Part shown: piece by piece, positions 1-64,000 of the stretch | Layout: each line of letters begins with the position of its first letter | Position numbering within the stretch: the stretch's first letter is position 1 | From: Spiribacter salilacus | GTDB taxonomy: Bacteria; Pseudomonadota; Gammaproteobacteria; Nitrococcales; Nitrococcaceae | Reading direction: 5' to 3' | Assembly (NCBI RefSeq): GCF_009649225.1 | Contig: NZ_WJPP01000003.1 | Span: 248,001-312,000, forward strand | DNA length: 64,000 nucleotides | Notes under the pieces: generated by a model | Databases searched by the model: none | Told to the model about the DNA's origin: nothing | What the model saw: the letters and a program-made list of their open reading frames with translations, nothing else | Made by a program: the position numbers and the translations under genes

Positions 1-1662
1 CGAATGCGTTGGGGCAGCGAAACCCTGGAGTTTGTCCGCCCGGTGCATTGGGTGGTGTTACTGCTGGGCGATCAAGTGGTACCCGCAAGCTTTTTTGGCG
101 TAACCGCTGATCGCAACAGCCAGGGGCATCGCTTTCATCACCCTGATCCCATAGCGATTACCTCGGCATCGACCTATGTCGAGCAACTTCATCGTGGCCA
201 TGTCATGGTCGATTTTGCTGCGCGGCGCGCCTCGATTCGTGAGCAGGTGATGGCAGAAGGCGAGCGTTTAGGCGGACAGGCAATGATTGAGGATGGATTG
301 CTTGATGAGGTCACCGCCTTGGTGGAATGGCCCGTCGCGCTATCGGGCAGTTTTGCGAAAGACTTTTTGCGCGTGCCCGCAGAAGCCCTAATCTCGAGCA
401 TGCAGGAGCATCAACGGTATTTTCCGGTAAAAGATCAGCAGGGCGCGTTGCTACCGCATTTTATCACCGTGGCCAATATTGATAGCCAAGCGCCTGAACA
501 AGTAATTGCCGGTAATGAACGTGTGATTCGGCCAAGGCTTGCCGATGCCGCGTTCTTTTGGGATCAAGATCGCCATCAAGCACTGGGCGATCGGCTCAGT
601 TCACTCGAGCAAGTGGTTTTTCAAAAATCACTGGGTAGCGTTGCCGATAAGTCACAGCGTGTGGCACAGCTTGCCGAGGGATTAGCCGATACCTTTGGGG
701 TCAGCGCCACTGATGCTAAACGCGCCGGGCAGCTCTCACGCGCTGATTTAGTCACCGAAATGGTGGGCGAGTTCCCTGATCTGCAAGGCATCATGGGCCG
801 GTACTACGCACTAGAAAGTGGTGAAAACCCGGCCGTAGCCGCGGCACTTGATGAGGGGTATCAACCGCGCTTCTCGGGTGATGCCATCGCGCCATCGGCC
901 TTAGGCCAGTTGCTTGCCGTTGCCGAGCGGATCGACACCCTCACGGGTATCTTCGCCATTGGCAAAGCACCCACTGGCGCCAAAGACCCCTTCGCCCTGC
1001 GCCGTGCTGCACTGGGCTTGCTCCGCACGTTAATCGAAGCCGAGCGCGATATGGATCTAACCGCGCAATTTACCGCGGCGGCCAGTAGCCAGCCAGCCGC
1101 GGTAGAGGCTTCTAAGCAGGTTTCGGCTCTGGTTGATTTTTGCTTAGAAAGACTACGTGCGCTGTATCACGAACAAGGCTTTGCGGCTGAGTTGTTTGAA
1201 GCCGTGCGCACCGTCATCGATCCTAATGCCTTTTCACCATTAGACTTTGACCGGCGGCTTCGCGCCTGTCAGGCCTTTGCGCAGCTGCCTGCTGCCGCCA
1301 GTTTAGCCAGTGCTAACAAGCGTATCCGCAACTTACTCAGAAAAGCGGAAAGCGATGCGGCCGCAGCGGTTACCCAAACAACCGTCAATCCGGCGCAATT
1401 CGAGCAGACTGCGGAATCTGACCTGTTTGAGGCAGTTACCCACCGTCAGGCAACGCTGCAATCACACATCGACCAGGCACAATACGCCCAAGCATTAGCG
1501 TTGCTTGCCGAGCTAAAAGAGCCAGTGGATCAATTTTTTGATCAGGTTATGGTGATGGCAGAGGATCCTGCCATTCAGAAAAACCGTTTGGCGTTGCTGC
1601 ATCTATTGCAACAGCAGTTTCTGGCCATTGCCGATGTCTCGGCATTAACTGAATCAGGTTAA
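1..1662 (+). CDS. glyS: Glycyl-tRNA synthetase beta subunit (5' end outside window)
   Basis: Beta chain of the alpha2-beta2 glycyl-tRNA synthetase, which charges tRNA-Gly in the cytoplasm. The frame is open from base 1, so the gene is cut by the window edge; about 553 codons remain of the usual ~690, and roughly 130 N-terminal residues are missing. Family landmarks are clear: FVRPVHWV near the start, LVEWPV, HQRYFPV, a VRPRLADA-type segment (IRPRLADAAFFW), KDPFALRRAALG and the C-terminal helical anticodon-binding part with ANKRIRNLL and EPVDQFFDQVMVM. The stop lies 3 bases before gmhB, so the two are probably co-transcribed. It contains no copy of the GACACCCAC word. Confidence 0.97.
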   Translation, partial: RMRWGSETLEFVRPVHWVVLLLGDQVVPASFFGVTADRNSQGHRFHHPDPIAITSASTYVEQLHRGHVMVDFAARRASIREQVMAEGERLGGQAMIEDGLLDEVTALVEWPVALSGSFAKDFLRVPAEALISSMQEHQRYFPVKDQQGALLPHFITVANIDSQAPEQVIAGNERVIRPRLADAAFFWDQDRHQALGDRLSSLEQVVFQKSLGSVADKSQRVAQLAEGLADTFGVSATDAKRAGQLSRADLVTEMVGEFPDLQGIMGRYYALESGENPAVAAALDEGYQPRFSGDAIAPSALGQLLAVAERIDTLTGIFAIGKAPTGAKDPFALRRAALGLLRTLIEAERDMDLTAQFTAAASSQPAAVEASKQVSALVDFCLERLRALYHEQGFAAELFEAVRTVIDPNAFSPLDFDRRLRACQAFAQLPAAASLASANKRIRNLLRKAESDAAAAVTQTTVNPAQFEQTAESDLFEAVTHRQATLQSHIDQAQYAQALALLAELKEPVDQFFDQVMVMAEDPAIQKNRLALLHLLQQQFLAIADVSALTESG

Positions 1663-1665
1663 CCC

Positions 1666-2223
1666 ATGGGTCCACGAGCCATCTTATTGGATCGTGACGG
1701 CGTCATTAACGCAGATTCTCCAAATTACATCCTTAGCCCCGAGCAATGGGAGGCACTTCCCGGCAGCTTGGCGGCCATTGCCCAGTTAAACCAGGCCGGT
1801 ATGTTGGTGGGTGTTTGCTCTAATCAATCCGCCGTGGGGCGCGGGATGATGAGCCAACAAACGCTCAATGCCATTCACCAGCGTATGCAGGCGCAACTAA
1901 AAGCCAACGGGGCGCATCTTGATGCCATTGCCGTCTGCCCCCATGCACCGGAAAGTCAGTGTGATTGCCGAAAACCCAAGCCGGGGCTGATTTTACAAAT
2001 GCTTGCCCAATGGAATTTAACCCCTGATGAAGCCCTTTTTATTGGCGATAGCCAACGCGATCTAGACGCAGCCGCCGCGGTTGGCGTAGAAGCTTGGCTG
2101 GTGCGCACGGGTAATGGCAGGCAAACTGAAACGCAATGGTGCAATGATACCCAGCCTGTGGAAGTATTTGATGACCTGAACGCAGCGGTAACCACGCTGC
2201 TCAATAGGCCAATTCATGAATGA
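1666..2223 (+). CDS. gmhB: D-glycero-D-manno-heptose-1,7-bisphosphate 7-phosphatase
   Basis: A 185-residue HAD-superfamily phosphatase that removes the 7-phosphate of heptose bisphosphate in ADP-heptose (LPS inner core) synthesis. HAD motif I is LLDRDGVIN near residues 7-15. The zinc-binding loop CPHAPESQCDC is near residue 92, followed by RKPKPG, and motif IV is IGDSQRDLDAA. Length is normal. The start ATG is 3 bases after the glyS stop with no strong ribosome binding site, suggesting translational coupling. It overlaps plsC by 8 bases. The glyS-gmhB-plsC order upstream of gyrB is the same as in Pseudomonas. Confidence 0.93.
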   Translation: MGPRAILLDRDGVINADSPNYILSPEQWEALPGSLAAIAQLNQAGMLVGVCSNQSAVGRGMMSQQTLNAIHQRMQAQLKANGAHLDAIAVCPHAPESQCDCRKPKPGLILQMLAQWNLTPDEALFIGDSQRDLDAAAAVGVEAWLVRTGNGRQTETQWCNDTQPVEVFDDLNAAVTTLLNRPIHE

Positions 2224-2953
2224 ATTTGTAAAACCCTACCAAAAAGGCAGCCTCTGGCGAGGCGGGTTATTTCATTTGGGAATGATTATTTCGGTGCCAA
2301 TCTGGACACTGGCAACACTGCCTGTGTTCGGTATGTCTTTTAAGATCCGCTATTGGTGGATTACCCGCTGGTGCAGCTATATTCGTTGGCTAGCGCGCTG
2401 GGTAGCCGGCATTAAGGTAGAGGTACTGGGCGCAGAGAACAAACCCGATACCGCCTGTGTGGTGCTAGCTAAGCATCAAAGCAGTTGGGAAACACTCAGC
2501 TTACTGTCTTATTTCTATCCACAAAGCTGGGTGTTAAAAAAAGAACTGCTCAAAATACCCGTGTTTGGCTGGGCATTAGGTCGACTCGACCCAATTGCCA
2601 TTAACCGAAAATCCAGTCGAGAAGCGCTAAAGCAAGTCATTAACCAAGGCACTGAGCGACTCAAATTAGGCCGCTGGGTTGTCGTATTTCCGGAAGGAAC
2701 CCGGGTGCCGGTTGGCGCGCGAGGCCGCTATCAACAAGGCGGTGCATTATTGGCTTGCCGGGCCGGCGTACCCGTCGTACCCGTTGCCCATAATGCGGGC
2801 TATTTCTGGCCACCCCGTAGCATTCGAATGCGGGCTGGAACCATTCAGGTACGTATTGGCCCCACCATTCAAACCGCAGGGCGAACACCTGCCGAGGTTA
2901 TTGCGGATACCGAGGCATGGATTGAGTCGGTTATGGAGACCCTAGAGCCATAG
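2216..2953 (+). CDS. plsC: 1-acyl-sn-glycerol-3-phosphate acyltransferase (PlsC/HdtS type)
   Basis: A 245-residue membrane-bound acyltransferase expected to acylate lysophosphatidic acid to phosphatidic acid. The catalytic block is HQSSWE, the H-x4-D/E form typical of the HdtS-like branch (often HQSTWE), near residue 82. The second signature FPEGTR is near residue 160. An N-terminal hydrophobic stretch (residues ~17-40) would anchor it to the inner membrane. The start ATG lies inside the end of gmhB (ATGAATGA overlap). It runs convergently into gyrB with only 7 bases between the stops and no visible hairpin there. Confidence 0.88.
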   Translation: MNEFVKPYQKGSLWRGGLFHLGMIISVPIWTLATLPVFGMSFKIRYWWITRWCSYIRWLARWVAGIKVEVLGAENKPDTACVVLAKHQSSWETLSLLSYFYPQSWVLKKELLKIPVFGWALGRLDPIAINRKSSREALKQVINQGTERLKLGRWVVVFPEGTRVPVGARGRYQQGGALLACRAGVPVVPVAHNAGYFWPPRSIRMRAGTIQVRIGPTIQTAGRTPAEVIADTEAWIESVMETLEP

Positions 2954-2960
2954 ACGGGCA

Positions 2961-5390
<2,430 letters not shown>

Positions 5391-5415
5391 CTATTCATAC
5401 GCTTATTATACCCGA

Positions 5416-6528
5416 TTAAGCGCTGCCACGTTCATTCCTTTCATCAGCGCTAATCCTGCCTTGTTCCACGTGGAACCATTGCGCCTGGTCAGAGAAAGGA
5501 ACGCGTTCGGCTTCGATCGTTGTAATAAATGTTTGCACGTCCATACCTCGAACACGATCCATAACCAACCCACGATGATGAGCATCTAACTCCGCGGCAA
5601 GGTCATCTAATAATAATAGGGGCCGGTTTGCTGAGTGTTGTCGCCACAACGTTAATAACGCCAGGCGCAATGCGATAACTACAATCTTTTGTTGACCGCG
5701 GCTTAACCGCTGAGAGACCGGTTGATCATCGACGACTAACACGAGGTCTGCTCGATGGGGCCCGTATAATGTGAAACCTTGTTTAAGCTCGGCACTTCGT
5801 CCTTTTTGCAACGCATCACTCAGCGACTCCCCTTGCAACCAACCCGTGCGATAGCGCCAATCAAACGTTAAATGTGGCATCCAATCATTTAATAGCATCG
5901 CCCACTCGGTCATTAGGGTGTTTAAAAACTGGGTTCTCACCTCAGTAACCACCTCACCCGCCTCACTAAGTTCGGTTTCCCATGCCTTGGCAACCGATTC
6001 ATTCCCTAACCGTAACGCAGCATTACGCTGTCTAAGCCCTCGTTGATACCGCCGCCACACCTCCCGGTAGGCAGGTTCCACGTGGAACACACCCCAGTTC
6101 AGAAAACTTCGCCGCTCGGTTGGCCCCTCCGTTAATAACCGCTGCGCTTCGGTGTTCAGAACCTGTATGGGGATTAGTCCAGCAAATTCTGATAACGATC
6201 GAACATCCTCGCCATTTAAACGGACGCGTGTTTTTCCTTCAGTAAACGACACCCCTAACTGGTGGCGACCACTCGCGTTTTGCACACGGCCCGTCACCAC
6301 AACTTCTTTACCACCATTGGCAATAACGCGTTGCAGCCGAGGAGTCAGGAAACTTTTTGCCCGTGCTAAAAAATAAATGGCCTCAAGCAGACTGGATTTG
6401 CCCGCTGCATTGACGCCATAAATCACATTTAAATGGGGTGAAAAATTGAGGGATACGCTGGCTAAGTGCCGAAAGCCCTGCACATTCAACACGGTTAAAC
6501 CGCTTGGTACGGCCTTCTCAGCCACCAA
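5416..6528 (-). CDS. recF: DNA replication and repair protein RecF
   Basis: SMC-like ATPase that helps load RecA at gaps with RecO and RecR; 370 residues. Walker A is GVNAAGKSSLLE near residue 40; the ABC-type signature region is RLSRGQQKIVV and Walker B is LLLLDDLAAELD. The start is TTG at 6528 or GTG at 6525; no ATG is well placed. It begins 9 bases after dnaN. The gene carries two near-perfect parS palindromes (5462-5477 and 6074-6089), each encoding a Phe-His-Val-Glu peptide, so this coding region probably also serves chromosome partitioning. Confidence 0.95.
   Translation of the reverse strand: MVAEKAVPSGLTVLNVQGFRHLASVSLNFSPHLNVIYGVNAAGKSSLLEAIYFLARAKSFLTPRLQRVIANGGKEVVVTGRVQNASGRHQLGVSFTEGKTRVRLNGEDVRSLSEFAGLIPIQVLNTEAQRLLTEGPTERRSFLNWGVFHVEPAYREVWRRYQRGLRQRNAALRLGNESVAKAWETELSEAGEVVTEVRTQFLNTLMTEWAMLLNDWMPHLTFDWRYRTGWLQGESLSDALQKGRSAELKQGFTLYGPHRADLVLVVDDQPVSQRLSRGQQKIVVIALRLALLTLWRQHSANRPLLLLDDLAAELDAHHRGLVMDRVRGMDVQTFITTIEAERVPFSDQAQWFHVEQGRISADERNERGSA
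5462..5477. promoter_or_regulatory. parS-like ParB-binding site inside recF
   Basis: TGTTCCACGTGGAACC matches the chromosomal parS consensus TGTTCCACGTGGAACA at 15 of 16 positions, with an intact GTTCCACGTGGAAC palindrome. ParB encoded at 16372-17244 would be expected to bind here and spread. It lies about 2.4 kb from the dnaA-dnaN intergenic region. It is inside the 3' end of recF, where it encodes Phe-His-Val-Glu. Confidence 0.85.
6074..6089. promoter_or_regulatory. parS-like ParB-binding site inside recF (second)
   Basis: GGTTCCACGTGGAACA contains the full 14-base palindrome GTTCCACGTGGAAC and matches parS at 15 of 16 positions. It is about 600 bases from the other recF site. Having two copies in one gene, with no comparable site elsewhere in the window, argues against chance. 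Confidence 0.85.
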
Positions 6529-6537
6529 TCGTATAGC

Positions 6538-7641
6538 CTAGAGCCGCATAGGCATCACGACATAACGACCATCCTGGTCATTACCGTTACCCACCAGTAG
6601 CGCACTACTACTACCGTCGCGCACATACATCGTAATTGACTCCGCTTCGATGGCACCTAGCGCATCAAGCATGTAACTGGCGTTAAACCCAATCTCCATA
6701 CCCCCGCCGTTAGACTCTGCTGCTACTTCCTCTTCTGCTTCTTCTTGCTCGGGATTATTCGATTGAATACGCAATTGATCAGGTTCAAAGATAAACCGAA
6801 CCCCTCGATATTTTTCGTTCGATAAAATCGATGCCCGAACGAGCGCTTTACGCAGCATCTCTCGATCAACATTCACTACCGACCCTTCAGCTTCAGGAAT
6901 AACGCGTTGGTAATCTGGGAACCGGCCATCAATGAGCTTAGTGGTAAATCGAATATCTGGCAGCACAACCTGAAGGTGAGAACTGCCTAAAATGAGCTCT
7001 ACCTCTATATCTGAAGATTCCAGCAAACGTAACAATTCCTGAATGGCCTTGCGTGGCACGATAATTTGGACTGCCTCAGTAATCGGCAAATCCACTGCCA
7101 ATTCGGCCAGCGCCAATCGATGCCCATCGGTGGCCACTGTTTTAATTCCTTGGCCATCTAGCTCCAACAACAACCCATTGAGGTAATAACGCACATCCTG
7201 CATTGCCATCGCAAAGTGTGTTTTTTCGATTAGCCAGCGCACCTGGTGCTGCGGCAATTTAATCCGCTGATTGGCTTCAACCTCATCAACAACAGGAAAG
7301 TCATCGGCACTAAGGTAAGCCAAACTAAACCGACTACGCCCGGCACGGACGATCATCCGCTCGCCTTCTAGATTCATCTTCAGCTCTGCGTCTTCAGGCA
7401 AATTTCGAACAATATCCATCAGTTTGCGTGCTGGAATTGTGAGTCGGCCTGATTGAACAATTTCTGCTGGCGTATGAGCGCGTAACTCCACCTCAAGATC
7501 AGTTGCCGTCAGCATTAGCGTGTTGTTGTCTGCTTCAATGAGAACGTTTGCGAGTATTGGTAGAGTCTGTCGACGTTCAACAACACCGATGATCGCTTGT
7601 AAGGGACGTAAAAGGGCCTCTCGGCTAACGATGAACTCCAT
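6538..7641 (-). CDS. dnaN: DNA polymerase III beta sliding clamp
   Basis: Ring-shaped processivity factor of the replicative polymerase, 367 residues in three repeated clamp domains. Recognisable segments include the N-terminal REALLRPLQAIIGVVERRQTLPIL, TDLEVELRA, TIPARKLMDIVRNLP, ATDGHRLA near residue 175 and the C-terminal end YVVMPMRL, the usual MPMRL terminus. A low-complexity acidic insert (EQEEAEEEVAAES) lies near residue 295, where other clamps are shorter. It is co-directional with recF (9-base gap) and separated from dnaA by the 223-base probable origin. Confidence 0.97.
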   Translation of the reverse strand: MEFIVSREALLRPLQAIIGVVERRQTLPILANVLIEADNNTLMLTATDLEVELRAHTPAEIVQSGRLTIPARKLMDIVRNLPEDAELKMNLEGERMIVRAGRSRFSLAYLSADDFPVVDEVEANQRIKLPQHQVRWLIEKTHFAMAMQDVRYYLNGLLLELDGQGIKTVATDGHRLALAELAVDLPITEAVQIIVPRKAIQELLRLLESSDIEVELILGSSHLQVVLPDIRFTTKLIDGRFPDYQRVIPEAEGSVVNVDREMLRKALVRASILSNEKYRGVRFIFEPDQLRIQSNNPEQEEAEEEVAAESNGGGMEIGFNASYMLDALGAIEAESITMYVRDGSSSALLVGNGNDQDGRYVVMPMRL

Positions 7642-7864
7642 GCGACTTATCCTGTGCTAAGTATTAATATTGTTTAGTTTATAAATAGAATAACAGTCGT
7701 AATAATAACTGCGGCGATTGTCTGTGCGTAACCTTATTTTTAGTATACTAATCAATGTCTTAAAACTTCCAAAACTTGTGCGTGCATTCGGTATAAACCC
7801 TCAATAACCGGTGGACGCATTGTGGATAACTTAGCCATCGCCTTTTATCCCCAGCTTATCCCCA
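7642..7864. other. Probable chromosomal replication origin (oriC) between dnaN and dnaA
   Basis: The 223-base dnaA-dnaN intergenic region has origin hallmarks. A perfect DnaA box is TGTGGATAA (TTATCCACA complement) at 7821-7829. Two one-mismatch boxes TTATCCCCA are at 7845-7853 and 7856-7864. An A+T-rich stretch at about 7655-7710 (runs such as TATTAATATTG and TTTATAAATAGAATAA) could be the unwinding element, and a second at about 7735-7765 includes AGTATACTAA. The gyrB-recF-dnaN-dnaA / rpmH context and nearby parS sites agree. That this is the active origin is inference; replication-strand skew was not computed. Confidence 0.7.
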
Positions 7865-9187
7865 TTATGTTGACAAGGTTCTGGACAGGTTATGATAGTC
7901 CTCATCAATGCGCGCATCCGTTGCTTGCAGCTCTGCTACCTTTTTACACGCATGCATGACCGTTGTGTGATCTCGCCCGCCAAACGCTTCGCCAATTTCT
8001 GGTAAAGAATGATTGGTCAGCGACTTTGCTAACGCCATAGCCACCTGCCGCGGCCGAGCGATCGAGCGGCTACGCGTTTTGGACAACAAATCAGAAACCC
8101 GAATTTTGTAGTACTCCGCCACCGTTTTTTGAATATTCTCGATAGTAACCAGCTTTTCCTGCAGGGCAAGCAGATCACGTAAAGCGCCCTTTGCAAAATC
8201 AACGGTAATTTGCGCTCCGGTAAACCGCGCATTGGCCACCACGCGTCTCAATGCACCCTCAAGTTCACGAATATTCGATCGAATACGCTTAGCAATAAAA
8301 AACGCCACTTCAGGGGGTAACTCCACCCCGTCTTGAGCGGCTTTAGACATTAAAATCGCCACGCGTGTCTCTAGTTCTGGTGGCTCAATTGCAATCGTTA
8401 AACCCCAACCAAATCGAGATTTTAAGCGCTCTTCAAGCCCCTGAACCTCCTTTGGATAACGATCGCAGGTCATTACCACCTGATGCTGGCCTTCGAGTAA
8501 CGCATTGAAAGTATGAAAGAATTCTTCTTGGGAGCGTTCTTTTTTGGCAAAAAACTGAATATCATCAATGAGAAGCGCATCTAAACCTCGGTAATGCTGC
8601 TTAAACTCATTAATTGCATTGTGTTGAAGCGCACGAATCATATCGGCAACAAATCGCTCAGAGTGAAGGTAAAGAACGCGCGCATCCGGCCGCTGAGCTA
8701 CCAGCGCATTCCCAATGGCATGCATTAAATGCGTTTTGCCTAGCCCAACTCCGCCATAAATAAAAAGTGGGTTGTACGCGCTACCAGGATTTTCAACGAC
8801 CTGTGTGCTTGCGGCACGAGCCAGTTGATTCGACTTACCCTCGACAAACGTCTCGAAGGTAAAAAGCCGGTTGAGCTGCGCGTTAAATGACGGCCCACCG
8901 GCTGCACTTGACCGCGTTGTTTTTACCCGCGGCGCCTTGGCGGGCTGACCCCCAATTTCAAGAATGAGCTTGGGGGGCTCATGCGGGCGCTGCTGACTGA
9001 GTAGCTCTTCAATGCGCGTTGAGAAGTGCTCACGCACCCAGTCCAAAACAAACCGATTGGGGGCATACAAACGGAGTTCATCACCGTGCTCTTCGGCTTG
9101 AAGGGGCCGAATCCAGGTGTTGAGCTGCTGGTCGGGAAGCTCTCGCTCCAACCGCTGCAGACAATCTTTCCATAACAGACCGGTCAA
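7865..9187 (-). CDS. dnaA: Chromosomal replication initiator DnaA
   Basis: AAA+ initiator that binds DnaA boxes and opens oriC. Domain I begins [26 protein letters not shown] in the first ~30 residues. The AAA+ domain carries Walker [16 protein letters not shown] and Walker [10 protein letters not shown]. Domain IV carries the DNA-binding signature [11 protein letters not shown] near the C-terminus. The frame stays open to a TTG at 9202, but a TTG at 9187 has an AGGAGA ribosome binding site 6 bases upstream and gives a normal N-terminus (440 residues), so 9187 is chosen. Gene order with dnaN, recF and gyrB is conserved. Confidence 0.95.
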
Positions 9188-9261
9188 AAACCGTCTCCTC
9201 AAAAAGGCGATAAACTTAGGCTGTCGAGTCTAACCGCTGTTACGCAGGGGCGCTACATGCG

Positions 9262-9291
9262 TTGACAGGGTGTTCCTACCGGGATTATTCT
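9262..9291 (+). promoter_or_regulatory. Sigma70-type promoter of rpmH-rnpA
   Basis: TTGACA at 9262-9267 and TATTCT at 9286-9291 are separated by 18 bases, close to the housekeeping consensus. The element lies 47 bases before the rpmH ATG and points away from dnaA. It probably drives rpmH-rnpA-yidD-yidC and possibly mnmE. Confidence 0.75.
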
Positions 9292-9337
9292 TGCCGGCTG
9301 AATTTGATTTTTAACCCCTATAAAAGGCGGCTTCCGC

Positions 9338-9472
9338 ATGAAGAGGACGTTTCAACCCAGTGTCATTAAGCGTAAGCGCACCCATGGGTTTCGCTCGCGT
9401 ATGGCGACACGTAATGGGCGCAAAATTTTAGCCCGGCGGCGTGCAAAAGGGCGGGCACGGCTCGCACCATAA
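9338..9472 (+). CDS. rpmH: 50S ribosomal protein L34
   Basis: A 44-residue, very basic ribosomal protein. The sequence begins [21 protein letters not shown] and ends RLAP. It keeps the family features [16 protein letters not shown] and [13 protein letters not shown] at full length. It lies just before rnpA, as in nearly all bacteria. The TAA at 9470-9472 is followed within 5 bases by the rnpA start. Confidence 0.98.
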
Positions 9473-9474
9473 AG

Positions 9475-9849
9475 GTGATGTCATCACTGGGGGGCGATTA
9501 TTCGTTTCCCCGTTCAGTTAGACTCACCCGTAGCCAAGATTTTAAAGCGGTATTTGCCGGGGCAGAAAAGCAAGCCAACCGGTACTTAACGGTGTTATAC
9601 CGACCTAATACCGTCGAGCAAGCGCGTCTTGGTCTAGCGATTTCTAAGCGCGTTGCGAAAAGAGCAAGCGATCGAAACCGTATTAAGCGCCTGATTCGAG
9701 AGAGTTTTCGGCAAATACGAAATGATTTACCGGCGGTTGATATTGTTGTAATGGTTCGCCCCATCGCTTGTAACACAGAAAACGCTACACTGTTGGCATC
9801 TCTTTACAGTCTTTGGCAACGGATCATTCAGTCATGCGAACCCTGTTGA
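9475..9849 (+). CDS. rnpA: Ribonuclease P protein component
   Basis: Protein subunit of RNase P, which assists the RNA subunit in cutting 5' leaders from pre-tRNAs; about 124 residues and basic. The RNR signature is [13 protein letters not shown] near residues 64-76. Upstream are [11 protein letters not shown] and [13 protein letters not shown]. The start is GTG at 9475 or the adjacent ATG at 9478. The 3' end overlaps yidD by 16 bases, as commonly seen in this cluster. No RNase P RNA gene is visible in the window. Confidence 0.95.
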
Positions 9850-10067
9850 TTGCATTTCTTCGTGCTTACCGCTACTGCATCAGCCCACTATTCGGCCCGT
9901 GTTGCCGTTTTCATCCCACCTGTTCTTGCTATGCCATTGAGGCGGTAGAACGACATGGGGTAATTCGTGGTAGCTATTTCGCCACACGACGCATTTTGCG
10001 TTGTAATCCCTTTCACCCCGGGGGCATTGATCCGGTACCGGGAAGCGAGTCCACGAGCCATCAATAA
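9834..10067 (+). CDS. yidD: Membrane protein insertion efficiency factor YidD
   Basis: A 77-residue small protein that assists YidC/Sec-dependent membrane protein insertion. Family signatures are [23 protein letters not shown] and CNPFHPGG. The ATG at 9834 is chosen because the frame upstream of it overlaps rnpA without homology. An amphipathic N-terminus ([13 protein letters not shown]) would bind the inner membrane face. Its stop overlaps the yidC start (TAATG). Confidence 0.93.
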
Positions 10068-11737
10068 TGGATAACCAACGTCTTTTTCTTTACGTCGCAC
10101 TTGCGCTTGTCTTGTTACTGGGTTGGATGACCTGGCAACAAGATTATGGCCCATCCGCACCCCAGCAAGCCTCGCCAACAGCGAGTGTGGATCAACCAGA
10201 ATCGGCACCTGCAACGCCCGCGCCATCTGAGGCGGAGGCTGAAGCTGAAGCACCCGGTCAGCCTGCGGGTAGTGATTCAGTTCCCGAACTCGCCAGCGAT
10301 ACGCTGACCGATACCGGTGTCAACCAAGTCCGGGTGGTAACCGATCTGTTTGAGGTTGATATCGATCTTAACGGGGGCAACGTGCATGGCGTACGGTTAC
10401 TCGAGCACACCGTCTCGCTGGATGACCCAACACCTTTTCAGTTAATGGGTACAGAATCGCCCCTTTTTATTGCCCAAGCGGGTCTCGTGGGCGATGGTAT
10501 CGAGGCACCGGGCCCCGGTGCCCGCTGGGTTGCCGATGAACAGGAATATATCCTTGAGGGCGATGCGGAGCAGATCGAAGTGCCGCTGCGCTGGCGCGAC
10601 GAAAATGGTCTGATGGTGACGCGCCGATATGTATTTACGCGTGATAGTTATCTGATTGATGTGCGTCACGAGGTGCAAAACCCTTTAGCCGATTCGGTAC
10701 GGGTTTATCAATACAATCAACTTCGACGCTCTTCTGATACCGAAGGGCCGGGTTTTCTTGGCGCAGCCAGTTACACCGGCGGCGTGATTTACAGCCCCGA
10801 CGATAAATACGAAAAAATTAGCTTTAACAACATGGAAAAAGACGACCTATCGCGTGATATCACCGATGGTTGGTTGGCCATGATCCAGCATTATTTCTTG
10901 GCAGGTTGGGTGCCGCCACGTGATCAGGTGCTGCGCTATTACACGCGGGTTAATCGTGGCGAGTATGTGCTGGGGCAGAGCTCACCGTGGGTAACGGTTG
11001 AGGCCGGTGGTCAGGCCACCTTAGAGAACCGATTGGTTGTTGGGCCGAAAAAGCAAAACCGCCTAGCGCCGATTGCCGAGGGCCTCGAGCTAACAGTCGA
11101 TTATGGTTGGCTTACGATTATTTCCAAGCCGTTATTTATTGCGCTGTCTTGGATACATAGCGTGGTGGGCAACTGGGGCTGGTCTATCATTCTGCTGACC
11201 CTCGCTATCAAGCTGGTGTTTTACAAACTCTCCGAAGCCAGTTATCGCTCCATGGCAAGAATGCGCAAGCTTCAGCCCGAAATGAAGCGCCTAAAAGAGC
11301 GTTATCCCGATGATCGGCAGAAGATGAACCAAGAGCTGATGACGCTCTATAAAAAAGAAAAGATCAATCCATTGGGTGGGTGTCTGCCTATTTTGGTCCA
11401 AATTCCGGTGTTTATCGCCCTGTATTGGGTGCTGCTTGAGAGTGTGGAGTTGCGCCAAGCCCCATGGATGTTCTGGATTCAGGATCTCTCAGAACGTGAT
11501 CCGTTCTACATCCTGCCCTTACTGATGGGCGCAACGATGTTCCTGCAGCAAAAACTCAATCCGGCGCCTATGGATCCCATTCAGCAGAAGATTATGATGG
11601 GGCTGCCGTTGGTCTTTACGGTGTTCTTTATCTTCTTCCCAGCGGGGCTGGTGCTGTACTGGGTAACCAACAATACCTTATCGATTGCCCAGCAGTGGGT
11701 TATTACGCGGCGGATAGAGGCCGGCGCTAAGTCGTAG
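10067..11737 (+). CDS. yidC: Membrane protein insertase YidC
   Basis: Inner-membrane insertase of the Oxa1/Alb3 family, 556 residues. An N-terminal transmembrane anchor (LFLYVALALVLLLGW, residues ~4-20) is followed by an acidic Ala/Glu/Pro-rich linker (APSEAEAEAEAP) and the large periplasmic beta domain. The conserved C-terminal core with five hydrophobic helices starts near residue 350 (WLTIISKPLFIALSWIHS) and includes NPLGGCLPILVQIPVFIALYWVL. It follows yidD with a one-base overlap and precedes mnmE by 5 bases. Confidence 0.97.
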   Translation: MDNQRLFLYVALALVLLLGWMTWQQDYGPSAPQQASPTASVDQPESAPATPAPSEAEAEAEAPGQPAGSDSVPELASDTLTDTGVNQVRVVTDLFEVDIDLNGGNVHGVRLLEHTVSLDDPTPFQLMGTESPLFIAQAGLVGDGIEAPGPGARWVADEQEYILEGDAEQIEVPLRWRDENGLMVTRRYVFTRDSYLIDVRHEVQNPLADSVRVYQYNQLRRSSDTEGPGFLGAASYTGGVIYSPDDKYEKISFNNMEKDDLSRDITDGWLAMIQHYFLAGWVPPRDQVLRYYTRVNRGEYVLGQSSPWVTVEAGGQATLENRLVVGPKKQNRLAPIAEGLELTVDYGWLTIISKPLFIALSWIHSVVGNWGWSIILLTLAIKLVFYKLSEASYRSMARMRKLQPEMKRLKERYPDDRQKMNQELMTLYKKEKINPLGGCLPILVQIPVFIALYWVLLESVELRQAPWMFWIQDLSERDPFYILPLLMGATMFLQQKLNPAPMDPIQQKIMMGLPLVFTVFFIFFPAGLVLYWVTNNTLSIAQQWVITRRIEAGAKS

Positions 11738-11742
11738 CGAAC

Positions 11743-13077
11743 GTGGCCACTACCACGATTTGTGCGGTTGCAACGCCCCCCGGTCGCGGGGGCGTGGGCA
11801 TTATTCGATTATCAGGCCCGGAAGCTGTAGCCATTGCTCACGTCATGGTGGGTGATCTACCCACCCCCCGAGTGGCAGCCTTACGCACCTTTAGAGATGC
11901 CGCAGGCGATGCTATTGATGAGGGCTTAGTCCTTTACTTTCCTGCCCCCCATTCAATGACCGGCGAAGACGTGGTCGAACTGCAGGGTCATGGCGGCCCG
12001 GTGGTGCTTGATCAGCTGTTGCAACGATTGCTTTCACTTGGGGCGGTACTTGCCGAACCGGGTGAGTTTAGCCAGCGTGCCTTTATTAATGGGCGCATGG
12101 ACCTGACACGCGCCGAGGCCATCGCCGATTTAATTAGTGCTGGGAGTGAGGCGGCCGCCCGTGCGGCGATGCGCTCCTTACAAGGGTCATTTGCCAGCGC
12201 CATTAATGGGCTCGTTGAACGCTTGTTAGCCGTGCGCGTGCAGTGCGAGGCGCATATCGATTTTGCCGATGAGCCATTAACTGAGGCCGAGTCTTCTACC
12301 GAAGCGCTCGCAATGGCGCTGGATCAAATTAAAGCAGATTTAGTGGAGACCCTGCGGCTGGCTGAGTCAGGCCAGCGCTTGCAAGCCGGCCTAACCTTGG
12401 TAATTGCGGGGCGGCCGAATGCGGGTAAATCTAGCCTGCTAAACGCCTTGGCCAGGCGGGATGCTGCCATTGTGACTGATATTGCCGGCACCACGCGCGA
12501 TGTTATTGATACCGCGCTGCATCTGGATGGCCTCCCGTTGCGGGTGCTAGATACCGCAGGGCTACGTGACTCAGACGATCAAATTGAACAAGAAGGCGTA
12601 CGCCGTGCGCGCGCCGCCATGGAGCAGGCCGATCGAATACTGCTGGTAGTTGAAGAAGGCGATGTGATTGAACCCGCCGCGCTTGATCTGCCGGCTGGCG
12701 TGCCGATTACTCGAGTGCTGAATAAAATTGACTTAACCGGCCGAGCGCCGGGTGTGGTAGCGGGTTCGTCTGAGATGGTGGCGGTGTCAGCACTTACCGG
12801 TGCGGGGCTTGATGCCTTGCGTGAGCATCTGTTTACCCAACTGGGCCATACCCATGAAGAGCCCCCGTTTATTGCGCGGCGCCGGCATTTATTGGCGCTG
12901 CAAACAGCGGCTGAAGATCTTGATGAGGCCATTGCAGCGCTAAACGATGGGTTGGGTGATGAGTTGGTTGCCGAGTCACTACGCCAAGCACAAGATGCCT
13001 TAGGCCGAATTACCGGTACAATTACCACCGAAGATTTACTGGGCGAGATTTTCTCAACCTTTTGTATTGGCAAGTAA
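11743..13077 (+). CDS. mnmE: tRNA modification GTPase MnmE
   Basis: GTPase which, with MnmG, installs the cmnm5 group on wobble uridine 34 of certain tRNAs; 444 residues. The start is GTG at 11743. The N-terminal tetrahydrofolate-binding domain begins ICAVATPPGRGGVGIIRLSGP. The G domain has G1 GRPNAGKSSLLNAL near residue 223, DIAGTTRD (G2) and DTAGLR (G3). The C-terminus is FCIGK, the invariant MnmE ending that provides the catalytic cysteine. mnmG follows immediately. Confidence 0.97.
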   Translation: MATTTICAVATPPGRGGVGIIRLSGPEAVAIAHVMVGDLPTPRVAALRTFRDAAGDAIDEGLVLYFPAPHSMTGEDVVELQGHGGPVVLDQLLQRLLSLGAVLAEPGEFSQRAFINGRMDLTRAEAIADLISAGSEAAARAAMRSLQGSFASAINGLVERLLAVRVQCEAHIDFADEPLTEAESSTEALAMALDQIKADLVETLRLAESGQRLQAGLTLVIAGRPNAGKSSLLNALARRDAAIVTDIAGTTRDVIDTALHLDGLPLRVLDTAGLRDSDDQIEQEGVRRARAAMEQADRILLVVEEGDVIEPAALDLPAGVPITRVLNKIDLTGRAPGVVAGSSEMVAVSALTGAGLDALREHLFTQLGHTHEEPPFIARRRHLLALQTAAEDLDEAIAALNDGLGDELVAESLRQAQDALGRITGTITTEDLLGEIFSTFCIGK

Positions 13078-13095
13078 TTGGTAAACTCTGCGGCT

Positions 13096-14961
13096 ATGGA
13101 TAGTACACAGACTTATGATGTGATTGTGGTGGGCGGTGGCCATGCGGGTACCGAAGCGGCCTCCGTGGCGGCGCGTAAGGGCGCAAATACCCTGCTCGTC
13201 ACCCAAAGCTTAGACACGCTGGGGCAGATGAGCTGCAACCCGGCCATTGGCGGTATTGGCAAAGGCCACTTGGTGCGAGAAATCGATGCCATGGGCGGCA
13301 TCATGGGCCGGGCCATTGATCGGGCGGGTATTCAATTTCGCACCCTTAACGAAAGTAAGGGCCCGGCGGTTCGCGCCACCCGTGCGCAGGCCGATCGCAC
13401 GTTGTATCGTCAGGGGGTGCGGCAGCTGTTAGATGAGCAGCCTGGCCTTGCCCTGTTTCAAGACAGCATTGAAGATCTGATTGTTGAGAATAATCAGGTG
13501 TGTGGGGTTAAAACCCGGCTAGGCCTTGAGCTGCGCGCCAAAGCGGTGGTCTTAACGGTAGGCACGTTTTTAGGGGGCAAAATCCATATTGGTGAGCACC
13601 AGCGCGAAGGCGGCCGAGCGGGCGATGCCCCATCGAATGCCCTGGCAGCGCGGTTGCGCGAGTTGCCCCTGCGGGTAGGCCGCCTTAAAACCGGTACCCC
13701 ACCGCGCATTGATGCCCGAAGTATTGATTTCTCTGCGCTGGCCGAGCAGCCGGGCCAAACCCCAGCGCCCTATTTTTCTCGCTGGAGCCGGGGAGATGAG
13801 CACCCACAGCAAGTGCCCTGTTACATCACCCATACCAATCCGCAAACGCATGAGATTATTCGTGCCGCATTGCATCGCTCACCCATGTATAGCGGCGAAA
13901 TTGATGGGGTGGGGCCGCGCTACTGCCCATCTATCGAAGATAAGGTAGTGAGGTTTGCTCAGCGCGATGGCCATCAGATCTTTTTAGAACCCGAAGGGCT
14001 CGATACGGCAGAGATCTATCCTAACGGCATCTCCACGAGCCTGCCCTTCGATGTGCAGCAGGCACTGATTAAAACCATTGCCGGGCTTGAGAATGCGCGC
14101 ATTACCCGCCCGGGTTACGCCATTGAATATGACTATCTTGACCCGCGGGATTTGCATCCCAGCTTAGAGAGTCTGCATTTGCCGGGGCTGTATCTGGCCG
14201 GGCAAATCAACGGCACAACCGGCTATGAAGAAGCTGCCGCGCAGGGCTTGTTGGCCGGGCTTAATGCTGCGGCGGCCGCGCAGGCAGAATCACCTTGGGT
14301 ACCGCAGCGGCACGAAGCCTACTTGGGTGTCTTGGTTGATGATCTCACCACGCGGGGTACAACCGAGCCTTACCGCATGTTTACCTCACGCGCCGAATAT
14401 CGGCTGCAGTTGCGCGAAGATAATGCCGATTTACGCCTGCTGCCGGTGGCGCAGTCCTACGGGCTCATCGCACCAGCAGACTGGGCCGCATTTGAGATTT
14501 ATCGCCGCGCCATCGACCAAGAGCTTCAGCGTTTAGAGCGTACCTGGATTAAACCCAGTGATTTGGGTGATGACGCGGGCGCGGCCTTATTGGGCAAGCC
14601 CTTGCCGCGTGAGCAAAACCTGCTCACCCTGTTGCGCCGCCCGGCCGTGGAATTTGATGCCTTGATGAGTTACCCCGCGGCCGGCCCGGGGCCGGATGAT
14701 CCACGCGTTTGTCAGCAAGTGGTTATTGCTGCGCGCTATGATGGGTATGTTAAACGCCAGGCGGCACAAATCGCCCGGGCAGAAAAGCATGAAACCTTAA
14801 GCGTGCCCAACGACATTGACTATAAGAACGTCATCGGATTATCTGCTGAAGTGTGCGAAAAGCTGGCCCAGCATCGTCCGAGCACTTTAGGGCAGGCAGC
14901 GCGTATACCCGGTATGACGCCGGCCGCGGTTTCGCTTTTGCTTGTTCACCTTCGCCAATGA
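13096..14961 (+). CDS. mnmG: tRNA uridine 5-carboxymethylaminomethyl modification enzyme MnmG
   Basis: FAD-dependent partner of MnmE, about 621 residues. The frame begins with a TTG at 13078, but the ATG at 13096 gives the standard N-terminus with dinucleotide-binding motif [12 protein letters not shown]. Other landmarks are [31 protein letters not shown] and [15 protein letters not shown]. The last codons overlap rsmG (ATGATG/TGA). Confidence 0.97.
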
Positions 14962-15581
14962 TGCAAGGGGTAGACCCTGCGCTTGCGGGTCAGCTACTGG
15001 CGTATCGAGATTTACTGGCGCGCTGGAACCGGGTTTACAACTTATCTGCCGTGCGTGATCCCGAGGCAATGGTCAGCCGGCATTTGCTCGATAGCCTAGC
15101 GGTACTGCCCTGGCTGCCCGCCGGCCCCTTGTTAGATGTGGGCACGGGCGCGGGCCTACCGGGTATACCGATTGCGCTGGCTGAGCCAGAGCGATTCGTT
15201 ACCTTATTAGAGAGCAATTCAAAAAAGGTCCGTTTTTTGCGCCAGGTGTGTTTAGAGTTAAAGCTCCAGAATGTGCAGATTGCGGAAACTCGACTGGAGG
15301 CTTACACCGTACGTAGCCCATTTGCGGTGGTGATCTGCCGGGCATTCAGTGAGGCGCTAAGCTTCTGGCAGGGGGTGGCGCATTTACTGGCGCCTGACGG
15401 CCAGGCCATTGCGATGAAAGCGAAGACACATGATGCTGAATTAGCCGCGCTACGTCAGGCCGGCGTATCATTCCGGCAACAGACCCTGCAGGTGCCCGAT
15501 CTGGATGCGGAGCGCCACTTGCTAATAATGAGCGAAACGACGATGAGCCAAAGGACGATGAGCCAAAGGACAGCCACATGA
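14958..15581 (+). CDS. rsmG: 16S rRNA (guanine-527-N7) methyltransferase
   Basis: SAM-dependent methyltransferase of 16S rRNA G527, 207 residues from the ATG at 14958, which overlaps the mnmG stop. Landmarks are [26 protein letters not shown], the SAM motif [16 protein letters not shown] near residue 65, and [14 protein letters not shown]. The C-terminus is extended by a tandem duplication of a 15-base unit (15540-15569) that repeats the peptide TMSQR; these last ~12 residues are not part of the known fold. It overlaps parA by 4 bases. Confidence 0.95.
15540..15569 (+). repeat. 15-bp tandem duplication at the rsmG 3' end
   Basis: Two identical 15-base units (15540-15554 and 15555-15569; unit ACGATGAGCCAAAGG) add Thr-Met-Ser-Gln-Arg twice to the RsmG C-terminus. 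The preceding ATGAGCGAAACG is a diverged relative of the same unit. The duplication is in frame and does not disturb the following parA start. Confidence 0.9.
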
Positions 15582-16375
15582 CCCAAACCCTGGCCATAGC
15601 CAATCAAAAAGGCGGTGTCGGTAAAACCACCACTTGCGTGAACCTGGCGGCCTCGCTAGTGGCCAATGGTCGGCGCGTGCTGGTTGTCGATCTAGATCCT
15701 CAGGGTAATGCCACGGTGGGCTCGGGTGTTGATAAAGACGCGGTTGAGCTGAGCAACTATGACTTACTCATGGGTCAGGCCAATGTGGAGTCGGTGCGCT
15801 GTCAGGCACTCAAAGGCGGCTTTGACCTACTGCCCGGCAATGCAGACTTAACGGCGGCCGAGGTGGCGTTAGTGGGTGAGGGAGAAGGCCGCGAGCGGCA
15901 TTTACTCGATGCGCTCGCCCCCATTCGCGATCAGTACGATCACATTTTAATTGATTGCCCACCATCGCTGAATGTGTTGACGGTGAATGCGTTTGTGGCA
16001 GCAGATCGGGTGTTAATACCCATTCAGTGCGAGTATTACGCGCTTGAGGGCTTAAGTGCTTTGTTGAATACGATTGCGCGGGTTCAACAAACGGTTAACC
16101 CTGCGCTTGAAATTGAAGGGCTTGTTCGCACCATGTTCGATGGACGTAACAATCTAGCCAATCAAGTGGGCGCACAACTGGACACCCACTTTTCTGGGCA
16201 GGTGTATCGCACATTAATTCCGCGCAACGTGCGCCTTGCTGAAGCACCGAGCCATGGTTTGCCGGTGTTGCAGTATGATCGCAGTTCAGCCGGTGCGGTG
16301 GCCTATATGGCATTAGCCTCAGAATTGTTGCGGCGCCAGCGCACCAACAAAGCTCAGGTGGGAGATAAATCATGA
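15578..16375 (+). CDS. parA: Chromosome partitioning ATPase ParA (Soj)
   Basis: Walker-type ATPase moving ParB-parS complexes during chromosome segregation, 265 residues. The deviant Walker A is KGGVGKTTTCVNLAASL near residue 11; Walker A' is VDLDPQGNATVG and Walker B is HILIDCPPSLNVL. The IPRNVRLAEAPSHG segment is typical of chromosomal ParA. The ATG overlaps the rsmG stop by 4 bases (ATGA). It holds one GACACCCAC (16181) encoding the native-looking Leu-Asp-Thr-His-Phe, without the extended flanks. Confidence 0.96.
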   Translation: MTQTLAIANQKGGVGKTTTCVNLAASLVANGRRVLVVDLDPQGNATVGSGVDKDAVELSNYDLLMGQANVESVRCQALKGGFDLLPGNADLTAAEVALVGEGEGRERHLLDALAPIRDQYDHILIDCPPSLNVLTVNAFVAADRVLIPIQCEYYALEGLSALLNTIARVQQTVNPALEIEGLVRTMFDGRNNLANQVGAQLDTHFSGQVYRTLIPRNVRLAEAPSHGLPVLQYDRSSAGAVAYMALASELLRRQRTNKAQVGDKS

Positions 16376-17244
16376 ATAGTCGGCGACGGGGTTTGGGCCG
16401 GGGGCTGGATGCTCTGCTAGGGGAGGCCGCAACCGGTACAACGGGGCAAGACGATGCCGCACTCACCAATTTGCCACTAGATCAGTTGGAAAGCGGGCGT
16501 TATCAGCCGCGTCGTGAATTTGATCCTGATGCTTTGCAAGCGTTAGCCACTTCAATTCGCGCGCAAGGGGTTGTGCAGCCGATTGTAGTGCGCCCGCTGC
16601 CTGGCGATGATCAGTATGAAATTATTGCCGGCGAGCGGCGCTGGCGGGCAGCGCAATTGGCGGGTCTCAGCGAAATCCCCGCTATCGTGCGAGACATTCC
16701 TGACGAAATGGCAGTGGCGATTGCGCTGATAGAAAACATTCAGCGCGAGGATCTTAATCCGCTAGAAGAAGCCTCGGCCCTTAAGCGTCTAACCGAAGAG
16801 TTTGGGATGACGCATCAGGCCATTGCTGATGCTGTGGGCCGCTCGCGTGTGGGTGTCTCAAATCTGTTGCGGCTGCTCGATCTTTCAGCCGCCGTTAAAC
16901 GCCATATTGAAGCTGGCCACTTAGAAATGGGCCACGCCCGTGCGCTTTTAACGCTAGATGAAGCCACTCAGGGCGAATTAGCCGCGCAGGTTGTTGCGCG
17001 TGGGCTGAGTGTTCGTCAAACCGAAGCGTTGGTTCGGCAGCATCAAAAACGGGCAGAAAAACCGGCCGCCGAGGCTGAGGCTAATGCGGCGGATGACCCC
17101 GATGTACGGCGCTTACAGCAGGATTTGGCAGAGCGGCTAGGTGCTGAAGTTCAAATCGATCATGGCAAAAAAGGCAAGGGGCGACTGGTCATTCGGTACC
17201 ATAGCCTCGATGAGCTTGATGGAATCCTTGCGCATATTCGTTGA
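16372..17244 (+). CDS. parB: Chromosome partitioning protein ParB (Spo0J)
   Basis: parS-binding CTP-dependent clamp, 290 residues. After the basic leader RRRGLGRGLDALLGEA, it has the CTP-binding motif GERRWRAAQLAGL near residue 83 and ENIQREDLNPLEEA. A helix-turn-helix follows (MTHQAIADAVGRSRVGVSNLLRLL, residues ~143-166). The C-terminal dimerisation end is RLVIRYHSLDELDGILAHIR. It overlaps parA by 4 bases. Two candidate binding sites are in recF. One GTGGGTGTC (16849) falls in the conserved helix-turn-helix. Confidence 0.96.
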   Translation: MNSRRRGLGRGLDALLGEAATGTTGQDDAALTNLPLDQLESGRYQPRREFDPDALQALATSIRAQGVVQPIVVRPLPGDDQYEIIAGERRWRAAQLAGLSEIPAIVRDIPDEMAVAIALIENIQREDLNPLEEASALKRLTEEFGMTHQAIADAVGRSRVGVSNLLRLLDLSAAVKRHIEAGHLEMGHARALLTLDEATQGELAAQVVARGLSVRQTEALVRQHQKRAEKPAAEAEANAADDPDVRRLQQDLAERLGAEVQIDHGKKGKGRLVIRYHSLDELDGILAHIR

Positions 17245-17269
17245 AGCGCCGGCAGGAGTTCTTTATACT
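17241..17269 (+). promoter_or_regulatory. Sigma70-type promoter of the atp operon
   Basis: TTGAAG at 17241-17246 and TATACT at 17264-17269 are separated by 17 bases. The -35 element overlaps the parB stop codon. It lies 38 bases before atpI and is the only clear promoter upstream of the ATP synthase genes. Confidence 0.7.
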
Positions 17270-17307
17270 GCTTCGCGCTATGCCGCTCACAAGGCGGTTA
17301 AGGTAGG

Positions 17308-18466
<1,159 letters not shown>

Positions 18467-18507
18467 CCTGACCCATGGGGGGTTTGGCCGTGCTGGATTT
18501 AACTTAA

Positions 18508-18792
<285 letters not shown>

Positions 18793-18816
18793 TAGGTCAG
18801 AAAGGGAGTTTGAACC

Positions 18817-19287
18817 GTGGGCATTAACATCACGCTATTTGGGCAGATGATCACGTTTACCGTGTTCATTCTGTTCACGATGAAGTTTGTCTGGCCGCCC
18901 ATCAAACAGGCGATGAGTGAGCGTGAAAAGCGCATTCAAGATGGCCTGGCGTCGGCTGAACGTGCCTCGCATGAGCTCGAACTCGCTAAAGAGCAAGGCG
19001 CAGCACACATTCGTGAAGCCAAAAATCAGGCGGCAGAGATCATTGAAAAGGCCAATCGCCAAGGGGCAAGCCTAGTTGATGAGGCTCGTGAAGAAGCACG
19101 AACAGTGGCTGAGCGTGAGCGTGTCGCGGCAGAAGCACGAATCGAGCAAGAGGTCTCTCAGGCTCGTGCTGCGCTTCGCCGAGAAGTCTCAGAGCTTGCC
19201 ATTTTGGGTGCCAGCCGCATTTTAGAACGTGAGGTTGATCCTAAGGCGCATCAGCAGATGCTTGATCAACTGACTGAGCAGGTCTAA
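18817..19287 (+). CDS. atpF: F0F1 ATP synthase subunit b
   Basis: Peripheral stalk subunit, 156 residues, starting with GTG after a GGGAG ribosome binding site. One N-terminal membrane helix ([20 protein letters not shown], residues ~9-28) is followed by a long charged coiled coil rich in Glu, Ala and Arg. The segment [18 protein letters not shown] is characteristic. It lies between atpE and atpH. Confidence 0.97.
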
Positions 19288-19296
19288 GGCACTGAT

Positions 19297-19833
19297 ATGG
19301 CGCAGATGATCACCGTTGCTCGACCTTACGCAGAGGCTGCCTTTGATTTGGCCCGCGATGACGGCACATTGCCGGCATGGGCAGATGGGCTGGCTATGGC
19401 CGCCCAAGTGGTGGCTGATGAGCGGGTTGAGCAAATTCTTGGCAGTCCGCGTGTCGATGCGGCAGCAAAGGCGGGGCTGATTATCGATGTGTGCGGTGAT
19501 GCGCTGGATCAAAAGCAAAAAAACCTGATTCGGCTTCTAATCGAAAAAGGTCGCATTTTGGCACTGCCCGAAATTAGCCGGCAGTTTCACGCCCTACGAG
19601 AGCAGCATGAGCGGACCATTGAGGCCCAGCTTATTTCTGCTCAGCCTGTAGACGATGCGGCACGCAAGCGATTAGAAGCTGCGCTGTCCAAACAGCTCGA
19701 CCGTCAGGTTACGCTGGAGACGGAAGTCGACGAAACACTCATCGGTGGCGCCATTGTGCGGGCCGGTGACCTGGTCATTGATGGTTCGGTGCGCGGCCGG
19801 TTGGCAAAACTGACCGGCGCCATAAGCCGTTAA
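19297..19833 (+). CDS. atpH: F0F1 ATP synthase subunit delta
   Basis: Peripheral stalk subunit linking the b dimer to the alpha3-beta3 head, 178 residues. It has the typical N-terminal [14 protein letters not shown], the central [12 protein letters not shown] and the C-terminal pattern [23 protein letters not shown]. It begins 9 bases after the atpF stop and ends 14 bases before atpA. Confidence 0.96.
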
Positions 19834-19847
19834 GAGGAAAAGATGAG

Positions 19848-21398
19848 ATGCAACTGAATCCAACGGAAATCAGCGAGCTTATCCGGCAGCGCATCGAAAG
19901 CTTCGAGGCGGTAGCGGAAGCGCGCAACGAAGGTACGATCGTGAGCGTGAGTGACGGCATTGTCCGCATTCATGGATTAAGCGATGCCATGCAGGGCGAA
20001 ATGCTCGAATTCCCTGGCGATACCTACGGGATGGCGCTTAACTTAGAGCGCGACTCGGTGGGTGCCGTTATTTTAGGCGACTACTCACACTTAAGTGAGG
20101 GTGAGAGCGTTCGTACCACCGGCCGCATCCTTGAGGTGCCAATCGGTGAGGCATTGCTCGGTCGCGTGGTTAACGCACTGGGTGCGCCAATCGACGGTAA
20201 AGGCGCAATTCAAACCGACCAAACCGCGCCGGTGGAAAAAGTTGCCCCGGGTGTTATCGCCCGTCAGTCGGTTGACCAGCCGGTACAGACCGGTCTTAAG
20301 GCCATCGACTCGATGGTACCGGTGGGTCGTGGTCAGCGTGAGCTGATCATCGGTGACCGCCAAACGGGTAAAACCGCCGTTGCTGTTGATGCCATCATCA
20401 ACCAAAAAGGCACCGGCATTAAGTGTATTTATGTGGCGGTGGGGCAGAAAGCCTCGTCCATTGCCAACGTGGTGCGCAAGCTTGAAGAGCACGGCGCGAT
20501 GGACCACACCATCGTCGTGGCTGCTTCGGCCGCGGAATCGGCCGCGCTGCAATTTATTGCACCGTATGCCGGTTGCACCATGGGTGAATACTTCCGCGAC
20601 CGCGGTGAAGATGCGCTGATCATTTATGATGATCTCTCTAAGCAGGCCGTGGCGTATCGTCAGGTGTCCTTGCTGCTGCGTCGTCCGCCGGGTCGTGAGG
20701 CCTTCCCGGGCGATGTTTTCTATCTCCACTCTCGGTTGCTTGAGCGCGCTGCGCGGATTAACGCCGACGAGGTAGAGCGCCTCACCAATGGTGAAGTCAA
20801 AGGCAAAACCGGTTCTCTAACGGCGCTGCCGATCATCGAAACGCAGGCTGGTGACGTCTCTGCCTTCGTGCCGACCAACGTGATTTCCATCACCGATGGC
20901 CAGATCTATCTGGAAACGGACCTGTTTAATGCCGGTATTCGTCCAGCCATTAACGCGGGCCTGTCGGTTTCTCGTGTGGGTGGTGCGGCACAGACCAAAA
21001 TCATTAAAAAGCTTGGCGGTGGTATCCGTTTGGCGCTGGCTCAGTATCGTGAGCTTGCGGCATTCTCTCAGTTTGCTTCCGATTTGGATGAATCCACTCG
21101 TAAGCAGCTTGAGCGTGGTCAGCGTGCCATGGAAATCCTGAAGCAGGGCCAATATTCGCCAATGTCCGTCGCGTACATGGGTGTCTCATTGTATGCGCTC
21201 AACGAAGGCTATCTTGATGAGCTTGAGCTCAAACAGGTTGGGCCGTTTGAGGCAGCGCTGCATCAGTACATGGACAGCAACTTTGGTGAGCTAATGCGCA
21301 CCATTGATGCCGACGGTAATTACGGTGACGACATCGCCGCTCAGCTGACCAAGGCACTTGATGATTTCAAGGCCAACGGTAGCTGGCAGGGCAAATAG
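19848..21398 (+). CDS. atpA: F0F1 ATP synthase subunit alpha
   Basis: Non-catalytic nucleotide-binding subunit of F1, 516 residues. The P-loop [10 protein letters not shown] is near residue 169, and the family signature [17 protein letters not shown] is near residue 365. The start [16 protein letters not shown] is canonical and is preceded by a GAGGAAAAG ribosome binding site. Codon use is strongly biased, as expected of a highly expressed gene. It has no exact copy of the repeated word; only TGGGTGTC at 21178, in the conserved [12 protein letters not shown], comes close. Confidence 0.98.
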
Positions 21399-21419
21399 GG
21401 CCAATCGGGGTATATCGGC

Positions 21420-22313
21420 ATGTCCGGCGCAAAGGAAATACGCACACAGATCAAAAGCGTGAACAACACGCAGAAGATCACCACCGCAATGGAGATGGTT
21501 GCCGCCTCCAAAATGCGCGGTGCCCAGCAGCGCATGCGTCAGGCTCAGCCGTATGCTGAAAAAATGCGCCAAGTGATTGGGCATTTGGCACAGGCCAACC
21601 CCGATTACTCGCATCCGTTTTTGCAGCGTGGTGACGGCAATGCGTCCAGCGACGGCAAATCGGGAGCGGTGGGGTACATCATTATCTCCAGTGATCGTGG
21701 GCTTTGCGGCGGGCTCAATAACAACCTCTTTCGTGGGGTGCTACGTGAGCTGATGGCGCATCGTAAAGCCGGTGAAGAAGCACGGCTTTGTACGGTGGGC
21801 TCAAAAGCCATTCAGTTCTTTAGCCGGTTATCGGCGCCAATCATTGGTGAAGTGTCACAGCTTGGCGATACCCCGCGACTGCAGGACTTAATCGGTACGA
21901 TTCGGGTCATGATGGATCAGTTTGAGGCGGGTGAAATCTCGCGAGTGCTCTTGTGTTACAACCGCTTTGTTAACACCATGACTCAAGCGCCGACCATGGA
22001 GCAGCTGCTGCCGCTGCCGCCGTCTGATGAGCCAGAGCTTGTCGAGCGCGGACACACTTGGGATTACATCTACGAGCCATCAGCCGAAGAAGCCTTAAGT
22101 TTATTGCTTGAGCGATACCTTGAATCGCTGGTGTATCAGGCCGTGGTTGAAAACATTGCTTGTGAGCAGGCCGCCCGAATGGTGGCCATGAAGTCTGCCT
22201 CAGACAACGCCGGTAAGCTGATTGATGAGCTCAATCTGGCCTACAACAAAGCGCGTCAGGCAGCCATTACTACTGAATTATCGGAAATTGTGGCCGGCGC
22301 AGAGGCGGTCTAA
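21420..22313 (+). CDS. atpG: F0F1 ATP synthase subunit gamma
   Basis: Central rotor shaft of F1, 297 residues. The conserved N-terminal coiled coil includes [29 protein letters not shown], and the C-terminal coil includes [46 protein letters not shown] near residue 93 is also typical. It is 21 bases downstream of atpA and 69 bases before atpD. Confidence 0.97.
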
Positions 22314-22355
22314 AAAGGTGTCGGCTAACAGGGGTCGGCAAAACAAACGGAATAA

Positions 22356-23759
<1,404 letters not shown>

Positions 23760-23771
23760 GGTGGGTCCATT

Positions 23772-24197
23772 ATGGCCATGACCATGCATATCGACATTGT
23801 GAGCGCAGAGGAGTCTATCCACTCGGGTACGGCATCTTTCATTATCGCTCGGGCTACCGGCGGCGAAGTGGGCATTTACCCGCGCCACTTGCCCATGCTT
23901 GTGCAGCTGCAGGCCGGTGAAGTCACCGTGCGAGATGAGTTCGATAACGAGCAGTTTTACTACGTCTCGGGCGGCACGATGGAAGTTCAGCCGCATGTGG
24001 TCACTATTTTGGCTGATGCCGCCGTTCGTGCAAAGGATATCGACGAGGCTGCGGCTGAAGACGCACGCCGTCGCGCCGAAGAGGCTTTGGCCAACCGCAC
24101 GAGCGAAGTTGATTATGCTCGCGCTCAGGCTGAACTGATCGAGGCCGCCGCGCAGCTTCGAACCATTCAAAAACTCCGCAAAAACGCTCGCAGCTAG
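23772..24197 (+). CDS. atpC: F0F1 ATP synthase subunit epsilon
   Basis: Regulatory epsilon subunit, 141 residues, with the N-terminal beta sandwich (MTMHIDIVSAEESIHSG, PRHLPMLVQLQAGEV) and a C-terminal helical hairpin rich in Ala, Glu and Arg (residues ~87-140). The start is ATG at 23772 or 23778. glmU begins 6 bases after the stop, so glmU-glmS may be read from the atp promoter. Confidence 0.96.
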   Translation: MAMTMHIDIVSAEESIHSGTASFIIARATGGEVGIYPRHLPMLVQLQAGEVTVRDEFDNEQFYYVSGGTMEVQPHVVTILADAAVRAKDIDEAAAEDARRRAEEALANRTSEVDYARAQAELIEAAAQLRTIQKLRKNARS

Positions 24198-24203
24198 ACC
24201 GGG

Positions 24204-25661
24204 TTGCAATTGGGTAGCCCAATTTCGCTTAGTGTCGTGATCCTCGCCGCTGGCGAGGGCAAGCGCATGCGCTCTGCCACCCCCAAAGTCCTCCACCCTA
24301 TCGCCGGCAAACCCATGCTCGCGCACGTCCTCTCGGCCGCCACGGCCCTCAAGGGCCCCAACCCGGACATCCACAACTTGGACATCCACATTGTCTATGG
24401 CCACGCCGGCGACCAAGTGCGCGCTGCGATGGGTGTCTCGGACGCTGCGGTGGGTGTCTCGGATATGGTTGAATGGAAAAACGTGCCCGTTAATTGGGTT
24501 CACCAAGCTGAGCAGCTCGGTACCGGGCACGCGGTGGCGCAAGCCCTGCCCGGCATCCCGGACACCCACACCGTTTTGGTGCTTTGCGCTGATGTTCCAT
24601 TAATTACCCCAGGCACACTCACGCGCCTCATCAACGCAGCTAATCCCAATGGCGCCCTTTTGACCGTCTGCCTCGAAAACCCGCATGGCTATGGTCGAGT
24701 GATCCGAGACACCCACAGTTCTGTAAGAGGTATCGTCGAAGAAAAGGACGCAACGGAAGCTCAGCGCCAAATGAAAGAGATCAACACGGGGGTTATGTGT
24801 TTACCAGCTAGCTCGCTGAAAACGTGGCTGTCTCAGTTAGATACAGATAATGCACAGGGCGAGTATTACTTGACCGACTGTGTGGCGATGGCGCACCAAG
24901 AAGGAAAGGCGCTTTCCTCTGTGTGCATCACCGATCCCGTTGAAGTTCAGGGGGTTAATGATAGAGCTCAGTTGGCTTTAGTCGAGCGGGCTTACCAAAG
25001 ACGTCAAGCTGAAAGCCTGATGCGAGAACACGGCCTTGCTTTAGCTGACCCTAACCGCTTCGACTTGCGAGGCCACCTAAGCGTTGGCAAAGACTGCTTT
25101 GTCGATGTTGATGTCATCATCGAAGGGAACGTCACACTGGGCGATGGAGTCCGCATTGGGCCTTTCTGCCGTATCCAAGACACCCACATTGATTCTGCAA
25201 GCCAAATCCACGCCCATTGCGATATCCAAGACACCCACATCTCTAGCAACTGCAGTGTTGGGCCGTTCGCCCGCCTAAGACCTGGCACCAAGCTGGATCA
25301 GAACGCACGAATAGGTAACTTTGTAGAAACCAAGAAAGTGACTGTGGGGGAAGGAAGTAAGATTAATCACTTGTCATATATCGGTGACGCTACGTTAGGT
25401 GTGGGTGTCAATGTTGGTGCTGGCACCATTACCTGCAACTATGATGGTAAGCGCAAGTATGACACCCACATTGATGATCACGCGTTCATTGGATCCAACA
25501 CCGCGCTCGTTGCACCGATTACTATTGGTAAGAGAGCTACCATTGGGGCTGGCAGCACACTGCGAGAAAGCGTACCACCTGATACGCTGGCGGTAGGGAA
25601 CAAAGACACCCACCTTGTCCATAACTGGCGTGCCCGTTCCAAACCTTCAAAATCGGATTAG
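24204..25661 (+). CDS. glmU: Bifunctional UDP-GlcNAc pyrophosphorylase / GlcN-1-P acetyltransferase
   Basis: Makes UDP-GlcNAc for peptidoglycan and LPS. The N-terminal uridyltransferase has LAAGEGKRMRS (residues ~15-25), QLGTGHA and CADVPLI. The C-terminal left-handed beta-helix acetyltransferase has GPFARLRPGTKL, GNFVETKK and VNVGAGTITCNYDG. The start is probably TTG at 24204. At 485 residues it is about 30 longer than the E. coli protein (456). The extra residues lie partly at repeated-word sites: DIHNL-DIHIV (15-base repeat at 24366/24381) and MGVSDAA-VGVSDMV (21-base repeat at 24430/24451). Eight exact word copies occur here, five giving Asp-Thr-His within or next to the beta-helix. Catalytic motifs look intact. 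Confidence 0.95.
   Translation: MQLGSPISLSVVILAAGEGKRMRSATPKVLHPIAGKPMLAHVLSAATALKGPNPDIHNLDIHIVYGHAGDQVRAAMGVSDAAVGVSDMVEWKNVPVNWVHQAEQLGTGHAVAQALPGIPDTHTVLVLCADVPLITPGTLTRLINAANPNGALLTVCLENPHGYGRVIRDTHSSVRGIVEEKDATEAQRQMKEINTGVMCLPASSLKTWLSQLDTDNAQGEYYLTDCVAMAHQEGKALSSVCITDPVEVQGVNDRAQLALVERAYQRRQAESLMREHGLALADPNRFDLRGHLSVGKDCFVDVDVIIEGNVTLGDGVRIGPFCRIQDTHIDSASQIHAHCDIQDTHISSNCSVGPFARLRPGTKLDQNARIGNFVETKKVTVGEGSKINHLSYIGDATLGVGVNVGAGTITCNYDGKRKYDTHIDDHAFIGSNTALVAPITIGKRATIGAGSTLRESVPPDTLAVGNKDTHLVHNWRARSKPSKSD
24366..25613 (+). repeat. Repeated-word cluster in glmU (8 exact, 3 near copies)
   Basis: Exact copies at 24450, 24561, 24708, 25179, 25230, 25401, 25461 and 25605; near copies at 24366 and 24381 (GACATCCAC) and 24430 (TGGGTGTC). 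The 24366/24381 pair has a 15-base period and the 24430/24451 pair a 21-base period, both in frame. This is the densest cluster in the window. Confidence 0.92.
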
Positions 25662-25692
25662 GGCTTGCAAATAGCCACCAGGAGATAGACGG

Positions 25693-27534
25693 ATGTGCGG
25701 AATTGTTGGGGCAGTAGCGCAACGGGACGTCTCGGCGATCCTCATGGAAGGGCTGCGTCGGCTCGAATACCGGGGCTACGATTCGGCCGGTATGGTCATC
25801 CTAGACACCCACAGCAAAGCCCCCAAGCTCAAGCGTCACCGTGCCGTTGGCAAGGTCGCTATGCTAGATGAGGCGCAGCGAGCAGATCCGTTAGCTGGTG
25901 GAGTCGGTATCGCTCATACGCGCTGGGCTACGCATGGAGCGCCGACTGAGGAAAACGCTCATCCACACATGGCTCTCGATCAAGTTGCGATTGTTCACAA
26001 CGGCATAATTGAAAATCACGCGGCGATTAGAGAGCGGCTTGAAGCGAAGGGCTATGTTTTTTCATCACAGACAGACACCGAATCTGTGGTGAATGCTATC
26101 CATGAGCGCCTAGACCACGGCGATCAACTGCTTGATGCCGTTCGTCATGTTGTTTGTGAGTTAGATGGAGCCTATGCGTTAGGCGTCGTTAGTCAAAACG
26201 AGCCAGATCGAATTGTTGCTGCGCGTTTGGGTAGCCCGCTGGTTATTGGTATTGGTATTGGCGAGCACTTTATTGCGTCTGATGTGGCCGCTTTACTGCC
26301 AGTCACACGTGATTTCATTTACCTTGAAGAAGGTGATATTGCGGAGATCTGCCGTGATCACCTCACCATCTATGCCGCAAATGGCGACAAAGTTACGCGT
26401 CCAGTAAAAACGACGGAGCTTTCCGCCGATGCGGCTGATCGAGGTGAATTTCGCCACTTTATGGCTAAAGAAATTCATGAACAACCTCGCGCAGTCGCAG
26501 AAACACTTGAGGCGCGCGTTAGTGAACAACGCGTTCTCCCGCAGGCTTTTGGCCCTGAAGCGACCGCCGTGCTCTCAAAAACGCAGCGTATTCAAATTGT
26601 TGCTTGCGGTACTAGCTTTCATGCTGGCATGGTGGCGCGGTATTGGTTTGAGAGCCTAGCCGGGCTGCCCTGCGACATAGAGGTTGCCAGCGAGTTTCGT
26701 TACCGTCCTCACGTGGTCGCAGACGGGACTTTGTTTGTGACGCTGTCGCAGTCGGGTGAAACAGCAGACACCCTGGCCGCGCTCAGAGAGGCCAAGCAAA
26801 TGGGCTACTTGGCTACTCTGGCCATTTGCAACGTACCAGAAAGCTCACTTGTGAGGGAATCCGATCTTGCGATGATGACGCGAGCGGGGCCGGAAATCGG
26901 CGTGGCCTCCACAAAAGCGTTTGTTACACAGCTTGTCGCGCTCATGATTACTGTGATTGCCGCAGGTCGATTTCATGCCCTGCCAGAATCTATGGAAAGA
27001 CGCCTAGTTGAGGCACTACGACATTTGCCTCGTCAAATTGAGGAAGTCTTGAGTTTAGAGCCCCAGATCAAAACGCTGGCAGAGCAATTTATTGACAAGC
27101 ACCACAGCCTATTTCTTGGCCGCGGTATGCAATACCCAATCGCAATGGAAGGCGCGTTAAAACTCAAAGAAATCTCTTATATTCACGCTGAAGCCTACCC
27201 GGCCGGCGAGCTCAAACACGGTCCTTTGGCCTTGGTGGACTCAGAGATGCCGGTCATAGCCGTTGCGCCAAACGATGACCTCGTCGAAAAACTGCGCTCC
27301 AACCTTCATGAGGTCCAAGCCCGCGGCGGCCGTCTCATCATCTTTGCCGATCATGCGGTGCCTTTTGAACAAGACCAAGACACCCACGTTATTGTCATCC
27401 CTCCCATAGACGATTTAATCAGCCCTATTCTCTATACCGTACCGCTGCAGCTTCTTGCTTATCATGTGGCGGTTCTGAAGGGCACAGATGTTGATCAACC
27501 CCGTAACCTCGCTAAATCTGTGACGGTGGAGTGA
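25693..27534 (+). CDS. glmS: Glutamine--fructose-6-phosphate aminotransferase (isomerizing)
   Basis: Forms glucosamine-6-phosphate, the first step to UDP-GlcNAc; 613 residues. The N-terminal glutaminase has catalytic Cys2 (MCGIVGAV) and RWATHG. Two SIS isomerase domains follow, with [10 protein letters not shown] and [11 protein letters not shown]. The C-terminal end is [13 protein letters not shown]. An AGGAGA ribosome binding site precedes the ATG. It is 31 bases downstream of glmU. Two exact repeated words occur (25804 LDTHSK and 27379 QDTHVI), both replacing variable residues. Confidence 0.97.
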
Positions 27535-28871
27535 GTGAAGTAACGCCAGTTACCCAGACACCCACGGCATCTACAGTATCTGCCTTAGCCGGGGTCTCCC
27601 TTTTACTGACAATTGTCATGGGTGCGGTTGGCATGCTGACTCAATGGGTGTCTTTGATGCCTGCGGGTGTTTTTGCCTGGGTGGCGGGTATTCTTCTTTG
27701 GCCTACGGTTGCTCGACAGTCGAAAATCCAAGTGACTGTCCTTTTAGGCGTTGGATTTAGCTTGATTGGATGGGTTGTAGCCCGGGGCGGTACAATACCA
27801 TGGCAGCTTCTCATTAAAGGGAACGCCGGGCTGATAGCAATGTTGGCAGCTGTAAGTTTTTTGCAGCTAGCAGGGGCATCCAGCGCAACAGAAACCCAGG
27901 TTTATCCGCGTGGTCGGCGCGCTCTATGGCAAACCCTACTGGGCGTGCACTTCGTTGGTGCTGTCATCAATTTATCCACCGTTTTTATCATGGCAAGAGC
28001 GCTAGCTTTAAAAGGCCACCTTGAGCACCGCCACTATATTTCATTATCCAGGCTGTTTGGGGCGGCCGCTTTCTGGTCGCCCTTTTTTGCCTCAATGGCT
28101 GCGGCCCTGATTTATGCGCCGGGAGCTAAGCTGACCTCGCTAATACTCTTCGGACTGCCACTAGCCGCGATTAGCCTTTTGCTGACCGTTCACGATGTTA
28201 GCGCTGTGGGTGTCAAAGATTTCAGGGGCTACCCGGTTAGCGTCTCTAGCCTATGGATGCCGGGGTTTCTGGCAATATTTATTCTCTCTGTGCACGCAAT
28301 AGACTCGAATATCTCAATTCTTGGGCTCATTGCGGCTTTAGTGCCAGCGGTCTGCGTAGCAGTCATTTTTTTGCGTGGTTTTAAAGGAAATAAAGAAACC
28401 GAGACACCCACACCACTCAGAACACTCCATCGCCACATCACTATTAATCTGCCCAAAATGAGCCCTGAGTTGTCGTTATTTCTTGGCGCTGGCGTGATGG
28501 CTGCCGGAATCGCAACCGTGGTTACAGAATTTGAACTGGGGTTTCCTGTTTCAAATTTTGGAGGCTTAGAAGCCGCGCTGTTACTGACTACACTCGTATT
28601 GGCCTCAATGGTGGGTGTCCATCCAATTATCGGCGTTGCAGCCGCTTCCCCCATTATTTTGCCTATTGGGCCTGATCCGAGTTTGCTTGCTTCCACGTTC
28701 TTAGCCGCATGGGGTATTGGGGTGGCGGCCAGCCCTCTGTCGGGAATGAATTTGGCGCTGCAGGGCAGCTTTTCTATGAGGATGTCCGATATTCTGCGCT
28801 GGAATGGACGGTATGCAGTCTTAATGGTGCTTGCCGCCGGGTTCCTACTGCAACTGCACCCAGCGGCCTAA
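27531..28871 (+). CDS. Multi-pass membrane protein, possible ion-transporter-superfamily carrier
   Basis: A 446-residue protein with about 11-12 hydrophobic segments and short loops, starting with GTG that overlaps the glmS stop (GTGA). No family is recognised with certainty. The segment [23 protein letters not shown] followed by [25 protein letters not shown] has the Gly/Pro-rich re-entrant look of ion-transporter (IT) superfamily carriers such as DASS or ArsB-like proteins; this is inference and the substrate is unknown. It has four exact repeated-word copies (27557, 28206, 28403, 28611). The coupled start suggests co-expression with glmS. Confidence 0.6.
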
Positions 28872-28900
28872 ACATTTCATTTTACTACGGAACCCGTAAT

Positions 28901-29641
28901 TTAAGATTTACCGGCTGTAAAACCACCATCTGCGAGTAAATCAGCACCTGTGATGAAGCTGGCTTCGTCACTCAACAGGAATGTTGCGGCATTAGCAATT
29001 TCATGTGGTTCGCCTAGCCGACCGATAGGGTGCAGGGTTTGTAAAAAGTCGAGGGTTTCTTTGTCTAAAGCTTCAAGAATGGGGGTTCTTACATAACCAG
29101 GTGAGACACTATTTACCCTAATTCCGTCTCCTGCATGCTCGATGGCGAGCGTTCTGGTCAAATTAAGGACCGCACCTTTAGTCGCGCTGTAGGCTGCTGT
29201 CTGAGACTGTCCAAAATGACCCAAAATAGAGGCGCAATTCACAATGCTGCCGCTGCCTTGTTGTTTCATTCTCGCAAGTGCGGCACGGGCAATTTTAAAT
29301 ACCCCTGTTAGGTTAATATCGACAACGCGTTGCCAGTCATCGTCTTTATAGTCGATTGCCGAGCACACAGCACCAATACCGGCATTATTAAACACGCCAT
29401 CCACGCCACAGAATTGCTCAGTTAAGTTAAATAGCTCGTCAACTGAACCGGTGTCAGTGACATCTGTTGAGCAGAATCGCACAAACTCTTTGCCAATTTC
29501 TTGCTCAAGTAGACGACCTTTGGTGTCGTCGATATCGGCAATAACAACCTTCGCTCCGTCGCGCACAAGGCGCCTGACCGTTGCTTCACCGATACCGCTA
29601 GCGCCGCCAGTTACAACCACGCCTTTCTCATCAAATCTCAT
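28901..29641 (-). CDS. Short-chain dehydrogenase/reductase (SDR)
   Basis: A 246-residue classical SDR oxidoreductase. The NAD(P)-binding motif TGGASGIGEA is at residues ~11-20, DVTD near 62, NNAGIG near 86, the catalytic Ser in NCASILGHFG near 140 and YSATK near 154. Asp at the end of the second strand (IADIDD) suggests NAD preference. The substrate cannot be inferred. It is the last gene of a probable minus-strand operon SRPBCC - LOV - SDR (11-base gap to the LOV gene). An AGAGG ribosome binding site precedes the ATG. No repeated-word copies. Confidence 0.85.
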   Translation of the reverse strand: MRFDEKGVVVTGGASGIGEATVRRLVRDGAKVVIADIDDTKGRLLEQEIGKEFVRFCSTDVTDTGSVDELFNLTEQFCGVDGVFNNAGIGAVCSAIDYKDDDWQRVVDINLTGVFKIARAALARMKQQGSGSIVNCASILGHFGQSQTAAYSATKGAVLNLTRTLAIEHAGDGIRVNSVSPGYVRTPILEALDKETLDFLQTLHPIGRLGEPHEIANAATFLLSDEASFITGADLLADGGFTAGKS

Positions 29642-29652
29642 ATAACCCTCTG

Positions 29653-30129
29653 TTATCTATCCGATAATTTCTTTTCCGACTTGGAGCCTTGATCCAATAG
29701 GATCGACATTCTCTCGGCTTCACGCTGAGCCGTGATTAAGTCGGTCACATCATATTGGGCACCCAAGTAGTAAAGGAGGTTCCCTTGTGAATCACGCAGC
29801 GGCTGAATCGTAAGTTGGTTATAAAAAAGTTCGCCATTTTTCTTGTAATTACGAAGCAGCACTTTGGTATCGCTATGGTTTTTAAGTGCTTCACGAATCT
29901 CCTCAAGGCCTTCCTGGTCGCGATCATCACCATGTAAAAAGCGACAATTTCGACCAATGATCTCGTCGAGGTCATATCCGGTCATTTCACAAAAAACACC
30001 GTTTGCGAAAACGATAGGATTATCTGGCTGCTCAGGATCTGAGAGCGTTATTCCATTAACACAGGTATCAAGAATTTGAGTGAGAACACTCGGGATGATG
30101 CAAGGGTCTTTTTCTGGATTAAACTGCAT
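29653..30129 (-). CDS. Short LOV-domain blue-light photoreceptor
   Basis: A 158-residue protein made of one PAS/LOV domain plus a short C-terminal helix (QREAERMSILLDQGSKS). The photoactive signature GRNCRFLHG includes the flavin-adduct cysteine at about residue 62. FMN-contacting residues are visible in NYKKNGELFYNQ and in the Gln of GAQYDVT. No output domain is fused, as in the short LOV proteins of Pseudomonas. Its place between SRPBCC-family and SDR genes suggests light-linked regulation of that small operon, which is inference. A GGAG ribosome binding site lies 8 bases before the ATG. Confidence 0.85.
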   Translation of the reverse strand: MQFNPEKDPCIIPSVLTQILDTCVNGITLSDPEQPDNPIVFANGVFCEMTGYDLDEIIGRNCRFLHGDDRDQEGLEEIREALKNHSDTKVLLRNYKKNGELFYNQLTIQPLRDSQGNLLYYLGAQYDVTDLITAQREAERMSILLDQGSKSEKKLSDR

Positions 30130-30173
30130 TTTTTAGGCTCCATTCTTGCCTACTAAAGTCGCTGCCTGTCCAA

Positions 30174-30650
30174 TTAGCGAGGTTCATGTGGAACCTCTGA
30201 TTCGATCAGGCCCTTAATATTTCGAGTAACACGCGTCACCCCTTCTTGGACGGCATACCGAATAAGCTTTTCGAAAGGCTTAAACGCAAAGCCGAGTTTG
30301 CCAAGCTCAAAAGAGAAGATTAAGGTCGTGCCGGCGTCGGCGGTGCTATCTAAGCTGAAATCAATAAAGTAAGGATCTTTTATACCGCGAAACGCCACAC
30401 GCGAGGGTGGGCTAATATCTACCACTTCAAAGTCAGTTTGTGTCCGCCGTCCTTGATCAACGCGAACTTGACGTGCACGCCAGCCAAGTCGCATCGGCCC
30501 AGCTGACAGCGCCTCAAGCCGCTTAACCTCTGGTGACCAGCGCGGGTAATTGACTAAAAAATCATCAACAATGAACGAATAGACCAACGTTGGTGGCCGG
30601 TCGATATCAATGCTTGCGCTAGTTTTAACCACTTTTGCAACCTCTTGCAT
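30174..30650 (-). CDS. SRPBCC-family (START-like) protein, polyketide cyclase/dehydrase type
   Basis: About 158 residues from the ATG at 30650; the frame is open further upstream but that part has no family look and would overlap the divergent gene. The helix-grip pattern SASIDIDRPPTLVYSFIVDD, YPRWSPEVKRLEAL, GTTLIFSFELGKLG and a long C-terminal helix are typical of SRPBCC proteins, which hold a hydrophobic ligand in a deep cavity. The function is not known. The stop lies 44 bases before the LOV gene. An inverted repeat at 30179-30197 overlaps its last codons. Confidence 0.65.
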   Translation of the reverse strand: MQEVAKVVKTSASIDIDRPPTLVYSFIVDDFLVNYPRWSPEVKRLEALSAGPMRLGWRARQVRVDQGRRTQTDFEVVDISPPSRVAFRGIKDPYFIDFSLDSTADAGTTLIFSFELGKLGFAFKPFEKLIRYAVQEGVTRVTRNIKGLIESEVPHEPR

Positions 30651-30732
30651 GGTGAGAGGTGGTCTTAAAGAGTTTCCTAGACATCCACAGTACTTATGCC
30701 GCACCTTAACCTGAACTACAGCCAAGGTGAAG

Positions 30733-31251
30733 ATGATCATGAACAAGTTGCTGATTCACTTCTGCACAATTTTTGTGTTTCTGGGTTGTTTGGGAGTAAG
30801 TGTGGATGTCCGGGCTTCTGGTCCTGCCGAACAAGTGGTCTACGCCCAGCTCGAGGCGCTCCAGCGGTGGGATGGAAGGGGGGTTGACGAGGCATTAAGG
30901 GAGGTTTGGGACCGAGCCCATCCCGAAAATCAAAAAATGACGGGGCCGATTGATCGATTTGCGCGACTGCTAACCGCACCAGGCTATCAGCCACTAATCG
31001 GCCATCAGACACACGAAGTCGTTCCGTTTGAGCGAAATCGCAGCGACAAGGGTGATGCCGGGATAGCTACCTTTTCTGTGATCGTGCTTGCGACGGATGG
31101 CCTACTTTATGGGTTTGTTTGGCAGCTTGGTCGTGTTGAATTGCCAGACGGAAAGGCATGGATGACCCTGAGTGTATCGCCAGCAAGATCAACAGGAAAG
31201 CAGCTCTCCAAGGTATTTATGCCGATGAAAAAAGCTGTTTCCCTGCGCTAA
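30733..31251 (+). CDS. Exported DUF4864-like protein
   Basis: About 172 residues. A signal peptide is evident (MNKLLIHFCTIFVFLGCLGVSVDVRASG, cut near Ala-Ser-Gly). The body starts AEQVVYAQLEALQRWD and has the size and YGFVWQLGRVELPDGKAWMT pattern of DUF4864 proteins, whose function is unknown. Starts at 30727 (GTG), 30733 and 30739 (ATG) are possible; 30733 has AAGG 5 bases upstream. It is divergent from the SRPBCC gene and overlaps the transposase gene by 35 bases tail to tail. Confidence 0.6.
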   Translation: MIMNKLLIHFCTIFVFLGCLGVSVDVRASGPAEQVVYAQLEALQRWDGRGVDEALREVWDRAHPENQKMTGPIDRFARLLTAPGYQPLIGHQTHEVVPFERNRSDKGDAGIATFSVIVLATDGLLYGFVWQLGRVELPDGKAWMTLSVSPARSTGKQLSKVFMPMKKAVSLR

Positions 31252-32218
31252 TGCCCCACAGGCGCGAGAGTTTAAATTTCTTCGCTGCAGCTTTAATCTC
31301 GGAGCTCGGGCCGATAGCGGTACGAAAGCCCTTCTCCTGGCGGCGTATATATCGAACATACCCGGCTGGTTTAATGCCGAGGCGTTTGAGCAGAGGCGGC
31401 AGATCTGGCGGTATAGAGCCTGGCTTGTCTGGGTGCAATGACCGCCCGCTGTAGTCAACGAGCTCTAAATACCTTGCGAGCGTACACCCTTCGATACCGT
31501 TTTGAACCTGACCTTCAGTGTAGCCGGCGATGGGCTCAAGTTCTCTTTCGTGAGCGGGCTTCCTGGCAACTGCACTGTCTATCGCCTGATGGATTCGTTC
31601 TTTTACCGAAGTAAAGTCAGACTCCTCTGGCGTGTTTGCGATACCCGCCCGAATTGGGTTTAGATCCACGTAGGCCATCGCGCTAAGGACCGAGGCGGCT
31701 GTTAAAAGTGCCTGACTCTTGAACCTTCCCTCCCAGAACCGACCGGTTACATTGTCCTCATTGTTAGCAAGACGAGCGATCGGCTCATTGAGTGCGCGCA
31801 TAAACCAAGACAAGCTGGCTAATCGTTTGCGGTACTCGGCAATGACCGGTTGTAAGCCGGTGTACTCCGCATGGGTGAGCAGCTCACCCTTGGCAAATCG
31901 CTTAACGACGTCTGGCCCCCCAAATGCCTTGCGCCAGCGATTAACAATGTCTCGGTCTCTCCAGCGATTTGGCGCGTCTGGGTTAACCTTGATCACTAAG
32001 TGAAAGTGGTTTGACATCACCGCGTAGGCATAGATTTCAATGGCAAAAACGGAGGACAGTAATTTGATGCGCCTCTCAATCCAGTGCCGGCGATGGGAGA
32101 AATCGCGCCCAAGCGTCCGGTCAAATCCGCATAAAAATTGCTGTCGAACACAGCGTGAGATCACGTGATAATAGGGTGTGACCTCGGGGTTTACGAGGCG
32201 ATATCGGGGCGCAGGCAT
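31217..32218 (-). CDS. REP-associated-type tyrosine transposase (IS200-like Y1/HUH)
   Basis: A 333-residue HUH-family single-strand transposase relative. The His-hydrophobic-His motif is in VMSNHFHLVIKV near residue 73. The region RALNEPIARLANNEDNVTGRFWEGRFKSQ near residue 140 is typical of RAYT-like proteins. A strong AGGAGGAA ribosome binding site precedes the ATG. No terminal hairpins or target duplications were found, so it looks like a domesticated or stand-alone RAYT rather than a complete insertion sequence. Such enzymes normally act on dispersed palindromic REP repeats; the repeated word in this window is not palindromic. Confidence 0.85.
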   Translation of the reverse strand: MPAPRYRLVNPEVTPYYHVISRCVRQQFLCGFDRTLGRDFSHRRHWIERRIKLLSSVFAIEIYAYAVMSNHFHLVIKVNPDAPNRWRDRDIVNRWRKAFGGPDVVKRFAKGELLTHAEYTGLQPVIAEYRKRLASLSWFMRALNEPIARLANNEDNVTGRFWEGRFKSQALLTAASVLSAMAYVDLNPIRAGIANTPEESDFTSVKERIHQAIDSAVARKPAHERELEPIAGYTEGQVQNGIEGCTLARYLELVDYSGRSLHPDKPGSIPPDLPPLLKRLGIKPAGYVRYIRRQEKGFRTAIGPSSEIKAAAKKFKLSRLWGISAGKQLFSSA

Positions 32219-32332
32219 CAGATTCCTCCTGTACGCTGGTCATTGAAATGATGGTGCTTAGACGCTATCTAGCCTGCATAAAAATTATTGCGAAAGATGT
32301 GATCTACATCCCAAAAAAAGGGTGAGCTACTT

Positions 32333-33019
32333 ATGAGCCAGCAATACGTTTTCCCTCCCGCTGAGCGTTGGACTATTCCAACGACTGAGGGTCAAGGTTT
32401 TCCCGTCCGGCGCGTTTACTGTGTTGGGCGAAACTATGCCGCGCACGCAATAGAAATGGGCCATGACCCAAATGCAGAGCCGCCTTTTTTCTTTCAAAAA
32501 AATCCGGAAAACTTAGATTCCTCAGGATCTTTTCCCTATCCGCAGCAAAGCGAAGATGTTCATCATGAGGTGGAGCTGCTCGTTGCTTTGCAAAGCGGGG
32601 GTGTGGGTGTCTGCGTTGAAGATGCGTTGGATATGGTGTGGGGCTACGCGCCTGCATTAGATATGACATGTCGAGACCTCCAAGCAGATGCAAAAAAGAG
32701 GGGTAGACCGTGGGTGTCTGCTAAAGCTTTTGAATCATCTGCCCCATGCGGCTTGCTGGTACCGGCACAGACAACCGGACAACCAAGTACCGGAGCAATC
32801 ACTTTAGATGTGAATGGTGATCGGCGACAGGAAGGAGATTTAAGTCAGTTAATTTGGAAGGTGCCAGAGGTGATTTCTTTTTTGTCTCGTCAGTTTGCGC
32901 TGGCAGCCGGAGACGTCATTTTAACGGGAACGCCCGCGGGCGTAGGCCCAGTCCAAAGAGGAGATGAGCTAGTGGCAAGCGTAGAGGGTGTAGGCGCGTT
33001 TTCTGTGCGTGTCTACTAA
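32333..33019 (+). CDS. Fumarylacetoacetate hydrolase (FAH) family protein
   Basis: A 228-residue metal-dependent FAH-fold enzyme. VYCVGRNYAAHAIEMG, FFFQKNPENL, the metal ligands in HHEVELLVAL, and LDMTCRDLQADAKKRGRPW are family signatures; ILTGTPAGVGPV closes the active site. The length and AAHAIEMG motif fit fumarylpyruvate hydrolase or acylpyruvase-type members; the exact substrate is not decided. Two repeated-word copies (32603 GVGVCVE and 32710 PWVSAK) lie in variable positions. It converges with ohr. Confidence 0.85.
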   Translation: MSQQYVFPPAERWTIPTTEGQGFPVRRVYCVGRNYAAHAIEMGHDPNAEPPFFFQKNPENLDSSGSFPYPQQSEDVHHEVELLVALQSGGVGVCVEDALDMVWGYAPALDMTCRDLQADAKKRGRPWVSAKAFESSAPCGLLVPAQTTGQPSTGAITLDVNGDRRQEGDLSQLIWKVPEVISFLSRQFALAAGDVILTGTPAGVGPVQRGDELVASVEGVGAFSVRVY

Positions 33020-33043
33020 ACGTCTATTAAACGCTATTAAACC

Positions 33044-33090
33044 CACATGGTGGTGGCGCCATATGAAGCACCACCACCGTGTGCAAGATT
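33044..33090 (+). terminator. Hairpin terminator between the FAH gene and ohr
   Basis: Arms 33044-33056 (CACATGGTGGTGG) and 33071-33083 (CCACCACCGTGTG) pair over 13 positions with one G-T wobble and a 14-base loop. A short T-run (TTTTT) follows a few bases later on the plus strand. It sits between convergent genes. The T-run is not immediately adjacent, so strength is uncertain. Confidence 0.6.
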
Positions 33091-33100
33091 GGTTTTTAAA

Positions 33101-33523
33101 CTAGGCCAGCGCGGTGCTAACGCTTATATTGCCTTTAGTTGCGTATGAATAAGGGCACACAACATGTGCCTTGCCAACCAACTCTTCGGCTTGCGCCTTG
33201 TCTATCCCAGGGATGTTTACTGTTAAATCGACTGCGATAGTGAACCCCTCGCCATCATCTCGCTTGCCCAAGGCAACCGTTGCTGTGACAGTGGTTTCGG
33301 CTGGTATTGCAATGCCTTCTTGGCCACCCACAAACTGCATGGCACCTAAGAAGCAGGCTGAATATCCACAAGCAAATAGCTGCTCAGGGTTGGTGCCATC
33401 ACCGCCTGGGCCACCAAGCTCCTTAGGTGGAGTTAGCTTGACATCCAAAGCGCCGCCTTCGATGGACGCGTGACCTTGGCGTCCGCCTGTTGCCGTACCC
33501 GTTGTTTTGTACATTACTTCCAT
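33101..33523 (-). CDS. ohr: Organic hydroperoxide resistance protein (Ohr)
   Basis: A 140-residue thiol peroxidase of the OsmC/Ohr family that reduces organic hydroperoxides using lipoylated partners. The two catalytic cysteines are in YSACFLGAMQF near residue 57 and VVCPYSYATKGN near residue 122. TNPEQLFACGY is also typical. A GGAG ribosome binding site precedes the ATG. No adjacent MarR-type OhrR regulator is seen. Confidence 0.93.
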   Translation of the reverse strand: MEVMYKTTGTATGGRQGHASIEGGALDVKLTPPKELGGPGGDGTNPEQLFACGYSACFLGAMQFVGGQEGIAIPAETTVTATVALGKRDDGEGFTIAVDLTVNIPGIDKAQAEELVGKAHVVCPYSYATKGNISVSTALA

Positions 33524-33685
33524 CGATAGCTCCTTTGCTGGTTTGATCTAAGAAAGTGATCTAAGACACCCATGAACTCCGCAAGTCTACATCTTACCGC
33601 AACCCTAGATCAGCCCTCCCTGCGTAGGGTTGGCTAGCTAAGGTAACCTTAGCAATACCTTTGGTGGCATTTATCAGGATTTCTT

Positions 33686-34885
33686 ATGAAGCGCCCCTTA
33701 AACCGAGACACCCACATTGTTCATCTAGCCCGTCCGCCTTATCAAGATGGGCGACGTCCGGTTAATCCGCCGGTAGTAAGAGCGTCAACGGTAGATTTTG
33801 AAACGCTAGAAGCGATGAATCAGGCGCGATCTCAAGCGGTTAGGGGCGAGCAATCGTTTATTTACGGCGTTAGAGGGACGCCAACGAGCTTCGCGCTGGA
33901 GACGCTGATTAGTCATCTCGAAAATGGCGCCGGAACAAAGTTATTCAGCTCCGGTTTAGAGGCGATTGCGGCTGTTTTTCTCGGGTTTTTAAAACCAGGT
34001 GACGATGTACTGGTGGTTGATACGGTTTATGCACCCGTCCGAGCCCTACTAAATCGGTTTCTGGCGGATCGGCAAATTCAGTTTCGGTTTTATAGTCCGC
34101 GGGAGCCAGATCTGGGAGCGCTGGTAAAGCCCAATACACGCATGATTTACACCGAATCTCCCGGATCGGTGACCATGGAGTTACAAGATGTATCTTTGGT
34201 TGCAGCAGCCATAAAAGACAGACCCGATATCGTTATTGCTTGTGATAACACATGGTCTTCAGGTTTTTGCTATCGACCGTTAGAGCATGGCGCAGACCTA
34301 TCAATCGTTGCGGGCACAAAATATCTCGGTGGGCATTCTGATGTCTTAATGGGATCTGTGACAGCCAATGAAAAAACCCTCGCATCTCTGAACGAAACTG
34401 TTGGTCTGCTGGGAATGGCAGTTTCTGCTGACGATTGTGCATTGGTGCTGAGAGGCGCGCGGACGCTGCACATTCGTTATCCGGCTCATGCACAACGCGC
34501 ATTAGCGGTGGCACAGTGGCTTGAAGGTCATGATGAAATTGTGGGTGTCTTGTATCCGCCGCTGCCTTCCAGCCCCGATCACGATCTCTGGCATAGTCAA
34601 TTTGAGGGTGCGGCTGGACTTTTTACCATCGAGCTAGCTGACAGCAAAAAAAATAATCGCCATGTTTCTGGCTTTGTTGATCATCTCAAACTCTTTGGCA
34701 TTGGCGCCTCATGGGGCGGTTTTGAGAGTCTTGCGCTTCCGTGTGATTTGACTGGCTTGCGGTCGATAGAAGATTCCCGACACCAAGGATCGCTGGTCCG
34801 ATTACACATCGGACTAGAAGACCCTCGGGATTTGATCGCAGATCTCGATCAGGCGTTAGCCAAATGGGCTGCCGGGGTTAAATAA
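33686..34885 (+). CDS. metC: Cystathionine beta-lyase-like PLP enzyme
   Basis: A 399-residue Cys/Met-metabolism PLP enzyme. The PLP-lysine is in SIVAGTKYLGGHSDVLMGS near residue 205; other landmarks are FIYGVRGTPTSFALE, LFSSGLEAIAAV, YTESPGS and the cofactor Asp in IACDNTW. WGGFESLALP near the C-terminus is typical of the MetC branch, which cleaves cystathionine to homocysteine. The start is ATG at 33686 after CAGGA. The repeated word at 33707 forms residues 8-10 (Arg-Asp-Thr-His) in the variable N-terminus; another is at 34541. Confidence 0.85.
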   Translation: MKRPLNRDTHIVHLARPPYQDGRRPVNPPVVRASTVDFETLEAMNQARSQAVRGEQSFIYGVRGTPTSFALETLISHLENGAGTKLFSSGLEAIAAVFLGFLKPGDDVLVVDTVYAPVRALLNRFLADRQIQFRFYSPREPDLGALVKPNTRMIYTESPGSVTMELQDVSLVAAAIKDRPDIVIACDNTWSSGFCYRPLEHGADLSIVAGTKYLGGHSDVLMGSVTANEKTLASLNETVGLLGMAVSADDCALVLRGARTLHIRYPAHAQRALAVAQWLEGHDEIVGVLYPPLPSSPDHDLWHSQFEGAAGLFTIELADSKKNNRHVSGFVDHLKLFGIGASWGGFESLALPCDLTGLRSIEDSRHQGSLVRLHIGLEDPRDLIADLDQALAKWAAGVK

Positions 34886-35276
34886 CCCCACTGATATCAT
34901 GTTGGATGGCGACATGATGTGTTGTCTTGCCCTCTGTTTTGACAGGGATAACCTGCCACTCCAGAATGAACTCACTGCCATCTTTTCGGTAATTGACTGT
35001 TTCTCCATGAAAAATCTCGCCACGCCGAATTTGCTCTCCAAGCCTCTGGAGAACCTCTTGTTCGGTATTTGGACCCTGTAACATTCCAGGGTTTTGGCCG
35101 AGTACCTCTTCGGCTGTGTATCCGGTCATTTCTGTAAACGCTTCATTGACGTAAACGATAACGCCCGGGCCTCCGTCATCACTCGCAGTCGTTATTGTGA
35201 TGGCGTTAAAGGCGTAATCCGCGGCCGCTTTAAATAGTTGATAGCCGAGTTCATTTGAAAAGTCGGGTCCGTGCAT
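34878..35276 (-). CDS. Single-domain PAS protein related to LOV domains, lacking the flavin cysteine
   Basis: A 132-residue protein consisting of one PAS domain: VIVYVNEAFTEMTGYTAEEVLGQNPGMLQGPNTE, NYRKDGSEFILEWQVIPV and HHVAIQHDIS. The region that is NCRFLQG in photoactive LOV domains reads NPGMLQG, so the adduct-forming cysteine is absent and classical LOV photochemistry is not expected. The ligand is unknown. An AAGGA ribosome binding site precedes the ATG. It converges with the metC-like gene with an 8-base overlap. Confidence 0.75.
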   Translation of the reverse strand: MHGPDFSNELGYQLFKAAADYAFNAITITTASDDGGPGVIVYVNEAFTEMTGYTAEEVLGQNPGMLQGPNTEQEVLQRLGEQIRRGEIFHGETVNYRKDGSEFILEWQVIPVKTEGKTTHHVAIQHDISGVI

Positions 35277-35360
35277 GAGCTAATCCTTTGCTGCTGACTC
35301 TGTGTTAACCGTAGTGACAAGCTAGCATGCTGAGGCGATTACGCTAAATCGAACATCCCA

Positions 35361-35369
35361 GACACCCAC
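35361..35369 (+). repeat. Intergenic copy of the repeated word downstream of znuB
   Basis: GACACCCAC preceded by CCCA and followed by ACT lies just beyond the znuB stop (35371), in the gap between znuB and the PAS gene. It is one of only four exact copies outside genes. Confidence 0.9.
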
Positions 35370-35370
35370 A

Positions 35371-36162
35371 CTAATGCTGCTTCAGTCGAGCGGCTATGTT
35401 AACTAGCGCAAATAGTATTGTGGCCGCGGTGACAACCGTGGCACCTGCAGGCGTATCCAAATACCAAGATCCAGTCAGCCCCGCTAAAACAGCAATCGTA
35501 CCGATTAGCCCGGCGCCAACCGCCATCCGCTCTGGTGTTGAAGAGAATGCTCGTGCGGTGGCGGCGGGTATAATTAGCATGGCTGCGATAAGTAAGACAC
35601 CCACAACTTTAATCGCTACCGCGATAACGATCGCTAAAGAGATGGTTAACAAAAGCTCATCACGAAAAGGTCTATAGCCCTCCGCATAAGCTAAATCTTC
35701 GCTGACTGTTGCCAATAATATGGCTTGCCAACGCCAAATCATTATGCCGAGCACGAGAAGAGAACCGCCCCAAATAACTCCGATATCTGCATGTCCAACC
35801 GCCAGGATGTCGCCGAAAAGATAAGCCATTAGGTCAATCCGAATATGGGTGAGAAACGAGACAGCCACTAATCCAACCGCTAGCGCTGCATGCGCTAACA
35901 CGCCAAGAAGGGTGTCCATCGCATAACCACGACCTGCTAAGAGGGTAACGGTGATCGCCATCGCTAGGCAGACAGCTAAGACACCCACAAAAACCGAGAT
36001 AGACAATGCCAAAGATATCGCGACACCCAATACGGCAGCATGCGCTGTAGCGGCACCAAAAAAGGCCATTCGCCGCCAAACCACAAAACAGCCAAGCGGC
36101 GCGGCAGCAACCATTACCCCAATCCCCGCTAACGCGGCCCGAACCATGAAGTCGTCTAACAT
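35371..36162 (-). CDS. znuB: Zinc ABC transporter permease
   Basis: A 263-residue membrane protein with about 7-8 hydrophobic helices, of the ABC-3 family for Zn/Mn uptake. It has the typical N-terminal GCFVVWRRMAFFGAATAHAAVLGVA and the segment KVVGVLLIAAMLIIPAATARA facing the ATPase. Its ATG overlaps the znuC stop (TAATG). Two exact repeated words occur in it (35596 VVGVLLI and 35980 FVGVLAV). Zinc specificity is inferred from the His-rich ZnuA and the Zur-like operator. Confidence 0.92.
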   Translation of the reverse strand: MLDDFMVRAALAGIGVMVAAAPLGCFVVWRRMAFFGAATAHAAVLGVAISLALSISVFVGVLAVCLAMAITVTLLAGRGYAMDTLLGVLAHAALAVGLVAVSFLTHIRIDLMAYLFGDILAVGHADIGVIWGGSLLVLGIMIWRWQAILLATVSEDLAYAEGYRPFRDELLLTISLAIVIAVAIKVVGVLLIAAMLIIPAATARAFSSTPERMAVGAGLIGTIAVLAGLTGSWYLDTPAGATVVTAATILFALVNIAARLKQH

Positions 36163-36923
36163 TATGTGGGTGTCTCGTTTGTTGTCTCTTTTGTTGACTC
36201 AGTCTCTTGATGCGGATGTTGGTGCGGATCGTGTCGGAAAAGAGCGAGTACCTCGTCGGTGTCTGTCCCGAAAAGTGCATGATACGCAGGATCAGTGGTG
36301 ACAGCTTCGGGGTGTCCTTGGCAGCAGATATGTTGATTTAAGCAAATAACGCGATCAGCGGCCCGCATAACGACATGTAAGTCATGACTTACCATTAGCA
36401 CGCCGCATCCGAGTTGATTACGGATATCTTCAATCTGTTTGTAAAAATCGGCCACACCGGTTTGGTCGAGACCCTGCGCGGCCTCATCGAGCATCAGCAA
36501 GTCAGGTGTATCGAGTAATGCCCGCGCCATCAATGCTCGCTGAAACTGCCCACCTGATAGTGCGGTCATGGCGTCGTTTGCTCGTCCTGGTATTCCTGCA
36601 CGCTGGAGCGCTAAATCGATCGTTGATTGATCGTGTGCACGCGGCAAGTTTAGGAATCGACGAACGGTCATTGGCAGTGTTGGGTCTATGTGCAACTTCT
36701 GTGGAACATAACCAATCGTTAGCCCATGCTGGCGCTTTATTTGGCCCTTATCTGGCTTGATTGCGCCGATAAGTGTTCTTAAAAGTGTCGATTTACCAGA
36801 TCCATTGGGTCCAACGACGGTGACAATTTCCTTAGCATTGATTGCCAATTCGATGTGATCAAGAATGCGGCGATCGCCTATCTTGACCGATACATCTTTT
36901 GCCTCAATTAATGGACCGCTCAC
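36162..36923 (-). CDS. znuC: Zinc ABC transporter ATP-binding protein
   Basis: A 253-residue ABC ATPase. Walker A is [14 protein letters not shown] near residue 38, the signature is ALSGGQFQRALMARAL near residue 125 and Walker B is LLMLDEAAQGLD. The start is GTG with a GGGAG ribosome binding site. The C-terminus has a His-rich stretch (HDPHQHPH) and then a Thr/Glu-rich tail ending NETPT; the last residues are encoded by the repeated word at 36166-36174, which sits directly before the znuB start. Confidence 0.92.
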   Translation of the reverse strand: MSGPLIEAKDVSVKIGDRRILDHIELAINAKEIVTVVGPNGSGKSTLLRTLIGAIKPDKGQIKRQHGLTIGYVPQKLHIDPTLPMTVRRFLNLPRAHDQSTIDLALQRAGIPGRANDAMTALSGGQFQRALMARALLDTPDLLMLDEAAQGLDQTGVADFYKQIEDIRNQLGCGVLMVSHDLHVVMRAADRVICLNQHICCQGHPEAVTTDPAYHALFGTDTDEVLALFRHDPHQHPHQETESTKETTNETPT

Positions 36924-36959
36924 AGTGTTGGTGCTCCCCGATTAAATAGGTTGCCGAGA

Positions 36960-36983
36960 GAAATCGTTATGATATAACATTTC
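36960..36983. promoter_or_regulatory. Zur-type zinc repressor operator between znuCB and znuA
   Basis: An imperfect 24-base palindrome with outer arms GAAAT and ATTTC and inner arms CGTTAT and ATAAC resembles the gammaproteobacterial Zur box (GAAATGTTATA and its mirror around one base). The right half is a perfect match; the left half has one extra C. It lies in the 125-base divergent region, so one site could control both znuCB and znuA. The zur gene is not in the window. Confidence 0.75.
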
Positions 36984-37048
36984 AACTCTGCTTGCCCATC
37001 ATGGCAAGCCCTACAAATCATTATATTCTCTAGCAGAGGCTTTAAATA

Positions 37049-38026
37049 ATGAAGCGGATCAGCCAATTAATCTACGCAAGTCTGTTTGGATGCCTACTCG
37101 CACCTATTACGGGTAAGGCAGCACCCAATGTGGTTACTGACATCCCACCAGTGCATGCATTGGTCGCAGAAGTTATGCAGGGTGTAGCGGAGCCGAGCAA
37201 TGTGATTCGGCCTGGGGCATCTCCTCACGGTTATTCACTTCGCCCGTCTGAAGCCGCAGCCCTCGAACAGGCTGACATTGTTTTTTGGGTGGGTTCCGAA
37301 TTAACCCCGTGGCTGGACCGTGCGCTTGCCAATCTTTCAAGCGAAGCCCAAGTCGTGAGTTTGCTTAGAGCCGACGGCCTGACACTGCATAACTTTCGTG
37401 ACGACGGCGATGATCATGATATCCAAGACACCCACAGCGATCATGGCCACGAACACGACGACAACCAAGACACCCACAGTGAGCACGGTCATGACGAACA
37501 CGCCCACGACGGCCTGGATCCTCATGCATGGCTCGATCCGGTAAACGCACAAGTGTGGCTTGGTCTGATTGCCGAGATATTGGCTGCGGCTGATCCAGCG
37601 AATGCAGCGGTGTATCGAGAAAATGCTAAACAAGGACAGGCACGGTTAGATACTCTAATCACGGACATCCACGCCTCGCTGGCACCCGTTGCTGATCGGC
37701 CATTTATCGTTTTCCACGACGCATATCAGTATTTCGAATATCGCTTTGGTTTGAATATGGCAGGGTCAATCGCGCTGAGTGACGCACGAGAGCCAGGCGC
37801 CGCAAGAATCGCGGAGATTCGGCAGACTGTCGCGGAGCGCGGTGCTGTTTGTGTTTTTGCAGAGCCCCAATTCAACCAATCGATGGTTGAAACGGTGCTA
37901 GACGGGACAGCTGCATCTATGGGTGTCATAGATCCGCTTGGTTCAGCTATCCCGTTGGGCCCTGATTTTTATCCCACACTGATCGAGGAGATGGGCACGA
38001 GTTTGGCTGACTGCCTGACGCCTTAG
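37049..38026 (+). CDS. znuA: Zinc ABC transporter periplasmic binding protein
   Basis: A 325-residue substrate-binding protein with a signal peptide (ISQLIYASLFGCLLAPITGKA). Zinc ligands are expected at His in PGASPHGYSLRPSEA, His in DGLDPHAWLDP and His in FIVFHDAYQYFE. Between the first two is the family's His/Asp-rich loop (residues ~118-154), which here contains two repeated-word copies (37427 and 37469), each adding Gln-Asp-Thr-His-Ser. AGZ-type architecture and length are normal. It is divergent from znuCB across the Zur-like site. Confidence 0.93.
   Translation: MKRISQLIYASLFGCLLAPITGKAAPNVVTDIPPVHALVAEVMQGVAEPSNVIRPGASPHGYSLRPSEAAALEQADIVFWVGSELTPWLDRALANLSSEAQVVSLLRADGLTLHNFRDDGDDHDIQDTHSDHGHEHDDNQDTHSEHGHDEHAHDGLDPHAWLDPVNAQVWLGLIAEILAAADPANAAVYRENAKQGQARLDTLITDIHASLAPVADRPFIVFHDAYQYFEYRFGLNMAGSIALSDAREPGAARIAEIRQTVAERGAVCVFAEPQFNQSMVETVLDGTAASMGVIDPLGSAIPLGPDFYPTLIEEMGTSLADCLTP
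37427..37477 (+). repeat. Two repeated-word copies inside the ZnuA histidine-rich loop
   Basis: Exact GACACCCAC at 37427-37435 and 37469-37477, 42 bases apart and in the same frame. The surrounding codons are also partly duplicated (His-Gly-His-Glu-His / His-Gly-His-Asp-Glu-His), so the loop looks like an internal duplication carrying the word. Confidence 0.9.
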
Positions 38027-38041
38027 CGCCCTTATAAAACA

Positions 38042-38083
38042 GTGGGTGTCTCGGATCCGACGTCTCATCTCGGATCCGACGTC
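38042..38083. repeat. Intergenic repeated word with a 19-base-period duplication
   Basis: GTGGGTGTC at 38042-38050 runs into TCTCGGATCCGACGTC (38049-38064), which is repeated exactly at 38068-38083. The CTCGGATCC flank is the complement of the word's usual upstream extension (GGATCCGAG). It lies between znuA and uvrD. Confidence 0.9.
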
Positions 38084-38135
38084 AGATCCGACTCCCCAAC
38101 CGTTCGTCAGTGCCCGGGACCTGCGCCCGGGCTCA

Positions 38136-38151
38136 CTGATATACTGCCTAG
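38136..38151 (+). promoter_or_regulatory. Extended -10 promoter of uvrD, possibly leaderless, with LexA-like spacing
   Basis: TGATATACT (38137-38145) is a perfect extended -10 element (TGn-TATACT). A start point 7 bases downstream would be the A of the uvrD ATG at 38152, and no Shine-Dalgarno is present. CTG-N10-TAG at 38136-38151 resembles a LexA box (CTG-N10-CAG) with one change. A GC-rich hairpin (38108-38138) precedes it. No good -35 is seen. Confidence 0.5.
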
Positions 38152-40314
38152 ATGGATGTATCTGACCTTATCGACCCGCTGAATGCCGCACAACGTGAGG
38201 CTGTGACCGCCCCGCTCGGCAGGGCATTAGTGCTAGCTGGAGCCGGCAGTGGAAAAACGCGTGTATTAACGCATCGCGCAGCATGGCTGGTGCGTGTGGA
38301 GGGGGCAACGCCGTTCAATCTGCTGGCGGTCACCTTTACTAATAAAGCGGCGGCGGAAATGCGCGGTCGAATTGAGCACCTCCTCGATTTGTCTAGTTCT
38401 GGCATGTGGGTTGGCACCTTCCATGGGCTTAGCCATCGGCTGCTGCGGATGCATTGGCAAGAGGCTGGGCTCCCGCAAAGTTTTCAGATTCTTGATAGCG
38501 AAGATCAGCGGCGACTGGTAAAGCGCGTGATGCGCGATCTGAAAGTTGATGAAAACCGATGGCCAGTCAGGCAGTTACAAGGATTTATAAACGCAAGGAA
38601 AGATGCGGGGGAGCGACCGGACGATTTAGATATTAGCGACCCTTACATGGGGCCGATGGCCCAGGTTTACAAAGCCTATGAATCGGCTTGCCAGATAGCA
38701 GGCGTTGTTGATTTTGCTGAGCTTATGCTGCGAACCGTAGAAACATTGCAGAATCACTTAGAGCTGTTGAGCCACTATCGACGGCGCTTTCGTCATGTTC
38801 TAGTTGATGAATTTCAGGATACGAATGGTATTCAATATCAATGGCTTAAGCTGTTGGCGGGCCCTGAAGCAGATGTCTTTATCGTTGGCGATGATGATCA
38901 GTCGATTTATGGCTGGCGCGGTGCTCGCGTTGAAAACCTTCAACGGTTTCGCGAGGACTACGCCAACACACAAGTTTTGCGGTTGGAGCAAAATTATCGC
39001 TCTACATCCAATATCTTAGAGGCAGCAAACGCACTTATTTCGCGCAACTCAGATCGTCTGGGTAAAAAACTATGGACAGACGGTGCCGAAGGCGAACCAA
39101 TCGCGGTTTACGCCGCGTTTAACGAGCAGGATGAAGCACGATTTGTGATTGAGCGATTGCTGCGAATGACCGAGGACCAGGGCCTCGCGCGCAGTGATTT
39201 TGCGATCCTTTACCGCTCCAATGCGCAGTCAAGAACATTTGAAGAAGCCTTGCTGGCTCGGCGAATTCCTTATCGGGTTTACGGTGGTTTGCGGTTTTTC
39301 GAGCGTGCTGAAATCAAGGACGCATTAGCCTACTTGCGCCTCATCTCAAATCGGGACGACAGCGCCGCACTTGAGCGAATCATCAACACACCGACACGTG
39401 GTATCGGCACTCGGACCATCGAGGCACTTCGCCTGACCGCGCGAAACGAGGAGATCAGCCTATGGGCCGCTGCTCAGCGCTTGGTGCAGCAAGCAGGAGT
39501 GCTTCCAGCACGTGCCGCAAACGCTTTGCGTGGCTTTATCGATTTGATCGAGCAGCTAGCGGCTGAAATTGAAGCGGCACCGTTACCTGACCAGCTTGAG
39601 GTAATGCTGCAGAAGTCGGGACTGCGTGGACATGTGGCCAAAGATCAGTCGGAACGCGCGCAAGACCGGCTCGAAAACCTCGATGAACTGATCACCGCGG
39701 CGCGAAGTTTTGAGCAAGATGCCACGATTGAAGAAGGGATGGACGTCGTCACCGCCTTTTTATCGCATGCCGCGCTGGAGGCAGGCGAAGGACAAGCCGG
39801 CGAGTGGGAAGATTGTGTTCAGCTAATGACCTTACATTCGGCTAAAGGCCTTGAATTTCCTATTGTTTTTATTGTTGGGTTGGAGGAAGGACTGTTCCCG
39901 CATCGAATGTCCACCGAAGAGCCGGGCCGCCTGGAAGAAGAACGTCGCCTCGCCTATGTAGGCATCACCCGGGCTCGGCAACAGCTCATTTTGACCCATG
40001 CGGAGCGACGTCGACTGCATGGTCGTGACGATTTAGGGATACCGTCTCGTTTTATCCGCGAGCTACCTCCTGAATTAATCGAAGAGGTTAGAGCGCGTTT
40101 TTCAGTGTCTAATGGCGCCTCGGCAATGGCAAATTCATGGGCAAGCGAGGCCAATGAATTTAGCCTTGGTGAGCGTGTGCAGCACAGCCGGTTTGGTGAA
40201 GGTATCGTATTAGATTGTGAGGGCAGCGGGCCGAGTGCGCGCATTCAAGTCAACTTTGATGATGCCGGCGCGAAATGGCTCGTTGCCGCCTACGCCAAAC
40301 TCGAGCGTATTTAA
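38152..40314 (+). CDS. uvrD: DNA helicase II (UvrD)
   Basis: A 720-residue superfamily 1A helicase for nucleotide excision and mismatch repair. Motif I is AGAGSGKTRVL near residue 29, motif II VDEFQDTN near 218, motif III VGDDDQSIYGWRGA near 244, motif IV LEQNYRST and motif V TLHSAKGLEFPIVF near 561. The C-terminal RVQHSRFGEGIVL region is the RNA-polymerase-binding Tudor-like part found in UvrD/PcrA and absent from Rep. It has no repeated-word copies, unlike its neighbours. It follows znuA after 125 bases. Confidence 0.95.
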   Translation: MDVSDLIDPLNAAQREAVTAPLGRALVLAGAGSGKTRVLTHRAAWLVRVEGATPFNLLAVTFTNKAAAEMRGRIEHLLDLSSSGMWVGTFHGLSHRLLRMHWQEAGLPQSFQILDSEDQRRLVKRVMRDLKVDENRWPVRQLQGFINARKDAGERPDDLDISDPYMGPMAQVYKAYESACQIAGVVDFAELMLRTVETLQNHLELLSHYRRRFRHVLVDEFQDTNGIQYQWLKLLAGPEADVFIVGDDDQSIYGWRGARVENLQRFREDYANTQVLRLEQNYRSTSNILEAANALISRNSDRLGKKLWTDGAEGEPIAVYAAFNEQDEARFVIERLLRMTEDQGLARSDFAILYRSNAQSRTFEEALLARRIPYRVYGGLRFFERAEIKDALAYLRLISNRDDSAALERIINTPTRGIGTRTIEALRLTARNEEISLWAAAQRLVQQAGVLPARAANALRGFIDLIEQLAAEIEAAPLPDQLEVMLQKSGLRGHVAKDQSERAQDRLENLDELITAARSFEQDATIEEGMDVVTAFLSHAALEAGEGQAGEWEDCVQLMTLHSAKGLEFPIVFIVGLEEGLFPHRMSTEEPGRLEEERRLAYVGITRARQQLILTHAERRRLHGRDDLGIPSRFIRELPPELIEEVRARFSVSNGASAMANSWASEANEFSLGERVQHSRFGEGIVLDCEGSGPSARIQVNFDDAGAKWLVAAYAKLERI

Positions 40315-40349
40315 GCGACCCATCTTTAAGCGATTAATGTTTTAGGCGA

Positions 40350-41063
40350 TTATAAGTCGAGGAGGATTTCCTGCTCTTCGTCAGATGGCTCCACGGTGCG
40401 ATTTTCGTAGTGATCAAAAATCGCATTAACGATGGCCTGTGGCTCATCAAGCACTTCAAATAGCGACAGATCGGACGGCTTAATATGGCCCTCTGCAGCC
40501 ATCTTTTGCTGCAACCAATCCACAAGCCCTCGCCAGTAATCATGTCCATACAAAATGACCGGGATTTTGCGCGACTTACCGGTTTGGATCAGCGCTAAAA
40601 TCTCTGCAAGCTCATCGAGGGTGCCAAAGCCACCTGGGAAGACAACATAGGCCGATGCATACTTCACAAACATCACCTTGCGTGAAAAGAAGTGCTGAAA
40701 TTTCAGGGAGATGTCTTGATACTCATTTGGTTCTTGCTCATGCGGTAGAGCAATATTTAATCCAATACTCGGCGATTTGCCCGCACTTGCCCCTTTGTTA
40801 GCCGCCTCCATAATGCCTGGCCCGCCGCCACTCACAACGGCGAACCCCGCGTCGGACAACAGACGCGAGGTTTCTTCAGCTGCCTGATAGCACGGATCGT
40901 CGGGCGGCGTTCTTGCCGAACCAAAGACACTCACAGACGGCCTAAGGGGCGCCAGTCGCTCGAAGCCCTCTACAAACTCCGCCATGATCTGAAAAACCTT
41001 CCAAGACTCACGCGTAAGTAGCGACTTATCAGCATCTCTCGATGAAAGCTTGGTTTTATTCAT
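40350..41063 (-). CDS. LOG-family (TIGR00730-like) nucleotide hydrolase
   Basis: About 237 residues from the ATG at 41063 (the frame extends to a TTG at 41078). The Rossmann-fold LOG signatures are SGGGPGIMEAANKGA and FPGGFGTLDELAEIL, i.e. PGGxGTxxE. Such proteins, formerly annotated as lysine decarboxylase, hydrolyse nucleotide monophosphates at the N-glycosidic bond; the exact substrate is not decided here. It is convergent with uvrD. No repeated-word copies inside; TGGGTGTC at 41093 lies upstream. Confidence 0.82.
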   Translation of the reverse strand: MNKTKLSSRDADKSLLTRESWKVFQIMAEFVEGFERLAPLRPSVSVFGSARTPPDDPCYQAAEETSRLLSDAGFAVVSGGGPGIMEAANKGASAGKSPSIGLNIALPHEQEPNEYQDISLKFQHFFSRKVMFVKYASAYVVFPGGFGTLDELAEILALIQTGKSRKIPVILYGHDYWRGLVDWLQQKMAAEGHIKPSDLSLFEVLDEPQAIVNAIFDHYENRTVEPSDEEQEILLDL

Positions 41064-41162
41064 TTTCTGATCCAACAATCCATGGGTGTCTTAGTTTCCT
41101 CTTAGTTTTCTCTAAGTTTCCAACGCCGGTTATCATGCACCAACCATACTAAGGGGGATTTC

Positions 41163-43886
41163 ATGACTGACTCGGCCAAGCCTTTAATTTTAGTAGATGG
41201 TTCGTCCTATCTCTATCGGGCCTATCATGCCCTGCCCCCATTAACCAATGCGACCGGAGAGCCCACGGGGGCGATCTACGGTGTCGTTAGTATGTTGCGC
41301 CGATTACTTGAAGATCACCAATCCGATCGAATTGCAGTGGTTTTCGATGCGCCAGGCCGCACATTTCGTGATGATCTTTATGCCGAATACAAGGCTAATC
41401 GCCCATCGATGCCGAGTGATCTCGCCCAGCAGCGCGAGCCTTTAAAAAAATTAGTAGAAGCGCTGGGATTCCCACTGATTGAAATCACCGGTGTAGAGGC
41501 AGATGACGTGATCGGTACTTTGGCTGTCCAAGCTACCCAAGCGGATATGCCTGTCATCATTTCCACGGGTGATAAGGATATGGCTCAGCTCGTCGGGCCT
41601 TTTGTCACCTTGTTGAATACGATGTCGAATACGCGACTTGATCGCGAGGGCGTGATTGCCAAGTTTGGTGTACCGCCGGAGCGAATAATCGACTACCTCG
41701 CGTTGGTGGGCGATACGTCTGACAATATTCCTGGGGTGCCAAAGGTTGGCCCTAAAACCGCCGCTAAGTGGCTGAATGAATATGGTTCATTGGACGGCAT
41801 CAAGCAAAATGCCGCCGCTATTGGCGGCAAAGTCGGCGAAAACCTTCGATCCCACATTGATGAGCTTGACCTCTCGCGTGAGCTTGCCACCATCCACTGT
41901 TCGCTGGATCTGCCTTTACAGCCGAACGAGCTGATTCTGCGCAACCCGGACACCCACACTCTCATCGACCTCTACCAGCACCTTGGTTTTAACAGCTGGC
42001 TGCGCGAGCTGCGCAATAGTGAGGGGCATAACGCAGACACCCACAATTCCGCGGGCGATACACCGACTACGCAACGTGGTGATTACACCTGTATCCAAAC
42101 AGAGGCGGAGCTGGAGGAGTGGATACAGCGATTGGAGGCTGCGGAATACTTTGCTTTTGATTTAGAAACAGACAGTTTGAATTACATGGATGCAAAGATT
42201 GTGGGTGTCTCGTTTGCAGTCAATCCCGGCGAAGCCGCCTACCTTCCGCTTGCACATCGCGGTCCGGATCAACCTGATCAACTCGATCGAGAAACAACGC
42301 TTGAGCGCTTAAGACCGCTACTCGAAGATCCCAACCAAAAGAAGGTCGGGCAAAATCTGAAATACGATATGAGTGTCTTGGCTAACCACACCATCAGCCT
42401 TCGGGGTGTTGCCCATGACACGATGCTGGCTTCGTACTGCTTAGACTCGACGGCAAGCCGCCATGACATGAATTCGCTGGCTAATAAATATCTAAATTAT
42501 CAGCCAATAAGCTACGAAGACGTAGCTGGCAAGGGTGCTAAGCAAATTACATTCGATCAGGTTGCTTTGCCCCAAGCAGTGGAATATGCCGCGGAAGACG
42601 CCGACATCACTTTAAGGCTTCATGAGCACTTATGGCCCCGGCTGCAGTCCGAGCCCCAGCCCTGCAAGGTTTACCAGGAAATCGAGATCCCATTACTACC
42701 GGTCCTCTCACGCATAGAGCGCATCGGCGTTCGTGTAGACCCGGAACTATTGGGTGTCCAAAGTCGCGAGCTTGCAGAAAGAATGCAGGAGATCGAGCAA
42801 GCGGCTCACGATATGGCTGGTGGGCCATTTAATTTGGGCTCGCCCAAGCAAATCCAAGAAATTCTGTATGAGCGACAAGGCTTGCCAGTCCTATCCAAGA
42901 CACCCAAAGGAGCCCCTTCCACGGCCGAATCCGTTTTAGAAGAACTGGCAGCGCAAGGTCATGATTTACCTCGGCTAATTCTTGATTACCGAAGCGTCTC
43001 CAAGCTGCGTTCTACTTATACCGAGAAGCTGCCTACCCTGATTAACCCAAAAACAGGACGGGTACACACCTCCTATCACCAGGCCGTCGCCGCTACGGGG
43101 CGCTTATCATCTTCCGACCCAAACCTTCAGAACATCCCCATTCGAAGTGCTGAGGGTCGACGGATACGGCGTGCATTCATCCCAAACGATGGGTGTCTGC
43201 TATTAGCCGCCGATTACTCGCAGGTCGAACTGCGCATCATGGCGCATCTTTCTGGCGATGAGAGTCTGAAAAGCGCTTTTGCGCAAAACCAAGACATCCA
43301 TGCCGCCACTGCCGCAGAAGTTTTCGGTAGCACACCAGATGCCGTTACGGCTGATCAGCGTCGCGCTGCTAAGGCAATTAATTTTGGGCTGATTTATGGA
43401 ATGTCGGCCTGGGGTCTGGCCCGACAATTGGGAATTGAGCGTGGCGAGGCTCAAGCCTATGTAGATCGGTATTTTGAGCGTTATCCCGGTGTCAAAGATT
43501 TTATGGAAAAAACCCGAAAATTAGCGCATGAACAAGGGTTTGTAGAGACGGTTTATGGTCGGCGGTTGTATCTGCCCGAGATTCATAGCCGTAATAACCA
43601 GCGGCGGCAATACGCAGAGCGGACAGCCATCAATGCGCCGATGCAGGGTACCGCGGCCGATATCATCAAGCGCGCGATGATTGCAGTCGATGAGTGGATT
43701 CGAACGGAATCACCAGAAACTCGTATGGTCATGCAGGTGCATGATGAGCTCGTTCTTGAAATCCAAGACACCCACGCATCCGCAGTCGCCGAGCGCATCC
43801 AGACATTTATGACAGACGCGGCAACCCTTGATGTCCCCTTGGAGGTTGAAGTGGGTATGGGGGAGAATTGGGACGCCGCCCATTAA
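41163..43886 (+). CDS. polA: DNA polymerase I
   Basis: A 907-residue three-domain polymerase. The 5'-3' exonuclease covers residues ~1-280 (VDGSSYLYRAYHA, YLALVGDTSDNIPGVPKVGPKTA). The proofreading domain from ~310 keeps FAFDLETDSL, so 3'-5' activity is probably intact. The polymerase domain has DYSQVELRIMAHLSGD, RRAAKAINFGLIYGMSAWGLA and QVHDELVLEI. Four exact repeated words occur: 41949 and 42036 in the linker between the first two domains (PDTHTL, ADTHNS), 42201, and 43767 just after the catalytic QVHDELVLEI. AAGGGGG precedes the ATG. Confidence 0.97.
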   Translation: MTDSAKPLILVDGSSYLYRAYHALPPLTNATGEPTGAIYGVVSMLRRLLEDHQSDRIAVVFDAPGRTFRDDLYAEYKANRPSMPSDLAQQREPLKKLVEALGFPLIEITGVEADDVIGTLAVQATQADMPVIISTGDKDMAQLVGPFVTLLNTMSNTRLDREGVIAKFGVPPERIIDYLALVGDTSDNIPGVPKVGPKTAAKWLNEYGSLDGIKQNAAAIGGKVGENLRSHIDELDLSRELATIHCSLDLPLQPNELILRNPDTHTLIDLYQHLGFNSWLRELRNSEGHNADTHNSAGDTPTTQRGDYTCIQTEAELEEWIQRLEAAEYFAFDLETDSLNYMDAKIVGVSFAVNPGEAAYLPLAHRGPDQPDQLDRETTLERLRPLLEDPNQKKVGQNLKYDMSVLANHTISLRGVAHDTMLASYCLDSTASRHDMNSLANKYLNYQPISYEDVAGKGAKQITFDQVALPQAVEYAAEDADITLRLHEHLWPRLQSEPQPCKVYQEIEIPLLPVLSRIERIGVRVDPELLGVQSRELAERMQEIEQAAHDMAGGPFNLGSPKQIQEILYERQGLPVLSKTPKGAPSTAESVLEELAAQGHDLPRLILDYRSVSKLRSTYTEKLPTLINPKTGRVHTSYHQAVAATGRLSSSDPNLQNIPIRSAEGRRIRRAFIPNDGCLLLAADYSQVELRIMAHLSGDESLKSAFAQNQDIHAATAAEVFGSTPDAVTADQRRAAKAINFGLIYGMSAWGLARQLGIERGEAQAYVDRYFERYPGVKDFMEKTRKLAHEQGFVETVYGRRLYLPEIHSRNNQRRQYAERTAINAPMQGTAADIIKRAMIAVDEWIRTESPETRMVMQVHDELVLEIQDTHASAVAERIQTFMTDAATLDVPLEVEVGMGENWDAAH

Positions 43887-43935
43887 GATTCCGCGCATCA
43901 AGCCTCCGCTCACTAAAAATTATACGAAAAGGGGT

Positions 43936-43964
43936 GAACTCTTTTGTCTTTAGTGTTGTCATAG
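43936..43964 (+). promoter_or_regulatory. SigmaE/AlgU-like promoter of the candidate sRNA
   Basis: TGAACTC (43935-43941) and GTCATAG (43958-43964) resemble the extracytoplasmic-stress sigma elements GGAACTT and GTCTAA, with 16 bases between the heptamers. Transcription would start near 43970, at the base of the first hairpin. The match is not perfect; no sigma70 promoter with good spacing was found here. Confidence 0.5.
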
Positions 43965-43969
43965 TAAGT

Positions 43970-44092
43970 GCGCCAATGCCCGGCGCGGCCCGCTATTCCC
44001 TCCCTTTCTAGCGGGCCAATGGGTTCGGCCCTGCCCCCAAGGCCGAATCTAGCTCCCTGGGTAGCCGACCCCAAGGCTGCCCAGGGTTTTTT
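43970..44092 (+). ncRNA. Candidate small RNA at the Spot 42 / ErsA locus (polA-engB)
   Basis: About 123 bases with strong predicted structure. Stem-loops: GCGCC/GGCGC (43970-43974, 43982-43986); GGCCCGCTA/TAGCGGGCC (43987-43995, 44009-44017) with a 13-base C/U-rich loop that includes CCCUCCC; TTCGGCC/GGCCGAA (44024-44030, 44041-44047); and a terminator hairpin. The polA-engB gap encodes Spot 42 in enterics and ErsA in Pseudomonas, and ErsA depends on AlgU, which fits the promoter seen. The C/U loop could pair with Shine-Dalgarno regions. The location and structure are observed; transcription and function are inferred. Confidence 0.65.
44055..44092 (+). terminator. Intrinsic terminator of the candidate sRNA
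   Basis: A 12-pair stem (44055-44066 with 44075-44086, one T-G wobble; CCCTGGG and CCCAGGG outer arms), an 8-base loop and a run of six T at 44087-44092. It is the clearest rho-independent terminator in the window. Confidence 0.9.
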
Positions 44093-44106
44093 ATTTCTTA
44101 CGCCTC

Positions 44107-44150
44107 GATTATCCCAACCGATTATCCCAACCGATTATTCCAACCAAACG
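44107..44150. repeat. 13-bp tandem repeats spanning the engB stop codon
   Basis: Three consecutive units related to ATTATCCCAACCG (the third has TT for TC) lie across the engB 3' end. The most upstream unit in engB encodes the final Trp-Leu-Glu and the stop, and the others are untranslated copies. Confidence 0.85.
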
Positions 44151-44743
44151 TCTAATTGTTGGCGCGCCGCATCAATCCCATCTCCATTGGCGGCCGAGAA
44201 AAGCTGTATCGACGCCTTGTTACAAATTTTACTCACGGCGGGGCGAACGTGTTGTAGCACGTTGCCGGCAGGTCCGCGTCGCAGCTTATCTGCTTTGCTC
44301 AAAAGAACATGGACACCCAAGTCTGCCGCCGCACACCACTCCAGCATTTGTTGATCGAGCGGCCCCAGCGGATGCCGGACATCCATAATTAAAACCAAAC
44401 CCTGCAAAGACTGACGCGACTCTAAATACTGCGGTAGAACTTTTTGCCAATGCGCTCGCAAGCTGGCGGGGGCCTTTGCGTAACCATATCCTGGCAAATC
44501 GATGAGGCGTCTATCCGAGACACCCACGTTCTCCGGCAGAGGAAAAACATTAATTTGCTGGGTGCGGCCGGGCGTTTTGCTGACGCGGGCGAGCTGGCGT
44601 TGGCCGGTGATGCAGTTGAGCGCGCTGGATTTGCCGGCGTTGGAGCGACCGGCAAAGGCAACCTCGCGGCCCGTGTCTGGCGGAAGCTGCTCAATTTCAG
44701 CTGCAGAAAGCAAAAACTGGGCTTGGCGATAGTCAATGGACAA
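44135..44743 (-). CDS. engB: Ribosome biogenesis GTP-binding protein EngB (YihA/YsxC)
   Basis: About 202 residues. The G domain has G1 GRSNAGKSSALN, SKTPGRTQQINVFPL (G2), DLPGYGYAKAP (G3) and LSKADKLRRG (G4). The frame is open to an ATG at 44794, but a TTG at 44743 has a GAGGAT ribosome binding site and yields an N-terminus (SIDYRQAQFLLSAAEI) that aligns with E. coli EngB. The longer start would overlap the cytochrome c4 promoter. One repeated word at 44519 encodes NVGVSDR just before the G3 motif. Confidence 0.92.
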   Translation of the reverse strand: MSIDYRQAQFLLSAAEIEQLPPDTGREVAFAGRSNAGKSSALNCITGQRQLARVSKTPGRTQQINVFPLPENVGVSDRRLIDLPGYGYAKAPASLRAHWQKVLPQYLESRQSLQGLVLIMDVRHPLGPLDQQMLEWCAAADLGVHVLLSKADKLRRGPAGNVLQHVRPAVSKICNKASIQLFSAANGDGIDAARQQLDVWLE

Positions 44744-44774
44744 AGTGTTATCCTCTAGAAGTTCGTTAAGTCGA

Positions 44775-44803
44775 TTGACCCCCGGCGGGCCCATTGGTAT
44801 AAA
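44775..44803 (+). promoter_or_regulatory. Sigma70-type promoter of the cytochrome c4 gene
   Basis: TTGACC (44775-44780) and TATAAA (44798-44803) are separated by exactly 17 bases. It lies 34 bases before the cytochrome c4 ATG and divergent from engB. It may serve the whole c4-resB-ccsA-dsbA set. Confidence 0.75.
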
Positions 44804-44836
44804 TTCCAGCGATTGTACTCGAGAGTAAAGACCATC

Positions 44837-45478
44837 ATGACCTTCAAGCCGCTGATTGCGCTCATCGCCCTTCTGTTAACCGCAGGCCCTGTGGCTGCGC
44901 AGCTCGAAAACGCAGACCCTACGCGTGGTGAACAGGCTGCCGCCACCTGTATTGCCTGTCATGGCCCTGTTGGCAATAGTTCCAATGACGAATGGCCAAA
45001 CCTGGCTGGGCAACATGCCGACTATATCTACGAGCAGCTTACCTTCTATAAAAGCGGGGAGCGCAACAATGCGCTAATGCTAGGGCAAGCCGCTGGATTA
45101 GATGAGCAAACAATGGCGGATCTTGCCGTTTACTATGCAGGCCTTGAGCCGGAAGTGGGCGAGGCAAACGAAGAACTGGTCGAATTGGGCCGTAATATCT
45201 ACATGGGTGGCATTACCGAGCGGGGCGTGCCGGCTTGCGTTGCCTGCCATGGCCCCGGAGGATCCGGCATCCCTGGTAGCGGTTACCCGCGGTTGAGCGG
45301 TCAAAAAGTGACCTACACGATGGATCAGTTGATGCTTTATCGCAGTGGAGAGCGCGCTGGCTATGGGCAAGCGTCTGTCATGGCGGAAATCGCGGCAGAG
45401 TTGTCTGATGAAGAAATCCAAGCGCTTGCCAGTTATTTACGAGGCTTGTATCCGCGCGACCTAGCCGGCGCGGAGTAA
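44837..45478 (+). CDS. Dihaem cytochrome c4
   Basis: About 213 residues from the ATG at 44837. A signal peptide (FKPLIALIALLLTAGPVAAQ) directs export. There are two c-type haem sites, CIACHGPVGNSS near residue 41 and CVACHGPGGSGIPG near 137, in two similar halves, each with a later Met ligand candidate (NALMLGQAAGL and ASVMAEIA). Cytochrome c4 carries electrons in the periplasm to terminal oxidases. The position next to engB and upstream of dsbA matches Pseudomonas; here the maturation genes resB-ccsA lie directly downstream. Confidence 0.93.
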   Translation: MTFKPLIALIALLLTAGPVAAQLENADPTRGEQAAATCIACHGPVGNSSNDEWPNLAGQHADYIYEQLTFYKSGERNNALMLGQAAGLDEQTMADLAVYYAGLEPEVGEANEELVELGRNIYMGGITERGVPACVACHGPGGSGIPGSGYPRLSGQKVTYTMDQLMLYRSGERAGYGQASVMAEIAAELSDEEIQALASYLRGLYPRDLAGAE

Positions 45479-45569
45479 GCGCCGGTTGATGTAGGCCAAG
45501 AATTTTTCGGATTTGCTGTGGTCAACTATGGTGAATTCAGTAATCAAGTAACCTAACTGGCCGCCACTC

Positions 45570-47633
45570 ATGGTTCAGACCGCAGCGTCGATCACAGCTA
45601 AAGCACAGAGCCGTCGTAAAAAACGGCTTAGTGCGATTTGGTTGCAGTTCCTTGGCTCGATGAATTTGGCCATTAGCCTGTTGGTCGTCGTCGCGATTGC
45701 CTCGGTCATCGGCACCGTGCTGCCACAGAACCAGCCGTACATTGACTACCTCGTTCAATTTGGGCCGTTTTGGTTTGAAGTTTTCCGCCTGCTCAATCTC
45801 TACGATGTGTATTCGGCGGCGTGGTTTCTTTTTATTCTCGGGTTTCTGATTCTCTCTACGGGCGTTTGTGTATCACGGCACATGCCGGCAATGTGGCGAG
45901 AAGTCACGCGCTATCGTACCCACGTTCGAGAGCAGTCGTTGCTAGCCTTAAGTCAGCACCAGCGTTGGCAAGCTCAGGCAGATACCGACACGGCAGCAGC
46001 CGTTGCGATGGGCGCATTACAGGGTCATGGCTATCGGGTTCGCACCGAGCAGCGCGGCGATAGCCTCATTATTGGTGGGATGCAGGGGCGCTCGATGCGT
46101 TTGGGCTACATCCTCACCCATGTGGCAGTTGTTGTGATTGCGATCGGTGGGCTGGTAGATGGCAATTTGCCACTCAAGCTAATGGAAATGCGGGGCGATG
46201 TCCGCATTGAACGTGAAAACCTGCCGCTGTCTCGGGTGCCAAGCGAAAGCTGGATAGCCCCAGAAACAGGCGCTTTCCAAGGCAGTGTCAACATTCCTGA
46301 AGGGTCTAATAGCGGCGTGGTGTTTTTGCAGCTGCGCGATGGGTATTTGGTCCAAGAGCTGCCCTTTGAGATTTTTGTTGAGCAATTTCGCATCGAGCAT
46401 TACCCCAACGGTATGCCGAGCTCCTACGAAAGCGACCTTGTGCTCCATGATCCAGAGCTAGATGAGCCCATCCGTCAGACGATTTCTGTTAATCATCCGC
46501 TGACGCATCGCGGCCACACGATTTATCAAGCCAGCTTTGGCGATGGTGGTACGCGCATGGAAATCACCGGCCGTCTGCTTGATGGGACAGGCACTGAGGT
46601 GCCCATCACCGGGCGTATTTTCGAGGACTTGCAGCTTGAACTGGGTGCGGTTGAACGCACGCTCGAGCTCGACGATTTTCAATTGTTAAACATTCAGCCA
46701 GACGCACGCGCAGTCACCCGAACCGGTGCACGCAACGAATTTATGAACAGTGGCCCGTCGTTCAACTACACATTGCGTGACGAGGCCGGCCAAGCGCGCT
46801 ATTACCACACCTACATGGCGCCCGTCCGGGTAGAAGACCAGTGGTATTACCTGCACGGCATGCGCCTAGATCAGGGCGAGCCGTTTCGGTATTTACACAT
46901 CCCGGTTGATGATCGCTCATCGATGGACTTTTTTATGGAGTTTCATCAGGCCTTACACGATCGCAATCGGGTTGATGCGGCCTCGCAGCGGGCGGCAGAT
47001 ACCTTGCTAACGCAAATGGGCGTCGCTAATCCACAGCTTGTGAGCCAAGTAGCGCGCACCGCTGATGAGATGATCCGCTACCTCTTAAATGGCGGATTTG
47101 GTGCGGTTGAGGCGCACTTAGAGTCGCGCGTCGAGGGGGCGGCGAATGCGCCGATGTTGCGCGAGTTCTCACAAGCGGTTCTGCAGCGGACACTATTTGA
47201 GATTTACCTTGAGATGCTGGCCGATCGTCGTGGCGTTACACCGGCCTCTTTGCAAATCGAAGATACAGACCGGCGCTTTTTTGAAGATGCGATGAACGCG
47301 GTGTCTGGTGTGGCCGAGTACGGGGCGCCTCTTATTCTGCAGCTCGATCATTTTGAATACCGACAGGCAACCGGCCTAATGATTACCCGCTCGCCCGGTA
47401 AAGGCATTGTGTACACCGGCTCGGCCCTGTTAATTATTGGAATTTTCCTGTTGTTTTACGTGTCACATCGTCGCGTTTGGGCCATGATTACTCCCAAGGC
47501 AGATGGGACAACAGACGTTTTGATGGGTGGCGTCAATCAGCGTCGCCCCGAGCAGTTTGAAGAAGAATTTGCATCACTCACACGGTCGGTAGATCAACAT
47601 CTTGGCCCCGTGAGTCAAACGAGTAAGGATTAG
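45570..47633 (+). CDS. resB: System II cytochrome c biogenesis protein ResB/Ccs1
   Basis: A 687-residue membrane protein of the ResB (Ccs1) family which, with CcsA, transports and attaches haem to apocytochromes c. Membrane segments lie near residues 30-52 (GSMNLAISLLVVVAIASVIGT), 80-105, 170-190 and 610-635, with a large periplasmic domain between the last two. GSMNLAI and TVLPQNQP near the N-terminus are typical. It is 4 bases upstream of ccsA. No repeated-word copies. Confidence 0.92.
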   Translation: MVQTAASITAKAQSRRKKRLSAIWLQFLGSMNLAISLLVVVAIASVIGTVLPQNQPYIDYLVQFGPFWFEVFRLLNLYDVYSAAWFLFILGFLILSTGVCVSRHMPAMWREVTRYRTHVREQSLLALSQHQRWQAQADTDTAAAVAMGALQGHGYRVRTEQRGDSLIIGGMQGRSMRLGYILTHVAVVVIAIGGLVDGNLPLKLMEMRGDVRIERENLPLSRVPSESWIAPETGAFQGSVNIPEGSNSGVVFLQLRDGYLVQELPFEIFVEQFRIEHYPNGMPSSYESDLVLHDPELDEPIRQTISVNHPLTHRGHTIYQASFGDGGTRMEITGRLLDGTGTEVPITGRIFEDLQLELGAVERTLELDDFQLLNIQPDARAVTRTGARNEFMNSGPSFNYTLRDEAGQARYYHTYMAPVRVEDQWYYLHGMRLDQGEPFRYLHIPVDDRSSMDFFMEFHQALHDRNRVDAASQRAADTLLTQMGVANPQLVSQVARTADEMIRYLLNGGFGAVEAHLESRVEGAANAPMLREFSQAVLQRTLFEIYLEMLADRRGVTPASLQIEDTDRRFFEDAMNAVSGVAEYGAPLILQLDHFEYRQATGLMITRSPGKGIVYTGSALLIIGIFLLFYVSHRRVWAMITPKADGTTDVLMGGVNQRRPEQFEEEFASLTRSVDQHLGPVSQTSKD

Positions 47634-47637
47634 CATC

Positions 47638-48804
47638 ATGGCAGTTTCTCGCGATCAAATTATCCGCGATATGCGGCAGCCGTCTTACCTTCAGCGCCTG
47701 AGTTGGAAGGACTGGTTATGGGCAGCCATCATGGTTGTCGCCACGGTGCTGACTTTGACGGTGTTGTGGGATGCGATGAATTACTACGAAGTCGGCATCA
47801 CAATCATGACCGGGATAACGATGATGTGGATGGGTTGGTACTGGACCGCCTCAAAGATATACATGAGTGCCGTCTGCCTAGTCAGCCTTTTTGCTATTTC
47901 GCGGTATCCCGAGCTGGCGGCGGCCGAAGCGGATTTTTTCCTGCGCTATTTAGGATCGAGCCAGTCGGCGATTATGTGGATGAGCGCACTCTTTCCTGCC
48001 GCCACCGTGGCCTATGGAGCCGGCCTGCTGACCGGCAATGCGTTTGCCTCCAAAGTGGGCACAGCAATGACTTGGACGGGGGCGGGCGCAGGTCTGGTTG
48101 GCTTGTTGGTGCGCTGGCATGAAACCCATTTGTACGAGGGTGGCATCGGCTACATCCCGGTAAGCAACCTCTACGAGGTGTTTGTGCTGTTCGCCGTGAT
48201 GACCTCGCTTATTTACCTTTACTACGAAGGCGTGCATCGCACGCGCACGATGGGCTTTTGGGTGCTGCTCATCATTTCTGCGTCGGTCGGCTTTTTGTTG
48301 TGGTATCACTTTGACCGTGGCGCCTATCAAATCGAACCTCTGGTGCCGGCGCTCAATAGCTATTGGATGAAAATCCATGTTCCGACCAATTTCGTCGGCT
48401 ATGGCTGTTTTGCGATTGCCGCTATGCTGGGCGTTGCGTATTTAATCCGAGCTAGAGTGGCAGACGACAGCCCATGGGCCGCGCGCCTGCCCACCCTCAA
48501 GCAAATTGACGATGTCAGCTACCGGGCCATTGCGCTGGGTTTTGCCTTTTTCACCGTCGCAACCGTGCTCGGGGCGTTGTGGGCCGCGGAGGCCTGGGGC
48601 GCTTACTGGTCTTGGGATCCTAAAGAGAGTTGGGCGCTCATTGTATGGCTCAACTACGCGGCATGGTTGCATTTGCGCTTTACCAAAGGCCTGCGTGGCA
48701 AGGTCATGGCCTGGTGGGCCATCGTCGGGCTGTTTGTGACGACGTTCGCCTTCTTAGGGGTCAATATGTTCCTATCCGGCCTCCACTCGTACGGGGAGCT
48801 TTAA
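47638..48804 (+). CDS. ccsA: System II cytochrome c biogenesis protein CcsA
   Basis: A 388-residue protein with about 8-9 membrane helices. The haem-handling WWD motif is WGAYWSWDPKESWALIVWL near residue 322, with further conserved His residues at HETHLYEGG-like and NYAAWLHLR positions. It forms the haem channel and lyase with ResB. Most gammaproteobacteria use the CcmABCDEFGH system instead, so a system II pair here is informative about the lineage. Confidence 0.93.
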   Translation: MAVSRDQIIRDMRQPSYLQRLSWKDWLWAAIMVVATVLTLTVLWDAMNYYEVGITIMTGITMMWMGWYWTASKIYMSAVCLVSLFAISRYPELAAAEADFFLRYLGSSQSAIMWMSALFPAATVAYGAGLLTGNAFASKVGTAMTWTGAGAGLVGLLVRWHETHLYEGGIGYIPVSNLYEVFVLFAVMTSLIYLYYEGVHRTRTMGFWVLLIISASVGFLLWYHFDRGAYQIEPLVPALNSYWMKIHVPTNFVGYGCFAIAAMLGVAYLIRARVADDSPWAARLPTLKQIDDVSYRAIALGFAFFTVATVLGALWAAEAWGAYWSWDPKESWALIVWLNYAAWLHLRFTKGLRGKVMAWWAIVGLFVTTFAFLGVNMFLSGLHSYGEL

Positions 48805-48807
48805 GCA

Positions 48808-49473
48808 ATGAATTTGATACGACGCCGATTGAGCGGTGTTTTTTTTGTAGGTTTTTTTGTGGGTGTCTCGGTAATGGCCCTCTCGGCAATCGCCTTGATA
48901 ACCGCCTCGGCAACCGCCGTTGCCCAAGAGCAGGCCTATCGCACCCTTGACGCCCCATTGATGACGGATGGCGATGGCGTGGAAGTGCGGGAGTTCTTCT
49001 CCTATGCCTGTCCACATTGCGCCGATTTCGAGCCTCAGATTCGGGCATGGACCGAGCGCATGGGTGATCAAATCACCGTTGTGCATACCCCGGTCACCTT
49101 TGGCCGTAATTCTTGGGAAGTTTTGGCGCGGGCGTATTTTGCTGCTGATGCGCTGGGGATCATCCAAGACACCCACACTTTAATGTTCCAAGCCATCCAC
49201 CAGCAGGGCCGTCAGTTTTCTGATGCCGAGGCGGTCGCCGAGTTTTATGCGAGTGTTGCGGATGTCAGCGAGCAGGATGTGGTTGATGCGATGAATTCGT
49301 TCAGCGTCACCTCACAAATTAACCAGGCAAACCGTTTGGTGGGCGAATATGGTGTGCCGGGCACGCCGGCTGTGGCGGTGGCGGGCAAGTATCTGATTGA
49401 TGTGCGCGCCGCGGGAGGGCAAGCCGGTATGCTCGAGGTGGCTGAGTCGCTGGTGAGTCGGGAGAGCGAATGA
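48808..49473 (+). CDS. dsbA: Thiol:disulfide interchange protein DsbA-like
   Basis: A 221-residue periplasmic oxidoreductase with active site CPHC (Cys68 and Cys71) in FFSYACPHCADFEP and the cis-Pro region GVPGTPAVAVAGKY near residue 185. The signal sequence is unusually long (~40 residues). Its hydrophobic core contains the repeated word (48859, encoding FVGVSVM) and is stretched by similar Ala/Ser/Leu codons. A second copy (49168) gives IQDTHTL in the helical domain. It overlaps the next gene by 4 bases. Confidence 0.9.
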   Translation: MNLIRRRLSGVFFVGFFVGVSVMALSAIALITASATAVAQEQAYRTLDAPLMTDGDGVEVREFFSYACPHCADFEPQIRAWTERMGDQITVVHTPVTFGRNSWEVLARAYFAADALGIIQDTHTLMFQAIHQQGRQFSDAEAVAEFYASVADVSEQDVVDAMNSFSVTSQINQANRLVGEYGVPGTPAVAVAGKYLIDVRAAGGQAGMLEVAESLVSRESE

Positions 49474-50285
49474 TCGCCCCACCGCTGCCCGAGCGGCTGC
49501 GGCTGATGAGTTACAACATTCAAGCGGGTATCGATACCCGCTATTTTCATCAGTACTTTACGCGTGGCTGGCGGCATGTTTTTCCTGATGCTGGGCGTCT
49601 GCCTAATTTGCGGCGCATCGCCGATTTGGTCAGCCAATTCGATTTAGTGGGTTTACAAGAACTCGATGCCGGCAGCTTGCGCAGTGGTTTTGTTGATCAA
49701 ACCGCGTTTTTAGCCCGTACCGCGGAGTTTCCGCATTGGTATTCGCAAACCAACCGACCGCTGGGGCGATTTGCACAGCATAGCAACGGTTTTTTAAGTC
49801 GTATCAAAGCGCGCGAGGTGGTTGAGCATCGACTGCCGGGTCGCATTCCCGGACGTGGCGCGTTAATGCTGCGTTTTGGCCCCCCTGAAGACGAGCTTGT
49901 CCTTGTCTTATTGCATCTTGCCTTAAGTCAGCGCGCGCGGCTGGATCAGCTGGACTATATCGCTGAGCACATCATCGATGCTGAGCATGTCATTGTGATG
50001 GGCGATTTGAATTGTCACTCGCGCAGCCCCGAACTCAAACATCTCTGTGCCCGAACCGATTTACGCGAGCCGCTGCACGATATGTTGACCTATCCGAGTT
50101 GGCGACCAGCGCGCAATATTGATCACATTTTGGTCTCGCCCAGCCTGACCGTAGAGACGGCGGAGGTGGTTGATACCGCCATCTCCGATCACTTACCCAT
50201 TACGATGACGGTGAGTCTGCCGCCGGCGTTAGCGGGGCTGAATGCACCAGCGGCGCTAGAACGCTCCAGATTGTCTCAAGAATAA
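49470..50285 (+). CDS. Endonuclease/exonuclease/phosphatase (EEP) family protein
   Basis: A 271-residue EEP-fold hydrolase without a signal peptide. Motifs are MSYNIQAGID (metal-binding Asn), LQELDAG (catalytic Glu), MGDLNCHSRSPE (Asp/Asn) and the C-terminal DHILVSP and SDHLPITM (Asp-His). The substrate is unknown (nucleic acid or phospholipid). It follows dsbA, as in Pseudomonas. Its last 86 bases overlap the 3' end of tesA on the other strand. Confidence 0.85.
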   Translation: MIAPPLPERLRLMSYNIQAGIDTRYFHQYFTRGWRHVFPDAGRLPNLRRIADLVSQFDLVGLQELDAGSLRSGFVDQTAFLARTAEFPHWYSQTNRPLGRFAQHSNGFLSRIKAREVVEHRLPGRIPGRGALMLRFGPPEDELVLVLLHLALSQRARLDQLDYIAEHIIDAEHVIVMGDLNCHSRSPELKHLCARTDLREPLHDMLTYPSWRPARNIDHILVSPSLTVETAEVVDTAISDHLPITMTVSLPPALAGLNAPAALERSRLSQE

Positions 50286-50937
50286 TGGGTTGCGCGGTGG
50301 TGTTGGGATGGATGCCGTCGTCTTGCATGAGTGAGGGGTCTTCGGCCACGCCAGCAAGGATCATCGGAACAAAGGCGGCATTGGTGGCATCTGCCACTTC
50401 GGCAAAGATGCCAAGGAACCGATCAACAAAGGCGCTGCCATAGTTAGAGGGAAGGCGAACGCCGGCGAGCAGCGGTTCGGCGCCGCTTGCGCGGATGGTT
50501 TCGATCATGCTGGTCAGATTGTTGCGCAACTCGGATAACGAAATGCCGCGAAGGCCATCGTTGCCGCCGAGCGCGATGATGACGATATCGGGCTGATGGC
50601 GCTCGATCGCGGCCGGTAAGCGGGTGCGGCCGCTGGCGGTGGTGTCACCGCTAATGCTGGCGTTGATGGCCTCGCCGTTTGCCACAGACGCAAGGCGATC
50701 GTCGAGCAACGCAACCCAGCCTGCCTCGGTGGGCATGTTGTAAGCCGCGCTAATGCTGTCGCCCAGCACCATTACGCGTGGGCCATCTTCGGGGGTGCTG
50801 GTGTCAGCCGTGCTGGCATGAGCGACAAGCCCGGGGGGTATAACCATGATCAGCCCAAGGCTCAGAACAAGGGGCAGCCCAAGGGTCGGGCCAACAACAA
50901 GTAGTAGACGTCGTAAATTTGAGAGGATTAATCGCAT
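50200..50937 (-). CDS. tesA: Acyl-CoA thioesterase I / lysophospholipase L1 (GDSL family)
   Basis: About 245 residues from the ATG at 50937. It has a long hydrophobic export signal (residues ~8-42), the block I nucleophile in MVLGDSISAAYNM near residue 57, block III GGNDGLRG and the catalytic Asp-His in DGIHPN. TesA hydrolyses thioesters and lysophospholipids in the periplasm. The tesA / ybbA-ybbP divergent arrangement is the same as in E. coli. Its start codon overlaps that of ybbA in the sequence GCATGC, and its 3' end overlaps the EEP gene by 86 bases. Confidence 0.92.
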   Translation of the reverse strand: MRLILSNLRRLLLVVGPTLGLPLVLSLGLIMVIPPGLVAHASTADTSTPEDGPRVMVLGDSISAAYNMPTEAGWVALLDDRLASVANGEAINASISGDTTASGRTRLPAAIERHQPDIVIIALGGNDGLRGISLSELRNNLTSMIETIRASGAEPLLAGVRLPSNYGSAFVDRFLGIFAEVADATNAAFVPMILAGVAEDPSLMQDDGIHPNTTAQPIILETIWSVLAPLVHSAPLTPAADSPSS

Positions 50938-51631
50938 GCCAGAGTCCAACAATAGCCAGCCCATTTTGCAGGCCGAGGGTCTGGGCATGCGCTTTGACGC
51001 TGCCGAAGGCCCAATTAGCCTGTTTGAAAACCTTGATCTTAGCATTGATGCCGGGGACTCATGGGCGATTTTGGGGACATCTGGATCTGGCAAATCCACC
51101 TTGCTTGGCTTGTTGGCTGGGCTGGATTTGCCCAGTGCAGGGCGGGTTTTGCTGTCGGGCGAAGATCTGACCGCGCTGAATGAGGACGAGCGCGCGGCCC
51201 GCCGCCAAGGCCGCGTAGGCTTTGTGTTTCAGGCATTTCACCTACTCTCGGGGCTGACTGCCTTAGAAAACGTCATGTTGCCATTAGAGCTGGCGGGCCA
51301 GCCGCAGGCTGCCGCGCGTGCTCGCGAAACACTCGAGCGGGTGGGGCTGGCGGCGCGCGTTCGCCACTATCCCTCTCAGCTATCTGGCGGTGAGCAGCAG
51401 CGCGTGGCGCTGGCGCGGGCCTTTATTGCCGCCCCTGCCGTGTTGTTTGCTGATGAGCCCACTGGCAACTTGGATCATAAAACCGGCGAGCAAGTCATTG
51501 ATTTGCTGTTCGATCTTAACCGCCAACATGGCACAACCCTCATCCTGGTCACCCACGATCAATCAGTGGCCGATCGCTGTCAGCACGTTCGTTATTTGCG
51601 CGACGGCGTTTTGCGTGAGGAGGCCGTCTAA
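50936..51631 (+). CDS. ybbA: ABC transporter ATP-binding protein YbbA
   Basis: A 231-residue ABC ATPase of the LolD/MacB-like group. Walker A is [14 protein letters not shown] near residue 47, the signature [14 protein letters not shown] near 150 and Walker [13 protein letters not shown] near 172. The ATG at 50936 follows GAGAGGA; the open frame further upstream is antisense to tesA. It works with the YbbP permease, whose ATG overlaps its stop (TAATG). Confidence 0.93.
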
Positions 51632-54153
51632 TGTTGGCCCTGCGTTTACTGTATCGCGATTGGCGCGGTGGCGAGCTGCGCTTATTGGCGATGGCGGTGG
51701 TGATTGCCGTGGCGGCCGTCACCGGTGTGGCCTGGCTTGCTGAGCGAGTCTCCGCGGCCACCGAGCTGCGCGCTGCAGACCTGCTGGCGGCCGATCGAGC
51801 CGTTGAGTACTCCCAGCCAATTCCCGCGGACTGGGTGGAACGCGCCCAAACAGCGGGTTTGCGTACCGCCCAAATCGCGGTATTCCCCACGGTAGTACTG
51901 GCGGGCGACGAAAACCGGTTGGTGTCCGCCAAGGCGGTGAACTCGACCTACCCCTTGCGCGGCGAACTGCGCATTAAGCCGGAACCCGGACACCCAGAGA
52001 TCATTCCAGATTCGATACCCGAATCCGGGACCGCCTGGGTTGAATCTCGCTTGCTCGGACTCTTGGGTGTCTCGGTTGGCGAATCAATCTCCCTGGGTGC
52101 CTTGGAATTCGAAGTTGCGGCGGTGATTAGCCTCGAGCCGGATCGTGGCGATGGCTTTGCCAGCCTCGCCCCCCGCGTCATGTTTAACCAAACCGACCTT
52201 GAGGCCACCGAATTGCTTGGCCCGGGCAGCCGCGTCCGCCACAAACTCCTCCTTGCTGGTCCCCTCGAAGCCCTCGATGGCCTGACGAGCGCGCTGGTGG
52301 CGGAGTTTGGGAATGACATCGAAATTGAGACACCCACCGATGAGCGCCAGGGTGCTGCAGAGGTTGTCGAGCAAGCAAAGCGCTTTTTGGGGCTAGCGGC
52401 ATTGCTGACAGTTATCGTTGCTGGTGTGGCTGTCTTACTAACCGTGCGACATTACGCCGAGCGACAAATCACCAGCGTGGCCGTCATGCGAGCCATTGGT
52501 GCAAGTCGCCAGCGAATCTTAGGTTTGTTCGTGGGCAAGCTGCTTTGGTTGGGTGTCTTTGCTGGCGCATTCGGCGCTGCGATTGGCTTTGGGCTGCATG
52601 TAGCGATGTTAGCGCTGGTTGCAGACTTACTCGGTGCCCGCCTGCCACCGCCGAGCTGGCGGCCACTCGCCACGGGTTGGGTGACCGCGGGCGTTGCCCT
52701 GTTGGGTTTTGCGCTGCCAACTCTCTCACGTCTGCGAGACGTGCCTCCAATGCGCGTGCTACGCCGCGATTTGGGTGACAACCTGCTTAGAGCGGGTTTG
52801 CCTTTGGCTGTTGCCGCCGTTGTCATTCTGGGTCTAATGGGCTGGCAGGCGCGCGATCCGCTGGTTGCCATCACGGTGTTTGGCGCTGTGGGTGTCACAC
52901 TATTGGTTCTGACCGCCGTGGCCAGTGGTGTCGTTTTTGGCGTAAGAGCACTAACACGCCGCGGTGGCACCGGCCGGCTGCTGTGGTTAACGGGGTTAAC
53001 GCGACGTCCGATGACAGCCATCATTCAGATTGTGGCAATCGGTGTCGGGCTGATGAGCCTTTTCTTGCTGGCTGTTGTGCGCAACGATTTATTAACGGCC
53101 TGGCAGGCCGAAATACCGCCTGATGCGCCCAACCAATTTCTAATTAACATCCAGCCTGAGCAGGTTGATGGCGTGCGCCAAACGCTGGCTGATGCGGACA
53201 TCTCCACGGTCTTTTATCCCATGGTTCGCGCGCGCCTGCTTGCGATGAACGGCGAGTCGGTCGCCGCCGATGACTTCGACAGCGCTCAGGCGCGGCGGCT
53301 GACGCGACGCGACTTTAACCTATCCTGGACATCCACACTTGCCGATGACAACCGCGTCGTTGCCGGCCGCTGGTGGGGCGAGGGTTCATCCGAGGGTTCA
53401 TCCGAGACACCCACAGATTCCCCCACAGATTCCGATCGCCCTCAGCTATCTGTCGAGACGGGTTTTGCCGAGGAGGTGGGTATTGAGCTTGGCGATACGT
53501 TGACGTTTGGCTCTGGGGGCGCGGAGGTAACCGCTGAAGTGACCAATTTGCGCGATGTTCGTTGGGAGAGCTTTAACGTCAATTTCTTCGTGCTCGGTTC
53601 ACCGGGCACCTTTGACCCGTTCCCACAAACATGGCTAACCAGCTTTCACTTAGCAGACACCCACAACAGCGGCACTTTGTTGAATACGCTAGTACGCAAC
53701 TACCCAAGCGTGACCATTATCGATGTCAGTAGCGTGCTTCGGATTGTGCGCACCATCATCGACCAAGGTTCTCGAGTTGTGGAGTTGATGGCCTTACTAA
53801 CGTTATTAGCGGGCGTCCTCGTGCTATTGGCTGCGTTACAGATCACCGGCGAAGAGCGGCGATTTGAAAGTGCACTGCTTCGTGCGCTCGGCGCAAGTGG
53901 AACACGCATCCGGCGTATGGCGCGCTGGGAGTTCTGGCTTGTTGGTGCTATTGCTGGCGCATTGGCCGGACTGGCGGCCACAACCGCAGGCCTTGTCGTG
54001 GCAGAGGTTTTGTTCAGCCTTGAATATCCGCTGCGACCGATGACCCTCGTGATTGGTGCGGGTGTTGGATTACTGACCGTTTGGGTTGCTGGAGGGCTAG
54101 GCGCGAGGCGCTACTATCGAAGTTCACCTATGCAATTGTTGCGCGAAGGCTAA
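51631..54153 (+). CDS. ybbP: FtsX-like ABC transporter permease YbbP
   Basis: An 840-residue permease with two FtsX-type transmembrane modules. An N-terminal helix (residues ~13-32) precedes a periplasmic domain. Three helices (~255-365), further helices near 385-450 and a second periplasmic domain follow, then three C-terminal helices (~710-835). Four exact repeated words occur (52329 EIETPTDE, 52888, 53406 SETPTDS, 53656 ADTHNS). The second periplasmic domain includes a low-complexity insert EGSSEGSSETPTDSPTDSD built from 12-base duplications (53380-53433). A role in lipid or lipoprotein handling is likely but unproven. Confidence 0.9.
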   Translation: MLALRLLYRDWRGGELRLLAMAVVIAVAAVTGVAWLAERVSAATELRAADLLAADRAVEYSQPIPADWVERAQTAGLRTAQIAVFPTVVLAGDENRLVSAKAVNSTYPLRGELRIKPEPGHPEIIPDSIPESGTAWVESRLLGLLGVSVGESISLGALEFEVAAVISLEPDRGDGFASLAPRVMFNQTDLEATELLGPGSRVRHKLLLAGPLEALDGLTSALVAEFGNDIEIETPTDERQGAAEVVEQAKRFLGLAALLTVIVAGVAVLLTVRHYAERQITSVAVMRAIGASRQRILGLFVGKLLWLGVFAGAFGAAIGFGLHVAMLALVADLLGARLPPPSWRPLATGWVTAGVALLGFALPTLSRLRDVPPMRVLRRDLGDNLLRAGLPLAVAAVVILGLMGWQARDPLVAITVFGAVGVTLLVLTAVASGVVFGVRALTRRGGTGRLLWLTGLTRRPMTAIIQIVAIGVGLMSLFLLAVVRNDLLTAWQAEIPPDAPNQFLINIQPEQVDGVRQTLADADISTVFYPMVRARLLAMNGESVAADDFDSAQARRLTRRDFNLSWTSTLADDNRVVAGRWWGEGSSEGSSETPTDSPTDSDRPQLSVETGFAEEVGIELGDTLTFGSGGAEVTAEVTNLRDVRWESFNVNFFVLGSPGTFDPFPQTWLTSFHLADTHNSGTLLNTLVRNYPSVTIIDVSSVLRIVRTIIDQGSRVVELMALLTLLAGVLVLLAALQITGEERRFESALLRALGASGTRIRRMARWEFWLVGAIAGALAGLAATTAGLVVAEVLFSLEYPLRPMTLVIGAGVGLLTVWVAGGLGARRYYRSSPMQLLREG
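53380..53433 (+). repeat. 12-bp in-frame duplications flanking a repeated word in ybbP
   Basis: GAGGGTTCATCC occurs at 53380-53391 and 53392-53403, then the word GACACCCAC at 53406-53414. CCACAGATTCC(C) follows at 53411-53422 and again at 53424-53433. Units are 12 bases, so the frame is kept. The word lies at the junction of the two duplications. Confidence 0.88.
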
Positions 54154-54164
54154 AAGGAGGTCGT

Positions 54165-55916
54165 ATGACCCGTTTAGAGCACGCTTTTAAGGACGAAATT
54201 AACGAAGACACCCCCTTTGATCGGCTATTACGCGCTGAAATAGGGCGCTACACGGGCGGTATTTCGCCAGTGGCTTTGGCCCTTGCCTTTGCCGACTGGT
54301 CGATGCACCTGGGTCTCAGTCCAAACCGACAAGCGGAGCTCATGCGCAAAGGAGTGCGCAAGTCGCTGCGATTAGCGGCCTACCTTGGCCGCTGCGCCTC
54401 CGGTGAAGCCAGTCAACGCTGCATCGAACCATTGCCTCAGGACCATCGCTTCGATGCCCCCGAGTGGCAGCAATGGCCATTTTCCATGCTCCATCAGACA
54501 TTTTTGCTGCAGCAGCAGTGGTGGCATGTGGCCACAACAGGTGTTTCCGGCGTTGAGCCGCATCATGAAGAAGTCGTCAACTTCATGGTTCGTCAGTGGC
54601 TAGACATTTTTTCGCCGTCTAACTTCTTGCCAACCAACCCTGAAGTCTTGAAGGCCACAATTGAAAGTGGTGGCTGGAACCTGTGGCACGGCGCGACGAA
54701 CGCCATCGAAGACACCCACAAATTTCTCGGCCAATCCGACACTCCCGAAAGCGAAAACTTCAAGGTCGGGCGCGATCTTGCCGTTACCCCCGGCCAGGTC
54801 ATTTATCGCAATGCGCTTATAGAGCTGATTCAGTATTCGCCGGACACCCACACAGTTTATCCAGAACCCGTCCTGATCGTGCCGGCCTGGATAATGAAGT
54901 ACTACATTCTAGATCTGCGACCAGAGCGTTCACTGATTGAGTACCTCGTTAGTCAGGGCCATACGGTTTTTGTGGTTTCTTGGAAAAATCCTGGGCCTGC
55001 AGAACGCGATTACGGCATGGATGACTACCGTCGTTTGGGGGTAATGGATGCCCTCAAAGTGGTCAATACCGTGGTCCCTGAGCAAAAAGTGCATGCAGTG
55101 GGGTATTGCCTCGGCGGCACTCTGCTGAGCTTGGCCGTTGCTGCCATGGCACGCGATGGCGATGACCGCCTTGCCAGCATGACCCTACTGGCCGCGCAGA
55201 CCGATTTCACTGATCTAGGCGAGCTCGACCTATTTATTGATGATGCTCAGGTCGCCTTTCTTGAGGATGTGATGTGGGCGCGAGGTTATTTAAGTCGTGA
55301 CCAAATGGCCGCTGCCTTTCAGTTACTGCGCAGCCAAGACTTGGTGTGGTCGCGCATGGTGCGCCATTACCTTTTAGGTGAGCGCGATGAGCCATTTGAC
55401 CTTATGGCTTGGAATATGGATGCCACGCGCCTGCCTTACCGCATGCATAGCGAGTACCTTCGCGAGCTTTTCTTAGAAAATGACCTCATCGAAGCGCGCT
55501 ACGACATTGACGGCCGCCCCGTCGCTTTGGGCGACATCGACGTCCCCATTTTTACGGTTGCCACCAAAAAAGATCACATCGCCCCCTGGGAATCCGTCTA
55601 CAAAGTCGTCCGCCACGCCCGCACCCCAGTCACCTTTTTGCTCACCGATGGCGGACACAATGCGGGTATTGTGACTCATCCGAGACACCCACACCGTACC
55701 TACCAAATGCATGACTACCATCCGAGCGATAAAAGCGAGTCGCCCGAGGAGTTTTTGCGAAACCGAGACACCCACAAAGGTTCTTGGTGGCTACCCTGGC
55801 AGGCGTGGTTGGCCGAGCGCTCGGGCGCCCGAATTAAACCGCCGGCGATGGGCGCACCGGATGCCGGACACCCACCGATTACCGCAGCGCCCGGTACATA
55901 CGTTCTCGAGCGCTAG
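54165..55916 (+). CDS. phaC: Class I polyhydroxyalkanoate synthase
   Basis: A 583-residue PHA synthase that polymerises 3-hydroxyacyl-CoA into storage granules. The lipase-like box GYCLGG has the catalytic Cys at residue 315. The catalytic His is in DGGHNAGIV near residue 499. The N-terminal NFLPTNPEVLKATIESGGWN and YYILDLRPERSLIEYLVSQGHTVFVVSWKNPG are typical. A strong AAGGAGG precedes the ATG at 54165. It holds five exact repeated words (54711, 54843, 55684, 55767, 55867), three clustered in the C-terminal 80 residues. No phaA, phaB or phaE is adjacent. Confidence 0.93.
   Translation: MTRLEHAFKDEINEDTPFDRLLRAEIGRYTGGISPVALALAFADWSMHLGLSPNRQAELMRKGVRKSLRLAAYLGRCASGEASQRCIEPLPQDHRFDAPEWQQWPFSMLHQTFLLQQQWWHVATTGVSGVEPHHEEVVNFMVRQWLDIFSPSNFLPTNPEVLKATIESGGWNLWHGATNAIEDTHKFLGQSDTPESENFKVGRDLAVTPGQVIYRNALIELIQYSPDTHTVYPEPVLIVPAWIMKYYILDLRPERSLIEYLVSQGHTVFVVSWKNPGPAERDYGMDDYRRLGVMDALKVVNTVVPEQKVHAVGYCLGGTLLSLAVAAMARDGDDRLASMTLLAAQTDFTDLGELDLFIDDAQVAFLEDVMWARGYLSRDQMAAAFQLLRSQDLVWSRMVRHYLLGERDEPFDLMAWNMDATRLPYRMHSEYLRELFLENDLIEARYDIDGRPVALGDIDVPIFTVATKKDHIAPWESVYKVVRHARTPVTFLLTDGGHNAGIVTHPRHPHRTYQMHDYHPSDKSESPEEFLRNRDTHKGSWWLPWQAWLAERSGARIKPPAMGAPDAGHPPITAAPGTYVLER
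54711..55875 (+). repeat. Repeated-word cluster in phaC (5 exact copies)
   Basis: Copies at 54711 and 54843 (Asp-Thr-His frame), 55684 (His-Pro frame), 55767 (Asp-Thr-His) and 55867 (His-Pro). The use of two different frames in one gene shows that the DNA word, not the peptide, is what recurs. Confidence 0.92.
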
Positions 55917-56807
55917 CTAGCGTTCATTGATCGGGAAGTCGGCGGTTAGATTGGCCCAGCGCCAATTTGGATCACCGATGGCGATAAAGTCTGGATTAAG
56001 GACAGACACTTTTTGGTTATAAGTCAGCGGCGATCCATCCATGCGCTGCACCGCGCCGCCAGCAGCTTCCAATACGGCCTGAGCAGCAGCGCTATCCCAT
56101 TCAGAGGTTGGCCCGAAGCGCGGGTATGCGTCGGCTGCACCCTCGGCAACGAGGCAGAACTTTAGCGAGCTGCCCATCGAAGTGGTATCAACGTCGGGGA
56201 GCTGCTCTAAAAGCGCCTGAACCGCGGGGCTGCCATGTGAGCGACTGACTGCCAACGTCAGCGCCGCCTCACTAGCGGTGCGTGTCCGAATTTCTTGGTA
56301 ACTGGACTGCCCACTTACCTCGTCGATGCGCCAGGCCCCGGGTTTGCCATCGGAGATTCCATCCAAGACACCCACATAACTCCGGCGCAAAACCGGCGCA
56401 TGCACCACGCCCAAAACCGGACGGCCATTCGAAATCAGAGCGATATTGACTGTGAACTCGCCATTGCGCTTAACAAATTCTCGTGTGCCATCAAGCGGAT
56501 CCACCAACCAGTAGCGGCCCCAGGTTTTACGTACGTCGAAATCGGCCAATCCGCCTTCCTCAGAGAGTAACGGCAAGGCGGCCAAGCTTGCCTCGGAAAC
56601 TGTGGGTGTCTCAGATCCGTTAGATCCGATCTTAGATCCCAATTCAGAGGCAATTAGCCGATGCGCAGCCATATCCGCTGCGGTCAGTGGTGAGTGGTCG
56701 GATTTGGTCTCAACGGCAAAGTCGCCCTCGTAAATTGCTAAGATCGCATCACCGGCTTGGCGCGCGATTGTGAGGACTTCTTCGGCTAACTTGGGGGGCG
56801 TAGACAT
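55917..56807 (-). CDS. cysQ: 3'(2'),5'-bisphosphate nucleotidase CysQ
   Basis: About 296 residues from the ATG at 56807, which has a GGAGT ribosome binding site. It is a Li+-sensitive phosphatase that removes phosphate from PAP/PAPS in sulfur assimilation. Metal-site motifs are LLSEEGG, WLVDPLDGTREF and EWDSAAAQAVLEAAGG. Compared with E. coli CysQ there are two extra in-frame segments at repeated-word sites: about 15 residues around GSNGSETPTVSEASL (56602) and about 8 around YVGVLDGISDG (56367). It is tail to tail with phaC with no bases between the stops. Confidence 0.9.
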   Translation of the reverse strand: MSTPPKLAEEVLTIARQAGDAILAIYEGDFAVETKSDHSPLTAADMAAHRLIASELGSKIGSNGSETPTVSEASLAALPLLSEEGGLADFDVRKTWGRYWLVDPLDGTREFVKRNGEFTVNIALISNGRPVLGVVHAPVLRRSYVGVLDGISDGKPGAWRIDEVSGQSSYQEIRTRTASEAALTLAVSRSHGSPAVQALLEQLPDVDTTSMGSSLKFCLVAEGAADAYPRFGPTSEWDSAAAQAVLEAAGGAVQRMDGSPLTYNQKVSVLNPDFIAIGDPNWRWANLTADFPINER

Positions 56808-56996
56808 AACTTCACTCCTTTTGGATATGATCGCATGGTCAGGAAAAGTTGACACGCTCGCGGGCTCCGGCTAACCTCCGTCCCATCGTGCTTAAAAGCG
56901 CATCCCTTCTGTTTAACTCAATTAGATTATCGCCGGGCACAAAGGGCGGTTATCCACCCGAGCCCTCATTTGTTTGCATTCCCTGGAGGTTTATTC

Positions 56997-57323
56997 GTGA
57001 GCGACCAAATCGTCCACGTCTCTGACGCTGAATTCGAGGCAGAGGTACTGAAATCCGAGCATCCTGTTTTAGTTGATTATTGGGCTGAATGGTGTGGTCC
57101 TTGCAAAATGATCGCCCCAATCCTTGACGAGATGGCTGCTACCTACAGCGGCAAGCTCAAAGTGGCAAAGCTGAATATCGATGAAAATCCGGAAACCCCA
57201 CCGAAATACGGCATTCGGGGCATTCCAACTCTCATGTTGTTCAAGAATGGTGCAGTTGAGGCCACCAAGGTCGGTGCACTCTCGAAAGCCCAGCTTTCGG
57301 CATTTATTGACAGCAATCTTTAA
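56997..57323 (+). CDS. trxA: Thioredoxin 1
   Basis: A 108-residue thioredoxin with active site WCGPCK (Cys33 and Cys36) and the cis-Pro loop [14 protein letters not shown]. The GTG at 56997 after GGAGG is chosen because it gives the standard [10 protein letters not shown]-terminus; the upstream ATG frame would add ten hydrophobic residues. It is immediately upstream of rho, as in many gammaproteobacteria. No repeated-word copies. Confidence 0.97.
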
Positions 57324-57356
57324 ATTTATCGCCCGCTGCGGCGGCCAGAAGAAAAA

Positions 57357-58613
57357 ATGAATCTCACCGAACTTAAGTACAAGCCAGCCGCTGAGCTGGT
57401 CGAAATCGCGCAGTCCTTTGGCATCGAGAACATGGCGCGATCGCGCAAACAAGATGTCATATTTGCTTTACTAAAAGCTCACGCCAAAAAAGGCGAAGAT
57501 ATTTGGGGTGACGGCGTCCTAGAAATCTTGCAAGACGGCTTTGGCTTTTTGCGTTCCGCAACCAGCTCTTATATGGCAGGGCCAGACGACATCTATGTCT
57601 CCCCCAGTCAAATTAGACGCTTTAGTTTGCGGACCGGCGACACCATTTCGGGCAAGATCCGGCCGCCAAAAGAGGGCGAGCGGTACTTTGCGCTGCTTAA
57701 AGTTGATGAGATCAACTTCGAAAAGCCCGAAGCCGCCAAGCATAAGGTTTTGTTTGAAAACCTCACGCCGCTATTTCCTAAAGAAAGGCTGGTACTGGAA
57801 CGCGGCAACGGGTCAACTGAAGACCTGACTGCGCGGGTCATCGATTTGTCTGCCCCTATTGGTAAGGGACAGCGGGCGTTAATCGTCTCGCCGCCTAAAG
57901 CAGGTAAGACGATGTTGCTGCAGAACATCGCGCAGTCCATCACGGCGAACAACCCCGAAGCATACGTCATCGTGCTGCTCATCGATGAGCGGCCAGAAGA
58001 GGTGACCGAGATGCAGCGAACGGTTCGCGGCGAAGTGGTTTCCTCCACCTTTGACGAGCCCGCTAACCGCCATGTGCAGGTTGCCGAAATGGTCATCGAA
58101 AAAGCCAAGCGGCTTGTTGAGCATAAGCGCGATGTGGTGATCATGCTCGATTCCATTACGCGTTTGGCGCGGGCCTACAACACGGTTGTACCGAGCTCCG
58201 GCAAGGTTCTCACCGGTGGTGTGGATGCCAACGCCCTGCACCGGCCAAAGCGCTTTTTTGGCGCGGCGCGAAACATCGAAGAAGGTGGAAGTCTTACGAT
58301 CATCGCCACGGCGCTCGTCGAAACAGGCTCCCGCATGGACGATGTCATTTACGAAGAATTCAAGGGTACCGGCAATATGGAAGTCCATCTTGACCGCCGC
58401 ATTGCAGAAAAGCGGATTTACCCGGCGATGAACATCAACCGCTCCGGCACGCGTCGCGAAGAGCTGCTAATGAGCCAAGAAGATCTGCAAAAAGTTTGGA
58501 TCTTACGCAAACTCCTCCACCCGATGGACGAGCTTGCCGCCATTGAATTCCTGTTGGATAAGCTAAAAGACACCAAAACCAACGACGAATTCTTCCAGGC
58601 AATGAAGCGCTAG
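57357..58613 (+). CDS. rho: Transcription termination factor Rho
   Basis: A 418-residue hexameric RNA helicase. The N-terminal helical domain begins [22 protein letters not shown]. The RNA-binding GFGFLRS and [10 protein letters not shown] form the primary site. Walker A is [14 protein letters not shown] near residue 180, and Walker B is [16 protein letters not shown] near 260. The Q-loop and R-loop regions ([20 protein letters not shown]) are intact. Length equals the E. coli protein within one residue. No repeated-word copies. Confidence 0.98.
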
Positions 58614-58640
58614 ATCATTATCGCTGTTAGCGGCGTTGGC

Positions 58641-59192
58641 TTATTGCGGGCGCCGCCGCCTCCATGTCTCAAAATTCATGTCATACGCATGCTCGGCATC
58701 CGCCGGGTGATGCGTTTGCGACGCCAATTCCCACTCCGGCCCTTCAAATAGCGGAAAAAACGTATCGCCCTCCACCATGGCGAGCACCCGCGTCAACTCA
58801 ATTCGATCTGCTATCGGCAAAAAGGCCGCATAAATCTCAGCGCCGCCGATGATCGCGATCTCGGGTAACTCATCCGAGACACCCACACTTTTCTCTGTCG
58901 ACTTCGCTGCTTGCGTGGCGGCTGCTAGTGCGCCCTCGACATCGTGGACAGCCACACAACCTTCTGCTGTCCAGTGGGTGTCTCGGGTCATCACGATATT
59001 GGTGCGATTCGGCAGTGGCCGGCCGATCGATTCATAGTTCTTACGGCCCATCACGATCGGCTTCCCCCGCGTTAACGCCACGAAATGTCGCATGTCATCG
59101 GGCAAGCGCCAGGGCAAGTCATTATTGCGCCCGATCACGCGGTTCTCGGCCATCGCCACGACCAAAATAATGTGGGTGTCTCGGTTTTGCAT
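58641..59192 (-). CDS. folA: Dihydrofolate reductase
   Basis: A 183-residue DHFR producing tetrahydrofolate. The ATG at 59192 is chosen because the ATG at 59201 directly abuts the GGAG site, whereas this one is 9 bases from it. Family motifs are VVAMAENRVIGRNNDLPWRLPDDM, VMGRKNYESIGRPLPNRTNIV and IIGGAEIYAAFLP. It exceeds E. coli DHFR (159) by about 24 residues. Three repeated words lie in it: residues 4-7 (RDTH, 59172), MTRDTHWTAEG (58974) and an inserted SVGVSDE (58878). It runs in the lgt-thyA-folA minus-strand group. Confidence 0.93.
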   Translation of the reverse strand: MQNRDTHIILVVAMAENRVIGRNNDLPWRLPDDMRHFVALTRGKPIVMGRKNYESIGRPLPNRTNIVMTRDTHWTAEGCVAVHDVEGALAAATQAAKSTEKSVGVSDELPEIAIIGGAEIYAAFLPIADRIELTRVLAMVEGDTFFPLFEGPEWELASQTHHPADAEHAYDMNFETWRRRRPQ

Positions 59193-59304
59193 GATGCTCA
59201 TCTCCTTACCCTTAAACCGCTACCGGCGCTGGGATGTGCGGGTGCGATTGATAGCCGTCGATGTGGATGTCTTCGTATCGAAAGGCGAACAAATCGTGGG
59301 TGTC
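58878..59304. repeat. Repeated-word cluster in folA and thyA (4 exact copies)
   Basis: Copies at 58878 (plus) and 58974, 59172 and 59296 (minus), within 430 bases. Both orientations occur inside folA, read as Val-Gly-Val in one and Asp-Thr-His in the other two. Confidence 0.92.
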
Positions 59305-60006
59305 TGGGTTGAGTCGCAGCTGTGGCAGAGGCAGTGGGCTGCGGGATAGTTGGGTGTCCGCTTGTTCAAGATGGTTCAGGTATAAATGCGCATCGCCCAG
59401 GGTGTGAATGAACTCGCCGGGTTTTAGGCCGGTTACCTGAGCGACCATGTGGGTGAGGAGCGCATAAGAGGCAATGTTAAACGGGACACCCAAAAATATG
59501 TCTGCGCTACGCTGATAAAGCTGACAGGATAAGCGCCCCTCGGCGACATAAAATTGGAATAAAATGTGGCAGGGCGGCAGCCCCATTTTGTCGACCTCAC
59601 CGGGGTTCCAGGCGGTGACCAGATGGCGTCGTGAGTTCGGCGTTTGACGGATTTGCTCAACCACTTTGGCGATTTGGTCGATGCGCTGGCCATTGGGTGC
59701 AGGCCAAGAGCGCCATTGCACACCGTAAATAGGGCCGAGTTCACCATTCTCATCGGCCCATTCATCCCAAATGCTGACGCCATTTTCTTTCAGATAGCGG
59801 ATATTGCTCTCGCCTGCCAAAAACCAAAGTAGCTCATGGATGATGGAGCGGAAATGCAGCTTTTTAGTTGTCACCGCCGGAAAGCCGGTATTCAAATCGA
59901 AGCGCATCTGCCAGCCAAAGCAGGACAAGGTGCCTGTCCCCGTACGGTCACTTTTTTCAACTCCATGATCGCGAACATGGCGCAGCAGGTCTAGGTACTG
60001 TTGCAT
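59212..60006 (-). CDS. thyA: Thymidylate synthase
   Basis: A 264-residue enzyme making dTMP from dUMP. It has [22 protein letters not shown] near residue 20, the catalytic Cys in [12 protein letters not shown] near 146, and [20 protein letters not shown]. Length equals the E. coli enzyme. One exact repeated word (59296) encodes PDTHDLFAF near the C-terminus, at the position of E. coli KPESIFDYRF-like residues; near matches are at 59263, 59351 and 59485. It lies directly upstream of folA (10-base gap), as expected for the folate cycle. Confidence 0.97.
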
Positions 60007-60039
60007 GAGTCAGCCGTATCCTCTTTTTGTCAGTTAGTT

Positions 60040-60048
60040 GTGGGTGTC
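60040..60048 (-). repeat. Intergenic copy of the repeated word between lgt and thyA
   Basis: GTGGGTGTCCGGTATT, complement of ATACCGGACACCCAC, lies in the 72-base gap between the lgt stop and the thyA start. Confidence 0.9.
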
Positions 60049-60078
60049 CGGTATTGCCTTCTGGTCGCGCCTAGGGGC

Positions 60079-60870
60079 CTAGCGATTTTCGTGGCCCCGT
60101 TTGTAGCTCCAGAACAATAATCCAACCCCAATTAAAATCATCGGTAGCGAAAGTAGCTGCCCCATGGTTAGCCAGCCTCCCGCTAAATAACCAATGTGAG
60201 GGTCTGGCAAACGCACAAACTCTACGCTAAAGCGGGCGACGCCGTAGCCAGCTAAAAACAGGCCGGTTACGCTGCCCGCGGGTCTTGGGCGACTAGAAAA
60301 CCACCAAACCACTGCGAATAGGAGCAGCCCTTCTAGGGCCATTTGATAGAGCTGTGAGGCATGCCGCGGATCGGGCCCCATTGGCGGGAAAACCATTCCC
60401 CAGGGCATTGAAGTTGGCGCACCCCAAAGCTCGCCATTAATAAAGTTGCCTAAACGCCCGGCTGCCAGCCCCGGCGGAATGAGTGGCGCAATGAAATCCC
60501 CGAGCGCTAAAGGACGAATCTTATGACGACGGGCGAACACCCACGCCATAACGATGACACCCACCAACCCGCCATGAAATGCCATACCGCCCTCCCAAAT
60601 GCGTAGCAGCGCGAGGGGGTCAGAAAGTATGGGTGTCTCGGAATAGAAAATTGCATAACCCATGCGCCCGCCAACCACGACGCCGATGGCGCCATAAAGC
60701 AGCAGGTCATCAACGCGTGCGGGCGTCAGCGGACTGCCAGGCTGACGTGCCCGAAGCCGCCCCAGCCACCATGCCAGGCCAAAGCCGATTGCATACATCA
60801 GCCCATACCAATAAATCTCGAGCGGGCCGAGAGAAATCGCAACGGGATCAATATTTGGATAAGTAAGCAT
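60079..60870 (-). CDS. lgt: Prolipoprotein diacylglyceryl transferase
   Basis: A 263-residue inner-membrane enzyme with about seven helices that adds diacylglycerol to the lipobox cysteine of lipoproteins. The signature [13 protein letters not shown] is near residue 136. The essential His is in [12 protein letters not shown] near residue 95, and [12 protein letters not shown] is near the N-terminus. One exact repeated word (60556, LVGVIVM) follows the His-Gly motif. It is the first gene of the lgt-thyA-folA group. Confidence 0.95.
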
Positions 60871-60894
60871 ACGATTATTGTGATGGAAAAAACT

Positions 60895-60903
60895 GTGGGT
60901 GTC
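60895..60903 (-). repeat. Intergenic copy of the repeated word between lgt and the SH3-domain gene
   Basis: TGTGGGTGTCTCATATT lies in the 85-base divergent region between the lgt start and the SH3-domain gene. It is the only exact copy in a divergent promoter region. Confidence 0.9.
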
Positions 60904-60955
60904 TCATATTCGTCGCTTCGGCTAAACTGCGGTTTTTATTAGGAGATTGAAGACG

Positions 60956-61627
60956 ATGCCAAAGATGGCTCCGGTTTTGGTGCTATCACTTGCGATTGGA
61001 CTTGGCGCAGCAGCCGGCTTCGGCACGGCCCAGGCGCAGACAGCGGCGTATGTGACGGATAACCTAGAAATTACCCTTCGCTCTGGCCAGGGCAATGACT
61101 ATCGGATTCTACGTATGCTGAGCGCTGGCACGGAACTACAAGTCCTTGAGCGCGGCTCAGAGTGGACACGGGTGCAGGCGGGCAATCAGCAAGGATGGGT
61201 GCGTAGCGCTTATCTGCAAGAACAGCCGGCAGCAGTGACACGGCTTGAGCGGGCTAGCGAGCGTTTGGCCACGGTATCTGAGCAAAATCAATCTCTAATG
61301 GCCACCGTAGAAGAGCTGGAAAGCACGGTGGAAGCGCTCACCGAGCACGCACGAGGGCTTGAGCAGGACAACCATCGCATGCAGCTTCGGCTACAAGAAG
61401 CGACCGAGGGCTTGCAGCTTGCTGATGAAAATCAGGCGTTGCGCAAAGACCTCATCGATCTTGAGCGTGAGGCGCAGGATTTGCGACAAGAGGTAGTCCG
61501 TATGGCCGATCGTTCCCGCCAAGATTGGTTCATTGCGGGTGCGGCCGTAATTGCAGCTGGCATGCTCATTGGCATCTTAATGACCCGTATTCGCTGGCGA
61601 CGTCGCAGCAGCTGGAGCGATCTGTAA
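60956..61627 (+). CDS. Exported SH3-domain protein with C-terminal membrane anchor (TIGR04211/YgiM-like)
   Basis: About 223 residues. A signal peptide (MAPVLVLSLAIGLGAAAGFGTAQAQ) is followed by a bacterial SH3 domain (ITLRSGQGNDYRILRMLSAGTELQVLE, QQGWVRSAYL). A long coiled coil (~85-180) and a C-terminal helix (WFIAGAAVIAAGMLIGILM) with a basic tail follow. This is the layout of the TIGR04211/YgiM family, probably bound to peptidoglycan or the envelope; its exact role is unknown. The start is ATG at 60956 (AGGAG 10 bases upstream) or TTG at 60947. Confidence 0.85.
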   Translation: MPKMAPVLVLSLAIGLGAAAGFGTAQAQTAAYVTDNLEITLRSGQGNDYRILRMLSAGTELQVLERGSEWTRVQAGNQQGWVRSAYLQEQPAAVTRLERASERLATVSEQNQSLMATVEELESTVEALTEHARGLEQDNHRMQLRLQEATEGLQLADENQALRKDLIDLEREAQDLRQEVVRMADRSRQDWFIAGAAVIAAGMLIGILMTRIRWRRRSSWSDL

Positions 61628-62892
61628 TGGAAGATCTCGCACGCCTGGTGCGCTGGTTTCGCCACAGCTCACCGTTCATTCATGCTCATCGTGGCCGCAC
61701 CTTTGTGGTGCACTTTGGCGGCGAAGCGCTGCTCGATCCCGCCTCTCGCGGGCTGGTGCATGATTTGGCTTTGCTCAGTGGCTTGGGTGTCCGCTTAGTA
61801 CTCGTCCCCGGCGCCCGCCCTCAAATCGAACAGCGACTAGCGGCAAGTGGCGCGGCGATTGATTATGTTAATGGCCTACGCATAACAGACACCCACGCTT
61901 TAACCTGCGTTTGCGATGCCGTTGGTAGCGTTCGCTTGGAGCTTGAAGCCCTGCTCTCTATGAGCCTGGCGAACTCGCCGATGGCTGGGCTGCGCTTGCA
62001 GGCGGCCTCAGGGAACTTTGTGACGGCTCGACCCTTGGGTGTCTGCGATGGCGTTGACTACCTTCACACCGGCGAGGTCCGCCGCATCGATGCCGCGGCA
62101 ATTCATGGGCGATTGGATGACGGGGCGGTTGTGTTGGTGAGTCCTGTGGGTGTCTCACCAACCGGCGAGCAATTCAATCTCTACGCCGAAGACGTGGCTG
62201 TCTCAGTTGCACGTGCCCTCCAGGCCGACAAACTCTTGTTCTTGCACGAAGGCCCGGCACTGGAGCATAGCGAGCTGACGGTGGAGGAGGCGGCGCGCAT
62301 CCAAGACACCCACATCCAACGCGCCGTCCAGGCTTGTCGCGGCGGCGTGGCGAGGGTGCATTTGGTGCCAAGGGCAGAAGATGGTGCGCTGCTGGGTGAG
62401 TTATTCACGCGGGATGGAGTCGGTACGTTAATTACGCCGCAACCGTTTGAGCAGCTCAGGGCGGCAAGGGCGGAGGATATTAGCGGGATTTTGGCGTTGA
62501 TTGAGCCGCTTGAGGCGGACGGCACGCTTATTCGGCGTACGCGTGATCGCATCGAAAGCGAGCTTGATCAGTTTATGGTGATGGAGCGCGAGGGCACCGT
62601 GGTGGCCTGTGCCGCGCTGCAGCCGGTCTCAGATTCCAAGCTTGCCGAAGTGGCCTGTCTGACGGTGCATCCCGATTATCAGCGCGGCGCACGAGGACAA
62701 AAACTTCTGCAGCAGCTGGAGCAAAAGGCCCGAGCGCAAGGCTGCGAAAACTTATTTGTGCTGACGACGCGTACCGCGCATTGGTTTAGAGAGCAGGGGT
62801 TTGAACCTGGCGAATTAAGCGACCTGCCAGAAAGTCGTCAAGCCGGATACGAGCCCTCGCGCGGCTCCAAGCTGCTCTTCAAGCCGCTCTAA
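61627..62892 (+). CDS. argA: Amino-acid N-acetyltransferase (N-acetylglutamate synthase)
   Basis: A 421-residue enzyme for the first step of arginine synthesis. The amino acid kinase-like domain (residues ~18-290) starts FIHAHRGRTFVVHFGGEAL, with LVLVPGARPQIEQRL and VVLVSPVGVSPTGEQFNL. The GNAT domain (~295-421) has VACLTVHPDYQRGARGQKLL and ENLFVLTTRTAHWFREQGF. Its ATG overlaps the stop of the SH3-domain gene. Three exact repeated words occur (61888, 62146, 62305), all in the kinase-like domain. It converges with the Bax-like gene. Confidence 0.95.
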   Translation: MEDLARLVRWFRHSSPFIHAHRGRTFVVHFGGEALLDPASRGLVHDLALLSGLGVRLVLVPGARPQIEQRLAASGAAIDYVNGLRITDTHALTCVCDAVGSVRLELEALLSMSLANSPMAGLRLQAASGNFVTARPLGVCDGVDYLHTGEVRRIDAAAIHGRLDDGAVVLVSPVGVSPTGEQFNLYAEDVAVSVARALQADKLLFLHEGPALEHSELTVEEAARIQDTHIQRAVQACRGGVARVHLVPRAEDGALLGELFTRDGVGTLITPQPFEQLRAARAEDISGILALIEPLEADGTLIRRTRDRIESELDQFMVMEREGTVVACAALQPVSDSKLAEVACLTVHPDYQRGARGQKLLQQLEQKARAQGCENLFVLTTRTAHWFREQGFEPGELSDLPESRQAGYEPSRGSKLLFKPL

Positions 62893-62918
62893 CAGACCAC
62901 GGCCCACGGCGCCAGCCT

Positions 62919-63857
62919 TTAACGTAGCGCCAGCTCGCGGCGGCTAGGCCTTGCCGACGGCTCAATTAATGCCACCTCGGCTGTGAGTTCAACGAGCCGA
63001 TTAGCAATAATTAAGTCGCGAATTTCTCGCACGTAGTCATAGCCACGCTCAGAATACTGATTCAGTCCAGCCGCCATTGCCATAGGCGACATTGCGCCCC
63101 CCCGTCGATGCGCTTGTTCACGCAAAATACGAAAGCGCTGATAAGCATCGTGGCTGTTTAAATTGCGCATATAACTGCGGACTGACTGGCGAGGGCTTTG
63201 AAATGCGCGGACATAATGCGATGCATCTTCGGGGCGATCTTCCGGCGCTATGCCGATGCTGGAATCCCAAGTCCACTGTCCAAAAAAGTTGTTGCCCTCA
63301 CGCGCAAATCGCGATGTGCCCCAACCGCTTTCCTTGGCGGCCTGCGCTAAAGCGAGCGCCACGGGGACGGAGTTGACGCGCTGCCGCAGCGCCTGCCACG
63401 TCTCTGGTGCAAGCGGATCTCCCTCAACACCATATTCTTCGGCGAGCTGGCTAATTAGGACAAGCCGTCGACCCTCTGGCATGTTGTTATCAAGGGCCAT
63501 CATTAATTGACGACGTTGCGCTTCAATCCGCGTGTTTTCTGCCAAAATCACAGGCAGCATCGCCCTAAAGAACAATGACTTACGAAGCTCTGGATCAATC
63601 GATTCCAAATCGGCTGGTAAAGATCGAACGGTGATGGGAGGCACTTCTTCGTCACTCGGCCAGAAGTACTCGCGTGCCTCAAATACCGCCTCAAGCTGCT
63701 CGCTACTAGATACGCTAACGGAGTAAAGAGGTGGTTTGCCACCATCGCCAGAGGCAATGCCTGGCCAGCCTGCCCACCAAAGCAGACCGAGGCAAACAAG
63801 TAATGTCAGCGGCACTGCTTCGATGGCTGCGATTAATTTTCCGTGATGTCTAGTCAT
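62919..63857 (-). CDS. Bax-like glucosaminidase-domain protein
   Basis: About 312 residues from the ATG at 63857 (GGAG 7 bases upstream). An N-terminal membrane segment (IEAVPLTLLVCLGLLWWAGW) anchors it. The C-terminal domain has ALAQAAKESGWGTSRFAREGNNFFGQWTW, the catalytic Glu and substrate loop of the FlgJ/Bax N-acetylglucosaminidase family, and SYMRNLNSHDAYQRFRILR. It probably cleaves peptidoglycan. It overlaps the end of the EVE gene by 8 bases (ATGACTAG). No repeated-word copies. Confidence 0.85.
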   Translation of the reverse strand: MTRHHGKLIAAIEAVPLTLLVCLGLLWWAGWPGIASGDGGKPPLYSVSVSSSEQLEAVFEAREYFWPSDEEVPPITVRSLPADLESIDPELRKSLFFRAMLPVILAENTRIEAQRRQLMMALDNNMPEGRRLVLISQLAEEYGVEGDPLAPETWQALRQRVNSVPVALALAQAAKESGWGTSRFAREGNNFFGQWTWDSSIGIAPEDRPEDASHYVRAFQSPRQSVRSYMRNLNSHDAYQRFRILREQAHRRGGAMSPMAMAAGLNQYSERGYDYVREIRDLIIANRLVELTAEVALIEPSARPSRRELALR

Positions 63858-64000
63858 GGCGTTTCTCCAATTCAAGGATATGCGCCCACTCGGCCTCGCT
63901 CACGGGAATGACAGACAGCCGATTGCCGCGACGCACTAGCGGCATTTCAGATAGCGCTGGATCTGCCTTCATTTCAGCTAGGGTAATCACCCGCTCGGTG
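63850..64000 (-). CDS. EVE-domain protein, C-terminal part (5' end outside window)
   Basis: The last ~49 codons of a minus-strand gene cut by the window edge. The peptide reads TERVITLAEMKADPALSEMPLVRR followed by GNRLSVIPVSEAEWAHIL, the typical C-terminus of bacterial EVE-domain proteins (PUA-like fold that binds modified bases). It ends KRHD and overlaps the start of the Bax-like gene, so the two are probably coupled. Confidence 0.75.
   Translation of the reverse strand, partial: TERVITLAEMKADPALSEMPLVRRGNRLSVIPVSEAEWAHILELEKRHD

What the first reader, a model, noticed from the sequence alone, without database searches (positions are those of the whole stretch)
24450..62313. A dispersed non-palindromic 9-10 bp word (AGACACCCAC) about 100-fold over-represented
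Seen: 55 exact GACACCCAC/GTGGGTGTC in 64 kb against about 0.5 expected for a random 9-mer. A precedes it in 43 of 55, giving a context near TCC(A/G)AGACACCCACA. It occurs on both strands (35/20), 51 times inside genes in three frames on either strand, so selection acts on DNA rather than peptide. Known: dense, strand-indifferent short words are typical of DNA uptake sequences (about 1 per kb in Neisseria and Haemophilus); those words are ATGCCGTCTGAA and AAGTGCGGT, and this is neither. Inference: a new uptake-sequence dialect, or a recognition site for another genome-wide protein (methylase, recombination or nucleoid factor).
Basis: partly seen in the sequence, partly recalled or inferred. Interest (0 to 1): 0.93.

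Follow-up and report, generated by a model that had tools for sequence, protein, structure and literature searches.

The report
Local word field around domesticated transposase
Short identical DNA words pepper the genes around a tamed transposase gene, are spelled differently in each species, are kept in place by evolution, and are absent where that transposase is missing, which points to a protein-and-word pair whose job is still unknown.

Summary
The word is real: 56 exact GACACCCAC in the window against 0.36 expected. It is not genome-wide: 71 of 110 copies lie in one 47-kb stretch (window 24450-71758); the other 39 equal the reversed-letter control, 40. So it is no uptake sequence. Inside lies a 333-aa HUH/Y1 protein gene (31217-32218, minus) that fits TnpA-Y1 subclass 2.3, RAYT relatives reported to lack cognate repeats. 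Across the genus (Spiribacter or near), words follow this gene: all 12 full-length copies read have a local word; five syntenic regions without it have none. The second gene locus was predicted, then found, to have its own section. Spelling differs by species, but words share homologous codons (122 pair-places against 0.6 expected), are conserved, and avoid the gene itself (0 against 15.4 expected). Best reading: recognition sites of the linked ssDNA nuclease, kept by selection through linkage to its gene; what the sites do (transfer, recombination, mobilisation) is inferred. Against: two loci of a same-family genome and most distant homologues (60 of 79) show no such word.

The parts
31217..32218 (-). 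TnpA-Y1 / RAYT-like HUH endonuclease gene, 333 aa (here called gene A), the gene that the words go with; no word inside it
   Evidence: Pfam Y1_Tnp E 4e-4, below its cut-off; NCBIfam REP_Tyr_transpos 2e-10, below its cut-off; N70-H71-F72-H73 and Y183-V-D-L-N-P; best PDB fold match 4er8 RAYT-REP complex, E 1.9e-3
24450..64000 (.). Word field: 53 of its 71 exact GACACCCAC copies lie in the window; it continues to window-equivalent 71758
24204..25661 (+). glmU, left edge of the field, 8 words
25693..27534 (+). glmS-like (SIS + GATase), 2 words inside
41163..43886 (+). polA, 4 words; one position is a word in three species, each in its own spelling
54081..55916 (+). phaC-like gene, 5 words
24450..24458 (-). 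word
24561..24569 (+). word
24708..24716 (+). word
25179..25187 (+). word (homologous word or near-word in G003-G006)
25230..25238 (+). word (homologous word or near-word in G003-G006)
25401..25409 (-). word
25461..25469 (+). word
25605..25613 (+). word
25804..25812 (+). word
27379..27387 (+). word
27557..27565 (+). word
28206..28214 (-). word
28403..28411 (+). word
28611..28619 (-). word
32603..32611 (-). word
32710..32718 (-). word
33707..33715 (+). word
34541..34549 (-). word
35361..35369 (+). word
35596..35604 (+). word
35980..35988 (+). word
36166..36174 (-). word
37427..37435 (+). word
37469..37477 (+). word
38042..38050 (-). word
41949..41957 (+). word
42036..42044 (+). word
42201..42209 (-). 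word
43767..43775 (+). word in polA (homologous word in G003 and G005, other spelling)
44519..44527 (+). word
48859..48867 (-). word
49168..49176 (+). word
52329..52337 (+). word
52888..52896 (-). word
53406..53414 (+). word
53656..53664 (+). word
54711..54719 (+). word
54843..54851 (+). word
55684..55692 (+). word
55767..55775 (+). word
55867..55875 (+). word
56367..56375 (+). word
56602..56610 (-). word
58878..58886 (+). word
58974..58982 (-). word
59172..59180 (-). word
59296..59304 (-). word
60040..60048 (-). word
60556..60564 (+). word
60895..60903 (-). word
61888..61896 (+). word
62146..62154 (-). word
62305..62313 (+). word

Best explanation
The words are recognition sites of the HUH/Y1 single-strand DNA nuclease encoded in their midst (TnpA-Y1 subclass 2.3). 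Each copy of the gene has its own local field of some 25-90 sites spread over roughly 25-80 kb, mostly inside ordinary genes but not inside the nuclease gene itself. Sites arise mainly by point substitution where the encoded tripeptide is tolerated, and selection then keeps them. When the protein's preference drifts, the sites are re-spelled one by one at the same places. Because fields follow the gene rather than a chromosomal place, the benefit of a site must depend on linkage to the gene. The likeliest reason is that sites raise the chance that a segment carrying the intact gene is nicked around, copied, transferred or kept during recombination, so the field works as a linked, selfish (or half-tamed) transfer or recombination enhancer. 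Shown: locality, gene-field association, conservation, homologous positions, species spelling, avoidance of the gene. Inferred: direct recognition by the protein (about 0.85). Inferred and weak: the linked transfer/recombination advantage (about 0.4).
For: Locality: 71 of 110 copies in 47 kb, the rest at control level; in G005 26 of 27 GGACAGACAC lie in 1846-1881 kb, around its gene copy, and in G006 31 of 41 GGACACCCAC in 1678-1724 kb. Gene-field link: in the syntenic region A the gene is present in G003-G006 as in G000 and absent from G001, G002, G009, G012, G013; only the former hold a word. Prediction met: the second locus of the gene (G001, G002, G009, G011, G012, G013, and copy 2 in G000) has its own section, GGGACAGGCAC or AGGACAGGCAC. 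The second locus is syntenic between G000 and the others. Homologous places: 122 shared near-word pair-places over the ten pairs of the five A genomes against 0.59 expected, spelled in each genome's dialect. Conservation: the share of identical words exceeds that of permuted-letter controls in 16 of 16 directed genome comparisons, e.g. G001 to G012 23 of 27 against 26 of 162. Avoidance: no word inside the gene in 12 of 12 copies, 15.4 expected from the density within 10 kb; 0 of 20000 draws of same-size windows were empty in all 12. Relics: genomes without gene A share 27 near-word pair-places among themselves and 22 with A genomes (0.02 and 0.21 expected). HUH histidines and Tyr invariant in 29 homologues; fold matches a RAYT best.
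Against: No binding or nicking was tested. G008 holds the words but no gene was found in it (74% complete, 240 contigs). Two homologue loci in the same-family genome G018 have no word (one copy has a stop inside, the other locus was read for 10 kb only). Of 79 homologue loci only 19 pass 1e-4 for a local word, two of them from this genus, and the GGACAnnCA core leads in 11 of 76. Of 66 words, 23 touch a gap column in some and 16 in most word-less relatives, against 3.8% (most) of background 9-mers, so some may have come by insertion. Mismatches per site are not lower than the control in one of 16 comparisons (G013 to G012, 0.151 against 0.111, three words badly aligned). Field A is lopsided (-7 to +40 kb), which simple distance decay does not explain. 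A redoxin-like gene (window-equivalent 69433-69960) was also found in G005 and G006 and not in the word-less regions; G003 and G004 were not read that far, so this gene is not excluded for field A alone. No step of transfer or drive was observed.
Confidence: 0.6

Rival explanations
1. Cis-limited word writing: the Y1 protein itself copies or pastes short word sequences near its gene, as RAYTs are thought to do with REPs, and homogenises them; no selection on single sites is needed.
For: REPs of some canonical RAYTs also pile up near the gene, within 200 kb (PMC2817692 section 8). 16 of 66 words lie in columns gapped in most word-less relatives. In distant Lysobacterales words can stand in tight arrays.
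Against: 50 of 66 words lie in columns not gapped in most relatives. Words keep homologous places over large divergence. A copying process would not respect codon context (33 DTH, 16 VGV) or spare the gene itself unless filtered.
Confidence: 0.22
2. Host-useful regional device: the protein and words serve a cell function such as fork restart, recombination or local chromosome organisation, and locality reflects a cis-acting protein.
For: Strong conservation of sites; field A lies near dnaA and parAB.
Against: The second field lies elsewhere (about 132 kb from the parS-like pair in G012 and G002), and regions without the gene have no word. The parS-like sites are present in all 19 genomes searched.
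Confidence: 0.15
3. Genome-wide DNA uptake sequence of a new dialect.
For: Dense, both strands, species dialects as in Neisseriaceae (abstract of PMC3630211); ComEC present in the genome.
Against: Not genome-wide: 39 copies outside against 40 for the control. Field presence follows the Y1 gene.
Confidence: 0.01
4. Artefact: peptide repeats, horizontal import of a block, or a chimeric assembly.
For: DTH and VGV recur.
Against: The block is syntenic core chromosome; words lie in many unrelated genes, both strands; the same pattern with other letters recurs in the single-contig genomes G005 and G006.
Confidence: 0.01

Closest known systems
REPtron: RAYT/TnpA-REP with cognate REP repeats (PMC2817692, PMC6006769, PMC8266576)
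   Same: HUH/Y1 protein with its own repeat family, one family per gene copy, coevolution of the pair, repeats close to the gene on both sides (nearest word 26-583 bp to one side, 186-2923 bp to the other in ten copies), and in some genomes accumulation of repeats around the gene
   Different: Here the repeat is a 10-16 nt non-palindromic word; six words folded as ssDNA gave no stable hairpin. Words lie mostly inside genes, mostly in columns without gaps, and keep homologous places; the nearest pair is in inverted orientation in only 2 of 10 copies (G005, G006)
TnpA-Y1 subclass 2.3 (PMC6006769 sections 17 and 22)
   Same: Length, NH[FY]H, WE and YVDLNP motifs, long C-terminal tail, Chromatiales among the hosts, several divergent copies
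   Different: The paper reports no REP-like sequence for this subclass; here a cognate word field is found for the members in this genus
DNA uptake sequences and their dialects in Neisseriaceae (PMC3630211, abstract)
   Same: Short non-palindromic word, both strands, species dialects changing in concert
   Different: Thousands of copies per genome there; confined to one gene's neighbourhood here, and tied to a nuclease gene rather than to a pilin receptor (ComP, named in the abstract listing of PMC3868556)
TIRYT / TIRtron (PMC3733652 section 16)
   Same: Y1 proteins without GTAG REPs; shared TIR motif GGGGWSAS resembles GGGACAG and GGGACAC
   Different: TIRs are described as inverted repeats flanking the gene; in G000 only weak inverted repeats were found at gene A, and an inverted nearest word pair is seen in 2 of 10 copies

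Membership tests
DNA uptake sequence (DUS/USS) | Genome-wide over-representation | tested here: not met
   71 of 110 copies in 47 kb; the other 39 against 40 control
DNA uptake sequence (DUS/USS) | Word improves uptake or transformation | not testable with these tools
   needs an experiment; only ComEC presence seen
DNA uptake sequence (DUS/USS) | Pilus receptor for the word (ComP-like) | not tested
   no search for ComP or pilins was made
TnpA-Y1 subclass 2.3 | HuH motif NHYH, W-E motif, YVDLNP | tested here: met
   NHFH (F for Y), FWEGR, YVDLNP in the window protein; H71, H73, Y183, N187, P188 invariant in 29; definition
TnpA-Y1 subclass 2.3 | About 325 aa with long C-terminal tail | tested here: met
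   333 aa; helices to residue 329 in the model, pLDDT 86.8
TnpA-Y1 subclass 2.3 | Placement in the published subclass tree or HMM | not tested
   the paper's HMMs were not at hand
TnpA-Y1 subclass 2.3 | No REP-like flanking structures | tested here: met
   only weak inverted repeats within about 0.5 kb of gene A (G000 only)
REPtron (RAYT + REP) | Repeat is a 20-40 nt palindrome with a GT[AG]G foot | tested here: not met
   10-16 nt word; 5 of 6 words folded give 0 kcal/mol, one -0.4
REPtron (RAYT + REP) | Repeats extragenic | tested here: not met
   66 of 71 in ORFs
REPtron (RAYT + REP) | Gene flanked by two repeats in inverted orientation | tested here: inconclusive
   nearest words on the two sides are inverted in 2 of 10 copies (G005, G006) and in the same orientation in G000 A, G003, G004, G000 copy 2, G002, G009, G001; in G012 + on the left, - on the right at 2923 and 437 bp, in the other relative order
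REPtron (RAYT + REP) | Repeat family specific to the gene copy | tested here: met
   two gene copies, two words in G000
REPtron (RAYT + REP) | Protein cleaves its repeat | not testable with these tools
   needs in vitro assay
Chi/KOPS-type polar genome word | Genome-wide with replication-linked strand bias | tested here: not met
   not genome-wide; 51 of 71 plus-strand within the field only
ParB/parS substitute | Replaces parS near oriC | tested here: not met
   parS-like sites (at most 1 mismatch) present in all 19 genomes searched, including word-positive ones

The most novel reading that the evidence does not exclude
A linkage-confined word field: an HUH nuclease gene that has recoded tens of kilobases of its neighbours' genes with its own recognition words while sparing itself, keeps them under selection, and re-spells them in concert, so that core chromosome around the gene acts as one extended selfish recombination or transfer unit without fixed ends.
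Probability: 0.35. Interest if true: 0.95.

Novelty: new variant of a known kind. Interest (0 to 1): 0.87.

Why it matters
Subclass 2.3 RAYT relatives have had no known substrate: the 2018 survey found no associated repeats (PMC6006769 sections 12 and 22). The word fields supply candidate substrates, several species-specific protein-word pairs for reading a recognition code, and genomes in which the gene and its field are missing together. If the linkage reading holds, a single gene shapes the sequence of dozens of unrelated neighbouring housekeeping genes, including glmU and polA, across species.

Tried and rejected
Uptake sequence: rejected on the genome-wide count. ParS substitute: rejected, parS-like sites present. 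Imported block or chimera: rejected by synteny. Replication strand rule: the field has 51 plus to 20 minus, but field B words point mostly the other way relative to the ori side in G012 and G002 (parS places), so no rule was kept; this was reasoned, not tested statistically. Universal core GGACAnnCA around all homologues: not supported, 11 of 76 loci against 1 of 27 controls (the one is L203, which adjoins the B field of G009). Classical TIRs around gene A: not found in G000. Defence annotation: no PADLOC match for the gene or two neighbours. PDB sequence search with profile A2: no hit up to E 0.01. Spiribacter genome paper PMC3832224: a term search for competence, pili, transposase, recombination and transformation found nothing; the text itself was not read.

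Rows dropped or partial: the word test covers the 79 loci (that tool kept the best 80 of 167); its correction is for words within a locus, not for the number of loci. One search left out 3 loci under 5 kb. Contigs of the fragmented genomes G004 and G008 were chosen for reading because they held words (or genes of the region), so their densities are not unbiased. Region A of G010 and G011 was not read; of G007 only 17.8 kb; of G013 35.9 kb; of G003 40 kb. For G011 and G013 only one side of locus B was read. A weak partial Y1 match in G005 (C1:1805641-1805877, E 2.8e-7) and the Y1 matches of G014, G016, G019-G022 were not followed; of G018 two loci were read (L209, 10 kb; L210, 20 kb). L120 could not be searched genome-wide (not held). 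The host tree is midpoint-rooted with one weak node (0.713), and two inner gene-A nodes are weak (0.216, 0.236), so 'gene A is ancestral and was lost' rests on synteny and relic positions more than on the tree. G010 and G011 are not in the host tree.
Full report
OBSERVATION. The window holds 56 exact GACACCCAC (35 plus, 21 minus); 100 dinucleotide shuffles gave a mean of 0.36 and a maximum of 2. The 10-mer AGACACCCAC occurs 44 times against 0.07 expected from a second-order Markov model. The consensus of the field is A[TA]CC[GA]AGACACCCACA with a weak T-rich tail. The window is C12:248001-312000 of an 18-contig, 2.235-Mb genome (G000). That genome has 110 exact words (77 forward, 33 reverse) and 40 matches of the reversed-letter control. 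The words continue past the window for 7.8 kb, with 18 more, and then stop: 0 in 332-352 kb and 1 in 228-248 kb. So 71 lie in C12:272450-319758 and 39 elsewhere, which is background.

THE PLACE. The stretch is ordinary core chromosome. To its left lie dnaA, a ParA-type gene, parB and an ATP synthase gene cluster (gamma subunit tested; the other subunits recalled from gene order). The field begins in glmU and runs through glmS-like, znu-like transport, uvrD, polA, an engB-like GTPase, resB/ccsB, dsbA, phaC, cysQ, rho, folA, thyA, lgt and argA-type genes, up to a phosphoglucomutase-type gene (several gene names are recalled from the domain hits). Orthologues of glmU, polA and rho lie within about 25-30 kb of each other in the complete genomes of the genus. 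No call names the window's own species.

OTHER SPECIES, OTHER WORDS, SAME REGION. Reading the syntenic region in relatives gave a surprise. G008 has the same word. G006 has TGGACACCCAC (51 TGGGTGTCC), G005 GGACAGACAC (35 GGACAGACA), G003 TGGACAGGCAC (49 GGACAGGCA). G004 has both TGGACAGGCAC and GACACCCAC. The regions read in G001, G002, G009, G012, G013 and a 17.8-kb part of G007 show no such word (lowest corrected log10 P among these control loci and two G000 blocks -2.8). For G004 and G008, which are fragmented, the contigs were chosen partly because they held words. All spellings fit GGACAnnCAC or AGACAnnCAC. Comparing gene content, one ORF was present in G003, G004, G005 and G006 and absent from G001, G002, G009, G012 and G013: window 31217-32218, minus strand, 333 aa, 50-55% identical. 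A redoxin-like gene at window-equivalent 69433-69960 shares that pattern as far as the data reach (found in G005, G006; G003 and G004 not read there).

THE GENE. It has weak matches below cut-off to Pfam Y1_Tnp and NCBIfam REP-associated tyrosine transposase. N-H-F-H and Y-V-D-L-N-P are invariant in five copies from the genus; H71, H73 and Y183 are invariant in 29 homologues. The predicted fold (pLDDT 86.8, pTM 0.90) has the RAYT-REP complex 4er8 as best PDB match at E 1.9e-3, probability 1.00, TM by target 0.57, rmsd 11.6; no match has E under 0.001, rank 2 is unrelated, and ranks 3-14 are all IS200/IS605-type transposases. By length, motifs, host group and divergent multiple copies it fits TnpA-Y1 subclass 2.3 of Quentin et al. 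(PMC6006769; I read the abstract, sections 12, 17, 22, 31 and search passages). That paper states that neither automatic nor manual searches found REP-like sequences for subclasses 2.1 and 2.3.

A PREDICTION AND ITS TEST. A family-wide search (23 genomes, 18 with a match) showed a second locus of the gene: a second copy in G000 (C12:88408-89373, 46% identical), and copies in G001, G002, G009, G011, G012 and G013. Region A of five of these six had been read and had neither gene nor word; that of G011 was not read. If words belong to the gene, the second locus should have fields of its own. It does. GGGACAGGCAC is enriched around all six (best 10-mers, corrected log10 P from -11.6 to -44.4). In the neighbouring 20-kb blocks it is weak (L195 -7.0, L204 -3.0) or not significant (L197, L198, L200, L201, L203, L206). 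G000 copy 2 has AGGACAGGCAC, with 15, 10, 23 and 6 GGACAGGCA per 20 kb over C12:48-128 kb. The second locus is syntenic between G000 and G001, G002, G009, G012. Two homologue loci in G018 gave no word. Genome-wide counts of GGACAGGCAC agree: G012 37, of which 31 in 1869-1905 kb; G009 26, of which 24 in 1557-1595 kb; G001 42, of which 31 in 112-147 kb; G002 39; G000 62; G006 0, G005 5, G007 1, G010 0, G017 6. In G005, 26 of 27 GGACAGACAC lie in 1846-1881 kb; in G006, 31 of 41 GGACACCCAC lie in 1678-1724 kb. In short: both genes and both fields (G000); gene A and field A (G003-G006, no full-length second copy found); gene B and field B (six genomes); no gene found in G007 and G010 (84% and 86% complete), with 0-2 copies of each of the two patterns counted. 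G008 is word-positive without a detected gene, but is 74% complete in 240 contigs.

HOW THE WORDS LIVE. 66 of 71 field-A words lie in main ORFs. They read DTH (33), VGV (16) or sense frame 2 (13), with 4 in other frames. 50 of 66 sit in columns not gapped in most word-less relatives, so they look like substitutions; 16 sit in columns gapped in most (23 in at least one; background 3.8% for most). Word-less orthologues match the word at 54% of letters against 66% for background 9-mers. GlmU shows this directly. Field A runs from about -7 kb (-14.5 kb in G004, -2.5 kb in G005) to about +40 kb in G000 and G006 and +32 kb in G005; G003 and G004 were not read to an end. Most B words lie within about 13 kb either side; G000 copy 2 within about 39 kb either side, close to the limit of what was read. 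Copies are related, so the 12 are not independent.

CONSERVATION AND CONCERTED RE-SPELLING. In 16 of 16 directed genome comparisons the share of identical words exceeds that of permuted-letter controls: G000 to G008 (17% divergence) 15 of 18 against 17 of 76; G001 to G012 (23%) 23 of 27 against 26 of 162; G001 to G002 24 of 26 against 38 of 181; weakest G012 to G009 12 of 22 against 14 of 142, and G009 to G011 7 of 10 against 18 of 56. Mismatches per site are lower than the control in 15 of 16; the exception is G013 to G012, 0.151 against 0.111, where three of 14 words are badly aligned. Across dialects the places are shared although the letters differ: polA has ATCCAAGACACCCACG in G000, GTAGTGGACAGGCACG in G003 and GTAGAGGACAGACACA in G005 at one codon-aligned site. 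Counting near-words of any dialect in region A, the ten A-A pairs share 122 pair-places (0.59 expected), the 25 A-B pairs 22 (0.21), and the ten B-B pairs 27 (0.02) (one place counts once per pair). The last two look like decayed relics of a field whose gene was lost. In field B, G000 and the B genomes share 3-6 places per pair (0.02-0.03 expected); of the five shown for G012, four have A in G000 against G in G012 before the core. The expectation assumes random placement in the ORF and ignores protein conservation, so it overstates the contrast somewhat; the changing letters at fixed places do not depend on it.

BEYOND THE GENUS. 79 loci around homologues were tested; 19 have a local word at corrected P under 1e-4, two of them G003 and G004; none of 21 control loci does (lowest 10^-2.8). 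In 12 of the 19 the best 8-, 9- or 10-mer contains GGACACCC, GACACCCA or GACAGGCA (my count). The generic core leads in 11 of 76 loci against 1 of 27 controls. In four other genomes the word GGGACACCCA shows clusters, some as tight arrays, and in Lysobacterales words are often spaced under 60 bp and partly between genes, more like REPs. The intragenic, conserved field is shown only for this genus.

MECHANISM. Shown: field and gene go together, one dialect per gene copy, sites conserved and re-spelled in concert, the gene itself spared. Inferred with good support: the Y1 protein recognises the word, since it is the one gene that tracks both loci and its family is known to coevolve with cognate ssDNA repeats (PMC8266576: abstract and section 29 seen). 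Inferred with weak support: why sites pay. Locality around the gene wherever it sits means the advantage is linked to the gene or the protein acts in cis. I favour a linked transfer or recombination advantage: sites as nick or capture points on ssDNA that help segments carrying the uncut gene to be copied or kept, for instance in transformation (ComEC is present, which is common and proves little). Sparing of the gene fits this, though protein constraint could also cause it. Rivals are cis-limited word writing and a host-useful regional function.

PRIOR ART. Local piling up of palindromic REPs near some rayt genes (three marine gammaproteobacteria and Thauera) is in print (PMC2817692, passages and section 8), as is the one-gene, one-repeat rule (PMC6006769 section 12). 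Di Nocera and others describe TIRYTs whose TIR motif GGGGWSAS recalls these words (PMC3733652, passages and section 16; authors' names partly recalled). In the searches made I saw, in the listings and the passages opened, no report of intragenic, non-palindromic words for this subclass or of such words in Spiribacter; preprints and most subscription papers are not in that library.

Noticed in passing
G000:C12:11277-245391 (outside the field): The first 16 listed scattered GACACCCAC copies on this contig are all on the plus strand, although their number is near background; unexplained strand bias.
   Followed up: no
window 24204: Field A stops sharply at glmU in G000 (no field words in the 24 kb to the left, ATP synthase side). 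The first word is in or at glmU also in G003, G004 and G006, although the distance to the gene differs, but only 1-3 kb further left was read there; in G005 the first exact word is 2.5 kb from the gene.
   Followed up: partly
window 27531-28871: 446-aa protein between the glmS-like gene and an SDR gene with no Pfam or NCBIfam match and orthologues in most relatives compared.
   Followed up: no
window 24204-25661: GlmU is longer here (485 aa) than in word-less relatives (456-463), with in-frame additions of which some contain words; G003 has another large addition.
   Followed up: partly
window 5462 and 6074: Two parS-like sites, each one letter off TGTTnCACGTGnAACA, 612 bp apart; a similar pair occurs in the 19 genomes searched, 612-627 bp apart where both lie on one contig.
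   Followed up: no
L096-L101 (G004): G004 carries two spellings at once (GGACAGGCAC and GACACCCAC) in one field, perhaps a dialect in transition.
   Followed up: partly
L146 (Lysobacterales MAG): Strong local word CTACGACGCC (13 copies against 0.2) near a homologue, of quite different type.
   Followed up: no
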